A DNA stretch of 64,000 bases. Source: Bradyrhizobium betae (GTDB taxonomy: Bacteria > Pseudomonadota > Alphaproteobacteria > Rhizobiales > Xanthobacteraceae). The position numbers and the translations under genes were made by a program. Within the stretch, counting starts at the first letter, position 1. Every line of letters starts with the position of its first letter. The stretch spans positions 5,400,501-5,464,500 of the forward strand of contig NZ_CP044543.1 in assembly GCF_008932115.1 (NCBI RefSeq). The letters are read 5' to 3'. Under the pieces are notes generated by a model. It was not told the DNA's origin. It did not search any database and saw nothing but the letters and a program-made list of their open reading frames with translations. Of this stretch, positions 1 to 64,000 are shown piece after piece.

Positions 1-52
1 TGCTCCTGCAGGAAATTCGGCGGCCATAAGCCGATGTAAGGGAGCGCTACCG

Positions 53-1321
53 ATGCCCACCAAGCCTCAATTGCCGGAACGTTCGTCGCGCGCGACGGGC
101 GCACCTACCGCGCTCGATGGTCTGCTGGTCGTCGATTTCACGCGCGTCGTGGCCGGACCGGCCTGCACTCAGACGCTTGCCGATTTTGGCGCGCGCGTCA
201 TCAAGATCGAGAATCCGGACGGTGGCGACGACACGCGCGCCTATGAGCACGCCGAAATCGGCGGCGAAAGCGCCGCTTATCTGAGCCTCAACCGCAACAA
301 GCGCGGCATTGCGCTCGACCTGACTGTGCCGGAGGCCCGCGAGATCGCGCTGGATCTGATCCGCAAGGCCGACGTGGTCGTGGAGAATTTCTCCAGCGGG
401 GTCATGAAGAAATTCGGTCTCGACTATGAGGCTGTCGCGCCGCACAATCCGCGGCTGGTCTATTGCTCGATCTCCGCCTACGGGCGCTCCGGACCGTTTG
501 CTTCGCGTCCCGGTTTTGATCCGATTACGCAGGCCGAAAGCGGCTTCATGTCGCTCAACGGGTTTGCCGACGGCCCGGCTGTTCGTACCGGCCCCCCCAT
601 CGTCGACATGGCGACAGGGATGTCTGCCTGTAATGCCATCCTGCTGGCGCTATTGGCGCGGGATCGGCTTGGCCGCGGTCAGCATGTCGAGGTTGCCCTG
701 TTCGACATCGCCATGGGGATGACCGGCTTCTACGGCATGGCCTATCTGATCAACGGCGAGAACCCTGGCCGGTTTGGCAATTCGCCGAGCGGGTCTCCCG
801 CCGTCGGCGTCTATGAGGCCTCCGACGGGCCGCTTTACATAGCCTGCGCGAACGACCGGCTTTTTCGTCGGCTTGTGGTCGAGGTGCTGAACCGGCCCCA
901 TCTGATCAACGATCCGCAGTTTGCAACGCGCAAAGCACGCTCCGAGCACAAGGAGCTCCTGCGGGCAGCCATCGCGGAGGTCTTCGCCAGCGATACCCTC
1001 GAGAACTGGATGGCGAAGATGAAGCTGGCCAATATTCCGGTCGGCTATCTCCGGACGGTTGAGGAGGGCTTCAATGCGCCCGAGGCCCGCGAGCGCCATC
1101 GCTTGAGCCGAATTCCGCATCGTACAGCAGAGTGGGTCCCCAATATCGAGCCGCCGATCAATATGAGCCTGACCGGCGCGATTGATCCCGTTGCCGCCCC
1201 CTTGTTAGGCGAGCATACCGAAGATGTTCTGCGTGATACGCTCGGCTACGACGCGCGTCGGATCTCCGAGTTCACCCAAAAAGGCGCGTTTGGATCGGGC
1301 AAGCCATCGATACCAGCTTAA
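53..1321 (+). CDS. Class III CoA-transferase (CaiB/BaiF family)
   Basis: A 422-residue protein of the family III CoA-transferases, which move CoA between carboxylic acids through an aspartyl-CoA anhydride. The N-terminal part carries the family signature (VDFTRVVAGPACTQTLADFG, residues about 26-45), followed by the LNRNKRGIALDL block. The catalytic Asp is very likely D185, in the VDMATGMSACNAIL segment, followed by GRGQHVEVALFD. Length is normal for the family (about 400). An AGGGAG sequence lies about 10 bases before the ATG. It is the first gene of a plus-strand cluster with a two-component monooxygenase and a NicX-like dioxygenase, so it probably activates a carboxylated intermediate of that pathway. 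The substrate cannot be told from sequence. Confidence 0.88.
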   Translation: MPTKPQLPERSSRATGAPTALDGLLVVDFTRVVAGPACTQTLADFGARVIKIENPDGGDDTRAYEHAEIGGESAAYLSLNRNKRGIALDLTVPEAREIALDLIRKADVVVENFSSGVMKKFGLDYEAVAPHNPRLVYCSISAYGRSGPFASRPGFDPITQAESGFMSLNGFADGPAVRTGPPIVDMATGMSACNAILLALLARDRLGRGQHVEVALFDIAMGMTGFYGMAYLINGENPGRFGNSPSGSPAVGVYEASDGPLYIACANDRLFRRLVVEVLNRPHLINDPQFATRKARSEHKELLRAAIAEVFASDTLENWMAKMKLANIPVGYLRTVEEGFNAPEARERHRLSRIPHRTAEWVPNIEPPINMSLTGAIDPVAAPLLGEHTEDVLRDTLGYDARRISEFTQKGAFGSGKPSIPA

Positions 1322-1487
1322 GGCCAAGCAGTCTGGAGTTAGGTGTCGCGAGGCTTGCGGATCGCTGTTTGGAGACGACGGCGTCTACAATCTTGTTTCC
1401 TTGCATGGCGACCGCGCCCTGTTGACGCTGCCCAGCTTGATTTGGCGAAGGTCCCGCCGCATAAATGTGTGAACGCGAGGGACACGG

Positions 1488-2717
1488 ATGGTGCCTGGTC
1501 AGGAGCCGAGCATGGGTCAACACACCGGGGCGGAAGCCGGTGGGCGGGCCTATGCGGCAATGATCGCCAAGGCCAGGGCGCTCGCACCGCGGCTGCGAGA
1601 GCGGGCGGTGCGGACGGAGGAGTTGCGGCATCTTCCGCCGGAAACCGAGAGGGATCTCCACGATGCTGGCCTGTTCCGGATGCTCCAGCCGGCACGTATC
1701 GGTGGCGCCGAACTCGACTATGTCGCCCTCGTCGACTGCGCTGAGCTGCTCGGGCGGGCGGACGCGTCGGTGGCCTGGAATCTCGCCAATCTGGCGAGCC
1801 ATCATTGGATGCTCGGCATGTTCGAGCAGAGGGCGCAGGATCTGGTCTGGGGCCGCGATCCGGACGCGCTGATTGCTTCTTCGTTCATTTTTCCTGCCGG
1901 ACGCGCGACGAGGATGGAGGGTGGATACCGGTTGCATGGCAGCTGGCCGTTCTCCTCGGGCGTTGCGTCATGCGAATGGAACATGCTCGCAAGTGTCGTC
2001 TATTCCGACGACGAGGCGGACGGCATCGAGTATCGAATCTTCCTGCTGCCGAAAGGCGACTACAAAGTGCTCGATACCTGGAACGTTACGGGACTGCGCG
2101 GCACCGGTTCCTGCGACGTCGAGGTCAGGGAAGCCTTTGTACCAGACCATATGACCGTCGCCGTCGGCGAGCTTGCCGGCGGTCCGACGCCTGGCAGCAG
2201 GGTCAATCCCAATCCGTCGTATACTCTGCCCGTATTTTCGCTGTTTCCCTACGTCCTGTCGGGCGTTGCACTCGGGAACGCGCAAGCATGCCTCGACGAT
2301 TATGCGGAGGTCGCGCGTCATCGCATTTCGACCTACAACCGCGCCAAACTGAGCGACTTTCAAAGCACTCAGATCAAGATCGCCGAAGCTTCAGCCAAGA
2401 TCGACGCCGCGCGCCTGATCATGCGTTCGGCCTGCATCAACGCCATGGAAGATGCAAGGCGAGGTCGTATTCCCGACATGGCGACCAAGACCAGGTATCG
2501 GCGGGATGGAGCTTTCTCCGTCAATCTGTGCACGGATGCGGTCTCGATGCTGTTTGCCGCGAGCGGGGCGCGTGGCCTGTTCACGACGGGCGTGTTGCAG
2601 CGGCAGTTCCGTGATGCGCACGCGATCAACTCGCACCTTGCGTTCAACTTCGATGCGGCCGGAACCAATTACGGACGGGTGGCTCTGGGCCTGCCGTCCG
2701 AGAATCTCACGCTGTGA
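1488..2717 (+). CDS. Two-component flavin-dependent monooxygenase, oxygenase subunit (acyl-CoA dehydrogenase fold)
   Basis: A 409-residue protein with acyl-CoA-dehydrogenase fold. Features such as LFRMLQPARIGGAELDY, ASHHWMLGMF, SSFIFPAGRA and WPFSSGV are typical of group D flavin monooxygenases (HsaA, DszC, IacA/indole oxygenase type) rather than true dehydrogenases. These enzymes use reduced flavin supplied by a partner reductase, and a flavin reductase starts 9 bases downstream. ATG 1488 follows GAGGGA; ATG 1512 also has a good AGGAG and could be the real start. Family knowledge allows an aromatic or N-heteroaromatic substrate. The nearby NicX-like ring-cleavage enzyme makes ring hydroxylation the most attractive role, but this is inference. 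Confidence 0.82.
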   Translation: MVPGQEPSMGQHTGAEAGGRAYAAMIAKARALAPRLRERAVRTEELRHLPPETERDLHDAGLFRMLQPARIGGAELDYVALVDCAELLGRADASVAWNLANLASHHWMLGMFEQRAQDLVWGRDPDALIASSFIFPAGRATRMEGGYRLHGSWPFSSGVASCEWNMLASVVYSDDEADGIEYRIFLLPKGDYKVLDTWNVTGLRGTGSCDVEVREAFVPDHMTVAVGELAGGPTPGSRVNPNPSYTLPVFSLFPYVLSGVALGNAQACLDDYAEVARHRISTYNRAKLSDFQSTQIKIAEASAKIDAARLIMRSACINAMEDARRGRIPDMATKTRYRRDGAFSVNLCTDAVSMLFAASGARGLFTTGVLQRQFRDAHAINSHLAFNFDAAGTNYGRVALGLPSENLTL

Positions 2718-2726
2718 GGCCGGCCG

Positions 2727-3290
2727 ATGAATGATCTGCCGAAGCAGCCGGCCGTTCCCGACCCAGCCAACGAACTCGCGCGAGACAGTTCACCGATCGA
2801 TCCCCGGGATTTTCGCAACGCGCTTGGAACTTACGGAACGGGCGTAACGATCATCACCGCCACGGCCGCGGATGGAAAGCCCTATGGCATCACCTGCAAT
2901 TCGTTTGCATCGGTCTCCTTGAATCCGCCTCTGGTGCTCTGGAGCCTCGGAATCTATTCATCGAGCCTGGCTGTGTTTCAGAACGCCAGTCACTTCACCG
3001 TCCATGTGCTCGGCAATTCGCAGCAGGCGCTCGCGAACAAGTTTGCCAAATCGACCGAGGACAAGTTCGCCGGGGTTGATTGGACGCCGGGGCTTGGAAA
3101 CGCTCCGGTGCTCGCCGAGAGCGTCGCCAATTTTCAATGCCGGTCCATCAATCGCTATTACGGCGGCGATCACGTGATCTTTCTCGGCGCGGTCGAGGCC
3201 TATGCCTACAACTCCGGGGAGCCGCTGCTGTTTGCGCGCGGAACGTATGGCCGGTTCCTGGCCGACGACCAACGCGGGAAGTCACCGTAG
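2727..3290 (+). CDS. Flavin reductase (HpaC/HsaB-like) partner of the monooxygenase
   Basis: A 187-residue flavin reductase-like domain protein. The block FRNALGTYGTGVTIITA, then YGITCNSFASVSLNPPLVLW (about residues 53-72), matches the NAD(P)H:flavin oxidoreductases that feed FMNH2 or FADH2 to two-component monooxygenases. The ATG has GAGG seven bases upstream and follows the oxygenase stop by 9 bases, so the two are almost certainly co-transcribed and form one enzyme system. The first 27 residues, before the conserved domain, are hydrophilic and unremarkable. The end is close to the convergent dehydrogenase gene, with no clear terminator between. Confidence 0.88.
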   Translation: MNDLPKQPAVPDPANELARDSSPIDPRDFRNALGTYGTGVTIITATAADGKPYGITCNSFASVSLNPPLVLWSLGIYSSSLAVFQNASHFTVHVLGNSQQALANKFAKSTEDKFAGVDWTPGLGNAPVLAESVANFQCRSINRYYGGDHVIFLGAVEAYAYNSGEPLLFARGTYGRFLADDQRGKSP

Positions 3291-3315
3291 CGCGCTGCAG
3301 TATACCCCAGACGGC

Positions 3316-4224
3316 TCAACGCTCCGCTGCTGAAAGCTTGTAGATCTCCAGCGCGTCCGCATCGGCTCCCCGTGCAGCCTTGGCCAGCCTGAAGATCTGC
3401 CCGGCCAGCGATGCCATCGGCACGGGTGTCGACGTCGTCTGCGCAACATCGGCGACCGTATCGAGGTCCTTGAGCATGGTGGCGATGTGACCGAGTGGCG
3501 GCGAGTGAATGCCTTGGGCCATGCGGGGCACAAACAGCTGAAGCGGAATGGAATCGGCGAAGCCGCCCGCGAGTGCTTCGGGCAATCGGCTGGCGTCAAT
3601 TCCCGCGTTCACGGCAAGGCGTGTTGCTTCCGCCAGGACAGCCATCGCGCATCCGACGATCACCTGGTTGCAGAGCTTTGTGGTCTGGCCTGCGCCTGTC
3701 GGACCCATGTGGGTGAACCTGCGCGCCATGGCTAGCACATACGGCCGCACCCTCTGGATGTCGCCGGCATCTCCGCCTGCCATGATCGCAAGCGTGCCGT
3801 CTTCGGCGCCCTTGGTGCCGCCGGACACCGGCGCATCGATCAGGCCGGCGCCGTTCGCAGCTTTCAGCCGGGTTGCAAGATCGCGCGCGGCGTCAGGGTG
3901 GATCGATGAGAAGTCGACCACGAGCTTGCCTGCGCCAGGAGCCGCTGCAAGACCTTGGGCCCCGAAAATCACTTCCTCCACGGCGGCCGCGTCCGTCACG
4001 CACATGAACACAATGTCCGAGTTGGCCAGCACGTCGCGTGGCGCGATGGCGCGCCTGGCGCCCTCCGCGACGAGCGGGGCCAGCTTGCCCTCCGAGCGAT
4101 TCCAGACGCTGACTTGATAGCCGGCCTTGAGCAGGCGCCGGGTCATGGGTGCGCCCATCAGCCCGAGTCCGAGATAGCCGAGCCTCTCGACGCCTTGCGG
4201 GTTTGCGTTGCTCGCATCAGCCAT
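3316..4224 (-). CDS. NAD(P)-dependent 3-hydroxyisobutyrate dehydrogenase-family oxidoreductase
   Basis: A 302-residue beta-hydroxyacid dehydrogenase (HIBADH, tartronate-semialdehyde reductase and related enzymes). The N-terminal Rossmann motif GYLGLGLMGAPM, the substrate motif DAPVSGGTKGAEDGTLAIMAGG-like block and the catalytic-lysine segment GAGQTTKLCNQ are all intact. I chose ATG 4224 because a strong AGGAGG lies just upstream and the family N-terminus begins there; an in-frame extension to 4464 would run through the divergent promoter region. It is transcribed away from the solute-binding protein gene at 4392, with an inverted repeat between them. The exact hydroxyacid substrate is unknown. 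Confidence 0.85.
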   Translation of the reverse strand: MADASNANPQGVERLGYLGLGLMGAPMTRRLLKAGYQVSVWNRSEGKLAPLVAEGARRAIAPRDVLANSDIVFMCVTDAAAVEEVIFGAQGLAAAPGAGKLVVDFSSIHPDAARDLATRLKAANGAGLIDAPVSGGTKGAEDGTLAIMAGGDAGDIQRVRPYVLAMARRFTHMGPTGAGQTTKLCNQVIVGCAMAVLAEATRLAVNAGIDASRLPEALAGGFADSIPLQLFVPRMAQGIHSPPLGHIATMLKDLDTVADVAQTTSTPVPMASLAGQIFRLAKAARGADADALEIYKLSAAER

Positions 4225-4312
4225 AGGTTGCCTCCTTCTGTCGCAGCGCGACGCCGCTTTACCATACATTGCAGACCGGACGGCGAAACCGCTCGCTCGC
4301 ATGGCTTGCCTG

Positions 4313-4334
4313 ATTGTTTGAACCATGAAACAAT
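4313..4334. promoter_or_regulatory. Inverted repeat in the divergent promoter region (operator candidate)
   Basis: ATTGTTT and its exact complement AAACAAT are separated by 8 bases. The repeat lies between the divergent dehydrogenase (start 4224) and solute-binding protein (start 4392) genes. It is AT-rich in a GC-rich setting. Perfect symmetry and position suggest a binding site for a repressor or activator not encoded in the window. Confidence 0.45.
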
Positions 4335-4391
4335 TTGAGCCGGCCGGGTTGGGTGGCGCCGGGTTGGCGCCGGAGCAGCGGAGTGGGCACG

Positions 4392-5375
4392 ATGCGAACC
4401 GTTTCGAAGTGGATCCTGGCTTTGGGGGCGGCAGCGGCCGTAAGTGCGGGCGCAGGCCCTTCATGGGCGCAGCAGACGATCCGCGTCGGCTGGACCATCC
4501 CGGCTGAGGAGTCCAAGTACTGGATGATGCGCCGCCCGGCTGAATTTTCCAATATCGGCAAGGCCTACAACATCGAATGGACCCAGTTTCAGGGCACGGC
4601 GCCGATGACGCAGGCTTTGGCCGCCGGTGCGCTCGATTGCGCGACGCAGGCGCCGCTCTCGCTCGCCAACGGCGTGGTTGGCGGCAATCTCAAGGCCTAC
4701 ATCGTGGCTCAGCACGTCTTCGAGAAGCCCGGCGGTTTTTCGGTCTACTGGGCTGTGATGGATGACTCGCCGATCAAGACGATTGCCGATCTCAAGGGCA
4801 AGACCGTCGGCATCTCCGTGATCGGCGGCGGCACGCAAGGTCCGTTCAACCTGCTCCTGAAGCAGAATGGCGTCGACCCGGCCAAGGATATCAAGCTGGT
4901 TGAAGTCGGCTTTGCTGTCTCCGAAGATGCGCTGCGTCAGGGCCGCGTCGATGCGGTCAACATGAACCAGCCGTTTGCCGCGCGTGCGGAGGCCAAGGGC
5001 GGTACCCGCAAGCTCTTCTCGCTGTCGCAGGCGATGCCGAACATCGTGCACATCCTCGAAGCCTGCCGTGCCGACTTCGTCGACAAGAATCCGGATCTGG
5101 TGAAGGCTTATGTCCGCGACATCACGTCAGGCATGAAGAAGGCGCTGGCAAACCGCGAAGAGACCCTGAAAGTCGTCAATGAAGTTCTGAAGGCGCCCAT
5201 TCCGGTTCTCGAGACTTACCTGCTCAAGGACAATGATTTTGGCCGGGATCCGGGTGCGGCGCCGAACTTTCCCGCGATCCAGAAGATGCTGGATATCTAC
5301 GCAGAGACGGGAATGCTGCCGAAGCTGGACGCCGCGCAGTTCAGGCATCCGACGATCGTCGCGCCGCTGGAGTAG
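4392..5375 (+). CDS. ABC transporter solute-binding protein (taurine/nitrate/sulfonate, NMT1/SsuA type)
   Basis: A 327-residue periplasmic binding protein. From ATG 4392 it starts with a clear signal peptide (MRTVSKWILALGAAAAVSAG, cleavage probably after SWA before QQTIRV). The mature part shows the SsuA/TauA/NMT1 pattern: IRVGWTIPAEESKYW, QGTAPMTQALAAGALDCATQ, and LKGKTVGISVIGGGTQGPFN. An upstream in-frame start at 4335 would bury the signal peptide and overlap the inverted repeat. The rest of the transporter (ATPase 7275, permeases 8117 and 8899) lies after an IlvD-like gene. The ligand is not predictable; the surrounding catabolic genes suggest an organic acid or N-heterocycle. Confidence 0.88.
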   Translation: MRTVSKWILALGAAAAVSAGAGPSWAQQTIRVGWTIPAEESKYWMMRRPAEFSNIGKAYNIEWTQFQGTAPMTQALAAGALDCATQAPLSLANGVVGGNLKAYIVAQHVFEKPGGFSVYWAVMDDSPIKTIADLKGKTVGISVIGGGTQGPFNLLLKQNGVDPAKDIKLVEVGFAVSEDALRQGRVDAVNMNQPFAARAEAKGGTRKLFSLSQAMPNIVHILEACRADFVDKNPDLVKAYVRDITSGMKKALANREETLKVVNEVLKAPIPVLETYLLKDNDFGRDPGAAPNFPAIQKMLDIYAETGMLPKLDAAQFRHPTIVAPLE

Positions 5376-5408
5376 GCACGCGGACGCAATTATTCGAGCA
5401 GGGAGATC

Positions 5409-5437
5409 GCGGCGTCCCGGGTAATCCGGGACGTCGC
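5409..5437 (+). other. Intercistronic hairpin
   Basis: A 12-base-pair stem with a single G-U pair (GCGGCGTCCCGG with CCGGGACGTCGC) around a 5-base loop, between the binding-protein gene and the IlvD-like gene. There is no T-tract after it, so it is not a classical terminator. It is better read as an mRNA-stabilising or attenuating structure that lets the binding protein be made in excess. Confidence 0.5.
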
Positions 5438-5454
5438 ATGCAGAAGATGCACGT

Positions 5455-7149
5455 ATGAAGAAGTTGCGATCACGGATAACGACAGACGGCCTCGATCGGG
5501 CTCCGCACCGCGCTTTCATGCGCGCAATGGGTCTTGACGACGCAGCAATCGCCAAGCCGATGGTGGGGGTCGTCAGCATGAAGGGCGAGCAGACGCCCTG
5601 CAATATGACCCACGACTTCCAGGTGGCCGCGGCCAAGACAGGAATCGAGGAGGCGGGCGGCACGCCGCGCGAGTTTTCGACCGTGTCGGTTTCCGACGGC
5701 ATCAGCATGAATCACGAGGGGATGAAGTTTTCCCTGTTTTCGCGCGAGCTGATCGCCGACTCGATCGAGGCCGTCGTCCATGGACTGGCTTATGATGCGC
5801 TGATCGGGTACGGCGGATGCGACAAGACGCTGCCCGGTGTGATGATGGGCATGGTTCGTTGCAACGTACCGTCCATTTTCATCTATGGCGGCAGCTCGCT
5901 GCCGGGGCGCGTGGACGGTCGGACCCTGACGGTGCTCGATTCCTATGAGGCCGTCGGCAGCTTCATGACCGGCGAGATCGACAGCGCTACGCTCGAGCGG
6001 ATCGAGCGCGCCTGCCTGCCGACCATCGGCGCATGCGCCGGGCAATTCACCGCGAATACAATGGGGATGGTGTCGGAGGCGATGGGCCTCACCATTCCCA
6101 ATGTCTCGATGGTGCCCGGTGTCTACGCCGAGCGCGCGCAGATTTCGCGCCGCGCCGGGAGGCTGGTGATGGAGATGCTGGAGCGCGGCGGCCCTCTGCC
6201 TCGCGACATCGTGACGCGGAAATCCCTGGAGAATGGCGCGGCCATCGTGGCTGCGACGGGCGGTTCGACCAACGCTGCGCTGCATCTGCCTGCGATCGCG
6301 AACGAGGCTGGCATTGCGTTCACGATCGATGATGTCGGCGAAGTCTTTTCCAGAACGCCGCTGATTGGGAATCTGCGACCTGGGGGCAAGTATACGGCGA
6401 AGGACGTCTACGATATCGGCGGCGCTGCCGTGGTGATCCGCGAGTTGATCCAGAGTGGTCATATCGATGGCAGTTGCATCACCATCACAGGCCGCACGCT
6501 TGCCGAAGAATATGGGACGGCCAACGCGCCTGATGGCGAGATCGTTTACGCCTCCCGTGCGCCGATCATGCTTGATGGCGGCGTAGCCGTCCTGAAGGGA
6601 AACCTTTGTCCGGATGGCGCCGTAATCAAGGTCGCAGGTTTGAAGAGCCAGTTCTTCGAAGGTGTTGCGCGAGTCTTCGAAGATGAGGAGGCGTGTGTCA
6701 AAGCGGTTCGTGACCGCAATTATAAGGCGGGCGAGGTCCTCGTCATCCGCAATGAAGGTCCCGTCGGAGGCCCCGGTATGCGCGAGATGCTCGGCGTCAC
6801 CGCGCTGATCTACGGGCAGGGCATGGGCGAAAAAGTGGCGCTGATCACCGATGGCCGGTTCTCGGGCGCGACCCGCGGCATGTGTATCGGCTACGTGTCT
6901 CCCGAAGCGTTTGTTGGCGGTCCGTTGGCGCTTGTCCACGACGGCGACAGCATCCGGATCGATGCCGCAAACCGGCGGATGGATATGCTGGTCGACGAGC
7001 AGGAACTCTTGGCGCGGCGGCGCGATTGGAAGCCGCGGCCGCCGCGTCACCGCGCAGGGGCACTCGCGAAATATGCGCGGCTTGTTGGCCAGGCGCCCGG
7101 CGGAGCCGTCACACACGAAGGCCCGGCAGAATGGCCATGGTTCGAATGA
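5455..7149 (+). CDS. IlvD/Edd-family dehydratase (dihydroxy-acid dehydratase paralogue)
   Basis: A 564-residue Fe-S dehydratase that removes water from a 2,3-dihydroxy acid. Three cysteines expected for the [2Fe-2S]-type family are present, in [21 protein letters not shown] and [16 protein letters not shown]. The later [12 protein letters not shown] and [20 protein letters not shown] blocks are also intact. It lies between the binding protein and ATPase genes of an ABC importer. This suggests a catabolic paralogue acting on the imported compound or a sugar-acid-like product, rather than the housekeeping branched-chain amino-acid enzyme. The C-terminus ([13 protein letters not shown]..., then EWPWFE) departs from typical IlvD. 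Confidence 0.82.
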
Positions 7150-7274
7150 CGCGCCGCACCCCTGCGAAATCGACCGCTCGTCTGGCAGGTTTCTTGCTAA
7201 GCTCAAGCCGCTGAAGGAGGACATTCAGCAGGCTAACAATGCGATCGTTGCGCGCGAGTGAAGTGAGAGGCGGG

Positions 7275-8120
7275 ATGAAGGTAATGCCTTCGAGATCGAG
7301 CGAATGGGTGAAACCGGTGACGTCACAAATGCCGGCTTCCAAGATCATCGAGATCGACCGCGTCTCGCAGGTTTTTCAGACCTCGGCGCGCAAGGATCAT
7401 CTGGCGCTATCGGACATCTCGTTGGCGATCGAAGAGGGAGCCTTCGTCTCCATCCTCGGGCCATCCGGCTGCGGCAAGTCGACGCTGCTTTACATCGTCG
7501 GCGGCTTCGTTAGCCCGACAAGCGGTGCGGCGAAGATGAAGGGACAGGCGATCACGGGTCCGGGTCCGGATCGCGGGCCGGTGTTTCAGGAGTTCGCACT
7601 GTTTCCGTGGAAGACCGTATTGGGGAACGTGATGTATGGTCCGCGCCAGCAAGGTGTTCGTGCCACCGAGGCGGAAGCGCAGAGCCGAGCTCTGATCGAA
7701 ATGGTTGGTCTCAAAGGTTACGAGAATTTCTATCCCAAGGAGCTGTCAGGCGGAATGAAGCAGCGCGTAGCGCTCGCCCGGACGCTCGCTTACCATCCCG
7801 AAGTCCTGTTGATGGACGAGCCGTTCGGCGCGCTCGACGCGCATACCCGGACACGCCTCCAGAACGATCTCTTGAACATCTGGGAGCGTGATCGCAAGAC
7901 GGTGTTGTTCGTCACCCACTCCGTCGACGAAGCAGTATTCCTGTCCGACAAGGTCGTGATGATGTCAAAATCTCCCGGCCGCATTCGGCAGGTCATCGAC
8001 ATCGATCTGCCGCGGCCGCGTCGCCGCAACGAGCTGTTGCTCGATCCACGCTATCAGAAATACGTCGTCGATATCGAGCAGATGTTCGACGAGGTCGACG
8101 AGACCGGGGCGCCGTCATGA
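7275..8120 (+). CDS. ABC transporter ATP-binding protein (SsuB/TauB type)
   Basis: A 281-residue ATPase of the nitrate/sulfonate/taurine importer family. It shows Walker A (GPSGCGKST), the Q-loop (VFQEFALFPW), the signature (LSGGMKQRVALARTL), Walker B (VLLMDEPFGALD) and the switch His (VTHSVDEA). ATG 7275 follows GAGAGG; ATG 7329 is another possible start, just before the conserved domain. The gene overlaps the next permease gene by four bases (ATGA). With the binding protein at 4392 and two permeases it makes a complete importer. Confidence 0.9.
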   Translation: MKVMPSRSSEWVKPVTSQMPASKIIEIDRVSQVFQTSARKDHLALSDISLAIEEGAFVSILGPSGCGKSTLLYIVGGFVSPTSGAAKMKGQAITGPGPDRGPVFQEFALFPWKTVLGNVMYGPRQQGVRATEAEAQSRALIEMVGLKGYENFYPKELSGGMKQRVALARTLAYHPEVLLMDEPFGALDAHTRTRLQNDLLNIWERDRKTVLFVTHSVDEAVFLSDKVVMMSKSPGRIRQVIDIDLPRPRRRNELLLDPRYQKYVVDIEQMFDEVDETGAPS

Positions 8121-8902
8121 CATCGCCGGCGACCTTGGCCAGGCGTGCTGCCCCGGTGTTCGCCTGCATCGGGCTATTGGCCGTGTGGCAGGTCGCGTCG
8201 CTTGCGCTGAAGAACGACAGCTTTCCGACGGCGATCGAGGCGATCCGTGCGATCCCGGATATTCTCGGCGACAAGGAGTCGCTGATCAATATCCTGGCCT
8301 CGCTCCGGCGCATGGCGATGGGGTTCGGCGTAGCCCTGCTGGTTTCCATTCCGCTGGGCCTGTTGATGGGCCGAAGCCGCGCCGTCGCAGCGTTTTTCAA
8401 CCCGCTTCTGATGGTGATCTACCCAGTGCCGAAAGCAGCCTTGATGCCGATCATCATGCTATGGCTCGGCGTAGGTGACATCACGAAGACGCTGGTGATC
8501 TTTCTCGGCGTCAGCCTGCCCGTGATCTATCACAGCTTTGAGGGCGCCAAGGCCGTCGAAGAAAAAATGCTGTGGTCGGGCGCGGCGATGGGGCTCTCAC
8601 CTCTGCAACGTCTCGTCCGGATCGTGCTGCCTGCTGCACTGCCGGAGATCCTGACAGGGTGCCGCACGGGGCTCGTGCTGGCGCTGATCACGATGATCAC
8701 CAGCGAGATGATCGCCCGCCAGTCCGGCGCAGGCAACATCCTGTTCAACGCGCTCGACATGGGTCAATACGACACTGTCTTCGCCATGATCATCATCGTG
8801 GGGGCCATGGGAATCTGCCTTGATGCGATCTTCGAGCGGGTCCGCGCAAGGCTTGTGCGTTGGTCGGAGCCTCAGTTCGACATGCCGCTGAGCTTCTCAT
8901 GA
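8117..8902 (+). CDS. ABC transporter permease 1 (SsuC/TauC type)
   Basis: A 261-residue inner-membrane permease with five to six hydrophobic segments. The EAA-loop region (LWSGAAMGLSPLQRLVRIVLPAALPEILTG) is typical of binding-protein-dependent permeases of the sulfonate/taurine class. It overlaps the ATPase gene upstream and the second permease gene downstream by four bases each, which implies translational coupling. The importer apparently uses a heterodimer of two different permeases, whereas many SsuC systems use one. Confidence 0.87.
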   Translation: MTSPATLARRAAPVFACIGLLAVWQVASLALKNDSFPTAIEAIRAIPDILGDKESLINILASLRRMAMGFGVALLVSIPLGLLMGRSRAVAAFFNPLLMVIYPVPKAALMPIIMLWLGVGDITKTLVIFLGVSLPVIYHSFEGAKAVEEKMLWSGAAMGLSPLQRLVRIVLPAALPEILTGCRTGLVLALITMITSEMIARQSGAGNILFNALDMGQYDTVFAMIIIVGAMGICLDAIFERVRARLVRWSEPQFDMPLSFS

Positions 8903-9666
8903 AACCACGCGTTCTCCCATCGAGTGTCCTTCTCGGAGTCGCGCCAATCGTGCTGGTGATCGCAGTGTGGCAAGGTCTCGTGTCATTTGGCTTTGCGCCA
9001 GCGGTCTTGTTGCCGCCGCCGGGATTTGTCTTCAGCCGGCTGCTCCAACAGCTCGTGACCTGGACGTTTCAGCAGGAGATCGCGGCGACCCTGATCCGGC
9101 TGTTTGCCGGGTTCGCGATTGCGGTCGTGCTGGGCGTCGGCCTCGGAATTGCGGCCGCCGCCAATCCCGCCATAAATGCCGTGGTTCGGCCGATCGTGCG
9201 CGTATTGGCGCCGTTACCCAAGGTCGCGCTCTATCCGGCGCTGCTACTGCTGTTGGGCTTTGGCCATGGATCAAAGATCACCTTGGTGGCGGCGGACGCT
9301 CTCTTTCCCATCTTGCTGTCCACCTATTACGGGGCATCTACCGTCGAGCAGAAGCTGATCTGGTCGGCTATGGCGGCAGGAACGCCGCGCTACGAAATTC
9401 TGTTCAAGGTGGTGCTGCCGGCGGCGATGCCGTCGATCCTGACCGGCTGCCGGATCGGCCTTGTCATTTCCTGCATCGTGGTGTTTCTGGCCGAGATGAT
9501 CACATCGACGGACGGTCTTGGCCATGCGCTCGTGACGGCGGCCCGGACCTTTCAGGCTGTCGACATGTTCGTGCCGCTGATCACGATCTCGCTCTTGGGG
9601 CTGATCCTCAACGGCCTGTTGGGCGTCCTGCGATCGTACCTCTTGCGGGGCTTCCCCGAGGCGTGA
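8899..9666 (+). CDS. ABC transporter permease 2 (SsuC/TauC type)
   Basis: A 255-residue permease, paralogous to its neighbour. It has N-terminal hydrophobic segments, FAGFAIAVVLGVGLGIAAA, and the EAA loop IWSAMAAGTPRYEILFKVVLPAAMPSILTGCRIG. The start at 8899 overlaps the TGA of permease 1 as ATGA; an earlier in-frame start (8860) would extend inside the first gene without adding conserved sequence. It lies 38 bases before the NicX-like gene, with no terminator between, so transporter and dioxygenase are probably co-expressed. Confidence 0.86.
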   Translation: MKPRVLPSSVLLGVAPIVLVIAVWQGLVSFGFAPAVLLPPPGFVFSRLLQQLVTWTFQQEIAATLIRLFAGFAIAVVLGVGLGIAAAANPAINAVVRPIVRVLAPLPKVALYPALLLLLGFGHGSKITLVAADALFPILLSTYYGASTVEQKLIWSAMAAGTPRYEILFKVVLPAAMPSILTGCRIGLVISCIVVFLAEMITSTDGLGHALVTAARTFQAVDMFVPLITISLLGLILNGLLGVLRSYLLRGFPEA

Positions 9667-9704
9667 TTTGACTGACAAGAAACCACAAGACCGGGGAGTG
9701 AAAC

Positions 9705-10751
9705 ATGCTGGCGGATCGCATCGAGGCCAAATGGATCGACGCATTTTGCGAGATTTTTGAGCGTTGTGCCGTCAAGGCCGGCGATACCGCAGCGATCCTC
9801 TCGGAGACCCAGTCGCGCGCACTGAATGTGCATCTGGCAGAGCTCGCGCTGCTGCGGATGGGGGCGCGGCCGTTTCACGTGGTGATGCCGACACCGCGGA
9901 ACCGGAATATCGTTCCGGTTCGCTCGACCGGAGCAAGCGAGGCGATCCAGCGGCTTGGCCCGGTCATCACCGCACTTCAGCAGGCCGGATTCGTGGTGGA
10001 TTGCACCATCGAGGGCTTGATGCATGCGGTGGAGACGCCTGAAATCCTTAAGGCTGGCGCGCGGATCCTGGTAATCTCCAACGAACATCCGGAGGCGTTG
10101 GAGCGGATGGTTCCGGATCCCGCGCTGGAGAAGCGTGTAAGGGCAGCGGCGAAGATGCTGCGCGGAACCAAGCGCATGCGCGTCACCTCGAAGGCCGGAA
10201 CCGCGCTCGATGTCGACATGGTCGGTGCTTCAACAGTCGGCGTGTGGGGCTGGACTGACAAGCCCGGCACGCTGGCGCACTGGCCCGGCGGTATCGTCGT
10301 CAGCTTCCCCAAGAGCAGAACGATCAACGGCACGCTGGTGATGGCGCCCGGCGACATCAACCTGACCTTCAAGCGCTATCTGACCTCGCCGGTCAAGATG
10401 ACGTTGAAGGACGATTACGTCGTCGAGTTGGAAGGCGACGGGACGGATGCAGCGATGATGCGCGCCTATCTCGCCGCCTGGGGCGATCGTGAGGCCTATG
10501 CGGTGTCGCATGTCGGCTTCGGCATGAACCCGGGTGCGCGCTACGAGGCGCTGTCGATGTACGATCAGCGCGACACCAACGGCACGGAGATCCGAGCCGT
10601 CTCCGGCAATTTCCTGTTCTCGACCGGCGCGAATGAATTCGCCGGCCGCTATACGGCCGGCCATTTCGACTTGCCGATGATGGGAACGACCATCGAGCTC
10701 GATGGCGTCGCGGTCGTTCGCGAAGGCGTGCTTCAGGACGTCTTCGGCTAG
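9705..10751 (+). CDS. nicX: NicX-like extradiol dioxygenase (2,5-dihydroxypyridine 5,6-dioxygenase / aminopeptidase-T-like family)
   Basis: A 348-residue protein of the family often labelled leucyl aminopeptidase (M29-like), which includes NicX, the Fe(II) enzyme that opens 2,5-dihydroxypyridine to N-formylmaleamate. The spacing and context of the NicX iron ligands are kept: H269 in SHVGFG, and H320 and D322 in GHFDLP, as in the His...His-x-Asp set of Pseudomonas NicX. RVTSKAGT, HWPGG and GNFLFSTGANEF also match. GGGGAG precedes the ATG. Usual nic partners (deformylase, maleamate amidase, maleate isomerase) are not recognised beside it, so the true substrate may differ. It converges on the 3-hydroxyacyl-CoA dehydrogenase gene with a four-base overlap. 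Confidence 0.72.
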   Translation: MLADRIEAKWIDAFCEIFERCAVKAGDTAAILSETQSRALNVHLAELALLRMGARPFHVVMPTPRNRNIVPVRSTGASEAIQRLGPVITALQQAGFVVDCTIEGLMHAVETPEILKAGARILVISNEHPEALERMVPDPALEKRVRAAAKMLRGTKRMRVTSKAGTALDVDMVGASTVGVWGWTDKPGTLAHWPGGIVVSFPKSRTINGTLVMAPGDINLTFKRYLTSPVKMTLKDDYVVELEGDGTDAAMMRAYLAAWGDREAYAVSHVGFGMNPGARYEALSMYDQRDTNGTEIRAVSGNFLFSTGANEFAGRYTAGHFDLPMMGTTIELDGVAVVREGVLQDVFG

Positions 10752-11740
10752 CTGCGATCGAGCACCGGCGGGCGAGCCAGGTCGAAGTGGCGGAGCAGGT
10801 CGACCATGGACTGAAGCCGCTTTGTCCGATAGGCATCGACGTCGAGACCGGAATAATCAAGAAAGCCTGCACCCGTTCGCAGGCCGATCCGTCCTTCCTG
10901 CATGTTTCGTGCGATGACGTCCGGCGCGCGATAGCGGTCGCTGCCGAGCGCGCCTTCGAGATAGCGGCTGGCGTAATACAGGATGTCGCCGCCACCCCAG
11001 TCGATGAATTCGAGTAACCCCAGCACGGCGTAGCGGAAGCCAAAGCCGTAGCGGATAGCCTTGTCGATCTCCTCTGCGCTTGCAACGCCTTCCTCGACCA
11101 TGCGTGCGGCCTCGTTCATCGCCAGCGCCTGGATGCGTGGAACGATGAAGCCGGGCGTCGCTGCGCAGACCACCGGCACTTTGCCAATGCCTTCGAGGAG
11201 CACCTTGACCTCGTCGATGATGGCGGGATCGGTCGCTTTGCCTGGTGAAACCTCGACCAGAGGGATTAGATAAGCGGGATTAAGCCAATGCACGTTGAGA
11301 AAGCGGCGTGGGTTTTCGATCGCGCCGGAGAGGTCGTCGACGAGAATGGTCGATGTCGTCGATGCGATGACCGTGTCCGGTCCGACCTGCTTTGAAGCAG
11401 CTCCCAGCACCTCGCGCTTCAACTCGACGACCTCGGGAACGCCTTCGAACACCATTCCGGTCTCGGCCAGCACCGCACCGCTTTGACCGGAGGGCACCAC
11501 CGAGACCCGCGCGATGAGCGGTTCGACGTCTGCCTCGGCCAGCAGCCCAAGCTTGGACAGGCTGGCAAAGGTCTTCCTGGCTTCGCCGAGCGCGTCCGCC
11601 TCCAGCTTGGCGAAGTCTTCCGGGGAGCGAGCCTTGACGTCGATCATGGTGACCCGGTGGCCTGCGTAAGCGAACGCGACGGCGATGCCGCGCCCCATGC
11701 GGCCGGCCCCGAGACAGGCGATGTTGGCGCGAGTGGTCAT
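10748..11740 (-). CDS. 3-hydroxyacyl-CoA dehydrogenase family protein
   Basis: A 330-residue NAD-dependent 3-hydroxyacyl-CoA (3-hydroxybutyryl-CoA type) dehydrogenase. It has the N-terminal Rossmann motif CLGAGRMGRGIAVAFAYAGH, the ASTTSTILVDDLS and FLNVHWLNPAYLIPLVEVSPG segment with the catalytic His, and GFIVPRIQALAMNEAARMVEEGVAS in the C-terminal domain. It is the last of five closely packed minus-strand genes (16475 to 10748). The first of these is preceded by the AT-rich operator shared with the aminobenzoyl-CoA genes. It may oxidise the hydroxyacyl-CoA formed after ring reduction and hydrolysis. Confidence 0.88.
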   Translation of the reverse strand: MTTRANIACLGAGRMGRGIAVAFAYAGHRVTMIDVKARSPEDFAKLEADALGEARKTFASLSKLGLLAEADVEPLIARVSVVPSGQSGAVLAETGMVFEGVPEVVELKREVLGAASKQVGPDTVIASTTSTILVDDLSGAIENPRRFLNVHWLNPAYLIPLVEVSPGKATDPAIIDEVKVLLEGIGKVPVVCAATPGFIVPRIQALAMNEAARMVEEGVASAEEIDKAIRYGFGFRYAVLGLLEFIDWGGGDILYYASRYLEGALGSDRYRAPDVIARNMQEGRIGLRTGAGFLDYSGLDVDAYRTKRLQSMVDLLRHFDLARPPVLDRS

Positions 11741-11743
11741 CAG

Positions 11744-12832
11744 TCAGAACCCTTTGCAAAGAAGCGTCTGCAGTTCCGCCTTGTCGAGATTGCCAAGCCC
11801 CAGCGTCTGAAGCGTTCGGCCGCCTTGCGCAAAATCCTCCCCGCAGACCGCGCCGCCGATCGCCAGAAACGCCGTTGCCAGCGGCGTGGCCACATCTGCA
11901 AGGCCAGCGACGGAAACCAGCAGCGAAAGCCCCAGCCGCAGATCCTCGCGCATATAGCGGTGCTCGGTCAGCACGATGCGTTCGCGCCAATCGCCGGAAT
12001 CGGTCAGTCGGTCATGCGAGCCGCGGCCATACATCCAGATCTCGCCTTCCTTGGCGTAATGGTGAGCGAGCGGAAAATGTGGCGCGCCGTAGCCGAGCGC
12101 CTCTCGCACCGCGATCCGCTCGGCGTCGAGCGCGTCGGTAACCCGCCGGATCGCGGCTTGCGTTCCTTCCTTGTGAATGTCCCACCGCTCGAAATGTTCG
12201 ATTGGCCCGGCGTTCATCACGATCAGCGGCGGATGGATGATGGGGCCCGCGTTCATCAGTGCTCCGGACAGCGCGTCTCCGCACGGCTCGATCGCATCCG
12301 GAAACGCGCGTCCGATCACCTCGAGCGCGTGCGGCGCCCGATCGAGCGGAAACACGCCGACCGGCAATCGCTTGGCGCGGATCGTGATCGCGACCTCGAA
12401 CGGCCCGTGCTTGCGGGTCAGCCAGGGCAACGTGCCCGTTTCCGCAAAGCTCGCTTTGGCGCGATTGCCGGCATCCCGCGCAGCTTGTGCGAAGATCATC
12501 GAGCCGAATGTGGCAGGTGGCAGAAACACGACCTGTCCGTCCCGCAGGTGCGGCGCAAGGATCCGCGCAATGTCCCACTGTGCGAAAGCAGGGGCGGGGC
12601 ACAGGATCAGCTCGGCGCCGCTGATGGCCTCAGCGATATCTGTCGTCACCAGCGCCAGCTTGACGTCGTGACGACCGTTGTGGTCCTTCACCAGGATGCG
12701 CGAGCCGGCGGCGCGATGCGCTGCGATCTCCTCTGCATCGCGGCGCCATAGCCGGACCTCATGCCCCGACAGCGCGAAATCGCCCGCGGCCGCGAAAGAG
12801 CCGTTTCCCCCACCCAGAACCGCAATCTTCAA
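11744..12832 (-). CDS. Octopine/nopaline dehydrogenase-family NAD(P) oxidoreductase
   Basis: A 362-residue protein with an N-terminal dinucleotide fold (IAVLGGGNGSFAAAGDFALSGH) and the alpha-helical domain of the opine-dehydrogenase family, including the conserved MNAGPIIHPPLIVMNAG region with a likely catalytic His. Classical members condense or split opines (amino acid plus keto acid); many catabolic-cluster homologues have unknown substrates. It overlaps the upstream ligase gene by four bases and lies 3 bases from the hydroxyacyl-CoA dehydrogenase gene. An opine-type enzyme in an aminoaromatic-CoA operon is unusual; C-N bond oxidation is possible but unproven. Confidence 0.75.
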   Translation of the reverse strand: MKIAVLGGGNGSFAAAGDFALSGHEVRLWRRDAEEIAAHRAAGSRILVKDHNGRHDVKLALVTTDIAEAISGAELILCPAPAFAQWDIARILAPHLRDGQVVFLPPATFGSMIFAQAARDAGNRAKASFAETGTLPWLTRKHGPFEVAITIRAKRLPVGVFPLDRAPHALEVIGRAFPDAIEPCGDALSGALMNAGPIIHPPLIVMNAGPIEHFERWDIHKEGTQAAIRRVTDALDAERIAVREALGYGAPHFPLAHHYAKEGEIWMYGRGSHDRLTDSGDWRERIVLTEHRYMREDLRLGLSLLVSVAGLADVATPLATAFLAIGGAVCGEDFAQGGRTLQTLGLGNLDKAELQTLLCKGF

Positions 12833-14355
12833 GATGCTTCTCCTTGCGCGCGCGCCTGCGCATCAAGCTGCTTCAGCAGGAAATGCTGGACCTTTCCCAG
12901 CGCCGTGCGCGGCAGGTCGGTCACGAAGACGATGTCGCGCGGAATCTTGTAACGGGCGAGCTGGACCTGAAGATGTGCTCTCAGCTCCTCCGCCTCGAGC
13001 CTGCACCCGGATCGCCGGATCACATAGGCGATCGGCACTTCGTCCCAGCGCGGGTCCGGCCTGCCGATCACGGCACATTCGCTGACATCGGGATGCTCGA
13101 GCAGGACCCGTTCGACCTCGGCCGGATAGACGTTCTCGCCGCCGGAAATGATCATGTTCTTCTTGCGGTCGCGGACCCAGAAATAGCCGTCGGCGTCGCA
13201 CAAGCCGATATCTCCGGTACGATACCAGCCGTCGTGCAGCGCGTCGCGCGTGGCTTCCGCATTGCCCCAATATTCGAAGAACACGTTGGGGCCTCGTACC
13301 GAGATCTCGCCGGGCGTGCCCGCGGGCACTTCAGTCCCGGCCTGGTCGATCACCTTCGCTTCGCAGCACAGGCCCGGAAGTCCGGTCGATCCCATGCGCG
13401 AAAGATCGCCGCCCAGCCGCGTGTAAACCGCTATAGGGCAGGTTTCGGTCGAACCATAGACCTGGAGCACCGGCACTCCGCGCGAGACGATACGGTCGAT
13501 CAGATGAGGCGGTACGATCGTCGAGCCGGTGGCAACGGCCTTTAGCGAAGAGAGATCTGCGGTTGCCCAGGCCGGATGCTCGCTCACGGCCTGGATGATG
13601 GCTGGGACCATAACCGTCAATGTCGGTTGTTCTTGCGCGATAGTCGCGAGCGCGGTGTCCGGCGTAAAGCGGGCGTGGATCGTGACGGTCGCGCCCAGCT
13701 GGAGCGCCGGGGTAGTCTGGATGTTGAGGCCGCCGACATGGAAGAACGGCAATACCGTCAGAACATGATCGTCAGACGTCATGTTGTGCATGTGCTGGCT
13801 CATGACGCCGTTCCAGAACAACGCCTCCTGGCGCAGCACCGCGCCTTTCGGACGCCCGGTCGTTCCGGACGTGTACACGATGAGCAGCGGACAGGAGAGA
13901 TCGGTATGCGGGTTGCGGCTGTTGCCTTCGCTGCGAGCCAGCAAAGCCTCGAATGTCGCGCCGTGAGGCGGCGTGAAATCGAGCCCGATGACGGCTGTTC
14001 CCGGCGCAAGCCCGGGAAGAACTCCCTCGAATGCCTGCTCGAGCACCAGCACCTTGGCGCCTGCATCGGTGAGAATGAAGAGTTGCTCTACGACGGCGAG
14101 TCGCCAGTTCAGCGGCACCAGCATCGCGCCGAGTCGCGCGCACGCGTAGAGCAGAACCAGATAGTCCGGCCGGTTCAAACTCAGGATCGCGACGCGGTCG
14201 CCGCGGCCGACGCCGAGCTCTTCCTTCAAGGCCGTTGCAGTCCGCCCGATGCGTGCTGCGAATTCGGCGTAGGTAAGCCGTTCTCCTTCGAAGGAAATGG
14301 CCGTCTTGTCTGGCGCAAAGGCCGCGTTGCGATCGATCAGACTACAGAGATCCAC
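12829..14355 (-). CDS. Acyl-CoA synthetase (AMP-forming, class I adenylate-forming)
   Basis: A 508-residue fatty-acyl/aryl-CoA ligase-type enzyme. The P-loop LLIVYTSGTTGRPKGAVLR, VYGSTETCP, GWYRTGDIG, and the C-terminal DRKKNMIISGGENVYPAEVE plus PRTALGKVQHFLLK (catalytic Lys) are all present. It shares an operon with an acyl-CoA dehydrogenase and two dehydrogenases. It is distinct from the benzoate-type ligase at 24665, so the regulon has two ligases and perhaps two entry substrates, or a salvage ligase for a ring-opened acid. Confidence 0.88.
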   Translation of the reverse strand: MDLCSLIDRNAAFAPDKTAISFEGERLTYAEFAARIGRTATALKEELGVGRGDRVAILSLNRPDYLVLLYACARLGAMLVPLNWRLAVVEQLFILTDAGAKVLVLEQAFEGVLPGLAPGTAVIGLDFTPPHGATFEALLARSEGNSRNPHTDLSCPLLIVYTSGTTGRPKGAVLRQEALFWNGVMSQHMHNMTSDDHVLTVLPFFHVGGLNIQTTPALQLGATVTIHARFTPDTALATIAQEQPTLTVMVPAIIQAVSEHPAWATADLSSLKAVATGSTIVPPHLIDRIVSRGVPVLQVYGSTETCPIAVYTRLGGDLSRMGSTGLPGLCCEAKVIDQAGTEVPAGTPGEISVRGPNVFFEYWGNAEATRDALHDGWYRTGDIGLCDADGYFWVRDRKKNMIISGGENVYPAEVERVLLEHPDVSECAVIGRPDPRWDEVPIAYVIRRSGCRLEAEELRAHLQVQLARYKIPRDIVFVTDLPRTALGKVQHFLLKQLDAQARAQGEAS

Positions 14356-14357
14356 CG

Positions 14358-15647
14358 TCAGTCGTCCGTTTCGCCGGCCTCGTACAGCGCCTCGCGGCCG
14401 ATCCGGTCGAGGCAGAGCTCGGCCGTCCAGGGCAACATCAGCGAGCCGCAGCGGCTGTCGCGATAGATGCGCTCGAGCGGCAGCGACCGAAGCATGGCCT
14501 GACCGCCACAGGTGCGGATCGCGAGCGCTGCCAGCTCATTGGCACCCTCCATCACCGAATATTGCGCGGCATAGGCGCGCAGCACCTGCTCCTTGCTCGG
14601 ATTGGCGCAGGCTTCGGTCACGGACTGGAACCAGATTGCCTTGATCTGCTCGAGCTTGATCTGCATCTGCGCGACTGCGATCTGCTTGGTCGGATACATC
14701 CGACGCTTGACCGGCGGCATTCCCGGAACCTCGCCGCGCAGATAGCGCACGGTGAAATCGTAGGCGGCTTGCGCAAGGCCCATATAGGTCGGCGACAGCG
14801 TCAGGAACATGTGCGGCCAGCGCATCGCGGCCTGAAAATAGACGCCGCGCGGCATCAGCGCGGAATTCTCCGGTACGAACACGTCCTTGAACAGAAGTGT
14901 CCGGGAGACCGTTCCGCGCATGCCGAGCGGATCCCAGTCCCCGACGACAGAGACACCTTCCGATTTCGCGGCGATAGCGAGGTAGAGAGTGTTGCGGCGC
15001 GAGGCCTTCTCGCCCTCCTCGATCTCGGTGCAGAGCACGCCGTAATAGTCGGCGTGGCCGGACAGCGATGCAAAAATCTTCTTCCCGTTGACGATCCAGC
15101 CGCCCGCGACCGGCTTTGCTTCCGTGCCGAAGGCAACGCCACCCGCAGCCGCAGCGCCGCCCTCCGAAAACGGTTGCGAATAGATCGCGCCGTCCTCGAC
15201 GATGCGCTTGTAGTGGACGGCACGTCGCCGCTCATGCTCGGCACGGGTCTCCGCGTCCATATCGAGATCGTCGGCGAGGGGACCCGACCACAAGGTCGAG
15301 CAGACATGCATGTTCCAGGTGAGCGCAGTTGCACCGCAATAGCGGCCGATCTCGGCGGCTGCTAACGCGTAAATCTGGTAGTCCGCGCCAAGACCGCCGT
15401 GCTTCTTGGGGACGGCGATGCCGAGCAGGCCGACGCGATGCAGGTCGCGATAGTTCTCGCTCGGGAAGACCGCCTCGCGATCGTAGGTGGCTGCGCGACC
15501 GGCGAATACGCTCTGACCGATCTCTCGTGCACGCGTGATGATGCCGGCCTGCTCGTCGTTCAAGCGGAATGCGACGGGGTCGAAGATCGGTGTATCCAGC
15601 GCGATCTTGTCGGTTGTACTGATGTTCTTGCTGACTTGCATGGTCAT
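14358..15647 (-). CDS. Acyl-CoA dehydrogenase
   Basis: A 429-residue FAD acyl-CoA dehydrogenase. GLLGIAVPKKHGGLGADYQIYALAAAEIGRYC in the N-terminal domain, FSEGGAAAAGG and GWIVNGKKIFASLSGHADYYGVLC in the middle, and a C-terminal helical domain with CGGQAMLRSLPLERIYRDSRCGSLMLPW are typical. AAGGTGA lies just before the ATG. It lies 2 bases upstream of the ligase gene. It most likely introduces a double bond into an alicyclic or chain acyl-CoA in the pathway. The catalytic Glu position was not verified. Confidence 0.86.
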   Translation of the reverse strand: MTMQVSKNISTTDKIALDTPIFDPVAFRLNDEQAGIITRAREIGQSVFAGRAATYDREAVFPSENYRDLHRVGLLGIAVPKKHGGLGADYQIYALAAAEIGRYCGATALTWNMHVCSTLWSGPLADDLDMDAETRAEHERRRAVHYKRIVEDGAIYSQPFSEGGAAAAGGVAFGTEAKPVAGGWIVNGKKIFASLSGHADYYGVLCTEIEEGEKASRRNTLYLAIAAKSEGVSVVGDWDPLGMRGTVSRTLLFKDVFVPENSALMPRGVYFQAAMRWPHMFLTLSPTYMGLAQAAYDFTVRYLRGEVPGMPPVKRRMYPTKQIAVAQMQIKLEQIKAIWFQSVTEACANPSKEQVLRAYAAQYSVMEGANELAALAIRTCGGQAMLRSLPLERIYRDSRCGSLMLPWTAELCLDRIGREALYEAGETDD

Positions 15648-15659
15648 TGCGCAGTCACC

Positions 15660-16475
15660 TTACGCGTTGGTCGTGACGGAGTTCAGGAATCGGCCAAGAG
15701 CCTCGTCAAATGCATCGGGACGCTCGAGGTTGGCGAGGTGGCCGACGCCGGGCAGCTCGACATATTGGGCCGAAGGAATGTAGGTCGCCGTCTTAGCCAT
15801 CATCGGTGCGGGCGCATTGTTGTCCTTTGAGCCGGACAGCAGCAGCGTCGGCACGGAAATGTCCTTGAGCGTGCTGCGCTGATCGAATCCGATCAAGGCG
15901 AGCATCATGGCGCGATAGCTCGCCTCAGGCACGGCTGCCATGCACTCGCGCGCAAGCTCCATCCCCTTCGGATCGGGATTGTCACCGACGAGCTCCTTCA
16001 CCAGGGAAGGGGCCAGCGACTTCATCGTCTCCCCGCGATCGAGCGGCCCCAGCCGTGCGGCGATGAACGATTTCTGCCAGTCGCCGTCGGCTTTGCCAAA
16101 GGCCGGGCTGGTCTGTGCCAGCACGACCGCTCGTGCAAGTCCCGGTGATTGCACTAGCCACTTCTGAACGATCATGCCGCCGATCGAATGCCCCACCAGA
16201 ATAGGTTTCGCTGCGCCGATTTGCTCGATGAATTGTTGAAGGGCATTGGCCAGGGCAGCGATGCTGACGCTGGTGAGCGGTGCAGATCCACCATAGCCCG
16301 GCATGTCCCATGCGATTGCGCGGAAGCGGTTGCCGAAGGTGGCAAGCTGCTGCCGCCAGGCCCGCGCCGCGCCGCCGATGCCATGGAGGAAAATCAGAGG
16401 TATCGCGCCCGGCTCGCCCGCAGCTTCATAGGCGAAGCGTCCGTCCTTTGTTATCATTGGCGCAGGCTGCGACAC
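15660..16475 (-). CDS. Alpha/beta hydrolase
   Basis: A 271-residue alpha/beta-hydrolase. The oxyanion segment FLHGIGGAARAWRQQL, AWDMPGYGGSAP, the nucleophile elbow GHSIGGMI (Ser) and a C-terminal VELPGVGHLANLERPD (His) indicate an active hydrolase resembling 3-oxoadipate enol-lactonases and C-C hydrolases. The GTG start follows AAGGA. It is the first gene of the five-gene operon, with the AT-rich operator 16536-16549 sixty bases upstream. It might hydrolyse a ring-opened ketone, lactone or thioester; sequence does not separate these. Confidence 0.82.
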   Translation of the reverse strand: MSQPAPMITKDGRFAYEAAGEPGAIPLIFLHGIGGAARAWRQQLATFGNRFRAIAWDMPGYGGSAPLTSVSIAALANALQQFIEQIGAAKPILVGHSIGGMIVQKWLVQSPGLARAVVLAQTSPAFGKADGDWQKSFIAARLGPLDRGETMKSLAPSLVKELVGDNPDPKGMELARECMAAVPEASYRAMMLALIGFDQRSTLKDISVPTLLLSGSKDNNAPAPMMAKTATYIPSAQYVELPGVGHLANLERPDAFDEALGRFLNSVTTNA

Positions 16476-16535
16476 GCGACATCCTTTTGCTCGGCCCGGC
16501 GATGCTAACAGGCCTGCGGGCGATGGGAAGAGATA

Positions 16536-16549
16536 ATTTTATACTTAAA
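16536..16549. promoter_or_regulatory. AT-rich operator copy 1 (MarR regulon candidate)
   Basis: ATTTTATACTTAAA, extended by GCAATT. It matches the shared pattern TTTTANNCTTNAAGCAATT found six times near the aminobenzoyl-CoA genes. It lies upstream of the alpha/beta hydrolase operon read leftwards. Confidence 0.6.
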
Positions 16550-16615
16550 GCAATTTTCAGGCCGGTCTTCGGCGCTGTCTGTTTGCGGTGGTTCGGCGGA
16601 CGCTTCGTTGCAAAA

Positions 16616-16629
16616 GCTTGAAGTTTAAA
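16616..16629. promoter_or_regulatory. AT-rich operator copy 2 (MarR regulon candidate)
   Basis: GCTTGAAGTTTAAA, the same motif on the other strand. It lies 46 bases before the SDR start at 16675 and shares the divergent region with copy 1. Confidence 0.6.
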
Positions 16630-16674
16630 ATATATCCGAAGCATAGACCCGCAACTGCGTCAGGGAGTCAGCGC

Positions 16675-17436
16675 ATGTCCGGATTGCCGCATACGCCGCA
16701 CGCACTGGTGACTGGTGGCGGCCGCGGCATCGGTCGTGCGATTGCAGCGGCTTTGGCTGGAGCTGGCGCCACGGTTACGGTGCTTGGGCGGAATGCCGCA
16801 ACCCTCGAAGAGGCGGTGAATGCGGGAGCCGCGCACTTTGCGGCCGTCGCGGACGTCTCGGATGAAGCTGCGCTGAAGGCCGCGGTGGCCGAAGCGCATG
16901 CGCGAAAGCCGATCGATATCCTGGTCGCCAACGCGGGCAGTGCCGAATCCGCACCGTTCTCAAAATCGGATAGTGCGCTGTTTGCGCGCATGATGGACGT
17001 CAATTTCATGGGCGTGGTCCACGCCGTCCATGCTGTGTTGCCGGGGATGAAGGACCGTCCTTATGGCCGCATCGTCGCGGTCGCGTCGACCGCGGGCCTG
17101 AAGGGCTATGCCTATGTCAGCGCGTACAGCGCCGCCAAACACGCTGTGGTCGGTCTGGTGCGTTCGCTTGCTCTCGAGATGGCGGGGACCAATGTGACCG
17201 TGAATGCGGTCTGTCCTGGCTTTACCGATACTGATCTCGTCGCCGGCAGCATCGAAAATATCATGAAGAAGACGGGACGAACCCGCGAGCAGGCAATCGC
17301 CGAACTGGCCAAGCATAATCCGCAAGGACGGCTGGTCAAACCTCAGGAGGTGGCAGACGCGGTTCTTTGGTTGTGCGGGACGGGGGCCAGCGCGATCAAC
17401 GGGCAGGCAATTGCCGTGGCCGGTGGTGAAATCTAG
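16675..17436 (+). CDS. Short-chain dehydrogenase/reductase
   Basis: A 253-residue classical SDR. The cofactor motif TGGGRGIG is at the N-terminus, NAG in [10 protein letters not shown], the catalytic Ser in VASTAG and the YSAAK active-site motif in [14 protein letters not shown] 16675 has GGAG upstream and begins the usual N-terminus. It precedes the enoyl-CoA hydratase gene by 43 bases, and operator copy 2 lies just upstream. It probably oxidises or reduces a hydroxy/oxo intermediate of the CoA-thioester ring pathway, in parallel with the hydroxyacyl-CoA dehydrogenase. Confidence 0.88.
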
Positions 17437-17479
17437 CGCATACGGCGCAGGCACGGAACATGGAAGCCAAGGAGATCGC

Positions 17480-18316
17480 ATGAGCAGACCAGCCAATCCC
17501 GTGACGCTGCCGCTGGCAGACTATTCGCCGCAGCATTTCCTGCTCGCCGTTGTCGACGGTGTTGCCACCGTGACGCTCAATCGTCCCGAGCGCAAGAATC
17601 CACTGACTTTCGAGAGCTATCGGGAACTGACGGATTTCTTCCGCGCCTGCGCGTTCGACGATGCGGTCAAGACTGTCGTCGTCACCGGTGCCGGCGGCAA
17701 TTTCTCGTCCGGCGGCGACGTGTTCGAAATCATCGGCCCGCTCGTGAAGATGGATACCAAGGGGCTGACGGCGTTCACGCGGATGACCGGCGATCTCGTC
17801 AAGGCGATGCGGGCCTGCCCGCAGCCGATCGTGGCGGCGGTCGAGGGCATTTGCGCTGGTGCCGGCGCGATCATCGCCATGGCCTCGGACATGCGCCTTG
17901 CGGCCAGCGGCGCCAAGGTAGCGTTCCTGTTCAACAAGGTCGGTCTCGGCGGCTGCGACATGGGCGCCTGCGCGATCCTGCCGCGGATCATCGGACAGTC
18001 CCGCGCTTCCGAACTGCTCTACACCGGCCGGTTCATGACCGCGGAGGAGGGCGAGCGCTGGGGCTTCTTCAGCCGCATCGTCACGCCTGAGCAGGTGCTG
18101 CCTCAGGCGCAGTTGCTGGCCAAACAGGTCGCGGACGGCCCGACCTTCGGCAACACTATGACCAAGCGCATGCTGGCGATGGAATGGGCGATGTCGGTGG
18201 AAGAGGCGATCGAGGCGGAAGCCGTTGCCCAAGCCCTGTGCATGACGACGGCCGATTTCGAGCGCGCCTTCGAAGCCTTCGCCAACAAGGTCAAGCCGGT
18301 ATTCAGGGGCGACTAG
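17480..18316 (+). CDS. Enoyl-CoA hydratase/isomerase family protein
   Basis: A 278-residue crotonase-fold protein. Oxyanion-hole segments [14 protein letters not shown] and [14 protein letters not shown], then [20 protein letters not shown], are clear. AAGGAG lies 6 bases before ATG 17480. The usual first catalytic Glu region ([22 protein letters not shown]) has Gly/Cys/Asp variation, so hydration activity in the standard sense is not certain and a ring-hydrolase or isomerase role is possible. It is followed after 99 bases by the monooxygenase/reductase gene with its own operator. Confidence 0.85.
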
Positions 18317-18363
18317 GTCAGCGGGCTTTGATCGCAGCCCAGCCAGCGACGAGGACTTGCGCG

Positions 18364-18389
18364 AAATTATTTTAGGGTTAAAATAATTT
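18364..18389. promoter_or_regulatory. AT-rich operator copy 3, perfect 11-bp inverted repeat
   Basis: AAATTATTTTA and its exact complement TAAAATAATTT flank a 4-base spacer (GGGT). It ends 26 bases before the ATG of the fused monooxygenase/reductase. It contains the core ATTTTAGGGTTAAA shared with the other five copies and is the most symmetrical of the six. Position near the start codon suggests repression. Confidence 0.7.
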
Positions 18390-18415
18390 CCGCCGGGTCA
18401 ATTGGCGAGGCTCCC

Positions 18416-20767
18416 ATGAAAGTCGCGATCATCGGTGGTGGACCTGCGGGTCTCTACGCAGCGATCCTGCTCAAGAAGCAGCGCCCTGGCGCTGACATCA
18501 CCGTGTATGAGCGCAACCGTGCCGACGACACGTTCGGCTTCGGCGTCGTGTTCTCCGATGCGACGCTCGATAATTTCGAGAAACACGATCTTCCGAGTTA
18601 CCAGCGCATCACCCAGGAGTTCGCCTATTGGGACGACATCGCCGTGCATTTCCGCGGCACCGTCCACCGGGTCGGCGGTAACGGTTTTTGTGGCTGCTCG
18701 CGGCAGAAGCTGCTTCTGATCCTTCAGGAGCGGGCGCGCGAACTCGGTGTCGGCTTGCATTTCGAAGTGGATATCGATGACGAATCCCGCTTCGCTGATG
18801 CCGATCTCGTTCTGATCGCCGACGGCATCAACAGCCGTTTCCGCGAGAAGTATGTCGATCATTTCCAGCCCGAGGTCGATCTCCGCTCCAACAAGTTCGC
18901 CTGGATGGGCTCGACCAGGCCGCTCGATGCCTTCACTTTCATCTTCCAGGAGACGGAGTGGGGCCCGTTCATCGCCCACGCCTATCAGTACGAGGCGGGG
19001 CACTCGACCTGGATTTTCGAGACCGATCCGGAAACGTTCGAGCGCGCGGGGTTGACGGGGCTCGACGAGACCCAGTCCGCCGGGCGCATGGCCGACATCT
19101 TCGGCTGGTTCCTGGATGGGCATAAGCTGCTCACCAACCGCTCGATGTGGCGCAACTTCCCGATGATCCGCAGCAAGCGCTGGGTCAAGGACAACATGGT
19201 ACTGCTCGGCGATGCCAAGGCGAGCGCGCATTTCTCGATCGGCTCCGGCACCAAGCTGGCGATGGAGGATGCGATCGCGCTGGCTGAGGCGATGGAGAGA
19301 GCGCCCGGCATTCCGGCCGCGTTGGAGGTCTACGAGCACGGAAGGCGCGAGGAAGTCGAGAAGACGCAGCATGCCGCCGACGTCTCGCTGGTCTGGTTCG
19401 AGCACGTCGACCGCTTCTGGGAGTTTGATCCGGTGCAGTTCGCCTTCGGCGTGATGACGCGCTCGAAGGCGATCACCTATGACAATCTGAAACTCCGCGC
19501 TCCCGATTTCGTGGCGGAGGTCGAGAAGTCGTTTGCCAGGCAGGTTCACAGCAACGGCTTCGACGTCAACACCGACAAGCCGGTGGTGCCGCTGTTCCAG
19601 CCGTTTCGCTTGCGCGAGATGGAGATCGCCAATCGCACCGTCGTGTCGCCGATGTGCATGTATTCCGCCAAGGAAGGCGTGCCGACTGACTTCCATCTGG
19701 TACATTACGGCTCGCGCGCGATCGGCGGCGCCGGCCTGATCTTCACGGAAATGACCTGCGTCAGCCGCGACGCCCGGATCACGCCCGGTTGTGCCGGGCT
19801 ATGGAACGATGAGCAGGAAGCCGCTTGGCGCCGCATTGTGGATTTCGTCCACGCCAACTCGGCTACAAAGATCTGCCTGCAACTGGGCCATGCCGGCCGC
19901 AAGGGCGCGACCAAGCTGATGTGGGATGGCATCGATCGTCCCCTCGACGAGGGCGGTTGGGAAGTGTTCTCGGCCTCGCCGTTGCCCTATTTTCCGGACA
20001 GCCAGGTGCCGCGCGAGCTCGATCGCGCCGGCATGAGCGTTGTGAGGGATTCGTTCGTCGCAGCGGCTGAGCGCGGCGAGCGCTGTGGTTTCGATATGCT
20101 CGAGCTGCACTGCGCCCATGGCTATCTGCTCGCGAGCTTCATCTCGCCGCTGACGAACACACGCACCGACGAATATGGCGGTTCGCTCGAAAACCGGCTG
20201 CGCTTCCCGCTCGAGATCTTCGAGGCACTGCGCGCCGTTTGGCCGTCGCACAAGCCGATGTCGGTCCGCATTTCCGCGACCGATTGGGCGGACGGTGGCA
20301 TCACCGGCGATGACGCCGTTGCGATCGCGCGCGCCTTTGCCGAGGCTGGCGTCGATCTCGTCGATGTCTCGACCGGCCAGACCGTCCGCGATGCACAGCC
20401 GATCTACGGGCGCATGTTCCAGACGCCATTCTCCGACCAGGTCCGCAACGAGGCGCGCGTCGCCACCATGTGCGTCGGAAACATCACGACGGCGGATCAG
20501 GCCAATACCATTCTGGCCGCTGGCCGGGCAGATCTCGTTGCGCTCGGGCGGCCGCATCTGGTCGATCCGTTCTTCACCATGAAGGCGGCGGCCTGGTACG
20601 GGGCGGACGGGGCGTTCTGCCCGCCGCAATATCTGCCCGGCAAGGACCAGATTTTCCGCAACAGCGTGCGCGACAGGCAGGATCTCGAAGAGCTGAGAAT
20701 TAAGGCTAAGCCCAGGACGCGGGCCGAACTGAAGGCGGAGGCGACAAAGCCGCTTGCGGCGGAGTAA
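18416..20767 (+). CDS. Fused FAD monooxygenase / Old-Yellow-Enzyme reductase (2-aminobenzoyl-CoA monooxygenase/reductase or salicylyl-CoA 5-hydroxylase type)
   Basis: A 783-residue two-domain flavoenzyme. Residues 1 to about 380 form a class A FAD monooxygenase ([38 protein letters not shown]). Residues about 392-783 form an Old-Yellow-Enzyme-like FMN reductase ([49 protein letters not shown]). This architecture is that of 2-aminobenzoyl-CoA monooxygenase/reductase of Azoarcus and of salicylyl-CoA 5-hydroxylases. These hydroxylate the CoA-activated ring at C5, and the former then reduces it. The aromatic-CoA ligase at 24665 and RidA at 26370 favour an aminobenzoate route. GAGG precedes the ATG. 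Confidence 0.88.
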
Positions 20768-20822
20768 CCGGCTGTGCGACCTTAACCCGTTGCCTGGCGT
20801 GTTTTGAGTGGAGTTGAGGGCG

Positions 20823-22073
20823 ATGAAGGCGATTATCGTCGGTGGCGGTATCGGTGGTCTGACTACGGCGTTGATGCTGCGTTCGCGCGGCATCGGTTGC
20901 GAGATTTTCGAGCAGGCGGACACTATCCGCGAGCTCGGCGTCGGCATCAACACGTTGCCCCATGCGATGCGCGAGCTCGCCAGCCTCGGCCTGTTGCAGA
21001 AGCTCGATGACGTCGCGATCCGCACCGACCAGCTCTACTACCTCAGCCGCCATGGCCAGGAGGTCTGGCGCGAAGCTCGCGGCGTTGACGCCGGCCACGA
21101 CGTGCCGCAATTCTCGATCCACCGCGGCCGCCTCCAGGGTGTCATCCATCGTGCCGTCGAGGAGCGGCTCGGGCCGGAAGCGATCCACACCGGCTGCCGG
21201 CTCGGCGCGTTCACGCAGGACGAGGGCGGCGTCACCGCTTATTTCTTCGATCGCGCCGGCGCGCACATCCACACCGCGCGCGGCGACATTCTGATCGGTG
21301 CTGACGGCATTCATTCGCGTATCCGTGACACGCTGTTCCCGAACGAGGGTCCGCCGTGCTGGAACGGCCTGATGCTGTGGCGCGGTGCGCGCGATTGGCC
21401 GCTGTTCCTCACTGGTAAATCGATGATCGTGGCCGGTGGCCTCAACGCCAAGGTGGTGATCTATCCGATTGCGGAAGGATCCAGTCCCGCCAGCCGCCTC
21501 ACCAACTGGGCAGTGCTGGTAAAGGTCGGTGAGGGCAATGCGCCGCCGCCGCGGAAAGAGGACTGGTCGCGGCCGGGCCGGCGCGAGGAACTGATGCCGC
21601 ACGTCGCGCGCTTTTCGGTGCCCTACATCGACGTGAAGAGCCTGATCTCGGCGACACCCGAATTCTACGAATATCCAACCTGCGACCGCGATCCTTTGCC
21701 CTATTGGTCGTCCGGGCGCGTCACGCTGCTCGGCGATGCCGCGCATCCCATGTATCCGGTCGGCTCGAACGGCGCGTCGCAGGCGATCCTCGACGCGCGC
21801 TGCCTCGCCGATGCGCTGGTGCGCGCTGAGCACCCGCGTCAGGCGCTGATGGAATACGAGAAGAAGCGCCTGCCGATGACGGCCGACATCGTCCGCTCCA
21901 ATCGGCGTGGCGGCCCCGAGGGCGTCATCGACGCCGTCGAGCAGCTCGCGCCCGACGGCTTTGACAATGTCGACAACGTCCTGAGCTATTCCCAGCGCGA
22001 GGCGATCGTGCGCGGCTACGCCACCAAGGCCGGGTTCGCCGCGGTGCCGGGACTTGCGGCAGTGCGCGCTTGA
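20823..22073 (+). CDS. PhzS-like FAD-dependent monooxygenase
   Basis: A 416-residue class A flavoprotein monooxygenase. The N-terminal MKAIIVGGGIGGLTTALML, GVGINTLPHAM, QFSIHRGRLQGVIH, ADGIHSRIRD and the FAD-ribityl motif GRVTLLGDAAHPMYPVGSNG are close to PhzS (5-methylphenazine-1-carboxylate 1-monooxygenase) and salicylate-hydroxylase-like proteins. ATG 20823 starts the dinucleotide fold. It lies 55 bases after the fused monooxygenase, on the same strand and without its own operator copy. It probably hydroxylates a carboxylated aromatic related to the pathway substrate, possibly a decarboxylative entry step; this is inference. Confidence 0.83.
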   Translation: MKAIIVGGGIGGLTTALMLRSRGIGCEIFEQADTIRELGVGINTLPHAMRELASLGLLQKLDDVAIRTDQLYYLSRHGQEVWREARGVDAGHDVPQFSIHRGRLQGVIHRAVEERLGPEAIHTGCRLGAFTQDEGGVTAYFFDRAGAHIHTARGDILIGADGIHSRIRDTLFPNEGPPCWNGLMLWRGARDWPLFLTGKSMIVAGGLNAKVVIYPIAEGSSPASRLTNWAVLVKVGEGNAPPPRKEDWSRPGRREELMPHVARFSVPYIDVKSLISATPEFYEYPTCDRDPLPYWSSGRVTLLGDAAHPMYPVGSNGASQAILDARCLADALVRAEHPRQALMEYEKKRLPMTADIVRSNRRGGPEGVIDAVEQLAPDGFDNVDNVLSYSQREAIVRGYATKAGFAAVPGLAAVRA

Positions 22074-22082
22074 CGTGAGTTG

Positions 22083-22541
22083 CTAGCCGGCGCCGGGAGG
22101 CGGCGGCAGAAAGTGGATGTTGAATTCGGCGGCCATCGCCACCACGTCCTCCGGCTTCTGTTCCTTCATGTTGTGAAGGCCCCAGAACAGATCGAACAGC
22201 TTTTTGGTCGGAGAGACCCAGAACAGCACCTTCGCGGTCTGCTCCGACTTGTTGAAGATACCGTGCGGCACGCCCATGCCGAGCCGGATCAGGTCGCCCG
22301 GAGTCGCCTGCGCCTCGGAGTTGCCGAGCACGAAATCGAGCTTGCCCTCCAGCATATAGAGATACTCATCCTGGTCGGGATGGATGTGCGGCGGCACGAA
22401 CGTGCCCGGCGGCAAGGTCGCGTGCCAGGAGAAGCTGTGCTCGGTGTTGCTCTTTGGCACGTAGGTCTGGCCGAGGATGTTCCAGGAAATGCCCTGAATG
22501 CCCTCGTTGGCCCGCGTGATGCCGGTGATCTCACTTTTCAT
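22083..22541 (-). CDS. Single-domain cupin protein
   Basis: A 152-residue cupin. Motif 1 is HIHPDQDEYLYMLEG, with two His and one Glu as metal ligands, and motif 2 is GDLIRLGMGVPHGIFN with the final His. A WNILGQTYVPK start and a Pro-rich C-terminal tail (FLPPPPGAG) are seen. Small cupins of this kind may be dioxygenases, isomerases or binding proteins; sequence does not decide. It lies just upstream (24 bases, same strand) of nothing but the divergent/convergent borders, and downstream of the binding-protein gene on the minus strand, so the two are probably one operon. Confidence 0.78.
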   Translation of the reverse strand: MKSEITGITRANEGIQGISWNILGQTYVPKSNTEHSFSWHATLPPGTFVPPHIHPDQDEYLYMLEGKLDFVLGNSEAQATPGDLIRLGMGVPHGIFNKSEQTAKVLFWVSPTKKLFDLFWGLHNMKEQKPEDVVAMAAEFNIHFLPPPPGAG

Positions 22542-22571
22542 GCAGTTCTCCCTTTAACGCGACGCGCAGCT

Positions 22572-23747
22572 TTAGTTCGCCGCCTTGCAGTCCTTGGCGT
22601 ACCGGTCGCCGTAATTCTCAAAGACCTTCTGAACGATCTCGGTCTGGAACTTGCCGTCCGGACGTTTTGCGACCTTGGTCAGGTAGAAGTCCTGGATCGG
22701 ATAGCCGTTGGTGTTGAACTTGAAGCCGCCCCGCAGCGAGGTGAAGTCGGCCTTCTTCAGCGCGGCTCCAACGGCTTCCTTGTTCGAGAGATCGCCCTTT
22801 ACGCCCTTGATGGCGCTGTCGATCAGCATCGCGGCGTCATAGGCCTGGAAGGCGTAGGTGCCGGGCACGATGTTATAGGCAGCCTCGTAGGCGGCAACGA
22901 ATTTCTTGTTCTGGGGATTGTCGAGATTGGGCGCCCAGTTCGCGCCGCCGAACATGCCGACCGCGGCATCCTGCTGCGCCGGCAGCGTCGATTCATCCAC
23001 CGTGAACGCCGAGAGCACCGGAATGCTGTCGGCAAGACCGGCCTGCTTGTACTGCTTGACGAGATTGACGCCCAGGCCGCCGGGCATGAACGTGAAGAGT
23101 GCATCGGGCTTCTGCGAGGAAATCTTGGAAAGCTCCGGCTGGAAATCCAGCGTGTTCAGCGGCATGTAGGACTCTTCGACGATCTCGCCCTTGTAGTCGA
23201 GCTTGAAGCCGGCCACTGAATCCTTGCCGGCCTGATAGTTCGGCACCATCAGGTACATGCGCTTGTAACCGCGATCCTGCGCGACCTTGCCGAGGATCTC
23301 GTGCACCTGGTCGTTCTGGTACGACGTCACATAGAAGAACGGGTTGCAGTCCTTGCCGGCAAAAGTCGACGGTCCGGCATTGGGACTGATCAGGAAGGTC
23401 TTGGATTCCGTGACCGGCCGATGGATGGCCTGGAGGATGTTGGAAAAGATCGGGCCGACCACGAAGTCGACCTTGTCGCGTTCGAGCAGGCCCTTGACCT
23501 TGGTCACGGCCGCGTCCGGCTTGAGCTCATCGTCGACCACGACGACCTCGACATCGCGGCCGCCCATCTTGCTGCCAAGGTCCTTCACGCCGAGCGCAAA
23601 GCCGTCGCGAACCTGCTGGCCAAGCGCGGCTGCAGGTCCCGACAGGGTCACGATCACACCCAGCTTGAGCTTTTCCTGGGCGAGGGCAGGGCTGATCGCG
23701 GTGCCAAGCAGCAAGGCCGCTGCGGTCAAGGTCAATTGCGTCTTCAT
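22572..23747 (-). CDS. ABC transporter solute-binding protein (branched-chain amino acid/aromatic acid, LivJ type)
   Basis: A 391-residue periplasmic binding protein with a signal peptide (MKTQLTLTAAALLLGTAISPALA, cut before QEKLK). The type I periplasmic fold is shown by LKLGVIVTLSGPAAALGQQVRDGF and VDFVVGPIFSNILQAIHRP. Homologues near aromatic-acid genes bind benzoate-like ligands. No cognate Liv permease or ATPase genes occur in the window, so it must work with a transporter encoded elsewhere. Operator copies 4 and 5 lie in the divergent region it shares with the MarR gene. It is probably co-transcribed with the cupin 30 bases downstream. Confidence 0.87.
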   Translation of the reverse strand: MKTQLTLTAAALLLGTAISPALAQEKLKLGVIVTLSGPAAALGQQVRDGFALGVKDLGSKMGGRDVEVVVVDDELKPDAAVTKVKGLLERDKVDFVVGPIFSNILQAIHRPVTESKTFLISPNAGPSTFAGKDCNPFFYVTSYQNDQVHEILGKVAQDRGYKRMYLMVPNYQAGKDSVAGFKLDYKGEIVEESYMPLNTLDFQPELSKISSQKPDALFTFMPGGLGVNLVKQYKQAGLADSIPVLSAFTVDESTLPAQQDAAVGMFGGANWAPNLDNPQNKKFVAAYEAAYNIVPGTYAFQAYDAAMLIDSAIKGVKGDLSNKEAVGAALKKADFTSLRGGFKFNTNGYPIQDFYLTKVAKRPDGKFQTEIVQKVFENYGDRYAKDCKAAN

Positions 23748-23888
23748 GATCCGTCCCCCGTGACATCAGGGCTTGCGTCGCAAGCCGCGTGCTCCGATCC
23801 AAGCTTATGCCGATGATGGCTGCCGCGGCAAGCAAGGCCGCGGCGTCGGGCCATCGCAGGCGGCGTTCATGCAAGCGCCGCGCCAATT

Positions 23889-23902
23889 GCTTGAATCTTA
23901 AA
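23889..23902. promoter_or_regulatory. AT-rich operator copy 4
   Basis: GCTTGAATCTTAAA, flanked symmetrically by AATT on both sides. It lies in the divergent region between the binding-protein gene (start 23747) and the MarR gene (start 23986). Confidence 0.6.
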
Positions 23903-23957
23903 GAAATTGGTACACGGTCGATTGTTGCAGCTTTAGGCTTGCGGCCGCCGCGGATTT

Positions 23958-23971
23958 ATTTGAAGCTCAAA
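23958..23971. promoter_or_regulatory. AT-rich operator copy 5, next to the MarR start
   Basis: ATTTGAAGCTCAAA, containing a perfect TTTGA/TCAAA dyad around AGC. It ends only 14 bases before the GTG of the MarR-type regulator, a position expected for autorepression. Confidence 0.62.
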
Positions 23972-23985
23972 ACGTTGGGGAATCC

Positions 23986-24516
23986 GTGCCGGCGCCAATG
24001 CCGGCCGTGCGTGACTGCATCAAGATGCTCGATTCCGAGACCAAAGCCGTCGAGACGCCGGAGGATCATGCCGAGGAGCTTCGGCTATGGCTGCGGCTGC
24101 TCACCTGCACGACCCTGATCGAGGGCGAAGTGCGTGGCCGGCTGCGGCAGCGTTTCGATGTCACGTTGCCCCGCTTCGATCTGATGGCGCAGCTCGACAA
24201 GGCACCCGACGGCATGACGCTGTCCGACGTCTCCAAGCGCATGATGGTGTCGAACGGCAACGTCACAGGCCTCGTCGAACGGCTCGTCGAATCCGGCCAT
24301 CTCGACCGGCGGACCTCGGAGACGGACCGCCGGGTCCAGGTGATCCGCCTCACAAAGCTCGGCCGTGCCGAGTTCCGCAGAATGGCTGCGGAGCACGAGA
24401 CCTGGATCGCCGATCTGTTCGCCGATCTGACGCCGAAGGATGTGCGCGAGCTGATGAGGCTCCTCGCCAAGACCAAGGCGTCGGCGCAGAAATCGGCTGC
24501 ACGCCGCCGGTCCTAA
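23986..24516 (+). CDS. MarR-family transcriptional regulator
   Basis: A 176-residue MarR-type winged-helix protein. The DNA-binding core is LPRFDLMAQLDKAPDGMTLSDVSKRMMVSNGNVTGLVERLVE, followed by the wing SGHLDRRTSETDRRVQVIRLT. An acidic N-terminus and a helical C-terminus make the dimer interface. GTG 23986 follows GGGGAA; ATG 23998 is an alternative. It lies in the middle of the aminobenzoyl-CoA cluster, and motif copies upstream of it and of its neighbours make it the likely cognate repressor, relieved by an aromatic acid or its CoA ester, as known for other MarR regulators of aromatic-CoA pathways. Confidence 0.88.
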   Translation: MPAPMPAVRDCIKMLDSETKAVETPEDHAEELRLWLRLLTCTTLIEGEVRGRLRQRFDVTLPRFDLMAQLDKAPDGMTLSDVSKRMMVSNGNVTGLVERLVESGHLDRRTSETDRRVQVIRLTKLGRAEFRRMAAEHETWIADLFADLTPKDVRELMRLLAKTKASAQKSAARRRS

Positions 24517-24598
24517 GCCCGCGAACTGCGGGTCCGCCAATCCCACTCTGCCGCAGGAAATTGCATGGGATGCCCAAAATCCACTATTGCGCCGAATT

Positions 24599-24612
24599 GC
24601 TTTAAGCCTAAA
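24599..24612. promoter_or_regulatory. AT-rich operator copy 6
   Basis: GCTTTAAGCCTAAA, preceded by AATT. It lies 53 bases before the start of the aromatic-CoA ligase at 24665. Confidence 0.6.
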
Positions 24613-24664
24613 ATGTTTCCCAGATAGTGCTGCCGGGTGCTTTCCATGCGCAAAGGAGCGTGCG

Positions 24665-26356
24665 ATGGCCAACGCCGCGAAGGTTCAAGTCTCGGGCTCG
24701 CATGACGGCAACGCCGCGACGGCCCATGTCGATACGTTCGCGCGGCAGCACCTGCCGCCGCGCGAGTTTTGGCCCGAGTTCATCTTCACGCGGCCGGAGC
24801 TGCAATATCCGCCGCGACTTAACTGCGTCAGCTATTTCCTCGACCGTTGGGTCGAAGAGGGCCATGGCGATGCGCCCTGCGTCATGAGTCCCGCCGTCAG
24901 CTACACCTATCGCGAACTGCAGGCGCTGGTGAACCGCATCGCCAACGTGCTGGTCGGCAAGCTGGGTCTCGTGCCCGGCGGCCGCGTGCTGCTGCGCTCC
25001 GCCAATAGTCCGATGATGGTTGCGACCTATCTTGCGGTGATCAAGGCCGGTGGTATCTGCGTTGCGACGATGCCGCTGCTGCGTGCCAAGGAGCTGTCTT
25101 ATCCAATCCACAAGGCGGAGATTACACTCGCGCTCTGCGACGGGAAACTCTCCGACGAGATGGAGAAGGCGAAGCTAGCTGCGCCCGGTCTTAGGCGCGT
25201 GGTCTATTGGGGCAACGGCGCCGCCGACTCGCTCGAGGCCTTGATCGCCGACGCAAGCCCCGAGTTCGCTGCTGTCGATACCGCCTCCGACGACATCTGC
25301 CTGATCGCCTTCACGTCGGGCACGACCGGCGATCCCAAGGGCACCATGCATTTTCACCGCGACATGCTGGCGGTCTGCGACGGTTATGCACGCAACATCT
25401 TGCGCGCGGAGCAGAAGGACCGCTTCATCGGCTCGGCGCCGCTCGCGTTCACTTTCGGCTTCGGCGGCGTGCTGTTCCCGATGCACATCGGCGCCTCCTT
25501 CGTCGTGCTGGAGAAGACGACGCCCGACGACATCCTGACCGCGATCGAGCACTACAAGACCACGGTCTGCTTTACGGCGCCGACCGCCTATCGCGCCATG
25601 ATCGGCAAGCTCCCGGGCCGCGACGTTTCCTCGCTGCGCAAATGCGTCTCCGCCGGCGAGACACTTCCCAAGCCGACCTTCGATGCCTGGCTCAAGGCCA
25701 CCGGTATCAAGCTGATGGACGGCATCGGCTCGACCGAGATGCTGCACATCTTCATCAGTGCGACCGAGGATGATATCCGGCCGGGCGCGACCGGCAAGCC
25801 GGTGCCGGGCTACGAGGCCAAGATCGTCGATGACGCCGGCGACGATATGCCGCCGGGCACGATGGGCCGTCTGGCCGTGCGCGGACCTACCGGCTGCCGC
25901 TATCTCGCCGACGATCGCCAGCGTAAATACGTCCAGAACGGCTGGAACATCACCGGCGATACCTATCTGATGGATAGCGACGGCTATTTCTGGTATCAGT
26001 CGCGCTCCGACGACATGATCGTATCGGCTGGGTACAACATCGCCGGAACAGATGTCGAGGCGGCGCTGCTGACGCATCCCTCGGTCATCGAGTGCGGCGT
26101 GGTTGGAGCGCCGGACGAGGCGCGCGGAATGATCGTGAAGGCCTACGTCATTGCCGCGCCCGGGGTGGCGCCGGATGCTCAACTCGCGGCCGAGCTGCAG
26201 GACTACGTCAAACGCGAGATCGCGCCGTACAAATATCCGCGTGCGATCGAATTCGTGATGCAACTACCGAAGACCGAGACCGGCAAGTTGAAGCGCTTTG
26301 CCCTGCGGCAACTGGCGCAGGCCGCCGTGACGTCATCGGGCGTCGCGGCAGAATGA
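24665..26356 (+). CDS. Benzoate-CoA ligase family protein, probably 2-aminobenzoate-CoA ligase
   Basis: A 563-residue AMP-forming aryl-CoA ligase. It shows the P-loop IAFTSGTTGDPKGTMHFH, GIGSTEML, the hinge region WNITGDTYLMDSDGYFWYQSRSDDMIVSAGYNIAGTDVE and the C-terminal LPKTETGKLKRFALR with the catalytic Lys. The N-terminal PPREFWPEFIFTRPELQYPPRLN is characteristic of benzoate/2-aminobenzoate-CoA ligases. ATG 24665 has AAAGGAG in front; an in-frame start at 24587 would place the operator inside the gene. It should provide the aryl-CoA used by the fused monooxygenase/reductase at 18416. Preference for aminobenzoate over salicylate or benzoate is inferred from context. Confidence 0.88.
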   Translation: MANAAKVQVSGSHDGNAATAHVDTFARQHLPPREFWPEFIFTRPELQYPPRLNCVSYFLDRWVEEGHGDAPCVMSPAVSYTYRELQALVNRIANVLVGKLGLVPGGRVLLRSANSPMMVATYLAVIKAGGICVATMPLLRAKELSYPIHKAEITLALCDGKLSDEMEKAKLAAPGLRRVVYWGNGAADSLEALIADASPEFAAVDTASDDICLIAFTSGTTGDPKGTMHFHRDMLAVCDGYARNILRAEQKDRFIGSAPLAFTFGFGGVLFPMHIGASFVVLEKTTPDDILTAIEHYKTTVCFTAPTAYRAMIGKLPGRDVSSLRKCVSAGETLPKPTFDAWLKATGIKLMDGIGSTEMLHIFISATEDDIRPGATGKPVPGYEAKIVDDAGDDMPPGTMGRLAVRGPTGCRYLADDRQRKYVQNGWNITGDTYLMDSDGYFWYQSRSDDMIVSAGYNIAGTDVEAALLTHPSVIECGVVGAPDEARGMIVKAYVIAAPGVAPDAQLAAELQDYVKREIAPYKYPRAIEFVMQLPKTETGKLKRFALRQLAQAAVTSSGVAAE

Positions 26357-26369
26357 AAAGGATCGAGAA

Positions 26370-26834
26370 TTGTCCGTGACGACGCCGAAAGGCCCGCAGC
26401 TCGCGGTGCTGCCGACCGCAGCCGAAGATGGCATTCGTTCTGGAGCGCAGGTGCTCCAGCCCTCCGGCTGGCCTGTGCCGAAGGGCTATGCCAACGGAAT
26501 GGCGGCCGAAGGGCGCATTGTCGTCACCGGCGGCGTGATCGGCTGGGACGCCGAAGAGCGTCTCGCGGATGGCTTCGTCGCGCAGGTGCGCCAGACCCTG
26601 AGCAACATCGCCGCGATTCTGGCCGAGGCCGGTGCTCGGCCCGAGCACCTCGTTCGCCTGACCTGGTATGTCGTCGACATGGACGAATATCTGGCGAACC
26701 TGAAGGAGCTTGGCAAGGTCTACCGCGCCACCTTCGGTGCGCACTATCCCGCGATGGCACTCCTCCAGGTGGTGCGCCTCGTCGAGAAGACGGCGCGCGT
26801 GGAGATCGAGGCCACCGCCGTCATTCCCAACTGA
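26370..26834 (+). CDS. RidA (YjgF/YER057c/UK114) family protein
   Basis: A 154-residue RidA-family protein, 13 bases after the ligase gene. It has GYANGMAAEGRIVVTGGVIGWD, a region with the SNIAAILAEAGARPEHLVRLTWYVVDM block, and HYPAMALLQVVRLVEKTARVEIEATAVI at the C-terminus. RidA proteins hydrolyse enamines/imines to ketone and ammonia. The product expected from 2-aminobenzoyl-CoA monooxygenase/reductase keeps its amino group on a reduced ring, i.e. an enamine, so a dedicated deaminase role fits well. The start is TTG 26370 or GTG 26376; there is no nearby ATG. Confidence 0.85.
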   Translation: MSVTTPKGPQLAVLPTAAEDGIRSGAQVLQPSGWPVPKGYANGMAAEGRIVVTGGVIGWDAEERLADGFVAQVRQTLSNIAAILAEAGARPEHLVRLTWYVVDMDEYLANLKELGKVYRATFGAHYPAMALLQVVRLVEKTARVEIEATAVIPN

Positions 26835-26842
26835 ATTGAGCC

Positions 26843-27571
26843 TCAGCCTGTCTTGGCGAGATCGTCGTCCTCGGGCGAGTTCAGATAGACGCCCGACATG
26901 GTGTCGACCCAGCACAGATGGTCGTGCACCTTCTTCACGCCATCCACGTTCTCTGCCGCGACGACCGCGGCCTGCCGCGTGCGTTCTTCGGTGATCACGC
27001 CGCTGAGATGAACGATGCCGTCGCGGACGATGACGTTCAACCCAAACGGACACCAGTCGTTCTTCTCCATGGCTTCGATGATGCGGCCGCGAATGTGATC
27101 GTCGTCGGCGGTCGGATCCGGCACCTCGCGGGCGAGGCCGGCGACCGCCTGCAGCAGGTTGGCGCGGGAGACGATCCCGACGACCTTGTCTCCGCGTACC
27201 ACCGGCAGCCGTTTCACGTTGTTCCGCTCCATGAGATCGACGATCTCCGCAAGCGCGGTGTCTTCGGTGATGGTGACCGGCGAGGCGGTCATCACTTCCG
27301 AGACCTTGCGACCGTGCTCGTGCACGAAGTCGCTGGCGGACTTGCCGGGCCCGAGGATGAACCGCAGCCAACGGCCGCGCTTGCGGCCGGTGCCGATTTC
27401 GCTGCGGCGGATGAAGTCCCCCTCCGAGACGACGCCGACCAGCTTGCCGCTATCGTCAACCACGGTAAGGCCGCTGATGTGCCTCTTCAGCATGATGTTT
27501 GCCGCCTCGACGATACTGGTGTCGGGGGTAACCGAGATGACCGATCGGGTCATGATCTGGTGGGCGCGCAT
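26843..27571 (-). CDS. CBS-domain pair plus BON-domain protein
   Basis: A 242-residue cytoplasmic protein. Two CBS domains (about residues 5-60, AHQIMTRSVISVTPDTSIVEAA, and 90-150, VSEVMTASPVTITEDTALAEI) are followed by a BON domain (about 165-225, IRGRIIEAMEKNDWCPFGLNVIVRDGIVHLSGVI). CBS pairs bind adenine nucleotides and BON domains are linked to membranes or stress. ATG 27571 is used; an 18-residue extension would run into the promoter. A TTGA-N6-TCAA box lies 66 bases upstream, divergent from the PHA synthase box. It probably senses energy state under low oxygen. Confidence 0.87.
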   Translation of the reverse strand: MRAHQIMTRSVISVTPDTSIVEAANIMLKRHISGLTVVDDSGKLVGVVSEGDFIRRSEIGTGRKRGRWLRFILGPGKSASDFVHEHGRKVSEVMTASPVTITEDTALAEIVDLMERNNVKRLPVVRGDKVVGIVSRANLLQAVAGLAREVPDPTADDDHIRGRIIEAMEKNDWCPFGLNVIVRDGIVHLSGVITEERTRQAAVVAAENVDGVKKVHDHLCWVDTMSGVYLNSPEDDDLAKTG

Positions 27572-27636
27572 GGGAGAACTCCGCAAATTCGTCGAATTTC
27601 GATGAAAACAGCCTAATTCACGCATCGAGGTCCGTT

Positions 27637-27650
27637 TTGACTCAGGTCAA
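27637..27650. promoter_or_regulatory. FNR/FixK-type box 1 (for the CBS-BON gene)
   Basis: TTGACTCAGGTCAA. A TAGGCT hexamer at 27615-27610 on the minus strand is at the spacing of a class II site (centred near -41.5), leaving a leader of about 30 bases before the start at 27571. Confidence 0.75.
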
Positions 27651-27700
27651 GCAGGGTGAACCGGTCAGGGCGATGAAGCAATCGTGATTGGCGAACGAAG

Positions 27701-27714
27701 TTGATACAGCTCAA
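27701..27714. promoter_or_regulatory. FNR/FixK-type box 2 (for the PHA synthase gene)
   Basis: TTGATACAGCTCAA. TATCCT at 27737-27742 is exactly at the -10 position for a class II site, with a leader of about 35 bases before 27784. Confidence 0.75.
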
Positions 27715-27783
27715 CGGCATCTGAAGCGGGTCGCCATATCCTGGCAGAGCCCGAAACCGTAAAGCGCGCAGGAATATTCAGCC

Positions 27784-29610
27784 ATGAGCGTCGTGCAGCT
27801 TGTCCCACGAGCCGATCAACCGGCTGAAGAGCCTTCCGTCAATCCCGTTGCGAGCGTCGGCCCTCCGGCCGAACAGCCGGCAACGCAACCGGCGTCAGCG
27901 CCAGAGCCATACCCCGTCGACCGCGCATTTCACGCGATGCTGGCGCAGTTCACGGGCGGGATTTCACCGGTGGCCCTGTCGCTCGCCTGGCTCGATTGGA
28001 GTTCGCACCTCGCCGCCGCGCCGCAGCGGCAAACGGAGATCATCAGAAACGCCTTTCGCGACACCGGCCGGTTCGTGGAGGCCGCGTTGCACGCGACGTC
28101 GCCGGATCGGAAACCGTGGTCGGTGATCCAGCCGCAGCGCCGGGATCGCCGCTTCAGGGAGCCGCAGTGGGAGACCGCGCCGTTCAACCTGATGGCGCAG
28201 GCCTTCCTGCTCGGAGAGCGCTGGTGGCACGATGCCACGACTGGGGTGCGTGGCGTCGCGCCTGCGAATGAAGCCGTCGTCGAATTCGCGACACGCCAGA
28301 TGCTCGACACGTTCGCGCCGTCGAATTTCGCGGCGACAAATCCGGAAGTGCTTGAAAAAGCCTTTCAGAGCGGCGGCGAGAACTTCGTCTTCGGTTTGCA
28401 GAATTGGTGCAGCGATCTGATGCGGCTGCTTTCCGCCGCGAAACCGGCTGGCGACGAGCAATTCGTGGTTGGCAAGACGGTCGCGGCGTCTCCCGGAAAG
28501 GTCGTCTACCGCAACGAGCTGATCGAGCTGATCCAGTATCATCCGACGACCGCGCAGGTGCGGCCCGAGCCGATCCTGATCGTGCCTGCCTGGATCATGA
28601 AGTACTACATCCTCGATCTATCGCCGCATAATTCACTGGTGCGTTATCTTACCAGTCAGGGCTTCACCGTGTTCGCGATCTCATGGCGCAACCCGGATGC
28701 CAAGGATCGGGATGTTGCCTTCGATGACTATCGCAAGTCGGGCGTCATGGCCGCGCTGGACACGATCGGCCGGATCGTGCCGGGCCGGACAATCCATGCG
28801 CTCGGCTATTGTCTGGGCGGCACGTTGCTGTCGATCGCCGCCGCGGCGATGGCGCGCGATGGCGACAAGCGATTGGGTACCGTCACATTGCTTGCCGCGC
28901 AGACCGACTTCACCGAGGCCGGCGAGCTGACGCTCTTCATCAACGAGAGCCAGGTTGCGTTCCTCGAAGACATGATGTGGAAGCGCGGCTATCTCGATAC
29001 GACGCAGATGGCCGGCGCGTTTGCGCTGCTGCGATCCAACGATCTGATCTGGTCGCGGCTGTCGCACGACTATCTGATGGGAGAGGCGTCGTCGTCGAGC
29101 GACCTGATGGCCTGGAACGCCGACGCCACGCGACTGCCTTATCGCATGCACTCGGAATATCTGCGCAAACTGTTCCTCGACAATGATCTGGCCGAAGGCC
29201 ATTACCGTGTCGATGACAGGAACATCTCGCTTTCCGATATTCACGCGCCGATGTTCGTGGTCGGCACGCTCTCCGATCATGTGGCGCCGTGGCGATCCGT
29301 CTACAAGCTCCACTATCAGGTCGATGCCGACGTGACGTTCCTGTTGACGAGCGGCGGTCACAATGCCGGTGTGGTCGCGGCTCCGGACGAGCCGGGCCAC
29401 AGCTATCAGGTGATGACCAAGGCCGCGGATGCGCCCTATGTCGGTCCCGATGAATGGCTGAAGCTGGCGCCGCATGTTGAGGGATCGTGGTGGCCGGAGT
29501 GGAGCAAATGGCTCGCCGCCCGCTCGGGCGAGCCCTGCGATCCGCCTCAGATCGGGCTCGGGGACGGCTCCGGCCTGCCCGACGCGCCCGGAGACTACGT
29601 CCACACCTAG
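27784..29610 (+). CDS. phaC: Class I poly(3-hydroxyalkanoate) synthase
   Basis: A 608-residue PhaC-type synthase that polymerises 3-hydroxyacyl-CoA on granule surfaces. The lipase-like box GYCLGG (nucleophile Cys near residue 343), catalytic Asp in GTLSDHVAPW (near 497) and His in SGGHNAGV (near 525) are intact. PAWIMKYYILDLSPHNSLVRYL and VFAISWRNPDA are family signatures. The first 45 residues are Pro/Ala-rich and poorly conserved. It is preceded by FNR/FixK box 2, so it is probably a low-oxygen isozyme rather than the housekeeping synthase. It converges with the CHAD gene with a four-base overlap. Confidence 0.9.
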   Translation: MSVVQLVPRADQPAEEPSVNPVASVGPPAEQPATQPASAPEPYPVDRAFHAMLAQFTGGISPVALSLAWLDWSSHLAAAPQRQTEIIRNAFRDTGRFVEAALHATSPDRKPWSVIQPQRRDRRFREPQWETAPFNLMAQAFLLGERWWHDATTGVRGVAPANEAVVEFATRQMLDTFAPSNFAATNPEVLEKAFQSGGENFVFGLQNWCSDLMRLLSAAKPAGDEQFVVGKTVAASPGKVVYRNELIELIQYHPTTAQVRPEPILIVPAWIMKYYILDLSPHNSLVRYLTSQGFTVFAISWRNPDAKDRDVAFDDYRKSGVMAALDTIGRIVPGRTIHALGYCLGGTLLSIAAAAMARDGDKRLGTVTLLAAQTDFTEAGELTLFINESQVAFLEDMMWKRGYLDTTQMAGAFALLRSNDLIWSRLSHDYLMGEASSSSDLMAWNADATRLPYRMHSEYLRKLFLDNDLAEGHYRVDDRNISLSDIHAPMFVVGTLSDHVAPWRSVYKLHYQVDADVTFLLTSGGHNAGVVAAPDEPGHSYQVMTKAADAPYVGPDEWLKLAPHVEGSWWPEWSKWLAARSGEPCDPPQIGLGDGSGLPDAPGDYVHT

Positions 29611-30596
29611 TCCTCGGGCTCCGCGTTCGGCGCGAGATCCGAAGAGCGGAACGGCTTGGCCTTGTCCAACTTCCGATAGGCTTCCGAGGCGGTTCGCAGC
29701 AGCTTCTTCTCCCGCTTGCGGTCGAGGAAGCGAATGCCCGCCCCGGGGATGGCCTCGTTCAATGAGGCCGCCAGGATCTGCCCGCGCGCATCGTCGTTCA
29801 ACTGTCCGAGAGACCTTTGCGCCTTGCGCAATTGCTTGAGGATCGACTTCTGCTTGACCAACGATTCATCGGCGAACAGGTCCTCGAGCGACTCGATCGA
29901 ATAGGTCAGCCGCTTGTTCAGAAGCCGCAGCTTGTGCCGTTTCTCGACGTCGAGCTTGCGAAGCTTCCGCGCCTTCCTGAGCAGCGTCGTTTCCCATGCG
30001 GTGAGTTGCGCCGTCGCGTGGTCGGCGAGCGTGCGGCGCCGCAATCTGATGGCCTCCTTGCTGCGCCGGGTCGACCAGGGACCGCTTTCGATCCAGGCCG
30101 AGGTCTGCTCGACCAGGCGCCGATAGCGCGCGGAGTGCAGCGCGCGCGCCAGCAGGCGATGGCTCTCGGCGCGCTTGTCGTCCCAGTGCCGCAGCTCGGC
30201 GATCACGGCGAGCTCTTCGCCGCTCTCGGCGACGACGCGTTCGATCGCCACGTCGAGGTCCCGCACCATGCCGAGCTGGCTGTTCAGCCATTTCAGGCCG
30301 GCCCAGACCTCCGGCCGCCGTGCGTCGTCGACCATCGGCGAGAAGAAGCGGATCGAGGTACGCAGATGCGTCAGTGCAATCCGGATCTGATGCAGCGCTT
30401 CCTGATCGCCGCGGCAGGTGCCGTCGTGCTGGGCGAGCACGGCATCGAGATGGCGGCGGGCGATGATCCGGAACGCGGTGTCGCAGGCCATGCCGGGGCT
30501 GAGGCGTCCAGGCAGGGCATTGCGTCGCACCGCCGGATTGACGCGGGCGGTCGCTGTCGAGCGCGTGGTGGGTCGCGACATCCTTATCCGCGTCAC
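29607..30596 (-). CDS. CHAD-domain protein
   Basis: A 329-residue protein, almost all one CHAD domain: conserved His (ALHQIRIALTHLRTSIRFFSPMV), WLNSQLGMVRDLDVA, and a very basic helical C-terminal half (TLLRKARKLRKLDVEKRHKLRLLNKRLTY). CHAD domains bind inorganic polyphosphate and target granules. It is the third gene of an apparent operon with alcohol dehydrogenase and kinase genes (gaps of about 10 bases), whose promoter has FNR/FixK box 3. The GTG start is chosen for its AAGG upstream; ATG 30581 is an alternative. Its pairing with a convergent phaC suggests coordinated carbon and phosphate storage. Confidence 0.85.
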   Translation of the reverse strand: MTRIRMSRPTTRSTATARVNPAVRRNALPGRLSPGMACDTAFRIIARRHLDAVLAQHDGTCRGDQEALHQIRIALTHLRTSIRFFSPMVDDARRPEVWAGLKWLNSQLGMVRDLDVAIERVVAESGEELAVIAELRHWDDKRAESHRLLARALHSARYRRLVEQTSAWIESGPWSTRRSKEAIRLRRRTLADHATAQLTAWETTLLRKARKLRKLDVEKRHKLRLLNKRLTYSIESLEDLFADESLVKQKSILKQLRKAQRSLGQLNDDARGQILAASLNEAIPGAGIRFLDRKREKKLLRTASEAYRKLDKAKPFRSSDLAPNAEPED

Positions 30597-30606
30597 TCAG
30601 ATTGCC

Positions 30607-32142
30607 TTACCTGCCCTCAGCGATCGCGCCCCGGCAGTTCTGGAGCGTCTGCCCTGGTGTCCCGGATGCATCGATGGTCGCCCAACCGACATGGCCGATA
30701 TTATAGTGCTCTTGCCGCGCGGCAACCTCTTGCGTGGCGTCGGATGCGTCGCCCCGGCGGCCGCCGATCCGCGCCTGGCGGATCGCGAGGTCTGCGACCA
30801 GGAATAGTCCGTTGAGCGTCACACCGCACGCGTGCGCCAGAGCTGCCAAATCGTCCCGTTCTGATTCGTGTGCAAACACAGCATCGACGATGACGGAATG
30901 GCCTTGCGCCAGGACCTGCCGGGCGCGCTGCATCAGCACCTCGTACACGCGCGCTGTCACGTCGGGCCGGTACGTGGAGGGCGGCAGCCGATCGGTGTGC
31001 CCCACCTGAAACAACTGCTTGCGAATGACGTCGCTGCGCAGCACGACGGCGCCCGGTTGCGGCGCTATGGTGGGGGCCAGCGCGCGGGCGAGCACGGACT
31101 TGCCGGTGCCCGACAGTCCGCCAACCGCGATCAGGCGAGGGGCGGGCGGATGAATCAAGGTTCGGGCGAGCTCGAAATAGCGGCGCGCCTCGCCGAGAAT
31201 TTCGGGACGGTCGGCATTGGGCCGGTTCAGCCTCGCCAGCGCCACTTGCGCACGGATCGCCGCGCGGATGGACATGAACAGCGGCAGCGCGGCCAGGGCG
31301 TCGAGGGTCTCGACGGGTGCGTTGATCAGATACTGGTTCAGGACCGCATTGGCTGCGTCTGCCTGATCGTAGCGCAGCAGATCCATCAGGGTGAACGCGA
31401 GGTCGTAAAGCACGTCCACGGTTGCCATCTGCGCATCGAATTCGATCGCGTCGAACAGGACGGGCTGCCGGTCGATCAGCACGATATTGGCAAGATGCAG
31501 GTCGCCGTGACAGCGGCGTACGAAGCCGTGGCGAGCGCGTTGCTCCAGCGTCGCACGGAGGTGCAGGAAGGCCCGGTGGGAAGCCTTGCCAAGCTGTTCG
31601 ATAGCTGTCGCTTCAAGATGGTCGCCATTGCGCAGGCCGGTGCCGTTGCCGTCGATCAGGACAGGAATGGAGTTGATCCACGCCGCGCCGTCGGCAACCG
31701 TTGCCTTGGCATGCGATGATGCGATCGCATCGGCGATGGCCAGCGCCAGTTCGGCGCCCAGCGGGCCCGCCTTCGCCAAATGGTCCAGCGTCCGGTTCTC
31801 ATCGAAGCGCGCCATATCGACCGCATATTCGATCGGCCGTCCGCGACCGTCGATCTTCACCGATCCATCCGGCTCCTCCGTGATCGCCACGACACGGTGG
31901 TAGATTTGCGGCGCGAGCGGCCGGTTGATCCTGATCTCCTCCTCGCAGGCTGCCTTGCGCTTGTCGAGCGTCGAATAATCGAGGAATGGAAACTTGACGG
32001 CGCGCTTGATCTTCAGCGCGCGGTCGCCGTCCAGGAATACCGAAGCGCCATGCGTGTCGATCCGCGCCACGCCGGTGTGTCCGGCGAGGGTCTGGAAGAT
32101 CCGTTCCTGGGCCGCAGTTTCATCTGTCATCGAAGCAGGCAT
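30607..32142 (-). CDS. Bifunctional aminoglycoside-phosphotransferase-like / AAA (Zeta-toxin-like) kinase
   Basis: A protein of about 511 residues with two domains. The first has a kinase/phosphotransferase fold (FVRRCHGDLHLANIVLIDRQ catalytic loop, then FDAIEFD) and the second a P-loop kinase domain (IAVGGLSGTGKSVLARALA near residue 335, then IVDAVFAHESERDDLAAL). This architecture is common in proteobacteria and often listed as an AAA family/aminoglycoside phosphotransferase protein; the substrate is unknown and drug resistance should not be inferred. ATG 32142 is preferred; TTG 32148 and ATG 32130 are in frame. It lies 10 bases after the alcohol dehydrogenase gene in the box 3 operon. Confidence 0.84.
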   Translation of the reverse strand: MPASMTDETAAQERIFQTLAGHTGVARIDTHGASVFLDGDRALKIKRAVKFPFLDYSTLDKRKAACEEEIRINRPLAPQIYHRVVAITEEPDGSVKIDGRGRPIEYAVDMARFDENRTLDHLAKAGPLGAELALAIADAIASSHAKATVADGAAWINSIPVLIDGNGTGLRNGDHLEATAIEQLGKASHRAFLHLRATLEQRARHGFVRRCHGDLHLANIVLIDRQPVLFDAIEFDAQMATVDVLYDLAFTLMDLLRYDQADAANAVLNQYLINAPVETLDALAALPLFMSIRAAIRAQVALARLNRPNADRPEILGEARRYFELARTLIHPPAPRLIAVGGLSGTGKSVLARALAPTIAPQPGAVVLRSDVIRKQLFQVGHTDRLPPSTYRPDVTARVYEVLMQRARQVLAQGHSVIVDAVFAHESERDDLAALAHACGVTLNGLFLVADLAIRQARIGGRRGDASDATQEVAARQEHYNIGHVGWATIDASGTPGQTLQNCRGAIAEGR

Positions 32143-32152
32143 CCGCAATTAC

Positions 32153-33136
32153 TCATGGCGTCAGCACGGCCGCGCCGAGAATCCGGCCGTCGCGCAGCAT
32201 GCTCAGAACCTCGTTGGCTTGATCGAGCGGAAATGCCGTCGTCTCGGTGCGCACGCCGGCTTGCGGGGCGATCTTGAGAAAGTCGAGGCCATCCTGCCGG
32301 GTCAGATTGGCGACCGAGACGAGCTGCCTTTCCTCCCAGAGCAGGTCATACGGAAAGCTCGGAATGTCGGTCATGTGGATGCCGGCGCACACGACGCGAC
32401 CGCCTTTGCGCACGGCGCGCAACGCGGCGGGTACCAGCTCGCCGGCTAGTGCGTAGATGATGGCTGCGTCGAGCGGTTCGTCGGGCATTTCGTCAGAAGC
32501 CCCCGCCCAGGCAGCGCCGAGACGACGGGCAAGACCTTGTGCCGCGCCGTCACCGCGCCGCGTGAATGCATAAACGGATCGCCCCTGCCAGACCGCGATT
32601 TGCGCGATGATGTGGCCGGCGGCGCCGAAGCCGTAGAGGCCCAACCTCTCCGCAGGGCCGGCCAGCACCAGCGAGCGCCAGCCGATCAGCCCTGCGCACA
32701 GCAGAGGAGCCATCTCCACGTCATTGCCGGCCTCGCCGAGCGGAAATGCATAACGTGCATCGGCGATGGCGTGCGTCGCGTAGCCGCCGTCACGCGTGTA
32801 GCCGGTGAACATCGGGCTGTCACACAGATTTTCCATGCCTTCCCGGCAGAATCGACAGTGTCCGCAGGTGAAACCGAGCCAGGGAATGCCGACCCGGTCA
32901 CCGGCCGCATGTGTCGCAACATTGGGACCGACCAGATCAACCCGGCCAATGATCTCGTGGCCGGGCACGATCGGATAGCGAATATCAGGCAGCTCGGCGT
33001 CGATGAGGTGAAGGTCGGTCCGGCATACCCCGCAAGCGGTGATCCTCACCCGGATCTGCCCCTCGCCGGGCACCGGATCGGGCCGCTCCTCCATGCGGAG
33101 CCGCGCTCGTGGGGCCGGCAACACCATCGCATGCAT
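32153..33136 (-). CDS. Zinc-dependent alcohol dehydrogenase
   Basis: A 327-residue medium-chain dehydrogenase. The catalytic-zinc Cys is in ACGVCRTDLHL, the zinc His and Glu are in PGHEIIGRV, and the structural-zinc lobe GHCRFCREGMENLC carries the expected cysteines together with TCG. The Rossmann part GLYGFGAAGHIIAQIAVWQG binds NAD(P). Length and the IRYPIVPGHE start are typical of AdhA-like enzymes. As first gene of a three-gene operon under FNR/FixK box 3, it likely supports redox balancing (fermentation-like alcohol/aldehyde exchange) during oxygen limitation. Confidence 0.89.
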   Translation of the reverse strand: MHAMVLPAPRARLRMEERPDPVPGEGQIRVRITACGVCRTDLHLIDAELPDIRYPIVPGHEIIGRVDLVGPNVATHAAGDRVGIPWLGFTCGHCRFCREGMENLCDSPMFTGYTRDGGYATHAIADARYAFPLGEAGNDVEMAPLLCAGLIGWRSLVLAGPAERLGLYGFGAAGHIIAQIAVWQGRSVYAFTRRGDGAAQGLARRLGAAWAGASDEMPDEPLDAAIIYALAGELVPAALRAVRKGGRVVCAGIHMTDIPSFPYDLLWEERQLVSVANLTRQDGLDFLKIAPQAGVRTETTAFPLDQANEVLSMLRDGRILGAAVLTP

Positions 33137-33198
33137 AGGTCTCTCCGGTGCGAACCGCTCCGACTGGATTATCCATAGAGCGGCCGAGTGGCCAGTCC

Positions 33199-33212
33199 TT
33201 GACTTCGGTCAA
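33199..33212. promoter_or_regulatory. FNR/FixK-type box 3 (for the alcohol dehydrogenase-kinase-CHAD operon)
   Basis: TTGACTTCGGTCAA. TATGGA on the minus strand at 33177-33172 lies at the class II -10 position; the leader before 33136 would be about 28 bases. Confidence 0.75.
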
Positions 33213-33247
33213 CGCGCAGCCCCGGCTGACCTCACTGAGTGAAGGGC

Positions 33248-33261
33248 TTGACGAGGATCAA
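33248..33261. promoter_or_regulatory. FNR/FixK-type box 4 (for the universal stress protein gene)
   Basis: TTGACGAGGATCAA. TATTTT at 33283-33288 lies at the -10 position; the start is at 33309, preceded by AAGGAG. Confidence 0.75.
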
Positions 33262-33308
33262 GCGTCCCGACCGGAGCGGGCCTATTTTGATGGCCAAGGA
33301 GAATTCCG

Positions 33309-34145
33309 ATGCCCATCAAGGACGTCTTTCTGCCGCTGGTCGGCCACCCCCAGGGGCAGGCTCTCGCTGCGATCGAAAAATGCGTTGCCGCGGCTGCCGA
33401 TCTCGGCGCCAGGATCACGGCGCTCGCGCTGGAGGACGATGTATTCGTGCGTCCGCGCGTGGTGCTTCCGGCCGATCGGGAATCCGCCGAAGCGCGCGCG
33501 CCCGAGGTGGGCGACATGCAGCAGCTTTTGAATGCATTTACCCAGGCAGCCTCCCGCGCCAACACCCGCGCCCAAACTCGGTCGGGCAAGGTGCCGGCGG
33601 ACCAGATCGCGTCGGTCCTGGCCGAGCATGCGCGCTTCAGTGATCTCACGCTGGTCCCCGTGAAGCCGCATGACAGCCGAACGGAGCACATCATCGAAAC
33701 GCTCCTGTTCGAATCCGGACGGCCGCTCTTGCTCTGTCCGGAACAGCATGTGGATGCGTTACGTTCAGAATTCGAGAATGTCATGATCGCCTGGGATCAC
33801 TCCGCCCGAGCCGCGCGGGCGGTCGGCGACGCGCTGCCCATTCTTCAGGCTGCGGCATCCGTTCAGGTGATTACGGTCGCGGACGACAAGACCGACGAGA
33901 TGGTTCGATCCGGAACTGCGCTCGTGGACCATCTGAGGGAACACGGGGTCCACGCCTCGTTCGAAACGGCGAAGGCCGGTGGCAGCTCGATCGGTAAGGT
34001 GCTCGGAAGCTGGGCGAAATCCCATGCTATTGATGCCATCATCATGGGCGCCTATCATCATTCGCGCTTGAACGAGATCGTTTGGGGCGGTGTGACAAAG
34101 ACTGTCATTGGCCAGCCACCGTGCTGGGTTATGATCTCGCACTAG
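33309..34145 (+). CDS. Universal stress protein (UspA family, two-domain)
   Basis: A 278-residue cytoplasmic protein with two Usp-like halves. The C-terminal half keeps the nucleotide-binding pattern IIMGAYHHSRLNEIVWGGVTKTV (G-x2-x-x9-G-G type), and VMIAWDHSARAARAV begins that half near residue 157. The N-terminal half (KDVFLPLVGHPQGQALAAIEK) is more diverged. A strong AAGGAG is upstream, and FNR/FixK box 4 is 48 bases upstream. It precedes the ADP-forming synthetase gene by 70 bases, and the two probably share the promoter. Confidence 0.88.
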   Translation: MPIKDVFLPLVGHPQGQALAAIEKCVAAAADLGARITALALEDDVFVRPRVVLPADRESAEARAPEVGDMQQLLNAFTQAASRANTRAQTRSGKVPADQIASVLAEHARFSDLTLVPVKPHDSRTEHIIETLLFESGRPLLLCPEQHVDALRSEFENVMIAWDHSARAARAVGDALPILQAAASVQVITVADDKTDEMVRSGTALVDHLREHGVHASFETAKAGGSSIGKVLGSWAKSHAIDAIIMGAYHHSRLNEIVWGGVTKTVIGQPPCWVMISH

Positions 34146-34215
34146 GCGCGTCGCCAGTTTTTCGGCCTGATCCTCAACTGTCGGAATCCGCCCCCGACCG
34201 GGTGCATTTGGTTTC

Positions 34216-36909
34216 ATGTCTACCTATCGCTTGAAGAATCTGCTGTCGCCACGCTCGGTCGCGCTCGTCGGGGCGAGTGCCCGTCCGACCTCCGTGGGGC
34301 GCGCCGTTCTGGACAACATCCGCAAGGCGGAATTCAAGGGGCAGTTAGGCCTCGTCAATCCGCGCCATGCGGAGATCGGCGGCATCGCCGCGGTCAAGAG
34401 CCTGGACGGGCTGGGCTTCGTGCCCGAGCTCGTGGTCATCACCGCGCCGGTGCGAGAGGTTCCCGGCATCATCGACCAGGCCGGCCGTCTCGGCTCGGCG
34501 GGTGCGCTGATCGTCTCGGCCGGACTCGGCCAGGGGCCGGGATCCCTGCAAGAGGCCGCCATCGCCGCGGCCCGCAAATACGGCATGCGCCTGATCGGCC
34601 CCAACTGTCTCGGCATCATGATGCCGGGCGTGAGCCTCAACGCGAGTTTTGCCGCGCACATGCCCGGCGCGGGAAATCTCGCGCTGATTTCGCAGTCCGG
34701 TGCGATCGCCGCCGGCATGGTCGATTGGGCCGCGCAGCGCGGCGTCGGCTTTTCCGGGATCGTCTCGATCGGCGACCAGATCGACGTCGACATTGCGGAT
34801 CTGCTCGATTATTTCGCGATGGATCACAAGACCCGCGCGATCCTGCTCTATATCGAGGCCATCAAGGACGCGCGGAAATTCATGTCGGCCGCTCGCGCCG
34901 CCGCACGTGTCAAGCCTGTGGTCGTGGTCAAGTCCGGCCGCATGGCGCAGGGCGCAAAGGCAGCGGCGACCCATACTGGAGCGCTCGCCGGCGCCGATGC
35001 CGTCTATGACGCGGCGTTCCGTCGCGCCGGTGTCCTTCGGGTGTCGGATCTGCGCGAGCTGTTCGATTGCGCCGAGACGCTCGGCCGCGTCGAATCGCCG
35101 GCGGGAAAGCGTCTCGCGATCCTGACCAATGGTGGCGGTATCGGCGTTTTGGCTATCGATCGGCTGGTCGAGCTTGGCGGAATTCCGGCGTCCATCTCGG
35201 CCGACGCGCGCAAGAAGCTCGATGAAGTGCTGCCCGCGACCTGGTCCGGTGCAAATCCCGTCGACATCGTGGGCGACGCGGATGCTTCGCGCTACGCGGC
35301 CGCGCTGGAGGTGCTGCTCGTCGATCCGGACAATGACGCAATTCTCGTCCTCAATGTGCAGACCGCGATCGCCTCCGCTTCCGACATCGCAAGGACCGTG
35401 ACCGAGCGCGTTGGAAAATATCGCGAGCAGCAGCGTCGATGGGCAAAGCCGGTTCTGGCTGCCTGGGTCGGAGCCGATCAAGAGATCATCGCAACGCTGT
35501 CCAGCGCCGGCATTCCCAACTATCCGACCGAAGACGACGCGGTGCGCGGCTTCATGCATCTGGTGAGGCATCGCGAAGTCGTGGAGGAACTCAGTCAGGT
35601 CCCGCCCGCGATGCCCGATACGTTCGTGCCCGACGCCAAGGGTGCCCGGCAGATCGTCGCCGCGGCGATCGCCGATGGCCGCAAATGGCTCGAGCCTGTC
35701 GAAATCAAGCATCTGCTCGAAACCTATGACATCGCGATGGTGCCGACTTATGCTGCGACGGACGTCGAGCAGGCGGTCGGCTACGCGAACGAGGTGTTTG
35801 CGCAAGGCTCGACCGTCGTGCTCAAGATCATGTCGCGCGACATCGTCCATAAATCCGATGTCGGCGGCGTCGTGCTGAATCTGACCACGCCGGACGCGGT
35901 GCGTACCGCTACCTCCGACATTCTCGCCCGGGCGAGGAAGCTGCGCCCCGAAGCCCGCATTGAGGGCGTCATCGTGCAGGCGATGGTCGTCAAGGTGAAA
36001 GCGCGTGAGCTGATCCTCGGTCTTGCCGACGATCCGACCTTCGGCACCGTCGTCGTGTTCGGCCGGGGTGGAACGGCGGTGGAAATCATCAACGACAGGG
36101 CGCTCGCGCTGCCGCCGCTCGATTTACAGCTCGCCCGCGACCTCATCGACCGCACGCGCGTGTCACGGCTGCTGAAGGCCTATCGGGATGTGCCGGCTGT
36201 CAAGCAGGATGCTGTCGCCATGGTGCTGGTCAAGCTCGCCCAGATGGCGGCCGACATTCCCGAAATCCGCGAATTCGACATCAATCCGCTGCTGGCGGAC
36301 GAAACCGGCGTGACGGCGGTCGATGCTCGCGTTGCGGTCGGGCCGCCGCAACGGAAATTTGCAGGCTCCGGCCCGGCCAATTTCGCCGTTCGGGCCTATC
36401 CGTCGCAATGGGAGCGCCGGCTCAAGCTCAAGGACGACTGGCGCATCCTGGTGCGGCCCTTGCGCCCCGAGGACGAGCCGACCATTCACGAATTCCTGCG
36501 TCACGTCACGCCGCACGACCTCCGCCTGCGCTTCTTCGCGCCGATGAAGGAGTTCACCCACGAGTTCATCGCGCGCCTGACCCAGCTGGACTATGCGCGC
36601 GCGATGGCCTTCATCGCGTTCGACCAGGCCACCGGAGAAATGGTCGGCGTCGTCCGGCTTCATTCCGACTCGATCTATGAGAGCGGCGAATATGCAATCC
36701 TGCTGCGGTCGGACCTCAAGGGCAGGGGGCTCGGTTGGGCCTTGATGCAGTTGATCATCGACTACGCGAGGTCCGAAGGGCTGAAGGTCATATCCGGTGA
36801 CGTGCTCAAGGAGAACACCGTGATGCTCGAGATGTGCCGGCAGCTCGGTTTCGAAGTAAAGCCGGACCCGGGCGAACCCGATATCTGCGACGTCCGGCTC
36901 AAGCTCTGA
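34216..36909 (+). CDS. ADP-forming acetate-CoA ligase / GNAT acetyltransferase fusion (Pat-like)
   Basis: An 897-residue multidomain protein. In order it has a CoA-binding domain (SPRSVALVGASARPTSVGRAVLDN, residues about 8-130), a succinyl-CoA-ligase-like domain with GPNCLGIMMPG and SQSGAIAAGMVDWA, an ATP-grasp domain (about 480-700, PVEIKHLLETYDIAMVPTY, VVLKIMSRDIVHKSDVGGVVLNL), and a C-terminal GNAT domain (about 730-897, ILVRPLRPEDEPTIHEFLRH, LLRSDLKGRGLGWALM). The arrangement equals that of protein lysine acetyltransferases such as Pat/PatZ, which also inactivate acetyl-CoA synthetase. Whether the synthetase half is active needs its phospho-His checked. It lies in the low-oxygen island after UspA. 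Confidence 0.88.
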   Translation: MSTYRLKNLLSPRSVALVGASARPTSVGRAVLDNIRKAEFKGQLGLVNPRHAEIGGIAAVKSLDGLGFVPELVVITAPVREVPGIIDQAGRLGSAGALIVSAGLGQGPGSLQEAAIAAARKYGMRLIGPNCLGIMMPGVSLNASFAAHMPGAGNLALISQSGAIAAGMVDWAAQRGVGFSGIVSIGDQIDVDIADLLDYFAMDHKTRAILLYIEAIKDARKFMSAARAAARVKPVVVVKSGRMAQGAKAAATHTGALAGADAVYDAAFRRAGVLRVSDLRELFDCAETLGRVESPAGKRLAILTNGGGIGVLAIDRLVELGGIPASISADARKKLDEVLPATWSGANPVDIVGDADASRYAAALEVLLVDPDNDAILVLNVQTAIASASDIARTVTERVGKYREQQRRWAKPVLAAWVGADQEIIATLSSAGIPNYPTEDDAVRGFMHLVRHREVVEELSQVPPAMPDTFVPDAKGARQIVAAAIADGRKWLEPVEIKHLLETYDIAMVPTYAATDVEQAVGYANEVFAQGSTVVLKIMSRDIVHKSDVGGVVLNLTTPDAVRTATSDILARARKLRPEARIEGVIVQAMVVKVKARELILGLADDPTFGTVVVFGRGGTAVEIINDRALALPPLDLQLARDLIDRTRVSRLLKAYRDVPAVKQDAVAMVLVKLAQMAADIPEIREFDINPLLADETGVTAVDARVAVGPPQRKFAGSGPANFAVRAYPSQWERRLKLKDDWRILVRPLRPEDEPTIHEFLRHVTPHDLRLRFFAPMKEFTHEFIARLTQLDYARAMAFIAFDQATGEMVGVVRLHSDSIYESGEYAILLRSDLKGRGLGWALMQLIIDYARSEGLKVISGDVLKENTVMLEMCRQLGFEVKPDPGEPDICDVRLKL

Positions 36910-36922
36910 GCACCTCGGCTGA

Positions 36923-36950
36923 CTTGGGCTATGAGTCTTGGGCTATGAGT
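36923..36950 (+). repeat. Perfect tandem duplication of 14 bases
   Basis: CTTGGGCTATGAGT occurs twice head to tail. The second copy covers the end of the convergent holin-like gene, whose stop codon lies inside it. It is a recent slippage product by appearance; no function is evident. Confidence 0.8.
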
Positions 36951-37431
36951 GGGCTTCGCGTGATGTCGCCGCGGCGGGATCCTTGGCTGTCTTCCGCAGG
37001 CTCTTGATGATGATCGCGATCAGCGGTAGCAGCACAGGCACGATTGTGCTGAGCGGATGGTGGACCGCGCCGGACACTTGTGCCTGCAGCGCGCGCGCCT
37101 CGATCTGCAGGGCCTCGATGGATGAGCTGTGAATTTCGTTGGCCAGCTCAATGTCGCGGCCGGACGGAGAACGGCCAGCGATGATGAAGAGAATCCCCGC
37201 GATGGCAAAATTGACAGCGCCGAGGATGGCTGCCGCGACTATCGCGCTCCAGATCTGGACCAGCGCGAAATAGGCCGACAGTTCCAGCATCAGAAGGCCG
37301 AACGCTGCGATCAGGGCCGCAAAGGCGCGCAGGCCGAGGCCGACCAGCAGGTGGCGCAACCTGATGTCCGCAATGATCCTGTCGGTACGCCACAGCACAC
37401 GCAGATGTTTGACGACATTCTCCGTATTCAC
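36943..37431 (-). CDS. Phage-holin-like (YqjE-type) membrane protein
   Basis: A 162-residue protein with two strong transmembrane segments (about residues 33-57, GLRAFAALIAAFGLLMLELSA, and 64-85, AAILGAVNFAIAGILFIIAG) and a hydrophobic stretch near 128-142. Basic ends suggest both termini are cytoplasmic. This matches the holin superfamily/YqjE type, which usually pairs with DUF883/YqjD proteins. It starts with GTG directly after the DUF883 stop. The pair probably acts at the membrane under stress; the lytic role of the name should not be assumed. Confidence 0.72.
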   Translation of the reverse strand: MNTENVVKHLRVLWRTDRIIADIRLRHLLVGLGLRAFAALIAAFGLLMLELSAYFALVQIWSAIVAAAILGAVNFAIAGILFIIAGRSPSGRDIELANEIHSSSIEALQIEARALQAQVSGAVHHPLSTIVPVLLPLIAIIIKSLRKTAKDPAAATSREAHS

Positions 37432-37707
37432 CTAGTGTCTCCTCAGCATGAAGCCGACCACCACGCCGAGCGCGAAAGCCGAGGCGAGCGAGGTGATCGG
37501 GCGATCCGCAATGATGCCCTGGAGCTGTTCCTGCTCGTCGCTGACGGTCTCGCCGAGCTCGGCAAGCGCGATCTTGATCTGATCAGCCAAGGCTTCGGCC
37601 CGGTCCTTCGAGCTGTCGAATATCTCCTCGCCGGCGGTGCTCAGCAGGCGGGTGACATCAACCTTGAGAGTTCGCAATTCTTCGCTCATCCTGTCGCTGT
37701 CGAACAT
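37432..37707 (-). CDS. DUF883/YqjD (ElaB)-family protein
   Basis: A 91-residue protein with an amphipathic, coiled-coil-like N-terminal 65 residues (MSEELRTLKVDVTRLL...) and one C-terminal membrane anchor (SLASAFALGVVVGFMLRRH). This is the plan of YqjD/ElaB, tail-anchored membrane proteins known in E. coli to associate with ribosomes in stationary phase. It lies immediately upstream of the holin-like gene, with box 5 upstream of it. Confidence 0.78.
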   Translation of the reverse strand: MFDSDRMSEELRTLKVDVTRLLSTAGEEIFDSSKDRAEALADQIKIALAELGETVSDEQEQLQGIIADRPITSLASAFALGVVVGFMLRRH

Positions 37708-37763
37708 GAATAAGGTGCCTCCGTTAACTGGAAACGAACCTAGGGCCGCCAGCGCGGCCGCGC

Positions 37764-37777
37764 TTGATTTGCGTCAA
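37764..37777. promoter_or_regulatory. FNR/FixK-type box 5 (for the DUF883/holin-like pair)
   Basis: TTGATTTGCGTCAA. TAGGTT on the minus strand at 37742-37737 lies at the -10 position relative to the gene start 37707. Confidence 0.75.
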
Positions 37778-37798
37778 GGGGCGCGCGATGTCCTGGTC

Positions 37799-37812
37799 TT
37801 GAGACAGGTCAA
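37799..37812. promoter_or_regulatory. FNR/FixK-type box 6 (for the MlaE-like operon)
   Basis: TTGAGACAGGTCAA. TAGAAG at 37834-37839 is at the class II -10 position, placing +1 near 37847. A GTG start at 37883 then has a normal leader, whereas an ATG at 37850 would be leaderless. Confidence 0.75.
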
Positions 37813-37882
37813 ACCGGTCGCCACATGCTGGCCTAGAAGTGTCGTCTGAATGGGGACGGATTGTCCCGATGAGGTGGAAAGC

Positions 37883-39019
37883 GTGAACTCCCAACCGCTG
37901 TTGCTGGCGACGCCCTCCGGCGACGTGCTGAAATTGCGCCCGGAAGGGCCGTGGACCGCCGCCAATGTGTCGGCGCTCGAGACGCTGTCCCGTTCGGTCG
38001 GGGCAGATGTGGATCGATTCAGAACCGTGACGCTGGACATGTCGGGTGTCAGCGCTCTGGACACGCTTGGCGCCTGGGTCCTGGAGAAGCTGTCGCGCAG
38101 GGCCGCGTCTTCCGGCAGGTCGGCGGAATTCATCGGAGTTGCCGATCATTTCAGCGGTCTCCTGGACGAGGTGCGTCAGGTCAATCGCCACACGCCGGCG
38201 CCGACGGCCGCCCCCAATCCGATTTCGCTCAGGTTGTACGATCTCGGCAAGGCCACGGTCGGTGCGCGCGAGGACGTCACGATCTTCCTTCAAATGCTCG
38301 GCGCATTGTTCATGGCCGTGATCGGCGTGTTGCGCCACCCGCGATCGCTGCGGCTGACGTCGCTGATCTATCAGCTCTACCGCATCGGCTGGCAGGCCAT
38401 CCCGATTGTCGCGCTGATTACCTTCCTGATCGGCGCCATCATAGCCCAGCAGGGATTCTTTCATTTCCGCAGGTTCGGTGCCGAATCCTACACGGTCGAC
38501 ATGGTCGGCATCCTCGTGCTGCGCGAGCTCGGCGTGCTGATCGTCGCCATCATGGTGGCCGGCCGTTCGGGGAGCGCCTACACCGCCGAGCTCGGCTCGA
38601 TGAAGATGCGTGAGGAGATCGACGCGCTCTCGACCATGGGCCTCGATCCCGTCCACGTCCTGATCCTGCCGCGGGTTGCGGCTCTCGTGATCGCGCTGCC
38701 GATCCTGGCCTTCATTGGATCGCTCGCCGCGCTCTATGGCGGTGGCCTCGTCGCGCAATTCTATGGCGACATGGGGCCGGCGATCTACATCGCGCGGCTG
38801 CACGAGGCCATCTCCGTCACTCATTTCGAGGTGGGCATCCTGAAGGCGCCGTTCATGGCGCTGGTGATCGGGATCGTCGCCTGTAGCGAGGGGCTGCGCG
38901 TGAAGGGCAGCGCCGAATCGCTGGGACGCCAGACCACGACGTCGGTGGTGAAGTCGATCTTCCTGGTGATCGTGCTCGACGGCCTGTTCGCGATCTTCTT
39001 CGCCTCGATCGGAATGTGA
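37883..39019 (+). CDS. MlaE-like lipid ABC transporter permease with N-terminal STAS domain
   Basis: A 378-residue protein. Residues 1 to about 105 form a STAS-type domain (DRFRTVTLDMSGVSALDTLGAWVLEKLSRRA), as in MlaB. Residues 120-378 are an MlaE-type permease with about five membrane segments (IGWQAIPIVALITFLIGAIIAQQG, YTVDMVGILVLRELGVLIVAIMVAGRSGSAYTAELGSMKMREEIDALSTMGLDP). GTG 37883 is chosen from GAGGTGG and box 6 spacing; ATG 37850 would add 11 residues. With the next two genes it forms a retrograde/anterograde lipid transporter of the Mla/Pqi class. The MlaB function is thus fused to the permease. Confidence 0.87.
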   Translation: MNSQPLLLATPSGDVLKLRPEGPWTAANVSALETLSRSVGADVDRFRTVTLDMSGVSALDTLGAWVLEKLSRRAASSGRSAEFIGVADHFSGLLDEVRQVNRHTPAPTAAPNPISLRLYDLGKATVGAREDVTIFLQMLGALFMAVIGVLRHPRSLRLTSLIYQLYRIGWQAIPIVALITFLIGAIIAQQGFFHFRRFGAESYTVDMVGILVLRELGVLIVAIMVAGRSGSAYTAELGSMKMREEIDALSTMGLDPVHVLILPRVAALVIALPILAFIGSLAALYGGGLVAQFYGDMGPAIYIARLHEAISVTHFEVGILKAPFMALVIGIVACSEGLRVKGSAESLGRQTTTSVVKSIFLVIVLDGLFAIFFASIGM

Positions 39020-39789
39020 TGATGGCCGAATCGCAGGAAGTCTTCGCGATCCGCGTCCGCGACCTCGTGGTCGGCTTCGGCCGCCAGACCGTGCTCGATC
39101 ATCTGTCGATCGACGTCCGCAAGGGCGAAATCCTCGGGCTGGTGGGTGCGTCCGGTGGCGGCAAGTCGGTGTTGATGCGCACCATCATCGGCCTCATCCC
39201 GCGCCGAAGCGGGACGATCGAGGTCATGGGACAGCCCATCGGCGGCCGCACGCAGGGCGCGGCCACGACGTGGGGCATCCTGTTCCAGCAGGGCGCGCTG
39301 TTCTCCTCGCTGACGGTCCGGCAGAACGTCCAGTTTCCGCTGCGCGAGAATCTTACCCTGTCGCAGGAGCTGATGGACGAGATCGCGATCGCCAAGCTCG
39401 AAATGGTGGGGCTGCGTCCGCAGGACGCCGACAAATATCCGGCTGAACTCTCCGGCGGCATGACCAAGCGTGTCGCGTTGGCGCGCGCGCTCGCGCTCGA
39501 TCCGCCGATCCTGTTCCTGGACGAGCCGACCTCCGGCCTCGATCCGATCGCCGCCGGCGATTTCGACGCGCTGATCAAGACGCTGCAAAAGACTTTGGGC
39601 CTCACCGTGTTCATGGTGACCCATGACCTTGCGAGCCTGACCACGGTCTGTGACCGCGTCGCGGCGCTCGCTGACGGAAAGATCGTCGCGATCGGCCCGA
39701 TGCGCGAATTGCTGCAATCCGAGCATCCCTGGGTGCGCGCCTATTTCCACGGCAAGCGCTCGCAGATGCTGCAACACGAGATGAGATGA
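39019..39789 (+). CDS. Mla-type ABC transporter ATP-binding protein (MlaF-like)
   Basis: A 256-residue ATPase. Walker A is GASGGGKSV, the Q-loop is WGILFQQGALFSSLTV, the signature LSGGMTKRVALARALA, Walker B PILFLDEPTSGLDPI and the H-loop VTHDLASL; these match MlaF. The start ATG overlaps the permease stop as TGATG, and a second ATG follows at once. It ends 3 bases before the MCE gene. Confidence 0.92.
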   Translation: MMAESQEVFAIRVRDLVVGFGRQTVLDHLSIDVRKGEILGLVGASGGGKSVLMRTIIGLIPRRSGTIEVMGQPIGGRTQGAATTWGILFQQGALFSSLTVRQNVQFPLRENLTLSQELMDEIAIAKLEMVGLRPQDADKYPAELSGGMTKRVALARALALDPPILFLDEPTSGLDPIAAGDFDALIKTLQKTLGLTVFMVTHDLASLTTVCDRVAALADGKIVAIGPMRELLQSEHPWVRAYFHGKRSQMLQHEMR

Positions 39790-39792
39790 GAC

Positions 39793-40896
39793 ATGGAAAC
39801 CCGCGCTCCCTACGTGCTGATCGGCACCTTCGTGCTGGCTGCGATCCTCGCGGTGTTCGGCTTCGTCTATTGGCTGAACAACACCGGCGGCATCGGGCCG
39901 CGCACGAACTATCATGTGCAGTTCCAGGGGCCGGTGCCGGGCCTGCTGGTCGGCGCGGGTGTGCTGTTCAACGGCATCCGCGTCGGTGAGGTGACGCAGC
40001 TTGGCCTTGCATCTGACAATCCGCGCTTCGTCAATGCGACGGTCTCGGTAGCCTCGACGACGCCGGTGCGCGCCGACACCAAGGTTGGGCTCGATTTCCA
40101 GGGGCTGACCGGCGTGCCCGTGGTGACGCTGGAGGGCGGCACGATCGTCGCCAAATCCGGCGAGCCCCCGGTCTTGATCGCCGAGGCTGGCGCAGGCCAG
40201 AGCATGACACAGGCCGCGCGAGACGCGCTGCGGCGGGTCGACTCCGTGCTGCAGGACAATTCCGGCCCGCTCAAGGACACCATCGCCAATTTCAAGACGT
40301 TCTCCGACGGGCTGGCGCGGAACACCGGCAAGGTCGACGGTATTCTGGCGGGCCTCGAGAAGATGACCGGAGGCGGGGCGCCGGCGCAGAAGATCACCTA
40401 TGACCTGCGCACGCCGCAGAACCTGGGACCGGCCGGCAAGACGCTCTCGGCGTCGCTGGCCATTCCCGAGCCGACCGCGGTCGCGATGCTCCAGACCCAG
40501 CGCATGCTGTTCGCGCCGGTTGGCGACAATCCCGGCTTTGCAGATTTCCTCTGGGCCGACAGCATTCCCAAGCTGGTGCAGGCGCGGCTGATCGACAGCT
40601 TTGAGAACTACGACATCGCCCACGCTCCCTTGCGCACGACCGATCTCGGGCAAGCGGACTACCAGCTCTTGATCGACATCAGGCGCTTCCGCATCGCCAC
40701 CGACGGCGAGACAAGGGTCGAGATCGGACTAACGGCGCGGATCGTCGACAAGAGCGGCAAGGTCATCGCGTCACGCCTGGTCGAGGCCAGCGAGAAGCTC
40801 GACAAGCTCGAGCCGGCCGCGGCGGTCGCAGCCTTCGACGCGGCCTTTGCCCGTATCGCCAAGGAGCTGATCGGCTGGACGGTGCAGGCGGTGTGA
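39793..40896 (+). CDS. MCE (MlaD-like) protein fused to an ABC auxiliary (PqiC-like) domain
   Basis: A 367-residue protein. It has an N-terminal membrane anchor (YVLIGTFVLAAILAVFGFVYWL), an MCE domain (about 40-125, NYHVQFQGPVPGLLVGAGVLFNGIRVGEV, LDFQGLTGVPVVTLEGG), a helical linker, and a C-terminal domain (about 195-367) that resembles the PqiC/ABC-auxiliary lipoprotein family (TQRMLFAPVGDNPGFADFLWADSIPKL, LLIDIRRFRI). In most systems these are separate proteins, one being an outer-membrane lipoprotein. The fusion lacks a lipobox, so it would hold both functions on one inner-membrane-anchored chain. Confidence 0.82.
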   Translation: METRAPYVLIGTFVLAAILAVFGFVYWLNNTGGIGPRTNYHVQFQGPVPGLLVGAGVLFNGIRVGEVTQLGLASDNPRFVNATVSVASTTPVRADTKVGLDFQGLTGVPVVTLEGGTIVAKSGEPPVLIAEAGAGQSMTQAARDALRRVDSVLQDNSGPLKDTIANFKTFSDGLARNTGKVDGILAGLEKMTGGGAPAQKITYDLRTPQNLGPAGKTLSASLAIPEPTAVAMLQTQRMLFAPVGDNPGFADFLWADSIPKLVQARLIDSFENYDIAHAPLRTTDLGQADYQLLIDIRRFRIATDGETRVEIGLTARIVDKSGKVIASRLVEASEKLDKLEPAAAVAAFDAAFARIAKELIGWTVQAV

Positions 40897-40902
40897 CGTC
40901 GG

Positions 40903-41220
40903 CTATTCCAGCGTCTTCAGGTAGGACAGCAGATCGTGGATCTGGTCCGGACTGAGCTCGAACACCGGCATGTCGGCGTGGCCGGTGTTGATGCCTTCGG
41001 CCAGCGCCTCTTCGAGGGCTTCGACCGGATAACGCTGGTGCAGGGTACGCAGCGGCGGTGCGATCTTGAGCGGGCTCTTCGACGCACGGTCGATCGCGTG
41101 GCAACGAGCACAATTGGCCCGCGCGAAGGCCTTGCCGCGTTGTTCGGCAGTCGGGGCCGCCAAGGCAGGCGTGACCAGAAGCAGCCCGATCAGGCCGTGG
41201 CGGAACGCGCTTGGCAGCAT
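40903..41220 (-). CDS. Small class I cytochrome c
   Basis: A 105-residue periplasmic mono-haem cytochrome. A signal peptide (MLPSAFRHGLIGLLLVTPALA) precedes the haem motif CARCH near residue 38, and an axial Met is likely in HADMPVF near 84. ATG 41220 is the sensible start; an in-frame upstream extension to 41505 overlaps the Fnr-type gene. FNR/FixK box 7 lies 54 bases upstream with TATTCT at the -10 position. A role as an electron carrier for microaerobic respiration fits. Confidence 0.88.
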   Translation of the reverse strand: MLPSAFRHGLIGLLLVTPALAAPTAEQRGKAFARANCARCHAIDRASKSPLKIAPPLRTLHQRYPVEALEEALAEGINTGHADMPVFELSPDQIHDLLSYLKTLE

Positions 41221-41274
41221 GGAAGGTATCCCTCGAACTCTGGAAGCAGAATAAGGCGGTGATGTCCGCCAAAA

Positions 41275-41288
41275 TTGATCTGAGTCAA
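41275..41288. promoter_or_regulatory. FNR/FixK-type box 7 (between cytochrome c and the Fnr-type regulator)
   Basis: TTGATCTGAGTCAA. For the minus strand, TATTCT (41253-41248) fits the cytochrome c promoter. For the plus strand, TAAAAT (41309-41314) lies near the -10 position for the regulator, so both genes may use one box and the regulator may control itself. Confidence 0.75.
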
Positions 41289-41370
41289 CCGTCTTTGGCG
41301 CAGTGCAGTAAAATGCAGCCCGCGCGGTGGACCCGGCCTGATGCGGGGCAGCCGGCGCTTGGAGCGGTGG

Positions 41371-42084
41371 ATGAAGGCTTCCCTGGTGACGACCGAGCCA
41401 AACGGGCATCTTTGTAGCGATTGTGCGGTCCGCGATTTCGCGGTTTGTTCGTCGCTGGACCCAGCCGAGCTCCGGGAATTCGAGCATCTGGGGCGTCGCG
41501 TCCAATTCAGCTCGGGCGAGACCGTGTTCTCCGAGGAGGACATCACGACCTCGTTCTACAACCTCCTCGAAGGCGTCATGCGGCTCTACAAGCTGCTGCC
41601 CGACGGCCGGCGGCAGATCGTGGGATTCGCGCTATCAGGCGATTTCCTGGGGATGAATATTTCCGGCCGACACAATTTTTCGGCTGATGCGATCGGCACG
41701 GTGACCGTCTGCCAGTTCGCGAAGGTGCCCTTTGGCCGTTTCATCGAGGGCCGGCCGCATCTTCTGCGTCGGATCAACGAGCTGGCCATTCGCGAGTTGA
41801 GCCAGGCCCGCGACCACATGGTTCTGCTCGGCCGGCGCTCGGCGGACGAGAAGATCGCGACCTTTCTGCTCGGTTGGCGGGAGCGGCTGGTCTCGCTCAA
41901 GGGATCGTCCGACATGGTTCCGCTTCCGATGAGTCGGCAGGACATCGCCGATTATCTCGGCCTGACCATCGAAACCGTCAGTCGCACCTTCACCAAGCTT
42001 GAGCGTCATGGGGTGATCGAGATCATTCATGGCGGCATCAGCCTGCTTGATCCGGCTCGCGTCGAGGCGCTGGCGGCGGCCTGA
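41371..42084 (+). CDS. Fnr-type transcriptional regulator (FnrN/FixK1/AadR class, Fe-S cysteines present)
   Basis: A 237-residue CRP/FNR protein. The N-terminus holds C15, C18 and C26 (CSDCAVRDFAVC) and a fourth Cys at C114 (TVTVC), the pattern of oxygen-sensing [4Fe-4S] Fnr proteins of rhizobia. The helix-turn-helix MSRQDIADYLGLTIETVSRTF has the E-x-x-S-R recognition helix known to read TTGA half-sites. It therefore matches the eight boxes in this island and is probably their local activator, although FixK2-type proteins elsewhere could use the same boxes. ATG 41371 is used; an in-frame start at 41341 adds 10 residues. Confidence 0.9.
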   Translation: MKASLVTTEPNGHLCSDCAVRDFAVCSSLDPAELREFEHLGRRVQFSSGETVFSEEDITTSFYNLLEGVMRLYKLLPDGRRQIVGFALSGDFLGMNISGRHNFSADAIGTVTVCQFAKVPFGRFIEGRPHLLRRINELAIRELSQARDHMVLLGRRSADEKIATFLLGWRERLVSLKGSSDMVPLPMSRQDIADYLGLTIETVSRTFTKLERHGVIEIIHGGISLLDPARVEALAAA

Positions 42085-42115
42085 CCCTCGATCCTGACGC
42101 CGCGTCCCCCGATTT

Positions 42116-42129
42116 TTGATCCCGATCAA
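42116..42129. promoter_or_regulatory. FNR/FixK-type box 8 (for the small membrane protein)
   Basis: TTGATCCCGATCAA, the most perfect palindrome of the set. TAATCC (42153-42158) or AATAAT (42151-42156) can serve as -10, with the start at 42183 after GGGGAGGG. Confidence 0.75.
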
Positions 42130-42182
42130 TGACGCCCGCTTTGTGTCGCCAATAATCCCCAAAACAATCAGGGGAGGGCATC

Positions 42183-42317
42183 ATGCCGATGGACGCGGTG
42201 CTGATGAGTGTCGTCGTTGTGGCTATCTTTGTTGCATTCGGTGCGGTTTTGGCTTGGGCAGACCGCCAAACCAGCGCAGGCCGGCGCGACCAGAGCGCCA
42301 AGCGCCGAAGCTCCTGA
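42183..42317 (+). CDS. 44-residue single-span membrane protein of the low-oxygen island
   Basis: A short gene of 44 codons. A hydrophobic stretch MSVVVVAIFVAFGAVLAWAD forms one membrane span, followed by a basic, polar tail (RQTSAGRRDQSAKRRSS). GGGGAGGG lies 6-7 bases before the ATG, and a perfect FNR/FixK box with a -10 is correctly placed. The promoter, ribosome site and coding pattern together support a real gene. I do not recognise a named family; small one-span proteins in microaerobic regulons often attach to respiratory oxidases (CcoQ-like), which is only a guess here. Confidence 0.72.
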   Translation: MPMDAVLMSVVVVAIFVAFGAVLAWADRQTSAGRRDQSAKRRSS

Positions 42318-42588
42318 GATCACAATCGCATTTTGCGGTGGCCACCGCGGGGCTTGCCAGTCGGCTCGCGACTGTCCGGCAGCGCCTCGACGCAATACGA
42401 CGTGCACAGGCTGCAACTCTGCATCCCCCGGATCGCATTGGTGCATCCTTCGGGTGCCGGCGTGGCGGCCGGCCGTGGCATTTTCGCCGTATTTGCCTAA
42501 AACAGCGCGCATGCTTTCCGGTTGAAAAGCAGGGCAACACTGACTACGCAGGAACTCCAGTGCCTCGCAGCCTTAGGAGCCCAGCGGC

Positions 42589-43317
42589 GTGCCTCAGGAC
42601 AAGACCGGCGATCCCCGACAAGCGGCGGGCAACAAACTATCGGTCCTGCGCAAGCATCCGATCTTTGCGGATCTGGAACCGGAGGCTCTCGACCAGCTCT
42701 GCCGTTACGCCAAGCACACCACGGTGAAGCGCGGTGCGACGATCGCCGCCAAGGGCGATCCCGGCAACAATTTGTTCGCGGTGATCACGGGAACAGTGAA
42801 GATATCCTCTTCGTCGCCCGATGGCCGGAACGCCATTCTCAATCTGATCGGTCCCGGGGAGATCTTTGGCGAGATCGCGGTTCTCGACGGCGCGCCGCGC
42901 TCGGCCGACGCGACGGCCAACACCAATTGCGAGCTCTACATCATCGACCGCCGCGACTTCCTGCCGTTCGTGAAGAGCCAGCCGGCGCTGGCAATGAAAT
43001 TCATCGAGCTGCTCTGCGCGCGCCTGCGCTGGACCAGCCAGCAGGTCGAGCAGGTGATCCTGCAGAATCTTCCCGGCCGGCTGGCAAGCGCGCTGCTCGG
43101 TCTCACCGAAGAGCGCAAGTTCGACTCCGGCAGCGGCACGCTCACCATCACGCAGCAGGAGATCAGCGAGATGGTCGGGATGACGCGCGAGAGCATCAAC
43201 AAGCAATTGCGCGCCTGGGCCGGACGCAACTGGGTTCGTCTCGAGCATGGCGCCATCGTTGTGCTCGATACCGAGGCGCTGCGCGAACTCGTCGAAAGCG
43301 GCCTGGACGGCAGCTGA
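42589..43317 (+). CDS. CRP-like cyclic-nucleotide-type regulator
   Basis: A 242-residue CRP/FNR-superfamily protein without the N-terminal cysteine motif of its neighbour. The effector domain has GEIFGEIAVLDGAPRSADATA, close to the cyclic-nucleotide phosphate-binding cassette, so cAMP or a similar ligand is plausible. The helix-turn-helix ITQQEISEMVGMTRESINKQLRAW lacks the E-x-x-S-R signature of Fnr and should read other DNA. It starts with GTG. About 270 bases separate it from the small membrane protein gene, in which I see no further gene. Its target set is unknown. Confidence 0.86.
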   Translation: MPQDKTGDPRQAAGNKLSVLRKHPIFADLEPEALDQLCRYAKHTTVKRGATIAAKGDPGNNLFAVITGTVKISSSSPDGRNAILNLIGPGEIFGEIAVLDGAPRSADATANTNCELYIIDRRDFLPFVKSQPALAMKFIELLCARLRWTSQQVEQVILQNLPGRLASALLGLTEERKFDSGSGTLTITQQEISEMVGMTRESINKQLRAWAGRNWVRLEHGAIVVLDTEALRELVESGLDGS

Positions 43318-43327
43318 TCGTGCGGGC

Positions 43328-44140
43328 CTAGCTGTCGATGATGGCAACCGCGCGGGTCCAGCCCGCGGAGGCGCGTTCGATCTTCACGGGGAAGCATGAG
43401 ACCGTGAATCCGGTCGAAGGCAGCTGGTCGAGATGGTGCAGCTTCTCGAGATGACAATAGCCGATGTGCCGACCCGCCTTGTGGCCTTCCCAGATCAGGC
43501 CGGCATCTTTTGTTTCGGCATATTTCTTCGCCGTGTGGACGAACGGCGCGTCCCAGCTCCAGCCGTCGGTGCCGGTCAGCCGCACGCCGCGTTCGAGCAG
43601 GTACATGGTGGCCTCGTAGCCCATGCCGCAGCCGGAATTGACGTAACCGGCCTGGCCGAACTTTGCGCCGGCGCTCGTGTTGACGACCACGATCTCGAGC
43701 GGCGACAGCGTGTGCCCGATGCGCTCGAGCTCTCTTTCGACGTCGTCGGCGGTCGCCACGTATCCATCCGGCAGGTGCCGGAAGTCGAGCTTCACGCCAG
43801 GTTGAAAGCACCATTCCAGCGGCACCTCGTCGATGGTCCATGATCGCTCACCGCGGTTCATGGTCGGGTGGAAGTGCCAGGGCGCGTCGAGATGCGTGCC
43901 GTTATGGGTGGACAGCGAGACCTGTTCGACCGCCCAGCCCTGGCCATCCGGCAGATCCTGCGCCTTGAGGCCGTCGAAAAACTGCAGCATCCGCGGCAGT
44001 CCCTGCTGGTGGTCGATATACTGGATCGTCGGGTGGTTGCCCGGCGGATCGGACGTCACGTCGTTTCGAAGCGGCACGGAAATATCGATCAGCTTCCGCG
44101 GCATGGGCATTTCCTCGATATGGTCCAATGTTTCGGACAT
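43328..44140 (-). CDS. Cyclase-family metal-dependent hydrolase (kynurenine formamidase/isatin hydrolase family)
   Basis: A 270-residue protein of the cyclase family. LIDISVPLRNDV near the N-terminus and the metal motif STHNGTHLDAPWHFHP (H-x-G-T-H-x-D) near residue 80 are those of kynurenine formamidase and isatin hydrolase; INDS-like C-terminal VAIIDS is also seen. The family hydrolyses amides or lactams with Mn2+ or Zn2+. Both named activities lead to anthranilate precursors (kynurenine or isatinate), which is suggestive beside an aminobenzoate-type pathway. However, many family members have other substrates. It is divergent from the TRAP operon. Confidence 0.82.
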   Translation of the reverse strand: MSETLDHIEEMPMPRKLIDISVPLRNDVTSDPPGNHPTIQYIDHQQGLPRMLQFFDGLKAQDLPDGQGWAVEQVSLSTHNGTHLDAPWHFHPTMNRGERSWTIDEVPLEWCFQPGVKLDFRHLPDGYVATADDVERELERIGHTLSPLEIVVVNTSAGAKFGQAGYVNSGCGMGYEATMYLLERGVRLTGTDGWSWDAPFVHTAKKYAETKDAGLIWEGHKAGRHIGYCHLEKLHHLDQLPSTGFTVSCFPVKIERASAGWTRAVAIIDS

Positions 44141-44690
44141 CTTGGGCGGCGTGCATCGGCGACGTCAAGAGACGCGCCCGTGCGGATGAGTTCGGAAAAG
44201 CGGCATCATTGGCCGATCGCCGGCCCGGCCCGTTGCCCGACTGATCGATGCAACTCCGGCATTGATCGATGCCGGATTTGGCTTGGACTCGGCATGCCGC
44301 CCGCCCTAGGGACGACATTGGCGATATCGCGCGGACGCAGTGCGCTCGCGAAAGGGATGAGACGACCGTCTCGTCCGAACCTCCAAGCCGCAGCCAATAG
44401 CGGTCGAGTATAAAGCGAGAGGAACGTCCATGGATACGACGAGCATCGTTACCTCGCATCCGGCACTGGCCGATGGCGAGACGGGATTGCAGGATGCCGG
44501 CACTCGCCGCCGAGGCACGGCATCGACCTGCGCTCTGTCGTCAACCAGCCAAATCCGCTCGACACCGCCGCGCAATCCTACCAAGGTGATGCGTTTGTAA
44601 CGCTTGACTTTACACCTGAAGTGGAGCGACCCAAGGCGGCCCTTAGCACCTGCCCGACAACGACATAATCAAATCAGGAGGAAAGCCCAG
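44141..44690 (+). other. Non-coding divergent intergenic region, with an inverted and direct repeat; possible short reading frame
   Basis: This 550-base stretch separates the cyclase gene from the TRAP operon. At 44256-44275 CCGGCAT/ATGCCGG form a perfect inverted repeat, and TGATCGATGC is repeated at 44242 and 44263 (21 bases, about two helical turns). That looks like a regulator-binding array. At 44430-44600 a 56-codon frame follows GAGAGGAA, but its composition is polar and unlike any family I know, so I do not call it a gene. AGGAGG at 44677 serves the TRAP binding protein. Confidence 0.5.
44256..44275. promoter_or_regulatory. Inverted repeat, operator candidate
   Basis: CCGGCAT and its complement ATGCCGG with a 6-base spacer. 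It overlaps the second copy of a direct repeat TGATCGATGC. It lies between the cyclase gene and the TRAP operon. It is too GC-balanced and lacks a T-run, so a terminator is unlikely. Confidence 0.4.
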
Positions 44691-45662
44691 ATGAAGACTC
44701 TCATTGGTATCGTCGCGGCCGCTGTGCTGACGGTCTCGGCCCCGCTTGCGGCCGCACGCGATTTCCGTTCCGCCGACATTCATCCCGCCGATTATCCGAC
44801 CGTCGAGGCCGTCAAGTTCATGGGCAAGCAGCTCGCGACGGCGAGCGGCGGCAAGCTCGGCGTGAAGGTGTTTCCCAACGGCGCCCTGGGCTCCGAGAAG
44901 GACACCATCGAGCAGCTCAAGATCGGCGCGCTCGACATGATGCGCATCAACGCATCGCCGCTCAACAACTTCGTGCCGGAGACCATCGCGCTGTGCCTGC
45001 CCTTCGTCTTCCGCGACACGCAGCACATGCGCACGGTGCTTGACGGGCCGATCGGCGACGAGATCCTGGCGGCCATGGAGCCTGCAGGGTTGGTCGGGCT
45101 TGCCTATTACGACAGCGGCGCCCGGTCCATCTACACGGTCAAGGCGCCGGTGAAGTCGCTCGCGGACCTCAAGGGCTTGAAGATCCGCGTTCAGCAGTCC
45201 GACCTCTGGGTCGGCATGATCCAGAGCCTCGGAGCCAATCCGACGCCGATGCCGTATGGCGAGGTCTACACCGCTCTCAAGACCGGTCTGGTGGACGCTG
45301 CCGAGAACAACTGGCCGTCCTACGAGTCGTCGCGTCACTTCGAGGCGGCCAAGTTCTACAACGTGACCGAGCACTCGCTCGCGCCCGAAGTTCTCGTGAT
45401 GTCCAAGAAAGTCTGGGACACGCTGAGCAAGGAGGACCAGGCGATGGTCCGCAAGGCGGCCAAGGAGTCGGTGCCCGTCATGCGCAAGCTCTGGGACGAG
45501 CGTGAGCAGGCCTCCCGCAAGACCGTCGAGGCGGCCGGCGTTCAGGTCGTCACGATCGCCAACAAGGCGGAATTCGTCGACGCGATGAAGCCGGTCTATG
45601 ACAAGTTCGCCGGTGACGAGAAGCTGAAGGGCCTCGTCAAGCGTATCCAGGACACGAAGTAA
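44691..45662 (+). CDS. dctP: TRAP transporter solute-binding protein
   Basis: A 323-residue periplasmic protein with signal peptide MKTLIGIVAAAVLTVSAPLA (cleaved before ARDF or DFRSA). DctP-family features are FPNGALGSEKDTIEQLKIGALDMMRINASPL, LKGLKIRVQQSDLWVGMIQSLGANPTPMPYGEVYTALKTGLVDAAENN (the conserved Arg contacts the ligand carboxylate). AGGAGG lies before ATG 44691; an earlier in-frame start loses the signal peptide. TRAP systems are secondary carriers for organic acids. It heads an operon with the DctQ, DctM and SDR genes. Confidence 0.92.
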   Translation: MKTLIGIVAAAVLTVSAPLAAARDFRSADIHPADYPTVEAVKFMGKQLATASGGKLGVKVFPNGALGSEKDTIEQLKIGALDMMRINASPLNNFVPETIALCLPFVFRDTQHMRTVLDGPIGDEILAAMEPAGLVGLAYYDSGARSIYTVKAPVKSLADLKGLKIRVQQSDLWVGMIQSLGANPTPMPYGEVYTALKTGLVDAAENNWPSYESSRHFEAAKFYNVTEHSLAPEVLVMSKKVWDTLSKEDQAMVRKAAKESVPVMRKLWDEREQASRKTVEAAGVQVVTIANKAEFVDAMKPVYDKFAGDEKLKGLVKRIQDTK

Positions 45663-45726
45663 GACCAGTGCGTCGGGTCCGGCGCCGCCGATTGGCGGCG
45701 TCGGACCCTCGCAAGGAGCCGCTGGA

Positions 45727-46275
45727 ATGACAGACCCACATGTCGCAAGCTACGAGCAGGACGAGGCCGGGCGCCCGTCGACCAATCTGCTGTCGCGGAT
45801 CAACGCCGTCGTCGCTCGCTTCGGCATGTATCTGTCCGTGACCGGCCTGCTCGTCATCGTCACCATCGTGTTCTATCAGGTGTTTGGACGCTACGTGCTC
45901 AATTCCAGCCCGACCTGGACGGAGAACCTGGCGCTGGTCCTGATCCTGTATGTCACGCTGATCGGTGCCGCCGTCGGCGTGCGCGATGCCGGGCACATCG
46001 GAATGGACAGTCTGCTGGTGATGCTCCCGGACCATGTGCGGGAGAAGATCGAGCTCGTGATCCACGTTCTGGTGGCCGTGTTCGGAGTTGCGATGGCTTA
46101 CAATGGCTGGATCCTCGGGGCTTCGGTCGGAACCGTGAAGATTCCAAATCTCGGTCTGCCCGAGGTGATCCGCTACGTGCCGCTGATCGCTTCAGGCGTC
46201 CTGATCGTCTCCTTCTCCATCGAGCACATCATCGCTCTGCTGCGCGGCGAAGAGGTCGTCCCCTCATGGAATTGA
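45727..46275 (+). CDS. dctQ: TRAP transporter small permease
   Basis: A 182-residue protein with four hydrophobic segments. VFGRYVLNSSPTWTENLALVLILYVTLIGAAVGVRDAGHIGMDSL is the characteristic DctQ segment. Its stop lies inside the first codons of the large permease gene (10-base overlap), indicating translational coupling. The pair makes the membrane part of the transporter for the ligand of DctP. Confidence 0.9.
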   Translation: MTDPHVASYEQDEAGRPSTNLLSRINAVVARFGMYLSVTGLLVIVTIVFYQVFGRYVLNSSPTWTENLALVLILYVTLIGAAVGVRDAGHIGMDSLLVMLPDHVREKIELVIHVLVAVFGVAMAYNGWILGASVGTVKIPNLGLPEVIRYVPLIASGVLIVSFSIEHIIALLRGEEVVPSWN

Positions 46276-47558
46276 TCATTCTCGGCGCCTCCTTCTTCGG
46301 CTTCCTCATCCTCGGCGTCCCCGTCGCCTTCGCGATCGGTCTCTCGGCGATCTGCACCATCCTCTATGAAGGCCTGCCGGTCGCCGTCATCTTCCAGCAG
46401 ATGATGTCGGGGATGAACATCTTCTCGTTTCTTGCCATCCCGTTCTTCGTCTTCAGCGGTGAGCTGATGCTGCATGGCGGCGTCGCCGACAAGATCGTGC
46501 AGCTCGCCAAAAATCTCGTTGGACACATCCGCGGCGGGCTCGGCATGTCGAATGTGGTCGCCTGCACCCTGTTCGGCGGCGTCTCCGGCTCGCCGGTCGC
46601 CGACGTGTCCGCGATGGGCGCGGTGATGATCCCGATGATGAAAAAGGAAGGGTTCGACACCGACTACGCCGTCAACGTCACAACCCACGCCTCTCTGGTG
46701 GGCGCGTTGATGCCGACCAGCCACAACATGATCATCTATGCGCTTGCCGCCGGCGGCAAGGTCTCGATCGGCGCGCTGATCGCCGCCGGTCTTCTCCCGG
46801 CGCTCGTGCTCATGGTGTGCATGCTGGTCGCCGCCTACGCCGTCGCGGTGAAGCGCGGTTATCCGGCCGGCAAGTTCCCGGGCTGGGCCGAGGTGTTCCG
46901 ATCATTCGCGGCCGCGCTGCCCGGCCTCCTGATCGTCGGCATCATCCTGGCAGGGATCCTGTCCGGCGTCTTCACCGCAACGGAATCCGCGGCCGTCGCG
47001 GTCACCTACACGATCCTGCTGACCTTCTTCATCTACCGCACCATGACCCTGCCGAACTTCCTGCGCGCCGCCGCGAAGGCGGTGAAGACGACCGGCGTGG
47101 TCCTGCTGCTGATCGGCGTTTCCACCATGTTCCAGTACCTGATGGGACTCTACGAGGTGGCCGACTTCGCCGGTGACGTGATGAGCAAGGTGTCCTCGCA
47201 ACCCTGGGTCATCTTCCTGCTCATCAACGTGATCCTGTTCGTGCTCGGCACCTTCATGGACATGGCGGCGACCATCCTGATCTGCACCCCGATCTTCCTG
47301 CCGATCGCGATGAAGGCCGGCATGGATCCGGTGCAGTTCGGCATGCTGATGCTGATCAACTGCGCGCTCGGGCTGAACACGCCGCCGGTCGGAACGACGC
47401 AGTTCGTGGGCTGCGCCATCGGTGGCATATCGGTGGGCGCGGTGATGCGCACCATCCTGCCGTTCTACGCCGCCCTGATCGCAGCTCTGATGTTCGTGAC
47501 CTACGTCCCCGCGTTCTCGCTGTGGCTGCCCCGCCTGCTGATGGGCTACAAGGGCTAG
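46266..47558 (+). CDS. dctM: TRAP transporter large permease
   Basis: A 430-residue, 12-segment membrane protein. FLAIPFFVFSGELMLHGGVADKIVQLAKNLVGHIRGGLGMSNVVACTLFGGVSGSPVADVSAMG and a later MTSHNMIIYALAAGG-like block (ALMPTSHNMIIYA), then NLNTPPVGTT-like GLNTPPVGTTQF, are DctM signatures that form the substrate and sodium sites. It ends 21 bases before the SDR gene. The substrate is an organic anion of unknown identity. Confidence 0.93.
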   Translation: MELIILGASFFGFLILGVPVAFAIGLSAICTILYEGLPVAVIFQQMMSGMNIFSFLAIPFFVFSGELMLHGGVADKIVQLAKNLVGHIRGGLGMSNVVACTLFGGVSGSPVADVSAMGAVMIPMMKKEGFDTDYAVNVTTHASLVGALMPTSHNMIIYALAAGGKVSIGALIAAGLLPALVLMVCMLVAAYAVAVKRGYPAGKFPGWAEVFRSFAAALPGLLIVGIILAGILSGVFTATESAAVAVTYTILLTFFIYRTMTLPNFLRAAAKAVKTTGVVLLLIGVSTMFQYLMGLYEVADFAGDVMSKVSSQPWVIFLLINVILFVLGTFMDMAATILICTPIFLPIAMKAGMDPVQFGMLMLINCALGLNTPPVGTTQFVGCAIGGISVGAVMRTILPFYAALIAALMFVTYVPAFSLWLPRLLMGYKG

Positions 47559-47579
47559 CACAACAGGGAGAATTCGTTC

Positions 47580-48386
47580 GTGACAGACTATCGCAAGCTC
47601 TTCGATCTCACCGGCAAGACGGCCGTGGTGCTCGGTGCCGCATCGGGTATCGGCAAATCGTCCGCCGAGGCGCTGGCCGGGCTCGGTGCCCGAATCGTCT
47701 GCGCCGATCGCGCGCTTGACGGGGCGGAAGCCACCGCCGCCGGCATTCGCGACGAGGGCGGCTGGGCGGAAGCGGCAAGTTGTGACGCCGCGAGCGCTGC
47801 GGACGTCAATGCGCTGGCGAAAACCGTGATGCAGAAATTCCCGCGGCTCGACATCGCCGTGACGACGCCTGGGCTCAACATCCGCAAGACCATCCTCGAC
47901 TACACCGAGGAGGATCTCGACCGCGTCCTCAACCTCAACGTCAAGGGCACGGTCTGGTTCTTCCAGGCCTTTGGCCGCATCATGGTCGAGCAGAAGGGCG
48001 GCAGCATCATCGCCTGCTCGTCGGTGCGCGCGGTGACCATCGAGCCCGGCCTCGGCGTCTACGGCTCGACCAAAGCAGCGATCGGCCTGCTGGTGAAGGG
48101 CTTTGCCTCCGAGGTCGGCCGCTCCGGCGTCCGTGTCAACGCGATCGCGCCGAGCATCGCCGAGACCGCGCTGACCGGCCCGTTCAAGCAGCGGCCGGAT
48201 ATCTACAATCTCTACGCCGGCCACACCGTGTTCAACCGCTGGAGCAGCGCCGACGAGGTCGCCACCGCCGTTGCCTATCTCGCGTCGGATGCCGCGAGCT
48301 ATGTCAGCGGCAGCACGCTGTTTGTCGATGGCGGCTGGACCGCTGTCGACGGCCCGCCGACCGGCCTCACCCAGCTGCATAAATAG
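47580..48386 (+). CDS. Short-chain dehydrogenase/reductase of the TRAP operon
   Basis: A 268-residue SDR. LGAASGIGKSSAEALAGLGARIVCADR is the cofactor-binding start, TPGLNIRK replaces the usual NAG, and YGSTKAAIG is the catalytic Y-x-x-x-K segment. LFVDGGWTAVDG near the end is typical. It starts with GTG. As the last gene of the TRAP operon, it should act on the imported acid or its product. I cannot name the substrate. The ASP in the cofactor site (CADR) suggests NAD rather than NADP. Confidence 0.87.
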   Translation: MTDYRKLFDLTGKTAVVLGAASGIGKSSAEALAGLGARIVCADRALDGAEATAAGIRDEGGWAEAASCDAASAADVNALAKTVMQKFPRLDIAVTTPGLNIRKTILDYTEEDLDRVLNLNVKGTVWFFQAFGRIMVEQKGGSIIACSSVRAVTIEPGLGVYGSTKAAIGLLVKGFASEVGRSGVRVNAIAPSIAETALTGPFKQRPDIYNLYAGHTVFNRWSSADEVATAVAYLASDAASYVSGSTLFVDGGWTAVDGPPTGLTQLHK

Positions 48387-48395
48387 AGCTCGCAT

Positions 48396-49094
48396 CTAGC
48401 CGGCAAAGCCCACGCGCTGGCGCAATGCCTTGCGATCTGCGCCAGCCAGCAGCGCGACCAGTGCAGCGGCCTCTTCGGGATGCACGGCCCGTGTGGTGAC
48501 GCCGGCCGTGTACATCGTCACGAGCTCGCATCCCGGCGGCAGCGATCCTGATAGCGTGATGCCGTCGGTCGCGATGATTTCGGTCGCCTGCGTGCATCCG
48601 ATCGGCCTCTGCGCGGTGGAGGTCGCAAGCTCCCGCATCGCGGTCGCGCCGTTCGGGAAGATCTTGAGGCGCGATGCGACCTCATAGGCGATGCCGAGCT
48701 GATCCAGCACCCTTGCGACGTGCTGCCCTGCCGTCGAGGCCTTGGTGTCGGGGACGTAGATGGCGTCGGCACTGCGCAGCGCATCGCGCAGATCGGCCTC
48801 GGTCTTCACCGTCACCTGGGGATCACGGCTGCGGACCGCCAGCGCAGTCTCGACCCGACCGATATCCGTGATCGAGGCGGGGGCGACGAGCTTCTCCTCG
48901 GCGAGTTTGGCGAGGAGGGCCTGCGTCAGGATGACGAGATCGGCCGGCGTGCTCGCGCGCAGCTTGTCGGCCATCACGCCGACCGCGCCGAACTCGCCGT
49001 CGATGCCGAGGCCGGTCTGCGCCTTGAAGGCCTCGGTGAGCCCGCGAACCAGGCCTTGCGCCGCGCCGCCGCTCAAAATGGTCACTGTCTTCAC
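48396..49094 (-). CDS. ModA-like substrate-binding-fold protein without a signal peptide
   Basis: A 232-residue protein of the molybdate-binding-protein-like (SBP_bac_11) family. It starts directly with MKTVTILSGGAAQGLVRGLTEAF, the first strand and helix of the mature fold, and continues GIDGEFGAVGVMADKLRASTPADLVILTQALL. No signal peptide precedes it, and the upstream in-frame codons lie inside the molybdenum hydroxylase gene. The GTG start overlaps that gene's TGA (GTGA), so translation is coupled. A cytoplasmic ligand-binding protein linked to a molybdoenzyme is odd; it may aid cofactor/substrate handling, but that is inference. Confidence 0.8.
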   Translation of the reverse strand: MKTVTILSGGAAQGLVRGLTEAFKAQTGLGIDGEFGAVGVMADKLRASTPADLVILTQALLAKLAEEKLVAPASITDIGRVETALAVRSRDPQVTVKTEADLRDALRSADAIYVPDTKASTAGQHVARVLDQLGIAYEVASRLKIFPNGATAMRELATSTAQRPIGCTQATEIIATDGITLSGSLPPGCELVTMYTAGVTTRAVHPEEAAALVALLAGADRKALRQRVGFAG

Positions 49095-51217
49095 GATGCA
49101 AGCTCCATGGCTGCGATGATCCTGTCGCGCGTGATCGGCAAGTCGCGCACACGCACGCCGAGGCAATCGAACACCGCATTCGCGATCGCCGCCGTCACCG
49201 GGCCGTGGGCGGCTTCTCCGGCTCCGACCGGTTCGATCTCCGGCCGCTGGATGATCTCGACATCCACGGCCGGCACCTCGCTGAAGGTCAGAATCGGATA
49301 CTCCGTCCAGGAGGTGGAGGTGATGCGCGTCCGGTCGAAGCGGACACGTTCCTTCAGTACCCAGCTCGTCGCCTGGATGGCGCCGCCCTCGATCTGGTTG
49401 ACGACGCCGTCCGGATTGATGGCTTCGCCGACATCGATCGCAAGCGTCAGCCGCCTCACACGGATGGCGTCGGTGCCTTCGATCTCGGCGATCGCGGCAC
49501 AATAGGCCCCTGTGTTCTTGTAGCGAGCAAAGCCGACGCCGTAGCCGACGCCGGGTTGTTTCTGCGGCTTCCATTGCGCCCGCCGAGCGGCTGCGCGGAC
49601 GACATCGCGCGCCCGCTCGTCGCGTAGATGCCGCAGACGAAACGCGACCGGGTCTTCGCCGCGCAGTTCGGCGATCTCGTCGAGCAGCGCCTCGATGGCG
49701 AACACGTTGCCTTGCGCGCCGAGGGTCCGCAGCGCCGAGGTGCGCACCGGCATCGTCAGCAGCCGGTGGCTGGTGATCGTCCAGGCCGGGAAATCATAGA
49801 GCGGAACGGAGTTGCGATCGCCGCCGCCGCCGTTGGCAGCGGGCGGGTTGGTCGAGACCATGCGCGGGTAGGGGTTTTCGATCTCGGTCGCCGCGAGCAA
49901 AGCCGGCTGCGCCGCGCGCCCCGGCCGCGCCGCATGGCCGTTGCTCCAGATGTCATGGCGCCAGCCGATGATGTCGTTGTCCGCATCGAGATCGGCCTCG
50001 ATCTCGATGGCCATGGCGGCACCAAACGGCGCGTGGGCCATCTCGTCGTGGCGCGACCACAGGACTCTCACAGGACGACCGCCGGCCGCCTTCGCCAGCA
50101 GGACGGCATCGAGCGCAACGTCGTCGGCCGCATTGTGACCGTAGCAACCGGCCCCTTCCATGTGCTCGACGAGGATGTTTTCGGCCGGCAGCTTGAGCAC
50201 GATCGCGAGATCGGCGCGCAGCAGATAGACGCCCTGGCTGTGCGTCCAGACATGGACACGATCGCCATCCCATCGCGCCATGGCGCAGGACGGTGCGATC
50301 GAGGCATGCGCGACGTAGGGGCGGGTGTATTGCCGGCGGAGGGTGCGCGCAGCCTTCTTCGTCGATGCCGCTGTTCGGGTGTCGATGGCGGTCGTCTCGA
50401 CCGGCTGGCTCCTCAGGAAGCCTGCCAGATCATCTTCGTCGGGCAGCGGCTCGCCGGCCGACCATGCCGCGCCCTTGCGCAAGGCTGTGAGCGCGGCTTG
50501 CGCCGCCATCTCGCTGTCGGCGATCACGCCGGCAAAGCCGCCGTCGCGGACGATCGCGACGAGGCCGGGAACGGCGCGCGCGGCCTTTTCGTCCAGTGCG
50601 ATCGGTTTCGCGCCCGAGACGTCGGGCCGCAATATGCGTCCGTACAGCAGGCCTGGCAGCGCGAAATCATGAATGAAGCGCGGCCGCGCGAACACCTTGT
50701 CGGGAATATCGACGCGCGGGACCGAATGTCCGGCAACGGCGCGCATGGCGGCGCTCTTCGCCGCAGCGCCCGGGGTGGCGTGGTGGTCGAGCGAGACGTC
50801 GCCGGCCAGTTCCCAATAGCTGGTCCGGACATTGCCGGGGCCCGAAATCGTGCCGTCATCGATATCGAGCAGCGATGCATTGACGCCGAGACGCTCCGAC
50901 GCCGCGGCGAGGAAGCGCTGGCGCACCTCGGCGCAGGCGTGGCGCAGCGCACGGCCGGATTGCTGGATCGACAGGCTGCCGGAGGTCACGCCTTCGTTCG
51001 GGCTTGCTGCCGTCGAGGCGCGGATCATCTCGACCTTGGAGATGTCGATGTCGAGCTCGTCCGCCGCGATCTGGGCCAGCGCCGTGACGATGCCCTGGCC
51101 GATCTCGACCTTGCCGGGAGAGATCGCGACGCGCCCTTCATCGGTGAACCGCACCCAGGACGACAGTCTTGGATTGGCCGCGAGGCTGACCGGCAGTGGA
51201 GGGGCAGGGGACGTCAT
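49091..51217 (-). CDS. Molybdopterin-binding large subunit, xanthine dehydrogenase family (IorB/isoquinoline 1-oxidoreductase type)
   Basis: A 708-residue molybdenum hydroxylase subunit. VAISPGKVEIGQGIVTALAQIAADELDID, VPRVDIPDKVFARPRFIHDFALPGLLYGRILRP, GAGCYGHNAADDVALDAVLLAKA and the C-terminal EPVGAGEAAHGPVTAAIANAVFDC, with the probable catalytic Glu in GAGE, show the isoquinoline/nicotinate hydroxylase-like order. Such enzymes hydroxylate N-heterocycles or oxidise aldehydes with water as oxygen source. ATG 51217 overlaps the small-subunit stop as ATGA. No FAD subunit is seen, so electrons may go to a cytochrome, as in IorAB and NicAB. Substrate unknown. Confidence 0.88.
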   Translation of the reverse strand: MTSPAPPLPVSLAANPRLSSWVRFTDEGRVAISPGKVEIGQGIVTALAQIAADELDIDISKVEMIRASTAASPNEGVTSGSLSIQQSGRALRHACAEVRQRFLAAASERLGVNASLLDIDDGTISGPGNVRTSYWELAGDVSLDHHATPGAAAKSAAMRAVAGHSVPRVDIPDKVFARPRFIHDFALPGLLYGRILRPDVSGAKPIALDEKAARAVPGLVAIVRDGGFAGVIADSEMAAQAALTALRKGAAWSAGEPLPDEDDLAGFLRSQPVETTAIDTRTAASTKKAARTLRRQYTRPYVAHASIAPSCAMARWDGDRVHVWTHSQGVYLLRADLAIVLKLPAENILVEHMEGAGCYGHNAADDVALDAVLLAKAAGGRPVRVLWSRHDEMAHAPFGAAMAIEIEADLDADNDIIGWRHDIWSNGHAARPGRAAQPALLAATEIENPYPRMVSTNPPAANGGGGDRNSVPLYDFPAWTITSHRLLTMPVRTSALRTLGAQGNVFAIEALLDEIAELRGEDPVAFRLRHLRDERARDVVRAAARRAQWKPQKQPGVGYGVGFARYKNTGAYCAAIAEIEGTDAIRVRRLTLAIDVGEAINPDGVVNQIEGGAIQATSWVLKERVRFDRTRITSTSWTEYPILTFSEVPAVDVEIIQRPEIEPVGAGEAAHGPVTAAIANAVFDCLGVRVRDLPITRDRIIAAMELAS

Positions 51218-51684
51218 CGGGCGGCTATCTCCGAGGCCGCCCGCAACACGGCGCGGACCATGCGATTGTGCGATCCGCAGCGGCACAGATTGCGATCGAG
51301 CGCGGTTCTGACCTCAGCTTCGGTGGGTGACGGATTACGCTTCAGCAGCGCCGCCGCGCTGGTGAGGATTCCCGAGACGCAATAGCCGCATTGCATCGCC
51401 TGCTCGGAGATGAAGGCGCGTTGCAGCGGATGCGGGCGCTCCGTTGTGCCGAGGCCCTCCACCGTGACGACGTCCTTGTCCGCAACCGACCACATCGGCA
51501 TGTCGCAGGAGGTCATCGCGTGGTCGCCGACCATGACATGACAGGCCCCGCACTCACCGGCGCCGCAGCCGAAATGCGGACCGGTGATGCCGAGCCGACC
51601 GCGCAGCACGTCGAGCAGGGTGTGATCCGGGTCGGCATCCACGGCGATCGTCGCGCCGTTGAGCTGAAACTGAATGGTGGACAT
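51214..51684 (-). CDS. [2Fe-2S] small subunit of the molybdenum hydroxylase
   Basis: A 156-residue two-cluster ferredoxin-type subunit. The plant-type cluster CGAGECGACHV near residue 41 with a fourth Cys in SCDMPM, and the second-domain cluster Cys residues in QCGYCVSGIL and RNLCRCGSHNRM, match the IorA/CoxS family. It supplies the electron path from the molybdenum site. The stop overlaps the large-subunit start. Upstream (12 bases) is the TctC-type gene, so four minus-strand genes (TctC, small, large, ModA-like) form one operon. Confidence 0.92.
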   Translation of the reverse strand: MSTIQFQLNGATIAVDADPDHTLLDVLRGRLGITGPHFGCGAGECGACHVMVGDHAMTSCDMPMWSVADKDVVTVEGLGTTERPHPLQRAFISEQAMQCGYCVSGILTSAAALLKRNPSPTEAEVRTALDRNLCRCGSHNRMVRAVLRAASEIAAR

Positions 51685-51696
51685 TGCTCTACGATC

Positions 51697-52671
51697 TCAG
51701 GATTTGTCGAACTTCTTGACGACATCGGCCCATTTGTCGATGTCGCCGCGCAGGAATTTGTCGAACTGCTCCGGCGTCATCGACATGGGGACGGCGCCTT
51801 GCTCGGTCCAGAGCTTGACGATGTCCGGCCGCTTCACCATTGCGTTCACGGCGGCATTGAGCTTGTCGATCACGGGCTTTGGCGTGCCGGCCGGCGCCAT
51901 CAGGCCAAGCCAGATCGTGGCTTCATAGCCCGCTACGCCCGCCTCGATCGCGGTCGGCACGTTCGGCAGCACCGCGGAGCGCTGCTTGCCGGTGGTCGCG
52001 AGCGCGCGAACCTGGCTCTCGCCGATGTTCGGCGCCATCGCCGGCACGGCGTCGATCATCATCTGAACCTGTCCGCCGATCACGCCGCTGCGCGCCTCGC
52101 CGCTGTTGCGGTAGGGGACGTGGACGAGGTCGATACCGGCCATCGCTTTGAACAACTCGCCGGCCATGTGATACGGCGTGCCCTGGCCGGATGAGGCATA
52201 GTTCAGCTTGCCGGGTTGCGATTTGGCGAGCGCGATGAACTCCTGCAGCGTCTTGGCCGGAATTTGCGGATTGACCACGATGACGAGATCGGAAGCGTTC
52301 ACCGGGGCGATCGGCGCGAGGTCGCGCATCAGCTCGTATTTGCGCTTGTCCGGCGTCAGCAGCGATTCGTTCGCGGTCTGGGTGTTGGACATCATCAGCA
52401 GCGTGTAGCCGTCGGCCGGCGACTTCGCCGCTTCGACCGTGCCGATGACGCCGCCCGCGCCGGTGCGATTCTCGATCACGAAGGGCTGGCCAAAGCTCTC
52501 CTGGAGCGCGTTGCCGATCAGCCGGGCCGCGACATCGGCCGGACCGCCGGCGCCGAACGGGACGACAATGCGGACCGCGTGGTTGGGATAATCCTGTGCG
52601 ACTGAGGGGGCTGCTGAGAATGCGGCGAGCAGGCCGGCGGCCAGCGCCAGCATCGATTGTCGGGCCATCAT
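51697..52671 (-). CDS. Bug/TctC-family tripartite tricarboxylate transporter binding protein
   Basis: A 324-residue periplasmic protein with signal peptide MARQSMLALAAGLLAAFSAA (cut near VAQ/DYP). The mature start YPNHAVRIVVPFGAGGPADVAARLIGNALQES and VIENRTGAGGVIGT are Bug signatures. It lacks TctA and TctB partners in the window. GGAGG precedes ATG 52671, and ATG 52668 is adjacent. As first gene of the molybdenum hydroxylase operon it probably captures a carboxylate that the enzyme, or the pathway, consumes. Confidence 0.88.
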   Translation of the reverse strand: MMARQSMLALAAGLLAAFSAAPSVAQDYPNHAVRIVVPFGAGGPADVAARLIGNALQESFGQPFVIENRTGAGGVIGTVEAAKSPADGYTLLMMSNTQTANESLLTPDKRKYELMRDLAPIAPVNASDLVIVVNPQIPAKTLQEFIALAKSQPGKLNYASSGQGTPYHMAGELFKAMAGIDLVHVPYRNSGEARSGVIGGQVQMMIDAVPAMAPNIGESQVRALATTGKQRSAVLPNVPTAIEAGVAGYEATIWLGLMAPAGTPKPVIDKLNAAVNAMVKRPDIVKLWTEQGAVPMSMTPEQFDKFLRGDIDKWADVVKKFDKS

Positions 52672-52904
52672 GCCCACCTCCCTGATGTCGTTCTTTTGAC
52701 CGACACTGTAGCGGCAGGGCAAGCCGGCTGTCGACGCCTCACAATGTCGATTGTGCCGGGAATATCAGGCGGTTTTCGGTGTGGCCGCGGCGTGCTTCGC
52801 GGCCGCGACGGGAACCGGCGGCGCGTGCGGTTTGAGCAAATCGCATGGGCATTGCCGGGAAAATGCGCTCGGCTGGCCGGTATTTTGGTGTTACGAACTG
52901 GGAG

Positions 52905-54995
52905 ATGAACCAGCACGCCAAGATCGAAATCCGCCATTCGACCTGTCCGCATGATTGCCCGTCGGCCTGCGCCCTCGATGTCGAGGTGGTCGAAGGCCGC
53001 AGCATCGGACGCGTCCGAGGTTCGAAGAAGCAGACCTACACGGCCGGCGTCGTCTGCGCCAAAGTTGCCCGCTATGCCGAGCGCATCCATCATCCTGAAA
53101 GGCTGATGTATCCGATGCGCCGCATCGGGCCGAAGGGTTCCGGGCAGTTCGCGCGCATCTCGTGGGACGAGGCGCTGGACGAGATCGGCCACCGCTTCAA
53201 CCAGGCCGAACGCGAGTTCGGCGCGGAATCGATCTGGCCCTATTACTATGCCGGCACGATGGGGCTGGTGATGCGCGACGGGCTCAACCGCCTCACGCAT
53301 GTGAAGAAATATTCGCGCTTCTATCAGACGATCTGCGCCAATGTCGGGCGCATCGGCTTTGCGATCGGCACCGGCAAGATCGCCGGCGTCGATCCGCGCG
53401 AGATGGCGCTGTCCGACCTCGTGGTGATCTGGGGCACCAATCCCGTCAACACCCAGGTCAATGTGATGACGCATGCCGCGCGGGCGCGGAAGGAGCGTGG
53501 CGCCAAGATCGCCGCGGTCGACATCTACGACAACGAGACCATGAAGCAGGCTGACATCAAGATCATCCTGCGCCCCGGCACCGATGGCGCTTTCGCCTGC
53601 GGCGTCATGCACGTCCTGTTTCGCGACGGCCATGCCGACCGCGCCTACATGGACAAATACACCGATTGCCCCGGTGAACTCGAGGCGCATCTGAAGACGC
53701 GCACGCCCGAATGGGCCTCCGCCATCTGCGGCGTGCCGGTGGCCGAGATCGAGGCCTTCGCGAAGCTGGTCGGCGAGACCGAGCGGACCTTCTTCCGCCT
53801 CGGCTACGGCTTCACCCGCTCGCGCAACGGCGCGATGCAGATGCATGCGGCGCTCTGCATTCCCGCGGTGACCGGCGCCTGGCAATATGAAGGCGGCGGC
53901 GCCTTCTTCAACAATTTCGCGCTGTGGCACTTCAACGAATCCATCATCGAAGCCCACGACGCCATCGACAAGACCACCCGCGCGCTCGACCAGTCGCAGA
54001 TTGGCCGCATCCTCACCGGCGATGCCGAAGCGCTGCTCGGCAAGGGGCCGGTCAAGGCGATGCTGATCCAGAACACCAACCCGATGACGGTGGCGCCGGA
54101 GCAGGCGCTGGTCCGGCAGGGCTTTGCGCGCGAGGATCTGTTCGTCGCGGTGCACGAGCAGTTCATGACCGAGACGGCTGCGATGGCCGACATCGTGCTG
54201 CCGGCGACCATGTTCATGGAGCATGACGATCTCTATTATGGCGGCGGCCACCAGCACATCTCGGTCGGGCCGAAGCTGATCGACCCGCCCGGCGAGTGCC
54301 GCTCCAACCACCAGGTATTGCAGGCGCTGGCGCCGCGCCTCGGCGCCAAACATCCGGGTTTCGAGATGACCCCGCGCGAATTGATCGACGCGACGCTGAA
54401 GCTCAGCAGCCATGGCGACATCGCCGGCCTCGAAGCCGACCTCTGGCGCGACCTGCAACCGGATTTTCGCACCTCGCATTATCTCGACGGCTTTGCCCAT
54501 GCCGACAAAAAATTCCACTTCAAGGCCGATTGGGCGCATCCGCCGTTCGGGCAGACGATGGGCGACTTCGACAAGATGCCGTCGCTGCCGGACCATTGGG
54601 CGGTGATCGAGCACGCCGACCAGGCCCATCCGTTCCGGCTCGCGACCAGCCCCTCGCGCAGCTTTCTCAACACCACCTTCAACGAGACGCCGTCATCGCA
54701 GGCGCGCGAGGGCAAGGCGAGCGTGATGATCCACCCGCTGGATGCGGCCTCCCTCGACATCGCCGACGGCGACGCCGTGACGCTCGGCAATACCCGCGGC
54801 GAGACCACGCTTGTCGCGACCCTGTTCGAAGGCGTGCGGCGCGGCGTGCTGATCGCGGAGTCCGTTCACCCCAACAAGAATCATATCGGTGGCCGCGGCA
54901 TCAACATGCTGACGGGCGCGGACACCATCGCGCCGATCGGCGGGGCTGCGTTCCACGACAACAAGGTCTGGATCAAGAAGGCGGCCACGGTCTAA
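52905..54995 (+). CDS. Molybdopterin oxidoreductase (DMSO reductase superfamily)
   Basis: A 696-residue enzyme. It carries an N-terminal [4Fe-4S] motif C14-x3-C18-x3-C22-x28-C51 (STCPHDCPSACALDV), a molybdopterin domain (LVVIWGTNPVNTQVNVMTHAARARKERGAKI, YGFTRSRNGAMQMHA, AMLIQNTNPMTVAP) and a C-terminal dinucleotide-binding domain (LATSPSRSFLNTTFNE). ICANVG around residue 133 may hold the metal-ligand Cys, which I cannot prove. There is no twin-arginine signal and no partner subunit, so a soluble cytoplasmic enzyme is likely. It is divergent from the TctC operon by about 230 bases. The start is uncertain; 52863 and 52845 are in frame. Confidence 0.86.
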   Translation: MNQHAKIEIRHSTCPHDCPSACALDVEVVEGRSIGRVRGSKKQTYTAGVVCAKVARYAERIHHPERLMYPMRRIGPKGSGQFARISWDEALDEIGHRFNQAEREFGAESIWPYYYAGTMGLVMRDGLNRLTHVKKYSRFYQTICANVGRIGFAIGTGKIAGVDPREMALSDLVVIWGTNPVNTQVNVMTHAARARKERGAKIAAVDIYDNETMKQADIKIILRPGTDGAFACGVMHVLFRDGHADRAYMDKYTDCPGELEAHLKTRTPEWASAICGVPVAEIEAFAKLVGETERTFFRLGYGFTRSRNGAMQMHAALCIPAVTGAWQYEGGGAFFNNFALWHFNESIIEAHDAIDKTTRALDQSQIGRILTGDAEALLGKGPVKAMLIQNTNPMTVAPEQALVRQGFAREDLFVAVHEQFMTETAAMADIVLPATMFMEHDDLYYGGGHQHISVGPKLIDPPGECRSNHQVLQALAPRLGAKHPGFEMTPRELIDATLKLSSHGDIAGLEADLWRDLQPDFRTSHYLDGFAHADKKFHFKADWAHPPFGQTMGDFDKMPSLPDHWAVIEHADQAHPFRLATSPSRSFLNTTFNETPSSQAREGKASVMIHPLDAASLDIADGDAVTLGNTRGETTLVATLFEGVRRGVLIAESVHPNKNHIGGRGINMLTGADTIAPIGGAAFHDNKVWIKKAATV

Positions 54996-56374
54996 GGCAC
55001 ACACTCCGTCACCCCGTAGCCGGCAAATTCCCTGGCGATGTTGGGATTCATGGACTTCGCCTGCGCGATGTCAGTGGCGCCGTTGCCGCCGCTCCTGCTG
55101 GTGGCGATACCGCGGCCGAAGAGCGAGGATGACGAGCGCGGGTTGCGCTGGATCGCATCGGTGTAGTCCTTGATCGCCTCGGCGGTACGCCCGAGCTTGA
55201 GGTTGACCAGTCCGCGGCTGTCGAACGCATCGCTCAATCCGGGATTGCTCTGGAGCGCCAGATTGCAGTCGGCGAGGGCGCCTTGCAGATCGCCGGTCGC
55301 AGCCCGCGTCCAGCAACGGTTGTTGAGCGCTTCGGCATCCCTGGGATCGCGGCGGATCACCACGTCGAAATCCTGCATGGCGAGCGCGTAGGCACGCTTG
55401 ATCGCGTAGACCTGGCCGCGCTTGTAGCGAGAGACGGCATCGTCGGCGTTGGCCGCGATCCTGCGGGTGAGATCGGCGATGACAAGGTCTTTGGCGAGGT
55501 CGTCGGCGCTTGGGGCAGGCTCTGCTTGCGGAGCCTCGCAGACCTGTTTCTGCGGATCAGGCTTCGTTTGCGCCGGATCGGCGCCCTTTTTATCCGGCGG
55601 CCCTGCCACCAGGCCTGCGAACGAGAACTCCGTCGTCAGCGAGGACGACAACCACGGCACCTGCTCCCTATTGGTGGCGGCGACCACGCCGTTCTTGGTG
55701 TTGGTCAATGCCTGCTCGGCGCTGATGTTTGGCGCGCGCATCTCGCGCAGCAGCTCGGTGACGAACAGGCTGCGATCGGTCTTGCTGTTCGCTACGACCG
55801 CGCCAAGTGCGGCAGAATACAGGATCAGCGAATTGCCAGGCGCAATCGCCGGTGCGAGGCCCGCCGAGTAGCGACGAAACCTTCGTTCGAACGGATTGCC
55901 GCGGGAGGCGTCGATCAGCGCGATCTTGATCGCGGCGCCGCGCGTGTTCATCTCGGCGAGAATGGCGTCGAGGCTGAAGCCATCGCGCGACACGTCCGGC
56001 TCGGTCCAGATCTGCGCGTCGACCGGCAGCAGATAGGTCTGCCGGTTGGACTGGATGCCGAAGCCATCGAAGAAGATCAGCGCGACGGCGCCGCGTTCGA
56101 TCCGGGCATAGAAGCGATCCAGCGCCTGCCGCATGGCGTCGGCCGTGAGGTTGCTCTGCCGGTCGACGACGAACCCGTCGCGCTTCAATTCCTCGGCGAC
56201 GGCCTGGGCGTCGTTGGCGGCGTCGCTCAGAACGAATTCATTGTCAGGATATTTTGCGTTGCCGATCACCAGCGCGAGTTTTGTCGCGTCGGCCGCCTGG
56301 CTTGCGGCTCCGCTGCTTGCGACGATCAAGCCTGCCAGCAGCAACATGACGGCGGCGCGCATGAAATGGCTCAT
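54992..56374 (-). CDS. Caspase-fold (C14-like) protein with TPR repeats, catalytic dyad lost
   Basis: A 460-residue exported or anchored protein. After a signal peptide (residues 1-28) comes a caspase-like domain (about 30-255) starting KLALVIGNAKYP, and then a Pro-rich linker and three TPR units (about 315-430, DAVSRYKRGQVYAIKRAYALAMQDFDVVIRRDP). Active orthocaspases have a His in GHG and a Cys in DAC; here these are FFDGFGIQ and IDASRGNPF, so both catalytic residues are replaced. The protein is probably a pseudoprotease acting in protein binding. It converges on the molybdoenzyme gene with a four-base overlap. Confidence 0.82.
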   Translation of the reverse strand: MSHFMRAAVMLLLAGLIVASSGAASQAADATKLALVIGNAKYPDNEFVLSDAANDAQAVAEELKRDGFVVDRQSNLTADAMRQALDRFYARIERGAVALIFFDGFGIQSNRQTYLLPVDAQIWTEPDVSRDGFSLDAILAEMNTRGAAIKIALIDASRGNPFERRFRRYSAGLAPAIAPGNSLILYSAALGAVVANSKTDRSLFVTELLREMRAPNISAEQALTNTKNGVVAATNREQVPWLSSSLTTEFSFAGLVAGPPDKKGADPAQTKPDPQKQVCEAPQAEPAPSADDLAKDLVIADLTRRIAANADDAVSRYKRGQVYAIKRAYALAMQDFDVVIRRDPRDAEALNNRCWTRAATGDLQGALADCNLALQSNPGLSDAFDSRGLVNLKLGRTAEAIKDYTDAIQRNPRSSSSLFGRGIATSRSGGNGATDIAQAKSMNPNIAREFAGYGVTECVP

Positions 56375-56540
56375 CGGTGATAAAATCTCCAGTCAGGATA
56401 GTCGCCGCAGTTCATAATTCAATCGGCAAGCCAAGTTGCGCCCACACGCTATGGTGACACAGCGTTGCAGTTTGCCCTTGCGCGCGCCGCCCCACCTGCC
56501 GCAAATGGCGGCAAAACGGGAGCAAGGAAGCGAGCGTGCC

Positions 56541-57323
56541 ATGACCGACACCACAGCCGTCATCACCGAGAAGCGCGGGCAGGCGTTCTGGATCACCATC
56601 AACCGGCCCGAGAAACGCAACGCGTTGAACGGCGACGTGATCGCCGGCATCACCAAAGGCTATCGCGACGCGCATGACGACAAGGACGTCCGCGTCATCG
56701 TGCTGACGGGCGCGGGCGACAAGGCGTTCTGCGCGGGCGCCGATCTGCAGAATTCCGGCGCCGCTTTCGCGATGGACCATTCCAAACCAAATGTCGACTA
56801 TGCCGATCTGTTACGTTTGTCACAGAACGCCACGAAACCGGCGATTGCGCGGGTCGGCGGCGTCTGCATGGCCGGCGGCATGGGCTTGCTCTGCATGACC
56901 GACATGGCGATCGCGGCCGATCACGTCATCTTCGGCTTGCCAGAGGTGAAGGTCGGCGTGTTCCCGATGCAGGTGCTGAGCCTGTTGCAGAACATCGCGC
57001 CGCCGCGGCTCGTCAACGAATGGGCGCTCACCGGCGAGCCGTTCGATGCCAAGGCCGCGCAAGCCGCGGGCCTGCTCAACTACGTCGTGCCTGCCGCCGA
57101 GCTGGATGCCAGGGTCGACTGGCTGATCGGCCGCATCGTCGACAAGTCCCCGACCGCGATCCGCCGCGGCAAGTACGCCATGCGCGCCATCGCCGCGATG
57201 TCGTTCGACGAGAGCATCGCCTACACCGAAAGCCAGATCGCGCTGCTCGCGATGACCGAGGACGCGAAAGAGGGGCTGAAGGCGTTCGGCGAAAAGCGCA
57301 AGCCGGTCTGGACGGGGAGGTGA
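56541..57323 (+). CDS. Enoyl-CoA hydratase/isomerase family protein
   Basis: A 260-residue crotonase-fold protein. NRPEKRNALNGDVI and GAGDKAFCAGADLQN form the oxyanion hole and GGVCMAGGMGLLCMTDMAIAADHVIFGLPEVKVGVFP contains the central helix with one acidic residue (E) near the expected catalytic place. ATG 56541 is chosen because the family begins there; the region upstream is low-quality coding. It stands alone between the caspase-like gene and the repeat-rich gap. Substrate unknown; beta-oxidation-type hydration is the default. Confidence 0.85.
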   Translation: MTDTTAVITEKRGQAFWITINRPEKRNALNGDVIAGITKGYRDAHDDKDVRVIVLTGAGDKAFCAGADLQNSGAAFAMDHSKPNVDYADLLRLSQNATKPAIARVGGVCMAGGMGLLCMTDMAIAADHVIFGLPEVKVGVFPMQVLSLLQNIAPPRLVNEWALTGEPFDAKAAQAAGLLNYVVPAAELDARVDWLIGRIVDKSPTAIRRGKYAMRAIAAMSFDESIAYTESQIALLAMTEDAKEGLKAFGEKRKPVWTGR

Positions 57324-57334
57324 CATTGTTAGAC

Positions 57335-57484
57335 CCGTCATCTTGAGGTGCGAGTGGCGCGATGCGGTTAGCAGCGCGCCGGGAGCCTCGAAGGATGTAC
57401 GGCCGAGATGCAGCCGGGCCGTCGCCCTTCGAGGCTTGTTCGGCGGCGCGATTGCGCCGCAGAACGCGCACCTCAGGGTGACGG
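57335..57484. repeat. Palindromic dispersed repeat (REP-like, Bradyrhizobium type)
   Basis: About 150 bases with imperfect ends in inverted orientation: CCGTCATCTTGAGGTGCG at the left and CGCACCTCAGGGTGACGG at the right match 16 of 18 when folded. An inner AGCCTCGAAGG/CCTTCGAGGCT pair continues the fold. Elements with these ends are widespread between genes of Bradyrhizobium and relatives, from memory. Short frames inside are not genes. Confidence 0.7.
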
Positions 57485-57604
57485 TGATACAGCCATCGTC
57501 CCGTCGCTCCCCAATTTACATCTCATACAGCAGACGCAGCTTCGCATTCTCGCGACGTATTCGTCCGAGCTTTGCTTCATCGTCTCACCCTCAAATGAAA
57601 GAGG

Positions 57605-58110
57605 GCGCAGGGAAGACCGGGTGCCGGCTGGCACCCGCGGTCCACTGTGCGAAGTCGTAGTGAGAAATCTGCACAGCGGCATACAGGTGAAGCCAAACAT
57701 CCGGCCTTCCCTGCGCGGTGGCTTTACGGCTTATGTCGCGCTCTCCCCGGGGAGCGATGCACTATTGCCCCCGTCGCCTTGCGGATGGCTGATGCGCGGG
57801 CCCGGTCGGGCCGCCACATCACCGCAACGCTTGACGCCAGCCTGCGGGCGCCAGGACCACACGATTTTGCCGTACGCGGATCACACCGGTCGTACGTGCG
57901 ATGTGCCTCGCTCACGGTTTCCCGCCCTGCGATCACCGTCGCACCGATGTGGCCCACGTCCACCGCCGTCCGGCCCGCGTTCGTGACGATCGCGATACGC
58001 CCCTCTTCCTTGGGCCGGAGTGCTCGCAATATCCGCCGATTCCGAATTTCTGTAAAGGCGAATATTTTTGGCGGCGCGCATTGACCGACAGATGGGGTGT
58101 TTTGCCCGTC
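57605..58110. repeat. Second dispersed non-coding repeat element
   Basis: The stretch begins with GCGCAGGGAAGACCGG, whose near-complement CCGGCCTTCCCTGCGC (15 of 16) ends at 57716, giving a 112-base stem-loop with an inner GGGTGCC/GGCACCC hairpin (57619-57636). The following sequence (GGTCGGGCCGCCACATCACC and ACGATTTTGCCGTACGCG blocks) resembles a long element I know as repeated in Bradyrhizobium and Rhodopseudomonas genomes. It holds no convincing gene. The right border is only approximate. Confidence 0.6.
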
Positions 58111-58134
58111 GGGCAGCGCAAGGGATTGTAGCTG

Positions 58135-58248
58135 CGTAGGGTGGGTTAGCCCTGCAGATGCGCGAAGCGCATCTGCTCGGCGTAACCCACCTCCGTTCCT
58201 ACGGAAACGAACAGTGGTGGGTTACGCCTTCGGCGAACCCACCCTACG
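58135..58248. repeat. Small repeat with 13-base terminal inverted repeats (MITE-like)
   Basis: CGTAGGGTGGGTT at the left end and AACCCACCCTACG at the right end are exact complements over 13 bases, and CAGATGCGC/GCGCATCTG form an inner hairpin around GAA. The 114-base unit ends 7 bases before the stop of the GlcG-like gene. The ends are those of a very common small repeat in proteobacteria. Confidence 0.72.
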
Positions 58249-58254
58249 ATGACG

Positions 58255-58683
58255 TCAGCCCGCGTTGGCCTTCAGTCCCGCCGCCTGGATGCCTGCCACT
58301 GCGCAGGCCTCGTCATTGTCGGAAGTGTCGCCGGAGACGCCGACGGCGCCGAGCAGCGTGATGCCGTCCAGGATCAGCACGCCGCCGGGGACCGGCACCA
58401 GCGCGCCTTTCGCAATCGTGTTCACGGCGTCGATGAAATAGGCCTGCTCCTGGGCGCGCTGATAGAGCGCGCGCGAGCCCATGCCCATGGCGAGCGCGCC
58501 ATAGGCCTTGCCGTGCGCGATCTCCGCACGCATCAGGCTGGTGCCGTCCTGCGCGGCGGCGAGCTTGAGCACGCCGCGCGCGTCGAGGATGGTGACGACC
58601 AGCGGCTTGAGCTTCAATTCGGTGGCTTTTGCGAAGGCGGCGTCGAGGATCTTGCGGGCGGCGTCGAGTGTGAGGTCAGCCAT
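58255..58683 (-). CDS. GlcG/HbpS-like (DUF336) protein
   Basis: A 142-residue small protein of the GlcG/HbpS family: LDAARKILDAAFAKATELKLKPLVVTILDARGVLKLAAAQDGTS, then GALAMGMGSRALYQRA and a Gly-rich VPVPGGVLILDG segment. Family members bind haem or accompany glycolate oxidase (GlcDEF) genes. It overlaps the FAD/Fe-S dehydrogenase gene end by 8 bases, so the two are co-translated. Coupled expression with a GlcD-like enzyme makes a glycolate/2-hydroxyacid role likely. Confidence 0.85.
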   Translation of the reverse strand: MADLTLDAARKILDAAFAKATELKLKPLVVTILDARGVLKLAAAQDGTSLMRAEIAHGKAYGALAMGMGSRALYQRAQEQAYFIDAVNTIAKGALVPVPGGVLILDGITLLGAVGVSGDTSDNDEACAVAGIQAAGLKANAG

Positions 58684-61600
58684 GGCTGGGTTCCTTTGCG
58701 GCGGGAGGGGTGGATTGGGTTGTTGCGCGATCGAGGCTCATCGCCAGCACGCGCGCGACGTGAAGCGCCTCGCGCTTGGTACCATCGTGGATCTGGTGCC
58801 GGCAGGAGGTGCCGTCGGCGACGACAAGCGTTGCCTCACCTGCACGCCGCACGGCGGGGAGCAGCGACAGCTCGGCCATCTCGATCGAGGCGTCATAGGT
58901 GTCCGCGCCATAGCCGAAGGCGCCGGCCATGCCGCAGCAGCTCGACTCGATGGTCTCGACCTCAAGGCCAGGGACGAGGCGTAGCACCTGCTCGACCGGC
59001 TTGAAGGCGCCGAAGGATTTTTGATGGCAATGACCGTGCACCACGGCCTTGTCGGCGATGGCGCCGAGCGGCAGTTGCAGCCGGCCGGCCTCGGCCTCGC
59101 GCACCAGAAACTCCTCGAAGGTCAGCGCGTGGGCGCCGACGGCCCTGGCGTCGTCGTCCTTGCGCAGCGAGGCGAGCTCGTCGCGCAGCGTCAGGAGACA
59201 GCTCGGCTCGAGGCCGACGATCGGCACGCCGCGTGCGGCGAAGGGCGCGAAGGCGGACACCAGGCGATCGAGCTCCGACCTGGCTTCGTCGACGAGGCCG
59301 GCGGAGAGGAAGGTGCGGCCGCAACACAGTGGGCGGCCGCCGTTCGTGGGCTTCGGCAAATGCACGCGATAGCCGCCGGCGTTAAGCACGCGCAGCGCGG
59401 CGTCGAGATTCTCGCGCTCGTAGATGCGGTTGAAAGTGTCGGCGAACAGCACGACTTCGCGGCCGGTCTGTGGACCGACGCTGGCGGCCGGCGCCACGAA
59501 AACGTCGCTGCGGAAGGCGGGCAGGGCGCGGCGTGCGCTGATGCCGGCGAAGCGCTCGAACAGCTTTCGCAGCAGCGGGCTGCGGTTGCGCAAATTCGCC
59601 AGCGGCGCGAAGCGCGAGGCAAGGCCGGCATAATGCGGGAGGTAGCCGACCAGCCGATCGCGCAGCGTCAGCCCGTGGGAGGCGGCGCGTGCCGCCAGCA
59701 CCTCGATCTTCATCTTGGCCATGTCGACGCCGGTCGGGCATTCGTGGCGGCAGGCCTTGCAGGAGACGCAGAGTTTCAGCGTCTCCATCATCTCGTCGGA
59801 GGAGAGCGCGCCTGCGCCGAGCTGGCCGGAGATGGCGAGCCGCAGCGTGTTGGCGCGGCCGCGCGTGACGTCCTTCTCGTTGCGCGTTGCGCGGTAGGAC
59901 GGGCACATCACGCCGCCCTCGAGCTTGCGGCAGGCGCCGTTGTTGTTGCACATCTCGACCGCGCCCTGGAAGCCGCCGCCGGCGCCGGGGTAGGCGGACC
60001 AGTCGAGCTTCGTCTTCAGCTCAGTGACGCGATAGCCGGGCTTGAAGCGGAACAGCGAGCGGTCGTCCATTTTGGGCGCGTCGACGATCTTGCCGGGGTT
60101 GAGGACGCCGCCGGGATCGAAGCGCTGCTTCACTTCCCTGAAGTCGGCAACGAGACGTTCGCCGAACATGGCTTCGTGGAATTCCGAGCGCACCAGGCCG
60201 TCGCCATGCTCGCCGGAATGCGAGCCCTTGTACTCGCGCACCATCGCGAAGGCTTCTTCGGCAATGGCGCGCATCGCCTTGACGTCCTTCTCCAGCTTCA
60301 GGTTCAGAACGGGACGCACGTGCAGACAGCCCTCGGAGGCATGGGCATACATCGTGCCGCTGGTGCCGTGTTTGGCAAACACTTCGTTCAGCCGCGCGGT
60401 GTAGTCGGCGAGATGGGGCAGCGGCACGGCGCAGTCCTCGACGAAGGAGACCGGCTTGCCCTCCTGCTTCATCGACATCATGACGTTGAGGCCGGCGGCG
60501 CGGAAATCGGCAATGCCACCCTGAAGCGCGGGCTCGGTGATCTCCACCACGCCGCCCCATTTGCGCTTGTCGTTATTCCAGCCGAAACCGAGATCGCCCA
60601 TCAGCTCGCCGAGCTGCTTGAGGCGCATGAGATTGTCGGCCTGGTCTTCTTCCGCGAACTCCACGACCAGCACGGCATCCGGATCGCCCTTGATCGCTGC
60701 GGAGATGATGGGGCGGAACATCGCGATGTCGCGGCCGAGCGCGAGCATGGTGCGGTCGACCAGCTCGACCGCGATCGGCTTCAGCTTGACCAGGTGCTGG
60801 GCCGCGTCCATCGCCTCATAGAAACTGCCGAAATGGCAAATGCCGAGCGCCTTGTTGCGGATGACGGGCCACAGCTTCAGCTCGACCTTGGTGGTGAAGG
60901 CCAGCGTGCCTTCGGAGCCGACCAGCAGATGCGCCATGTTGTTGGGCGCATTGCGCGGTACCAGCGCATCCAGATTGTAGCCGCCGACCCGGCGCTGCAC
61001 CTGTGGGAAGCGCGCGGCGATTTCGTCGGCCTCGCGCGTGCCGAGATCGAGCATATCGCGGAACAGGGACCGTGCGCTGTCGCTTGCGTCGATCTCGGAG
61101 AGATCGCGGGAGACCTCACCGAAGCGGCTGAGCGTGCCGTCGGCAAGGGCCGCCTCCATCGACAGCGTGTTGTCGCGCATGGTGCCGTAGCGCAGGCTGC
61201 GGCCGCCGCAGGAATTGTTGCCGGCCATGCCGCCGATGGTGGCGCGCGAGGCCGTGGAAACGTCGACCGGAAACCACAGGCCGTGCTTTTTGAGCTGGCG
61301 GTTGAGGTCGTCGAGCACGATGCCGGGCTCGACCACGCAGGTCCGGCTTTCGACGTCGAGCGACAGGATGCGGTTGAGGTGCTTCGACAGATCGACCACG
61401 AGACCGTCGTTGACGGTCTGGCCGCATTGCGAGGTGCCACCGCCGCGCGGGGTGACTTTCAGTCCCTTTTCGCGGGCAATCGCGAGCGTCCGCAGCGCCT
61501 CGTCCATGCTGCGCGGCACCACCACGCCGGCCGGCACGATCTGGTAGAACGAGGCGTCGGTGGCGTAGCGGCCGCGGCTGAACGGGTCGAACAGGACGTC

Positions 61601-61684
61601 GCCCGAAATCTCCCGGGCCAGCCGTGCCGCCAGGCCGTCCATTTGGGCCGATTCCTGTGATTTTCCGGCCACTTCAGCCGCCAT
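58676..61684 (-). CDS. FAD-linked oxidase and 4Fe-4S dehydrogenase (GlcD/D-2-hydroxyacid dehydrogenase type)
   Basis: A 1002-residue fusion protein. Residues about 45-190 hold the FAD-binding domain (VTPRGGGTSQCGQTVNDGLVVDLSKHL, GNNSCGGRSLRYGTMRDN), about 230-520 the FAD-oxidase C domain (HSGEHGDGLVRSEF), and from about 560 an Fe-S part with CNNNGACRKLEGGVMCPSY and CVSCKACRHECPTGV, and two CCG modules (PLCCGRTFLSAGL, SSCCGMAGAFGYG). This arrangement is that of D-lactate/2-hydroxyglutarate-type dehydrogenases, which pass electrons to the respiratory chain. ATG 61684 is chosen; the frame runs on upstream only as antisense to the aminotransferase gene. Confidence 0.88.
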   Translation of the reverse strand: MAAEVAGKSQESAQMDGLAARLAREISGDVLFDPFSRGRYATDASFYQIVPAGVVVPRSMDEALRTLAIAREKGLKVTPRGGGTSQCGQTVNDGLVVDLSKHLNRILSLDVESRTCVVEPGIVLDDLNRQLKKHGLWFPVDVSTASRATIGGMAGNNSCGGRSLRYGTMRDNTLSMEAALADGTLSRFGEVSRDLSEIDASDSARSLFRDMLDLGTREADEIAARFPQVQRRVGGYNLDALVPRNAPNNMAHLLVGSEGTLAFTTKVELKLWPVIRNKALGICHFGSFYEAMDAAQHLVKLKPIAVELVDRTMLALGRDIAMFRPIISAAIKGDPDAVLVVEFAEEDQADNLMRLKQLGELMGDLGFGWNNDKRKWGGVVEITEPALQGGIADFRAAGLNVMMSMKQEGKPVSFVEDCAVPLPHLADYTARLNEVFAKHGTSGTMYAHASEGCLHVRPVLNLKLEKDVKAMRAIAEEAFAMVREYKGSHSGEHGDGLVRSEFHEAMFGERLVADFREVKQRFDPGGVLNPGKIVDAPKMDDRSLFRFKPGYRVTELKTKLDWSAYPGAGGGFQGAVEMCNNNGACRKLEGGVMCPSYRATRNEKDVTRGRANTLRLAISGQLGAGALSSDEMMETLKLCVSCKACRHECPTGVDMAKMKIEVLAARAASHGLTLRDRLVGYLPHYAGLASRFAPLANLRNRSPLLRKLFERFAGISARRALPAFRSDVFVAPAASVGPQTGREVVLFADTFNRIYERENLDAALRVLNAGGYRVHLPKPTNGGRPLCCGRTFLSAGLVDEARSELDRLVSAFAPFAARGVPIVGLEPSCLLTLRDELASLRKDDDARAVGAHALTFEEFLVREAEAGRLQLPLGAIADKAVVHGHCHQKSFGAFKPVEQVLRLVPGLEVETIESSCCGMAGAFGYGADTYDASIEMAELSLLPAVRRAGEATLVVADGTSCRHQIHDGTKREALHVARVLAMSLDRATTQSTPPAAKEPSHG

Positions 61685-61901
61685 GGTCCGCTCTCGCCTG
61701 TTCGCCGCCCCCGTCTTGCCTACCGGCGGGCCCCTTGGCAAGGCGAGCCCTGCTTCTTGTGCCTTGACGGACCCCACCCGGCGAGGGACAAGCCCGGCGA
61801 ATAATGATATGCGAACGGCTCGCCAAGGCCTTTCGATCGAGGCCGACAGACGCAAAGCCAAGACAGGCTCAAAGACAGATTCAAGACCGGGAAGGACGCC
61901 G

Positions 61902-63101
61902 ATGACCGTGCATAGTGGAAGGCATTTCCTACAGATTCCAGGACCGACCAATGTGCCGGACCGCGTGCTGCGGGCGATGGACATGCCGACGCTGGACCAT
62001 CGCGGTCCGGAATTCGCCGAGCTCGGTTTCGGCGTGCTGGCCGCGATGCAGCGGGTGTTCCGCACCAAGCAGCCCGTGATCATCTTCCCTTCGTCCGGGA
62101 CCGGTGCCTGGGAAGCGGCGATGGTCAACGTGTTCGCGCCCGGCGACAAGGTCTTGATGTGCGAGACCGGCCAGTTCGCCGTGCTGTGGCGCGGCATCGC
62201 CGAGAAATTCAAGATCGACGTCGATTTCATCCCGAGCGACTGGCGCCACGGCGCCGACCTCGCCGAGATCGAGAAGCGCCTGACCGCCGACAAGCAGCAC
62301 GCGATCAAGGCGGTCTGCGTCGTGCACAACGAAACCTCGACCGGCTGCGTGACGCCGCCGCTGGAGGTGCGCAAGCTGCTCGACCGCGTCAAGCATCCGG
62401 CGCTGCTGATGGTCGACACCATCTCCGGCCTGGGCTCGATGGAATATGAGCATGACGCCTGGGGCGTCGACGTCTCGGTCGCCGGCTCGCAGAAGGGCCT
62501 GATGCTGCCGCCCGGCCTCAGCTTCAACGCTGTCTCGGAGAAGGCGCTCGCGGTGGCGAAGGCCAATCCCGGCATGCGTTCCTATTGGGACTGGCAGGAG
62601 GTCATCACCTTCAACAAGCTCGGCACCTTCCCCTACACGCCCGCCACCAACCTGCTCTACGGCCTGCGCGAAGCGGTCAAGATGCTGGAGGAGGAGGGGC
62701 TGGAGAACGTCTGGACCCGTCACAAGCGCCACAGCGCCGCGACGCGCGCGGCGGTCAAGGTCTGGGGCCTGGAGACGCAATGTGCCGATCCCGCCGCACA
62801 TTCGCCGGCGCTGACCGGCGTGCGCGTGCCTGACGGACACGACGCCGACGCCTTCCGCAAGGTGGTGCTGGAAAACTTCGACATGTCGCTCGGCACCGGG
62901 CTGAACAAGGTCAAGGGCAAGGTGTTCCGCATCGGCCATATCGGCCATTTCAACGATCTGATGCTGATGGGCACGCTCGCCGGCGTCGAGATGGGCCTGG
63001 ATCTTGCAAAGATTCCGCACCGGAGCGGCGGCGTGCTGGCTGCCATGGACGTCCTGAAGGGACGCGATGTGGTGCCGATGACCAAAGCCCAGGTCGCCTG
63101 A
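61902..63101 (+). CDS. Serine-glyoxylate aminotransferase (class V PLP enzyme)
   Basis: A 399-residue aminotransferase. GRHFLQIPGPTNVPDRVLRAMDMPTLDHRGPEF is the family start, FPSSGTGAWEAAMVN the PLP-phosphate region, and SVAGSQKGLMLPPGLSF contains the Schiff-base Lys at K198. It converts serine plus glyoxylate to hydroxypyruvate plus glycine (serine cycle/photorespiration-like salvage). GGAAGGA precedes ATG 61902; the upstream in-frame stretch is not conserved. It is divergent from the FAD/Fe-S dehydrogenase gene, and both relate to glyoxylate metabolism. Confidence 0.9.
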   Translation: MTVHSGRHFLQIPGPTNVPDRVLRAMDMPTLDHRGPEFAELGFGVLAAMQRVFRTKQPVIIFPSSGTGAWEAAMVNVFAPGDKVLMCETGQFAVLWRGIAEKFKIDVDFIPSDWRHGADLAEIEKRLTADKQHAIKAVCVVHNETSTGCVTPPLEVRKLLDRVKHPALLMVDTISGLGSMEYEHDAWGVDVSVAGSQKGLMLPPGLSFNAVSEKALAVAKANPGMRSYWDWQEVITFNKLGTFPYTPATNLLYGLREAVKMLEEEGLENVWTRHKRHSAATRAAVKVWGLETQCADPAAHSPALTGVRVPDGHDADAFRKVVLENFDMSLGTGLNKVKGKVFRIGHIGHFNDLMLMGTLAGVEMGLDLAKIPHRSGGVLAAMDVLKGRDVVPMTKAQVA

Positions 63102-63125
63102 ACTGAACTGGAAAGTGAGCGCGCG

Positions 63126-63923
63126 ATGAACGCACCGACGACGACCAACGAAGACCTGCTCTACTCCGTCACGGACGGCATCGCGCGGATCACCTTCAAC
63201 CGCCCCCAGGCGCGCAACGCCATGACCTTCGCCATGTATGACCGCATGGCGGAGATCTGCACCGAGATCAACGCCGACCGTTCGATCAAGGCGCTGATCC
63301 TGACCGGCGCCGGGGACAAGGCATTTGCCTCCGGCACCGACATTTCCCAGTTTCGTGCCTTCAAGACCGCGCAGGACGCCCTCGACTACGAGGCCCGCAT
63401 CGACCGCGTGCTCGGCACGCTCGAGCAATGCCGCGTGCCCGTGATCGCGGCGATCGCGGGAGCCTGCACCGGCGGCGGCGCCGGCATTGCGGCCTGCTGC
63501 GATCTCCGCATCGGCACCGAGACGACGCGGATGGGCTTTCCGATCGCGCGCACGCTCGGCAACTGCCTGTCGATGTCCAACATCAGCCGCGTCGTCGCGC
63601 TGGTCGGTCCCGCCCGCACTAAAGACATGATCTTTAGGGCGCGCCTGGTCGAGGCGCCCGAGGCGCTGGCGCTCGGCCTGCTCACCGAAATCGTGCCCGA
63701 CGTCGAGACGCTGCAGCGCCGCGCCGACGAAACCGCCAAGCTGGTCGCGAGCCACGCGCCGCTGACGCTGGAAGCCACCAAGGAAGCGGTGCGCCGCATC
63801 CGCCGCACGCTGTCGCGCGAGGAAGGCGAGGACCTGATCCTCAAGGCCTATATGAGCGAAGATTTCCGCGAGGGCATGGACGCTTTCCTCAACAAGCGCA
63901 CGCCGAACTGGAAGGGCAAGTAG
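63126..63923 (+). CDS. Enoyl-CoA hydratase/isomerase family protein
   Basis: A 265-residue crotonase-fold protein. NRPQARNAMTFAMYDRM and GAGDKAFASGTDISQF form the CoA/oxyanion region and GACTGGGAGIAACCDLRIGTETTRMGFPIARTLGNCLSMSN the central motif; the usual catalytic Glu pair is not obvious. GAGCGC precedes the ATG. It follows the aminotransferase gene by 24 bases and is probably co-transcribed with it. Its substrate in this setting is unclear; malyl- or mesaconyl-type CoA chemistry is one possibility. Confidence 0.86.
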   Translation: MNAPTTTNEDLLYSVTDGIARITFNRPQARNAMTFAMYDRMAEICTEINADRSIKALILTGAGDKAFASGTDISQFRAFKTAQDALDYEARIDRVLGTLEQCRVPVIAAIAGACTGGGAGIAACCDLRIGTETTRMGFPIARTLGNCLSMSNISRVVALVGPARTKDMIFRARLVEAPEALALGLLTEIVPDVETLQRRADETAKLVASHAPLTLEATKEAVRRIRRTLSREEGEDLILKAYMSEDFREGMDAFLNKRTPNWKGK

Positions 63924-64000
63924 CGCGACGGCATCTCCGCGTCTCGATGACAAAAGCGGGCGCGCGAGCCAAGCGGATCACCTCGCAGCCTTCGCTCCGG

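Follow-up and report, generated by a model that had tools for sequence, protein, structure and literature searches.

In Bradyrhizobium diazoefficiens, low oxygen raises FixK2 through the FixLJ cascade. The gene bll6061 of this bacterium is presumably fixK1. According to Table 2 of PMC6515984, microoxia raises bll6060, bll6063, bll6064, bll6065, bll6068, bll6069, bll6073 and blr6074, at both the protein and the transcript level. The same table, after Mesa 2008, gives bll6069, phaC2 and blr6074 as direct FixK2 targets, and marks bll6060, bll6063, bll6064, bll6065 and bll6068 as non-direct. In Table 2 of PMC9104804, deletion of fixK2 lowers bsr6066 92.6-fold, blr6067 20.9-fold, phaC2 27.9-fold and blr6074 90.9-fold. 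The gene blr6062 is named cytochrome C6 in PMC5017801. The FixK2-type box is given in PMC5582078 as TTG[A/C]-N6-[T/G]CAA, and in the same paper the nosR transcript of B. diazoefficiens starts 40.5 bp from the axis of its FixK2 box.

The window analysed here is a 64,000-nucleotide stretch of the Bradyrhizobium betae genome. It contains a gene block that matches bll6060–blr6074 of B. diazoefficiens USDA 110 in products and in order, the comparison being made with the genes as they appear in the papers. The island is for the most part known, as the counterpart of an already described FixLJ-FixK2-FixK1 network. Very probably, it is a Bradyrhizobium gene block that responds to low oxygen under FixK control. 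The sequence-only reading, which proposed a low-oxygen island with FNR/FixK boxes at class II spacing, is supported by conservation, by the spacing found genome-wide and by the microoxia-induced block of B. diazoefficiens.

Boxes and class II spacing

Eight exact TTGA-N6-TCAA boxes are present in the window, at the places given by that reading, and no others. In 100 dinucleotide shuffles of the window the mean count was 0.37 and the largest was 3, which agrees with the earlier estimate of less than one chance match per 64 kb. The genome has 110 boxes, and eight of them lie within 14.5 kb, where 0.21 are expected. All eight match the FixK2-type consensus, a 14-bp palindrome, exactly. Gene starts were re-set from domain matches and likely ribosome-binding sites, and all eight boxes remained intergenic, with six of them forming three pairs in divergent regions, as had been claimed. 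No Rfam family was found in 26000–44500, and no tRNA was found in the window. The features are listed below; locus counts refer to relatives' loci, the best 80 of 239.

26843..27571, minus: CBS-BON domain protein (matches blr6074; Pfam CBS and BON; start from sequence)
27610..27615, minus: -10 TAGGCT of the CBS gene (21 bases off the box; in 38 loci, T, A and the final T retained at 97-100%)
27637..27650, minus: FixK box of the CBS gene (exact motif; conserved)
27701..27714, plus: FixK box of phaC (exact motif; conserved)
27737..27742, plus: -10 TATCCT of phaC (spacing 22; conservation)
27784..29610, plus: PHA-synthase-like protein (PhaC2 type, bll6073; Pfam PhaC_N)
29607..30596, minus: CHAD-domain protein (domain match)
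30607..32148, minus: APH-like/AAA_33 kinase-like fusion (domain match)
32153..33136, minus: Zn-binding alcohol dehydrogenase (ADH) family protein (NCBIfam match, TIGR02822)
33172..33177, minus: -10 TATGGA of the ADH-kinase-CHAD operon (spacing; conservation)
33199..33212, minus: FixK box of the ADH operon (exact motif; conserved)
33248..33261, plus: FixK box of the Usp operon (exact motif; conserved)
33283..33288, plus: -10 TATTTT of the Usp operon (spacing; conservation)
33309..34145, plus: universal stress protein (bll6069; domain match)
34216..36909, plus: ADP-forming acyl-CoA synthetase and GNAT acetyltransferase fusion (bll6068; domain matches; histidine of ATHTGALAG kept)
36943..37431, minus: holin-X-like membrane protein (blr6067; domain match)
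37432..37707, minus: 91-aa protein, p91 (bsr6066; conserved ORF; no Pfam match)
37737..37742, minus: -10 TAGGTT (spacing; conservation)
37764..37777, minus: FixK box of the 91-aa/holin operon (exact motif; conserved)
37799..37812, plus: FixK box of the MlaEFD-type operon (exact motif; conserved)
37834..37839, plus: -10 TAGAAG (spacing; conservation)
37850..40896, plus: MlaE permease, ABC ATPase and MlaD/MCE protein (bll6065, bll6064, bll6063; domain matches)
40903..41220, minus: small c-type cytochrome (blr6062; domain match and sequence)
41248..41253, minus: -10 TATTCT of cytochrome c (spacing; conservation)
41275..41288, unstranded: single FixK box, cytochrome c (minus) and fixK1 (plus) (one box in 56/56 loci)
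41309..41314, plus: -10 TAAAAT of fixK1 (TA in 36/36 loci; 91-100% per base in 56 loci)
41371..42084, plus: FixK1/FnrL-type regulator, four Cys, ETVSR helix (profile matches, sequence, FNR-structure alignment)
42116..42129, plus: FixK box of the small membrane protein (exact motif; 53/61 loci)
42151..42156, plus: probable -10 AATAAT (common spacing; kept in relatives)
42183..42317, plus: 44-aa conserved membrane-protein ORF (present in 42/80 loci)
42589..43317, plus: second Crp-family regulator, RESINK helix (probably bll6060; PF13545 match; sequence)

The protein at 27784..29610 scores 536.8 bits against the class I PHA synthase profile TIGR01838, under the cut-off of 622.65 bits.

At six sites, a gene-side hexamer starting with TA lies 21 bases past the box; at 27701 the distance is 22. 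If the hexamer is taken as -12 to -7, these distances correspond to box centres of -40.5 (21 bases) and -41.5 (22 bases). The usual centre is -40.5, one base nearer than the -41.5 proposed earlier. The probability of at least seven of eight sites at 21 or 22 by chance is about 1.5e-9, as calculated from the local TA frequency on the assumption that sites are independent and that the side facing the gene is known beforehand. TAATCC, formerly assigned to the box at 42116, starts at 23, and AATAAT at 21 matches the common spacing better. This -10 is without the first T; AATAAT is found 21 or 22 bases from the corresponding box in 31 of 40 relatives, and NATA[A/G]T in 37 of 40. The box at 41275 had been given only one -10 (TATTCT), but a second, TAAAAT, sits 20 bases off on the fixK1 side.

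A box near -40.5 or -41.5 from the predicted start, with a -10 at a fixed distance as in class II promoters, is present in the sequence at all sites, at 42116 only through AATAAT. The arrangement resembles the nosR-type promoter (PMC5582078), with a FixK-type box and a start 40.5 bp from its axis, but the window has eight boxes in 14.5 kb, and two promoter architectures occur next to each other. Elsewhere in the genome, the spacing was counted at 93 boxes outside the island (nine of the 110 were left out). TA occurs 17 times at 21 and 17 times at 22, compared with a mean of 3.8 and a maximum of 9 at the remaining distances. The spacing rule holds for other boxes of the same genome.

Promoter layouts in relatives

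Of the 80 loci, 68 are longer than 22,000 bases. The full layout could be compared in the 35 loci with all eight boxes, 36 with the window. Gene-anchored counts take only loci in which the two genes are neighbours, diverge across no more than 400 bases and match at 50% or above, which gives 38 loci for CBS/phaC, 33 for ADH/Usp, 53 for p91/MlaE and 56 for cytochrome c/fixK1; 61 were counted downstream of fixK1. Two boxes are present in 38/38, 32/33 and 49/53 loci of the first three regions, with three in one further p91/MlaE locus (at least two in 50/53). The cytochrome c/fixK1 region has exactly one box in 56/56, and in 53/61 loci one exact box follows fixK1 at a distance of no more than 160 bases. 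The boxes and -10s are better conserved than the surrounding sequence, box letters being 98-100% conserved and the remainder of the regions 55-69%. In 36/36 full-layout loci, TA at 21 or 22 is found on the gene side only, and this applies to the boxes of CBS, phaC, Usp, holin and MlaE. Against the FixK reading, 7 of the 32 two-box loci have no TA at 20-22 between the ADH box and its gene. Also against it, no box at all was found in L055, L083 and L084 (each above 22 kb) or in L086 (3.5 kb), and the genome of L055 has FixK2 (91%).

FNR-family proteins are able to repress, and the -10 of the 42116 promoter is poor. Nevertheless, it is hardly credible that the boxes serve chiefly for repression or are relics, and that the -10 hexamers are AT-rich chance sequence, given the one-sided TA at a fixed distance in 36 loci, the conservation, the independent spacing peak at other sites of the genome and the published activation of block genes.

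Nearly every gene-anchored locus retains the two boxes of a pair, as would be expected if paired boxes acted jointly, by looping or cooperative binding. However, the pair spacing drifts among the 36 full-layout loci (54-76, 42-58 and 23-38 bases), and the distance from box to -10 is mostly constant at 21-22. Cooperative binding at a set phase is rejected, since the pair spacing varies. Moreover, in two of the three one-box p91/MlaE loci the box is flanked by two -10s, one to each side, and thus the pair is not needed. Joint action is accordingly improbable, and one box per promoter is preferred for the three paired regions.

In Table 2 of PMC9104804, phaC2 and blr6074 share a single box, and bsr6066 is assigned the one that faces MlaE here. 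The tabulated motif positions, -143 for blr6074 and -105 for bsr6066, equal the far-box distances of the window. The window and its relatives differ from that table in that the CBS and 91-aa genes each have another box, closer to the gene and accompanied by a -10. We suggest that the published box-to-gene assignment be revised.

In 51/56 loci, the single box at 41275 lies between two -10s, one per side, and so it probably serves two promoters. Two-sided use as a trait of the island only is weakened, as TA at 20-22 is found on the two sides of 5 of the 93 other boxes, close to the 3.7 expected with the sides independent. Among the open-access papers searched, none was found to deal with FixK boxes between divergent genes.

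Candidate activators

The Fnr-type regulator noticed earlier at 41371 was confirmed: its sequence, which was also aligned to FNR structures, has four cysteines (15, 18, 26 and 114) and the ETVSR helix (E-x-x-S-R) of the FNR type. Its best NCBIfam match is FnrL, at 170.2 bits under a cut-off of 300; therefore it is named FixK1/FnrL-type, not FnrL. The same genome encodes a FixK2 orthologue near 1,269,700 of G000:C1 (full-length match to PDB 4i2o, E 2.4e-139), and it keeps the cysteine at the C183S position of the 4i2o chain (redox Cys183).

The main activator of the island is probably this FixK2, encoded elsewhere, and not the local four-cysteine protein. Alternatively, FixK2 would only start the response, and the local protein, putatively an oxygen-labile Fe-S protein, would act as main activator of its own island. 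The position of its gene, the four cysteines, the top score to FnrL and the conserved fixK1 -10 adjoining the shared box agree with this, as do the several island genes marked as non-direct FixK2 targets in Table 2 of PMC6515984. Against it, fixK2 deletion lowers four block genes of B. diazoefficiens 20.9- to 92.6-fold (PMC9104804), values that do not separate direct from FixK1-mediated effects. Furthermore, the ADH/Usp boxes are kept at L042, L044, L047 and L065, where local FixK1 was not found. The genome of L065 has an 86% FixK1 elsewhere. That of L047 has FixK2 (87%) and both ADH/Usp boxes, and no match to FixK1 above 40%. In the L042 and L044 genomes, whose assemblies are possibly incomplete, orthologues of FixK1 and FixK2 were not found, yet the Usp box is kept, which also counts against the main FixK reading. 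The local protein is a rather unlikely main activator, and FixK2 is retained in this role.

By analogy with B. diazoefficiens, low oxygen would raise FixK2 in B. betae through the FixLJ cascade and so induce the island. FixK2, perhaps also FixK1, would bind each box as a dimer. The bound dimer would recruit RNA polymerase from the class II position, centred about -40.5 from the predicted start sites, to a weak gene-side -10. Three divergent regions would use one box per promoter; in the fourth, one symmetric box would serve the divergent cytochrome c and fixK1 promoters, at which two polymerases may compete.

Implications for the low-oxygen response

New here are the box-per-promoter layout, the shared box, the conserved small membrane protein and an acyl-CoA ligase/acetyltransferase in which a histidine absent from PatZ is retained. 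Like the PatZ/Pat acetyltransferases (PDB 9it0, 9isq), the last has a full-length part resembling ADP-forming synthetases and a GNAT domain. It has ATHTGALAG where 9it0 and 9isq have RLLNTTAG after a four-residue gap, with leucine at the place of the histidine. We tentatively propose that the box at 41275 works throughout the genus as a class II switch in two directions, and that the island enzyme is catalytically competent as an ADP-forming acyl-CoA synthetase/lysine acetyltransferase fusion. If so, one activator dimer at 41275 would be common to the electron carrier cytochrome c and to FixK1 as a further oxygen regulator, and the neighbouring operons would be insulated through having their own box each. 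The fusion would make ATP from acyl-CoA and tune metabolism as respiration slows.

The Mla-type genes are marked as non-direct targets in Table 2 of PMC6515984, and therefore direct FixK control of this lipid-transport operon is a new prediction. The putative energy enzyme and the tiny membrane protein are pointed to as candidates in the low-oxygen response. With three own-box regions and one shared-box region, the 15-kb block offers a natural test set for class II activation, each layout being kept across dozens of genomes.

Clustering of the boxes and gene content of the island

The FNR/FixK-type box TTGA-N6-TCAA has exactly eight occurrences in the window, at the places claimed in the sequence-only reading (27637, 27701, 33199, 33248, 37764, 37799, 41275 and 42116), and shuffled sequences give a mean of 0.37. 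The genome is 7.42 Mb in size, and the window corresponds to G000:C1:5400501-5464500. Genome-wide, 110 boxes were found versus 23 matches of the reversed control pattern. Eight of the 110 are located inside 14.5 kb (expected 0.21), and the clustering in the island is strong. The next-largest group noticed, among the 101 of 110 sites with listed places, has eight boxes across 48 kb (G000:C1:4547187-4594977; 4.547-4.595 Mb). A third FixK-like protein with an ETVSR helix is encoded alongside, at 4.594 Mb.

Genes of the island in order, with strand
minus: CBS-BON protein
plus: phaC
minus: CHAD protein and APH/AAA kinase-like fusion (29607-32148), ADH
plus: Usp, acyl-CoA synthetase-GNAT protein (34216-36909)
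minus: holin-like protein, 91-aa protein
plus: MlaE, ATPase, MCE
minus: cytochrome c
plus: FixK1-type regulator (41371-42084)
plus: 44-aa membrane-protein ORF (42183-42317), second Crp-family regulator (42589-43317)

Relatives were scanned with one genome per species; 239 were found and the best 80 loci were kept, 74 of which are titled Bradyrhizobium. The 68 long loci (>22 kb) have a mean of 6.85 boxes versus 0.04 control matches. Matches of at least 50% identity were detected in these 68 for FixK1 (57), Usp (56), MlaE (58), cytochrome c (53), PhaC (49), ADH (41), CHAD (59) and the APH/AAA kinase-like fusion (64). The block is modular across L016-L095 (relatives' matching loci): PhaC, ADH or the MlaE-cytochrome-FixK1 part is absent in some, and the remaining part often retains boxes. 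The CHAD and kinase-like genes are neighbours on one strand beside the PHA-synthase-like gene; a polyphosphate-PHA storage link is our guess. The 44-aa ORF, placed directly behind a FixK box, has a good ribosome-binding site and counterparts of 39-62 aa in 42 of the best 80 of 239 loci; to our knowledge, it has no name.

Promoter spacing and assignment of boxes to genes

A -10 at class II distance, with the box centred at -41.5, had been proposed for every box. A gene-side hexamer starting with TA begins 21 bases from the boxes at 27637, 33199, 33248, 37764, 37799 and, on the cytochrome side, 41275; for the box at 27701 the distance is 22. With the hexamer set at -12 to -7, a distance of 21 places most centres at -40.5. 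According to PMC5582078, 5' RACE mapped two nosR starts in B. diazoefficiens, and one of them is separated from the axis of the box by 40.5 bp. The hexamer TAATCC proposed for 42116 is out of register, and AATAAT is located at 21 instead. Among the 42 small-ORF loci, 40 have an exact box upstream of the ORF; in these 40, AATAAT is found at 21 in 22 and at 22 in nine, NATA[A/G]T at 21 or 22 in six more, and neither in three.

Class II spacing is common in the B. betae genome. For the 93 boxes outside the island, read in both directions (186 in all), TA was counted in 17 cases at 21 and in another 17 at 22. Counts at the remaining distances of 5-44 average 3.8 and reach at most 9, with distance 20 (three times) excluded from this background. 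A box followed by TANNNT with a gap of 20-22 was found 25 times genome-wide, six of them in the island; the same search with the reversed control pattern gave none.

Intergenic regions of the best 80 of 239 loci were counted by anchoring on flanking genes, not on boxes. Two exact boxes are present in 38 of 38 CBS/phaC regions; in all 38, the first box has a -10 on its minus side only and the second on its plus side only. Two boxes are present in 32 of 33 ADH/Usp regions and in 49 of 53 regions between the 91-aa and MlaE genes (three in one, one in three). The cytochrome c/fixK1 region has exactly one box in 56 of 56, with a -10 on both sides in 51. Agreement with the window is 98-100% of cells for box letters, 79-91% for bases between half-sites, 80-94% for the -10s and 55-69% for the remainder. 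The pair spacing varies among loci while the box-to--10 spacing is mostly constant; therefore, each box of a pair most likely belongs to a single promoter.

In PMC9104804 Table 2, the motif listed at -143 for blr6074 and the phaC2 motif are reverse complements of each other; the bsr6066 motif (-105) is likewise the reverse complement of the MlaE-side box in the window. The far boxes of the window are at the same distances, -143 from the CBS gene and -105 from the 91-aa gene. Unlike in the table, both genes have a second, closer box in the window and in its relatives, each accompanied by a separate -10. Thus, from the loci compared, which do not include USDA 110, we infer that the published blr6074 and bsr6066 rows probably give the box of the neighbouring gene, and we predict direct FixK control of the Mla-type operon. 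The nearer box of each gene and the shared cytochrome c/fixK1 box look new. Sharing as such is not, because the hemN2 and bsr7087 motifs in the same table are one sequence read in both directions.

Probable low-oxygen regulation and the regulators

The interpretation as a low-oxygen FixK block is right, given the published microoxia induction and fixK2 dependence of the B. diazoefficiens counterparts (numbered bll6060 to blr6074), and is already largely in print. Table 2 of PMC6515984 lists bll6060, bll6063, bll6064, bll6065, bll6068, bll6069, bll6073 and blr6074 as raised by microoxia; bll6069, bll6073 and blr6074 are direct FixK2 targets there, and the other five are marked not direct. Without fixK2, bsr6066, blr6067, phaC2 and blr6074 are down 20.9- to 92.6-fold, with a motif for each transcription unit; for phaC2, validation through in vitro transcription is also stated (PMC9104804). 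The phaC2 gene is named as a FixK2 target and discussed as possibly inactive (PMC10888616), FnrN/FixK control of phbC is predicted in some Rhizobiales (PMC4999443), and fixK1 is a FixK2-activated gene (PMC5582078, PMC9104804).

The FixK2 gene is located near 1,269,700 of G000:C1; 232 residues are aligned to PDB 4i2o, with Cys at the position of the C183S change in that chain. The island regulator encoded at 41371-42084 has four cysteines in its sequence, as had been read, and gives weaker matches to FixK2 and FNR structures. The second Crp-family regulator has a RESINK recognition helix and about 91% identity or more in 59 of the best 80 of 239 loci. It is retained without the MlaE-cytochrome-FixK1 part in L026, L042, L044, L047, L055 and L065. 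No FixK1 or FixK2 match above 33% identity was found in the L042 and L044 genomes (G002 and G003), the assemblies of which are possibly incomplete. The Usp box is intact in both loci, and the genomes have 67 and 59 boxes versus 16 and 22 controls. A lost regulator, another regulator or incomplete assembly may account for this. The L047 genome encodes FixK2 but no close FixK1, and both of its ADH/Usp boxes are intact. FixK2 is also encoded in the L055 genome, the locus of which is free of boxes.

The acyl-CoA synthetase-GNAT protein

This ADP-forming acyl-CoA synthetase/GNAT fusion has the motif ATHTGALAG, the histidine of which is presumably the phosphorylated one; 80 occurrences of this motif were counted across the best 80 of 239 loci. 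The best matches are the full-length acetyltransferases 9it0 and 9isq. These PatZ-type chains have RLLNTTAG with the histidine replaced, whereas SHTG stands at this place in 4xyl and 8wzu, which are ADP-forming synthetases, and in the related 2csu. If the enzyme is active, it could produce ATP from acetyl-CoA at low oxygen, a possible substrate-level route.
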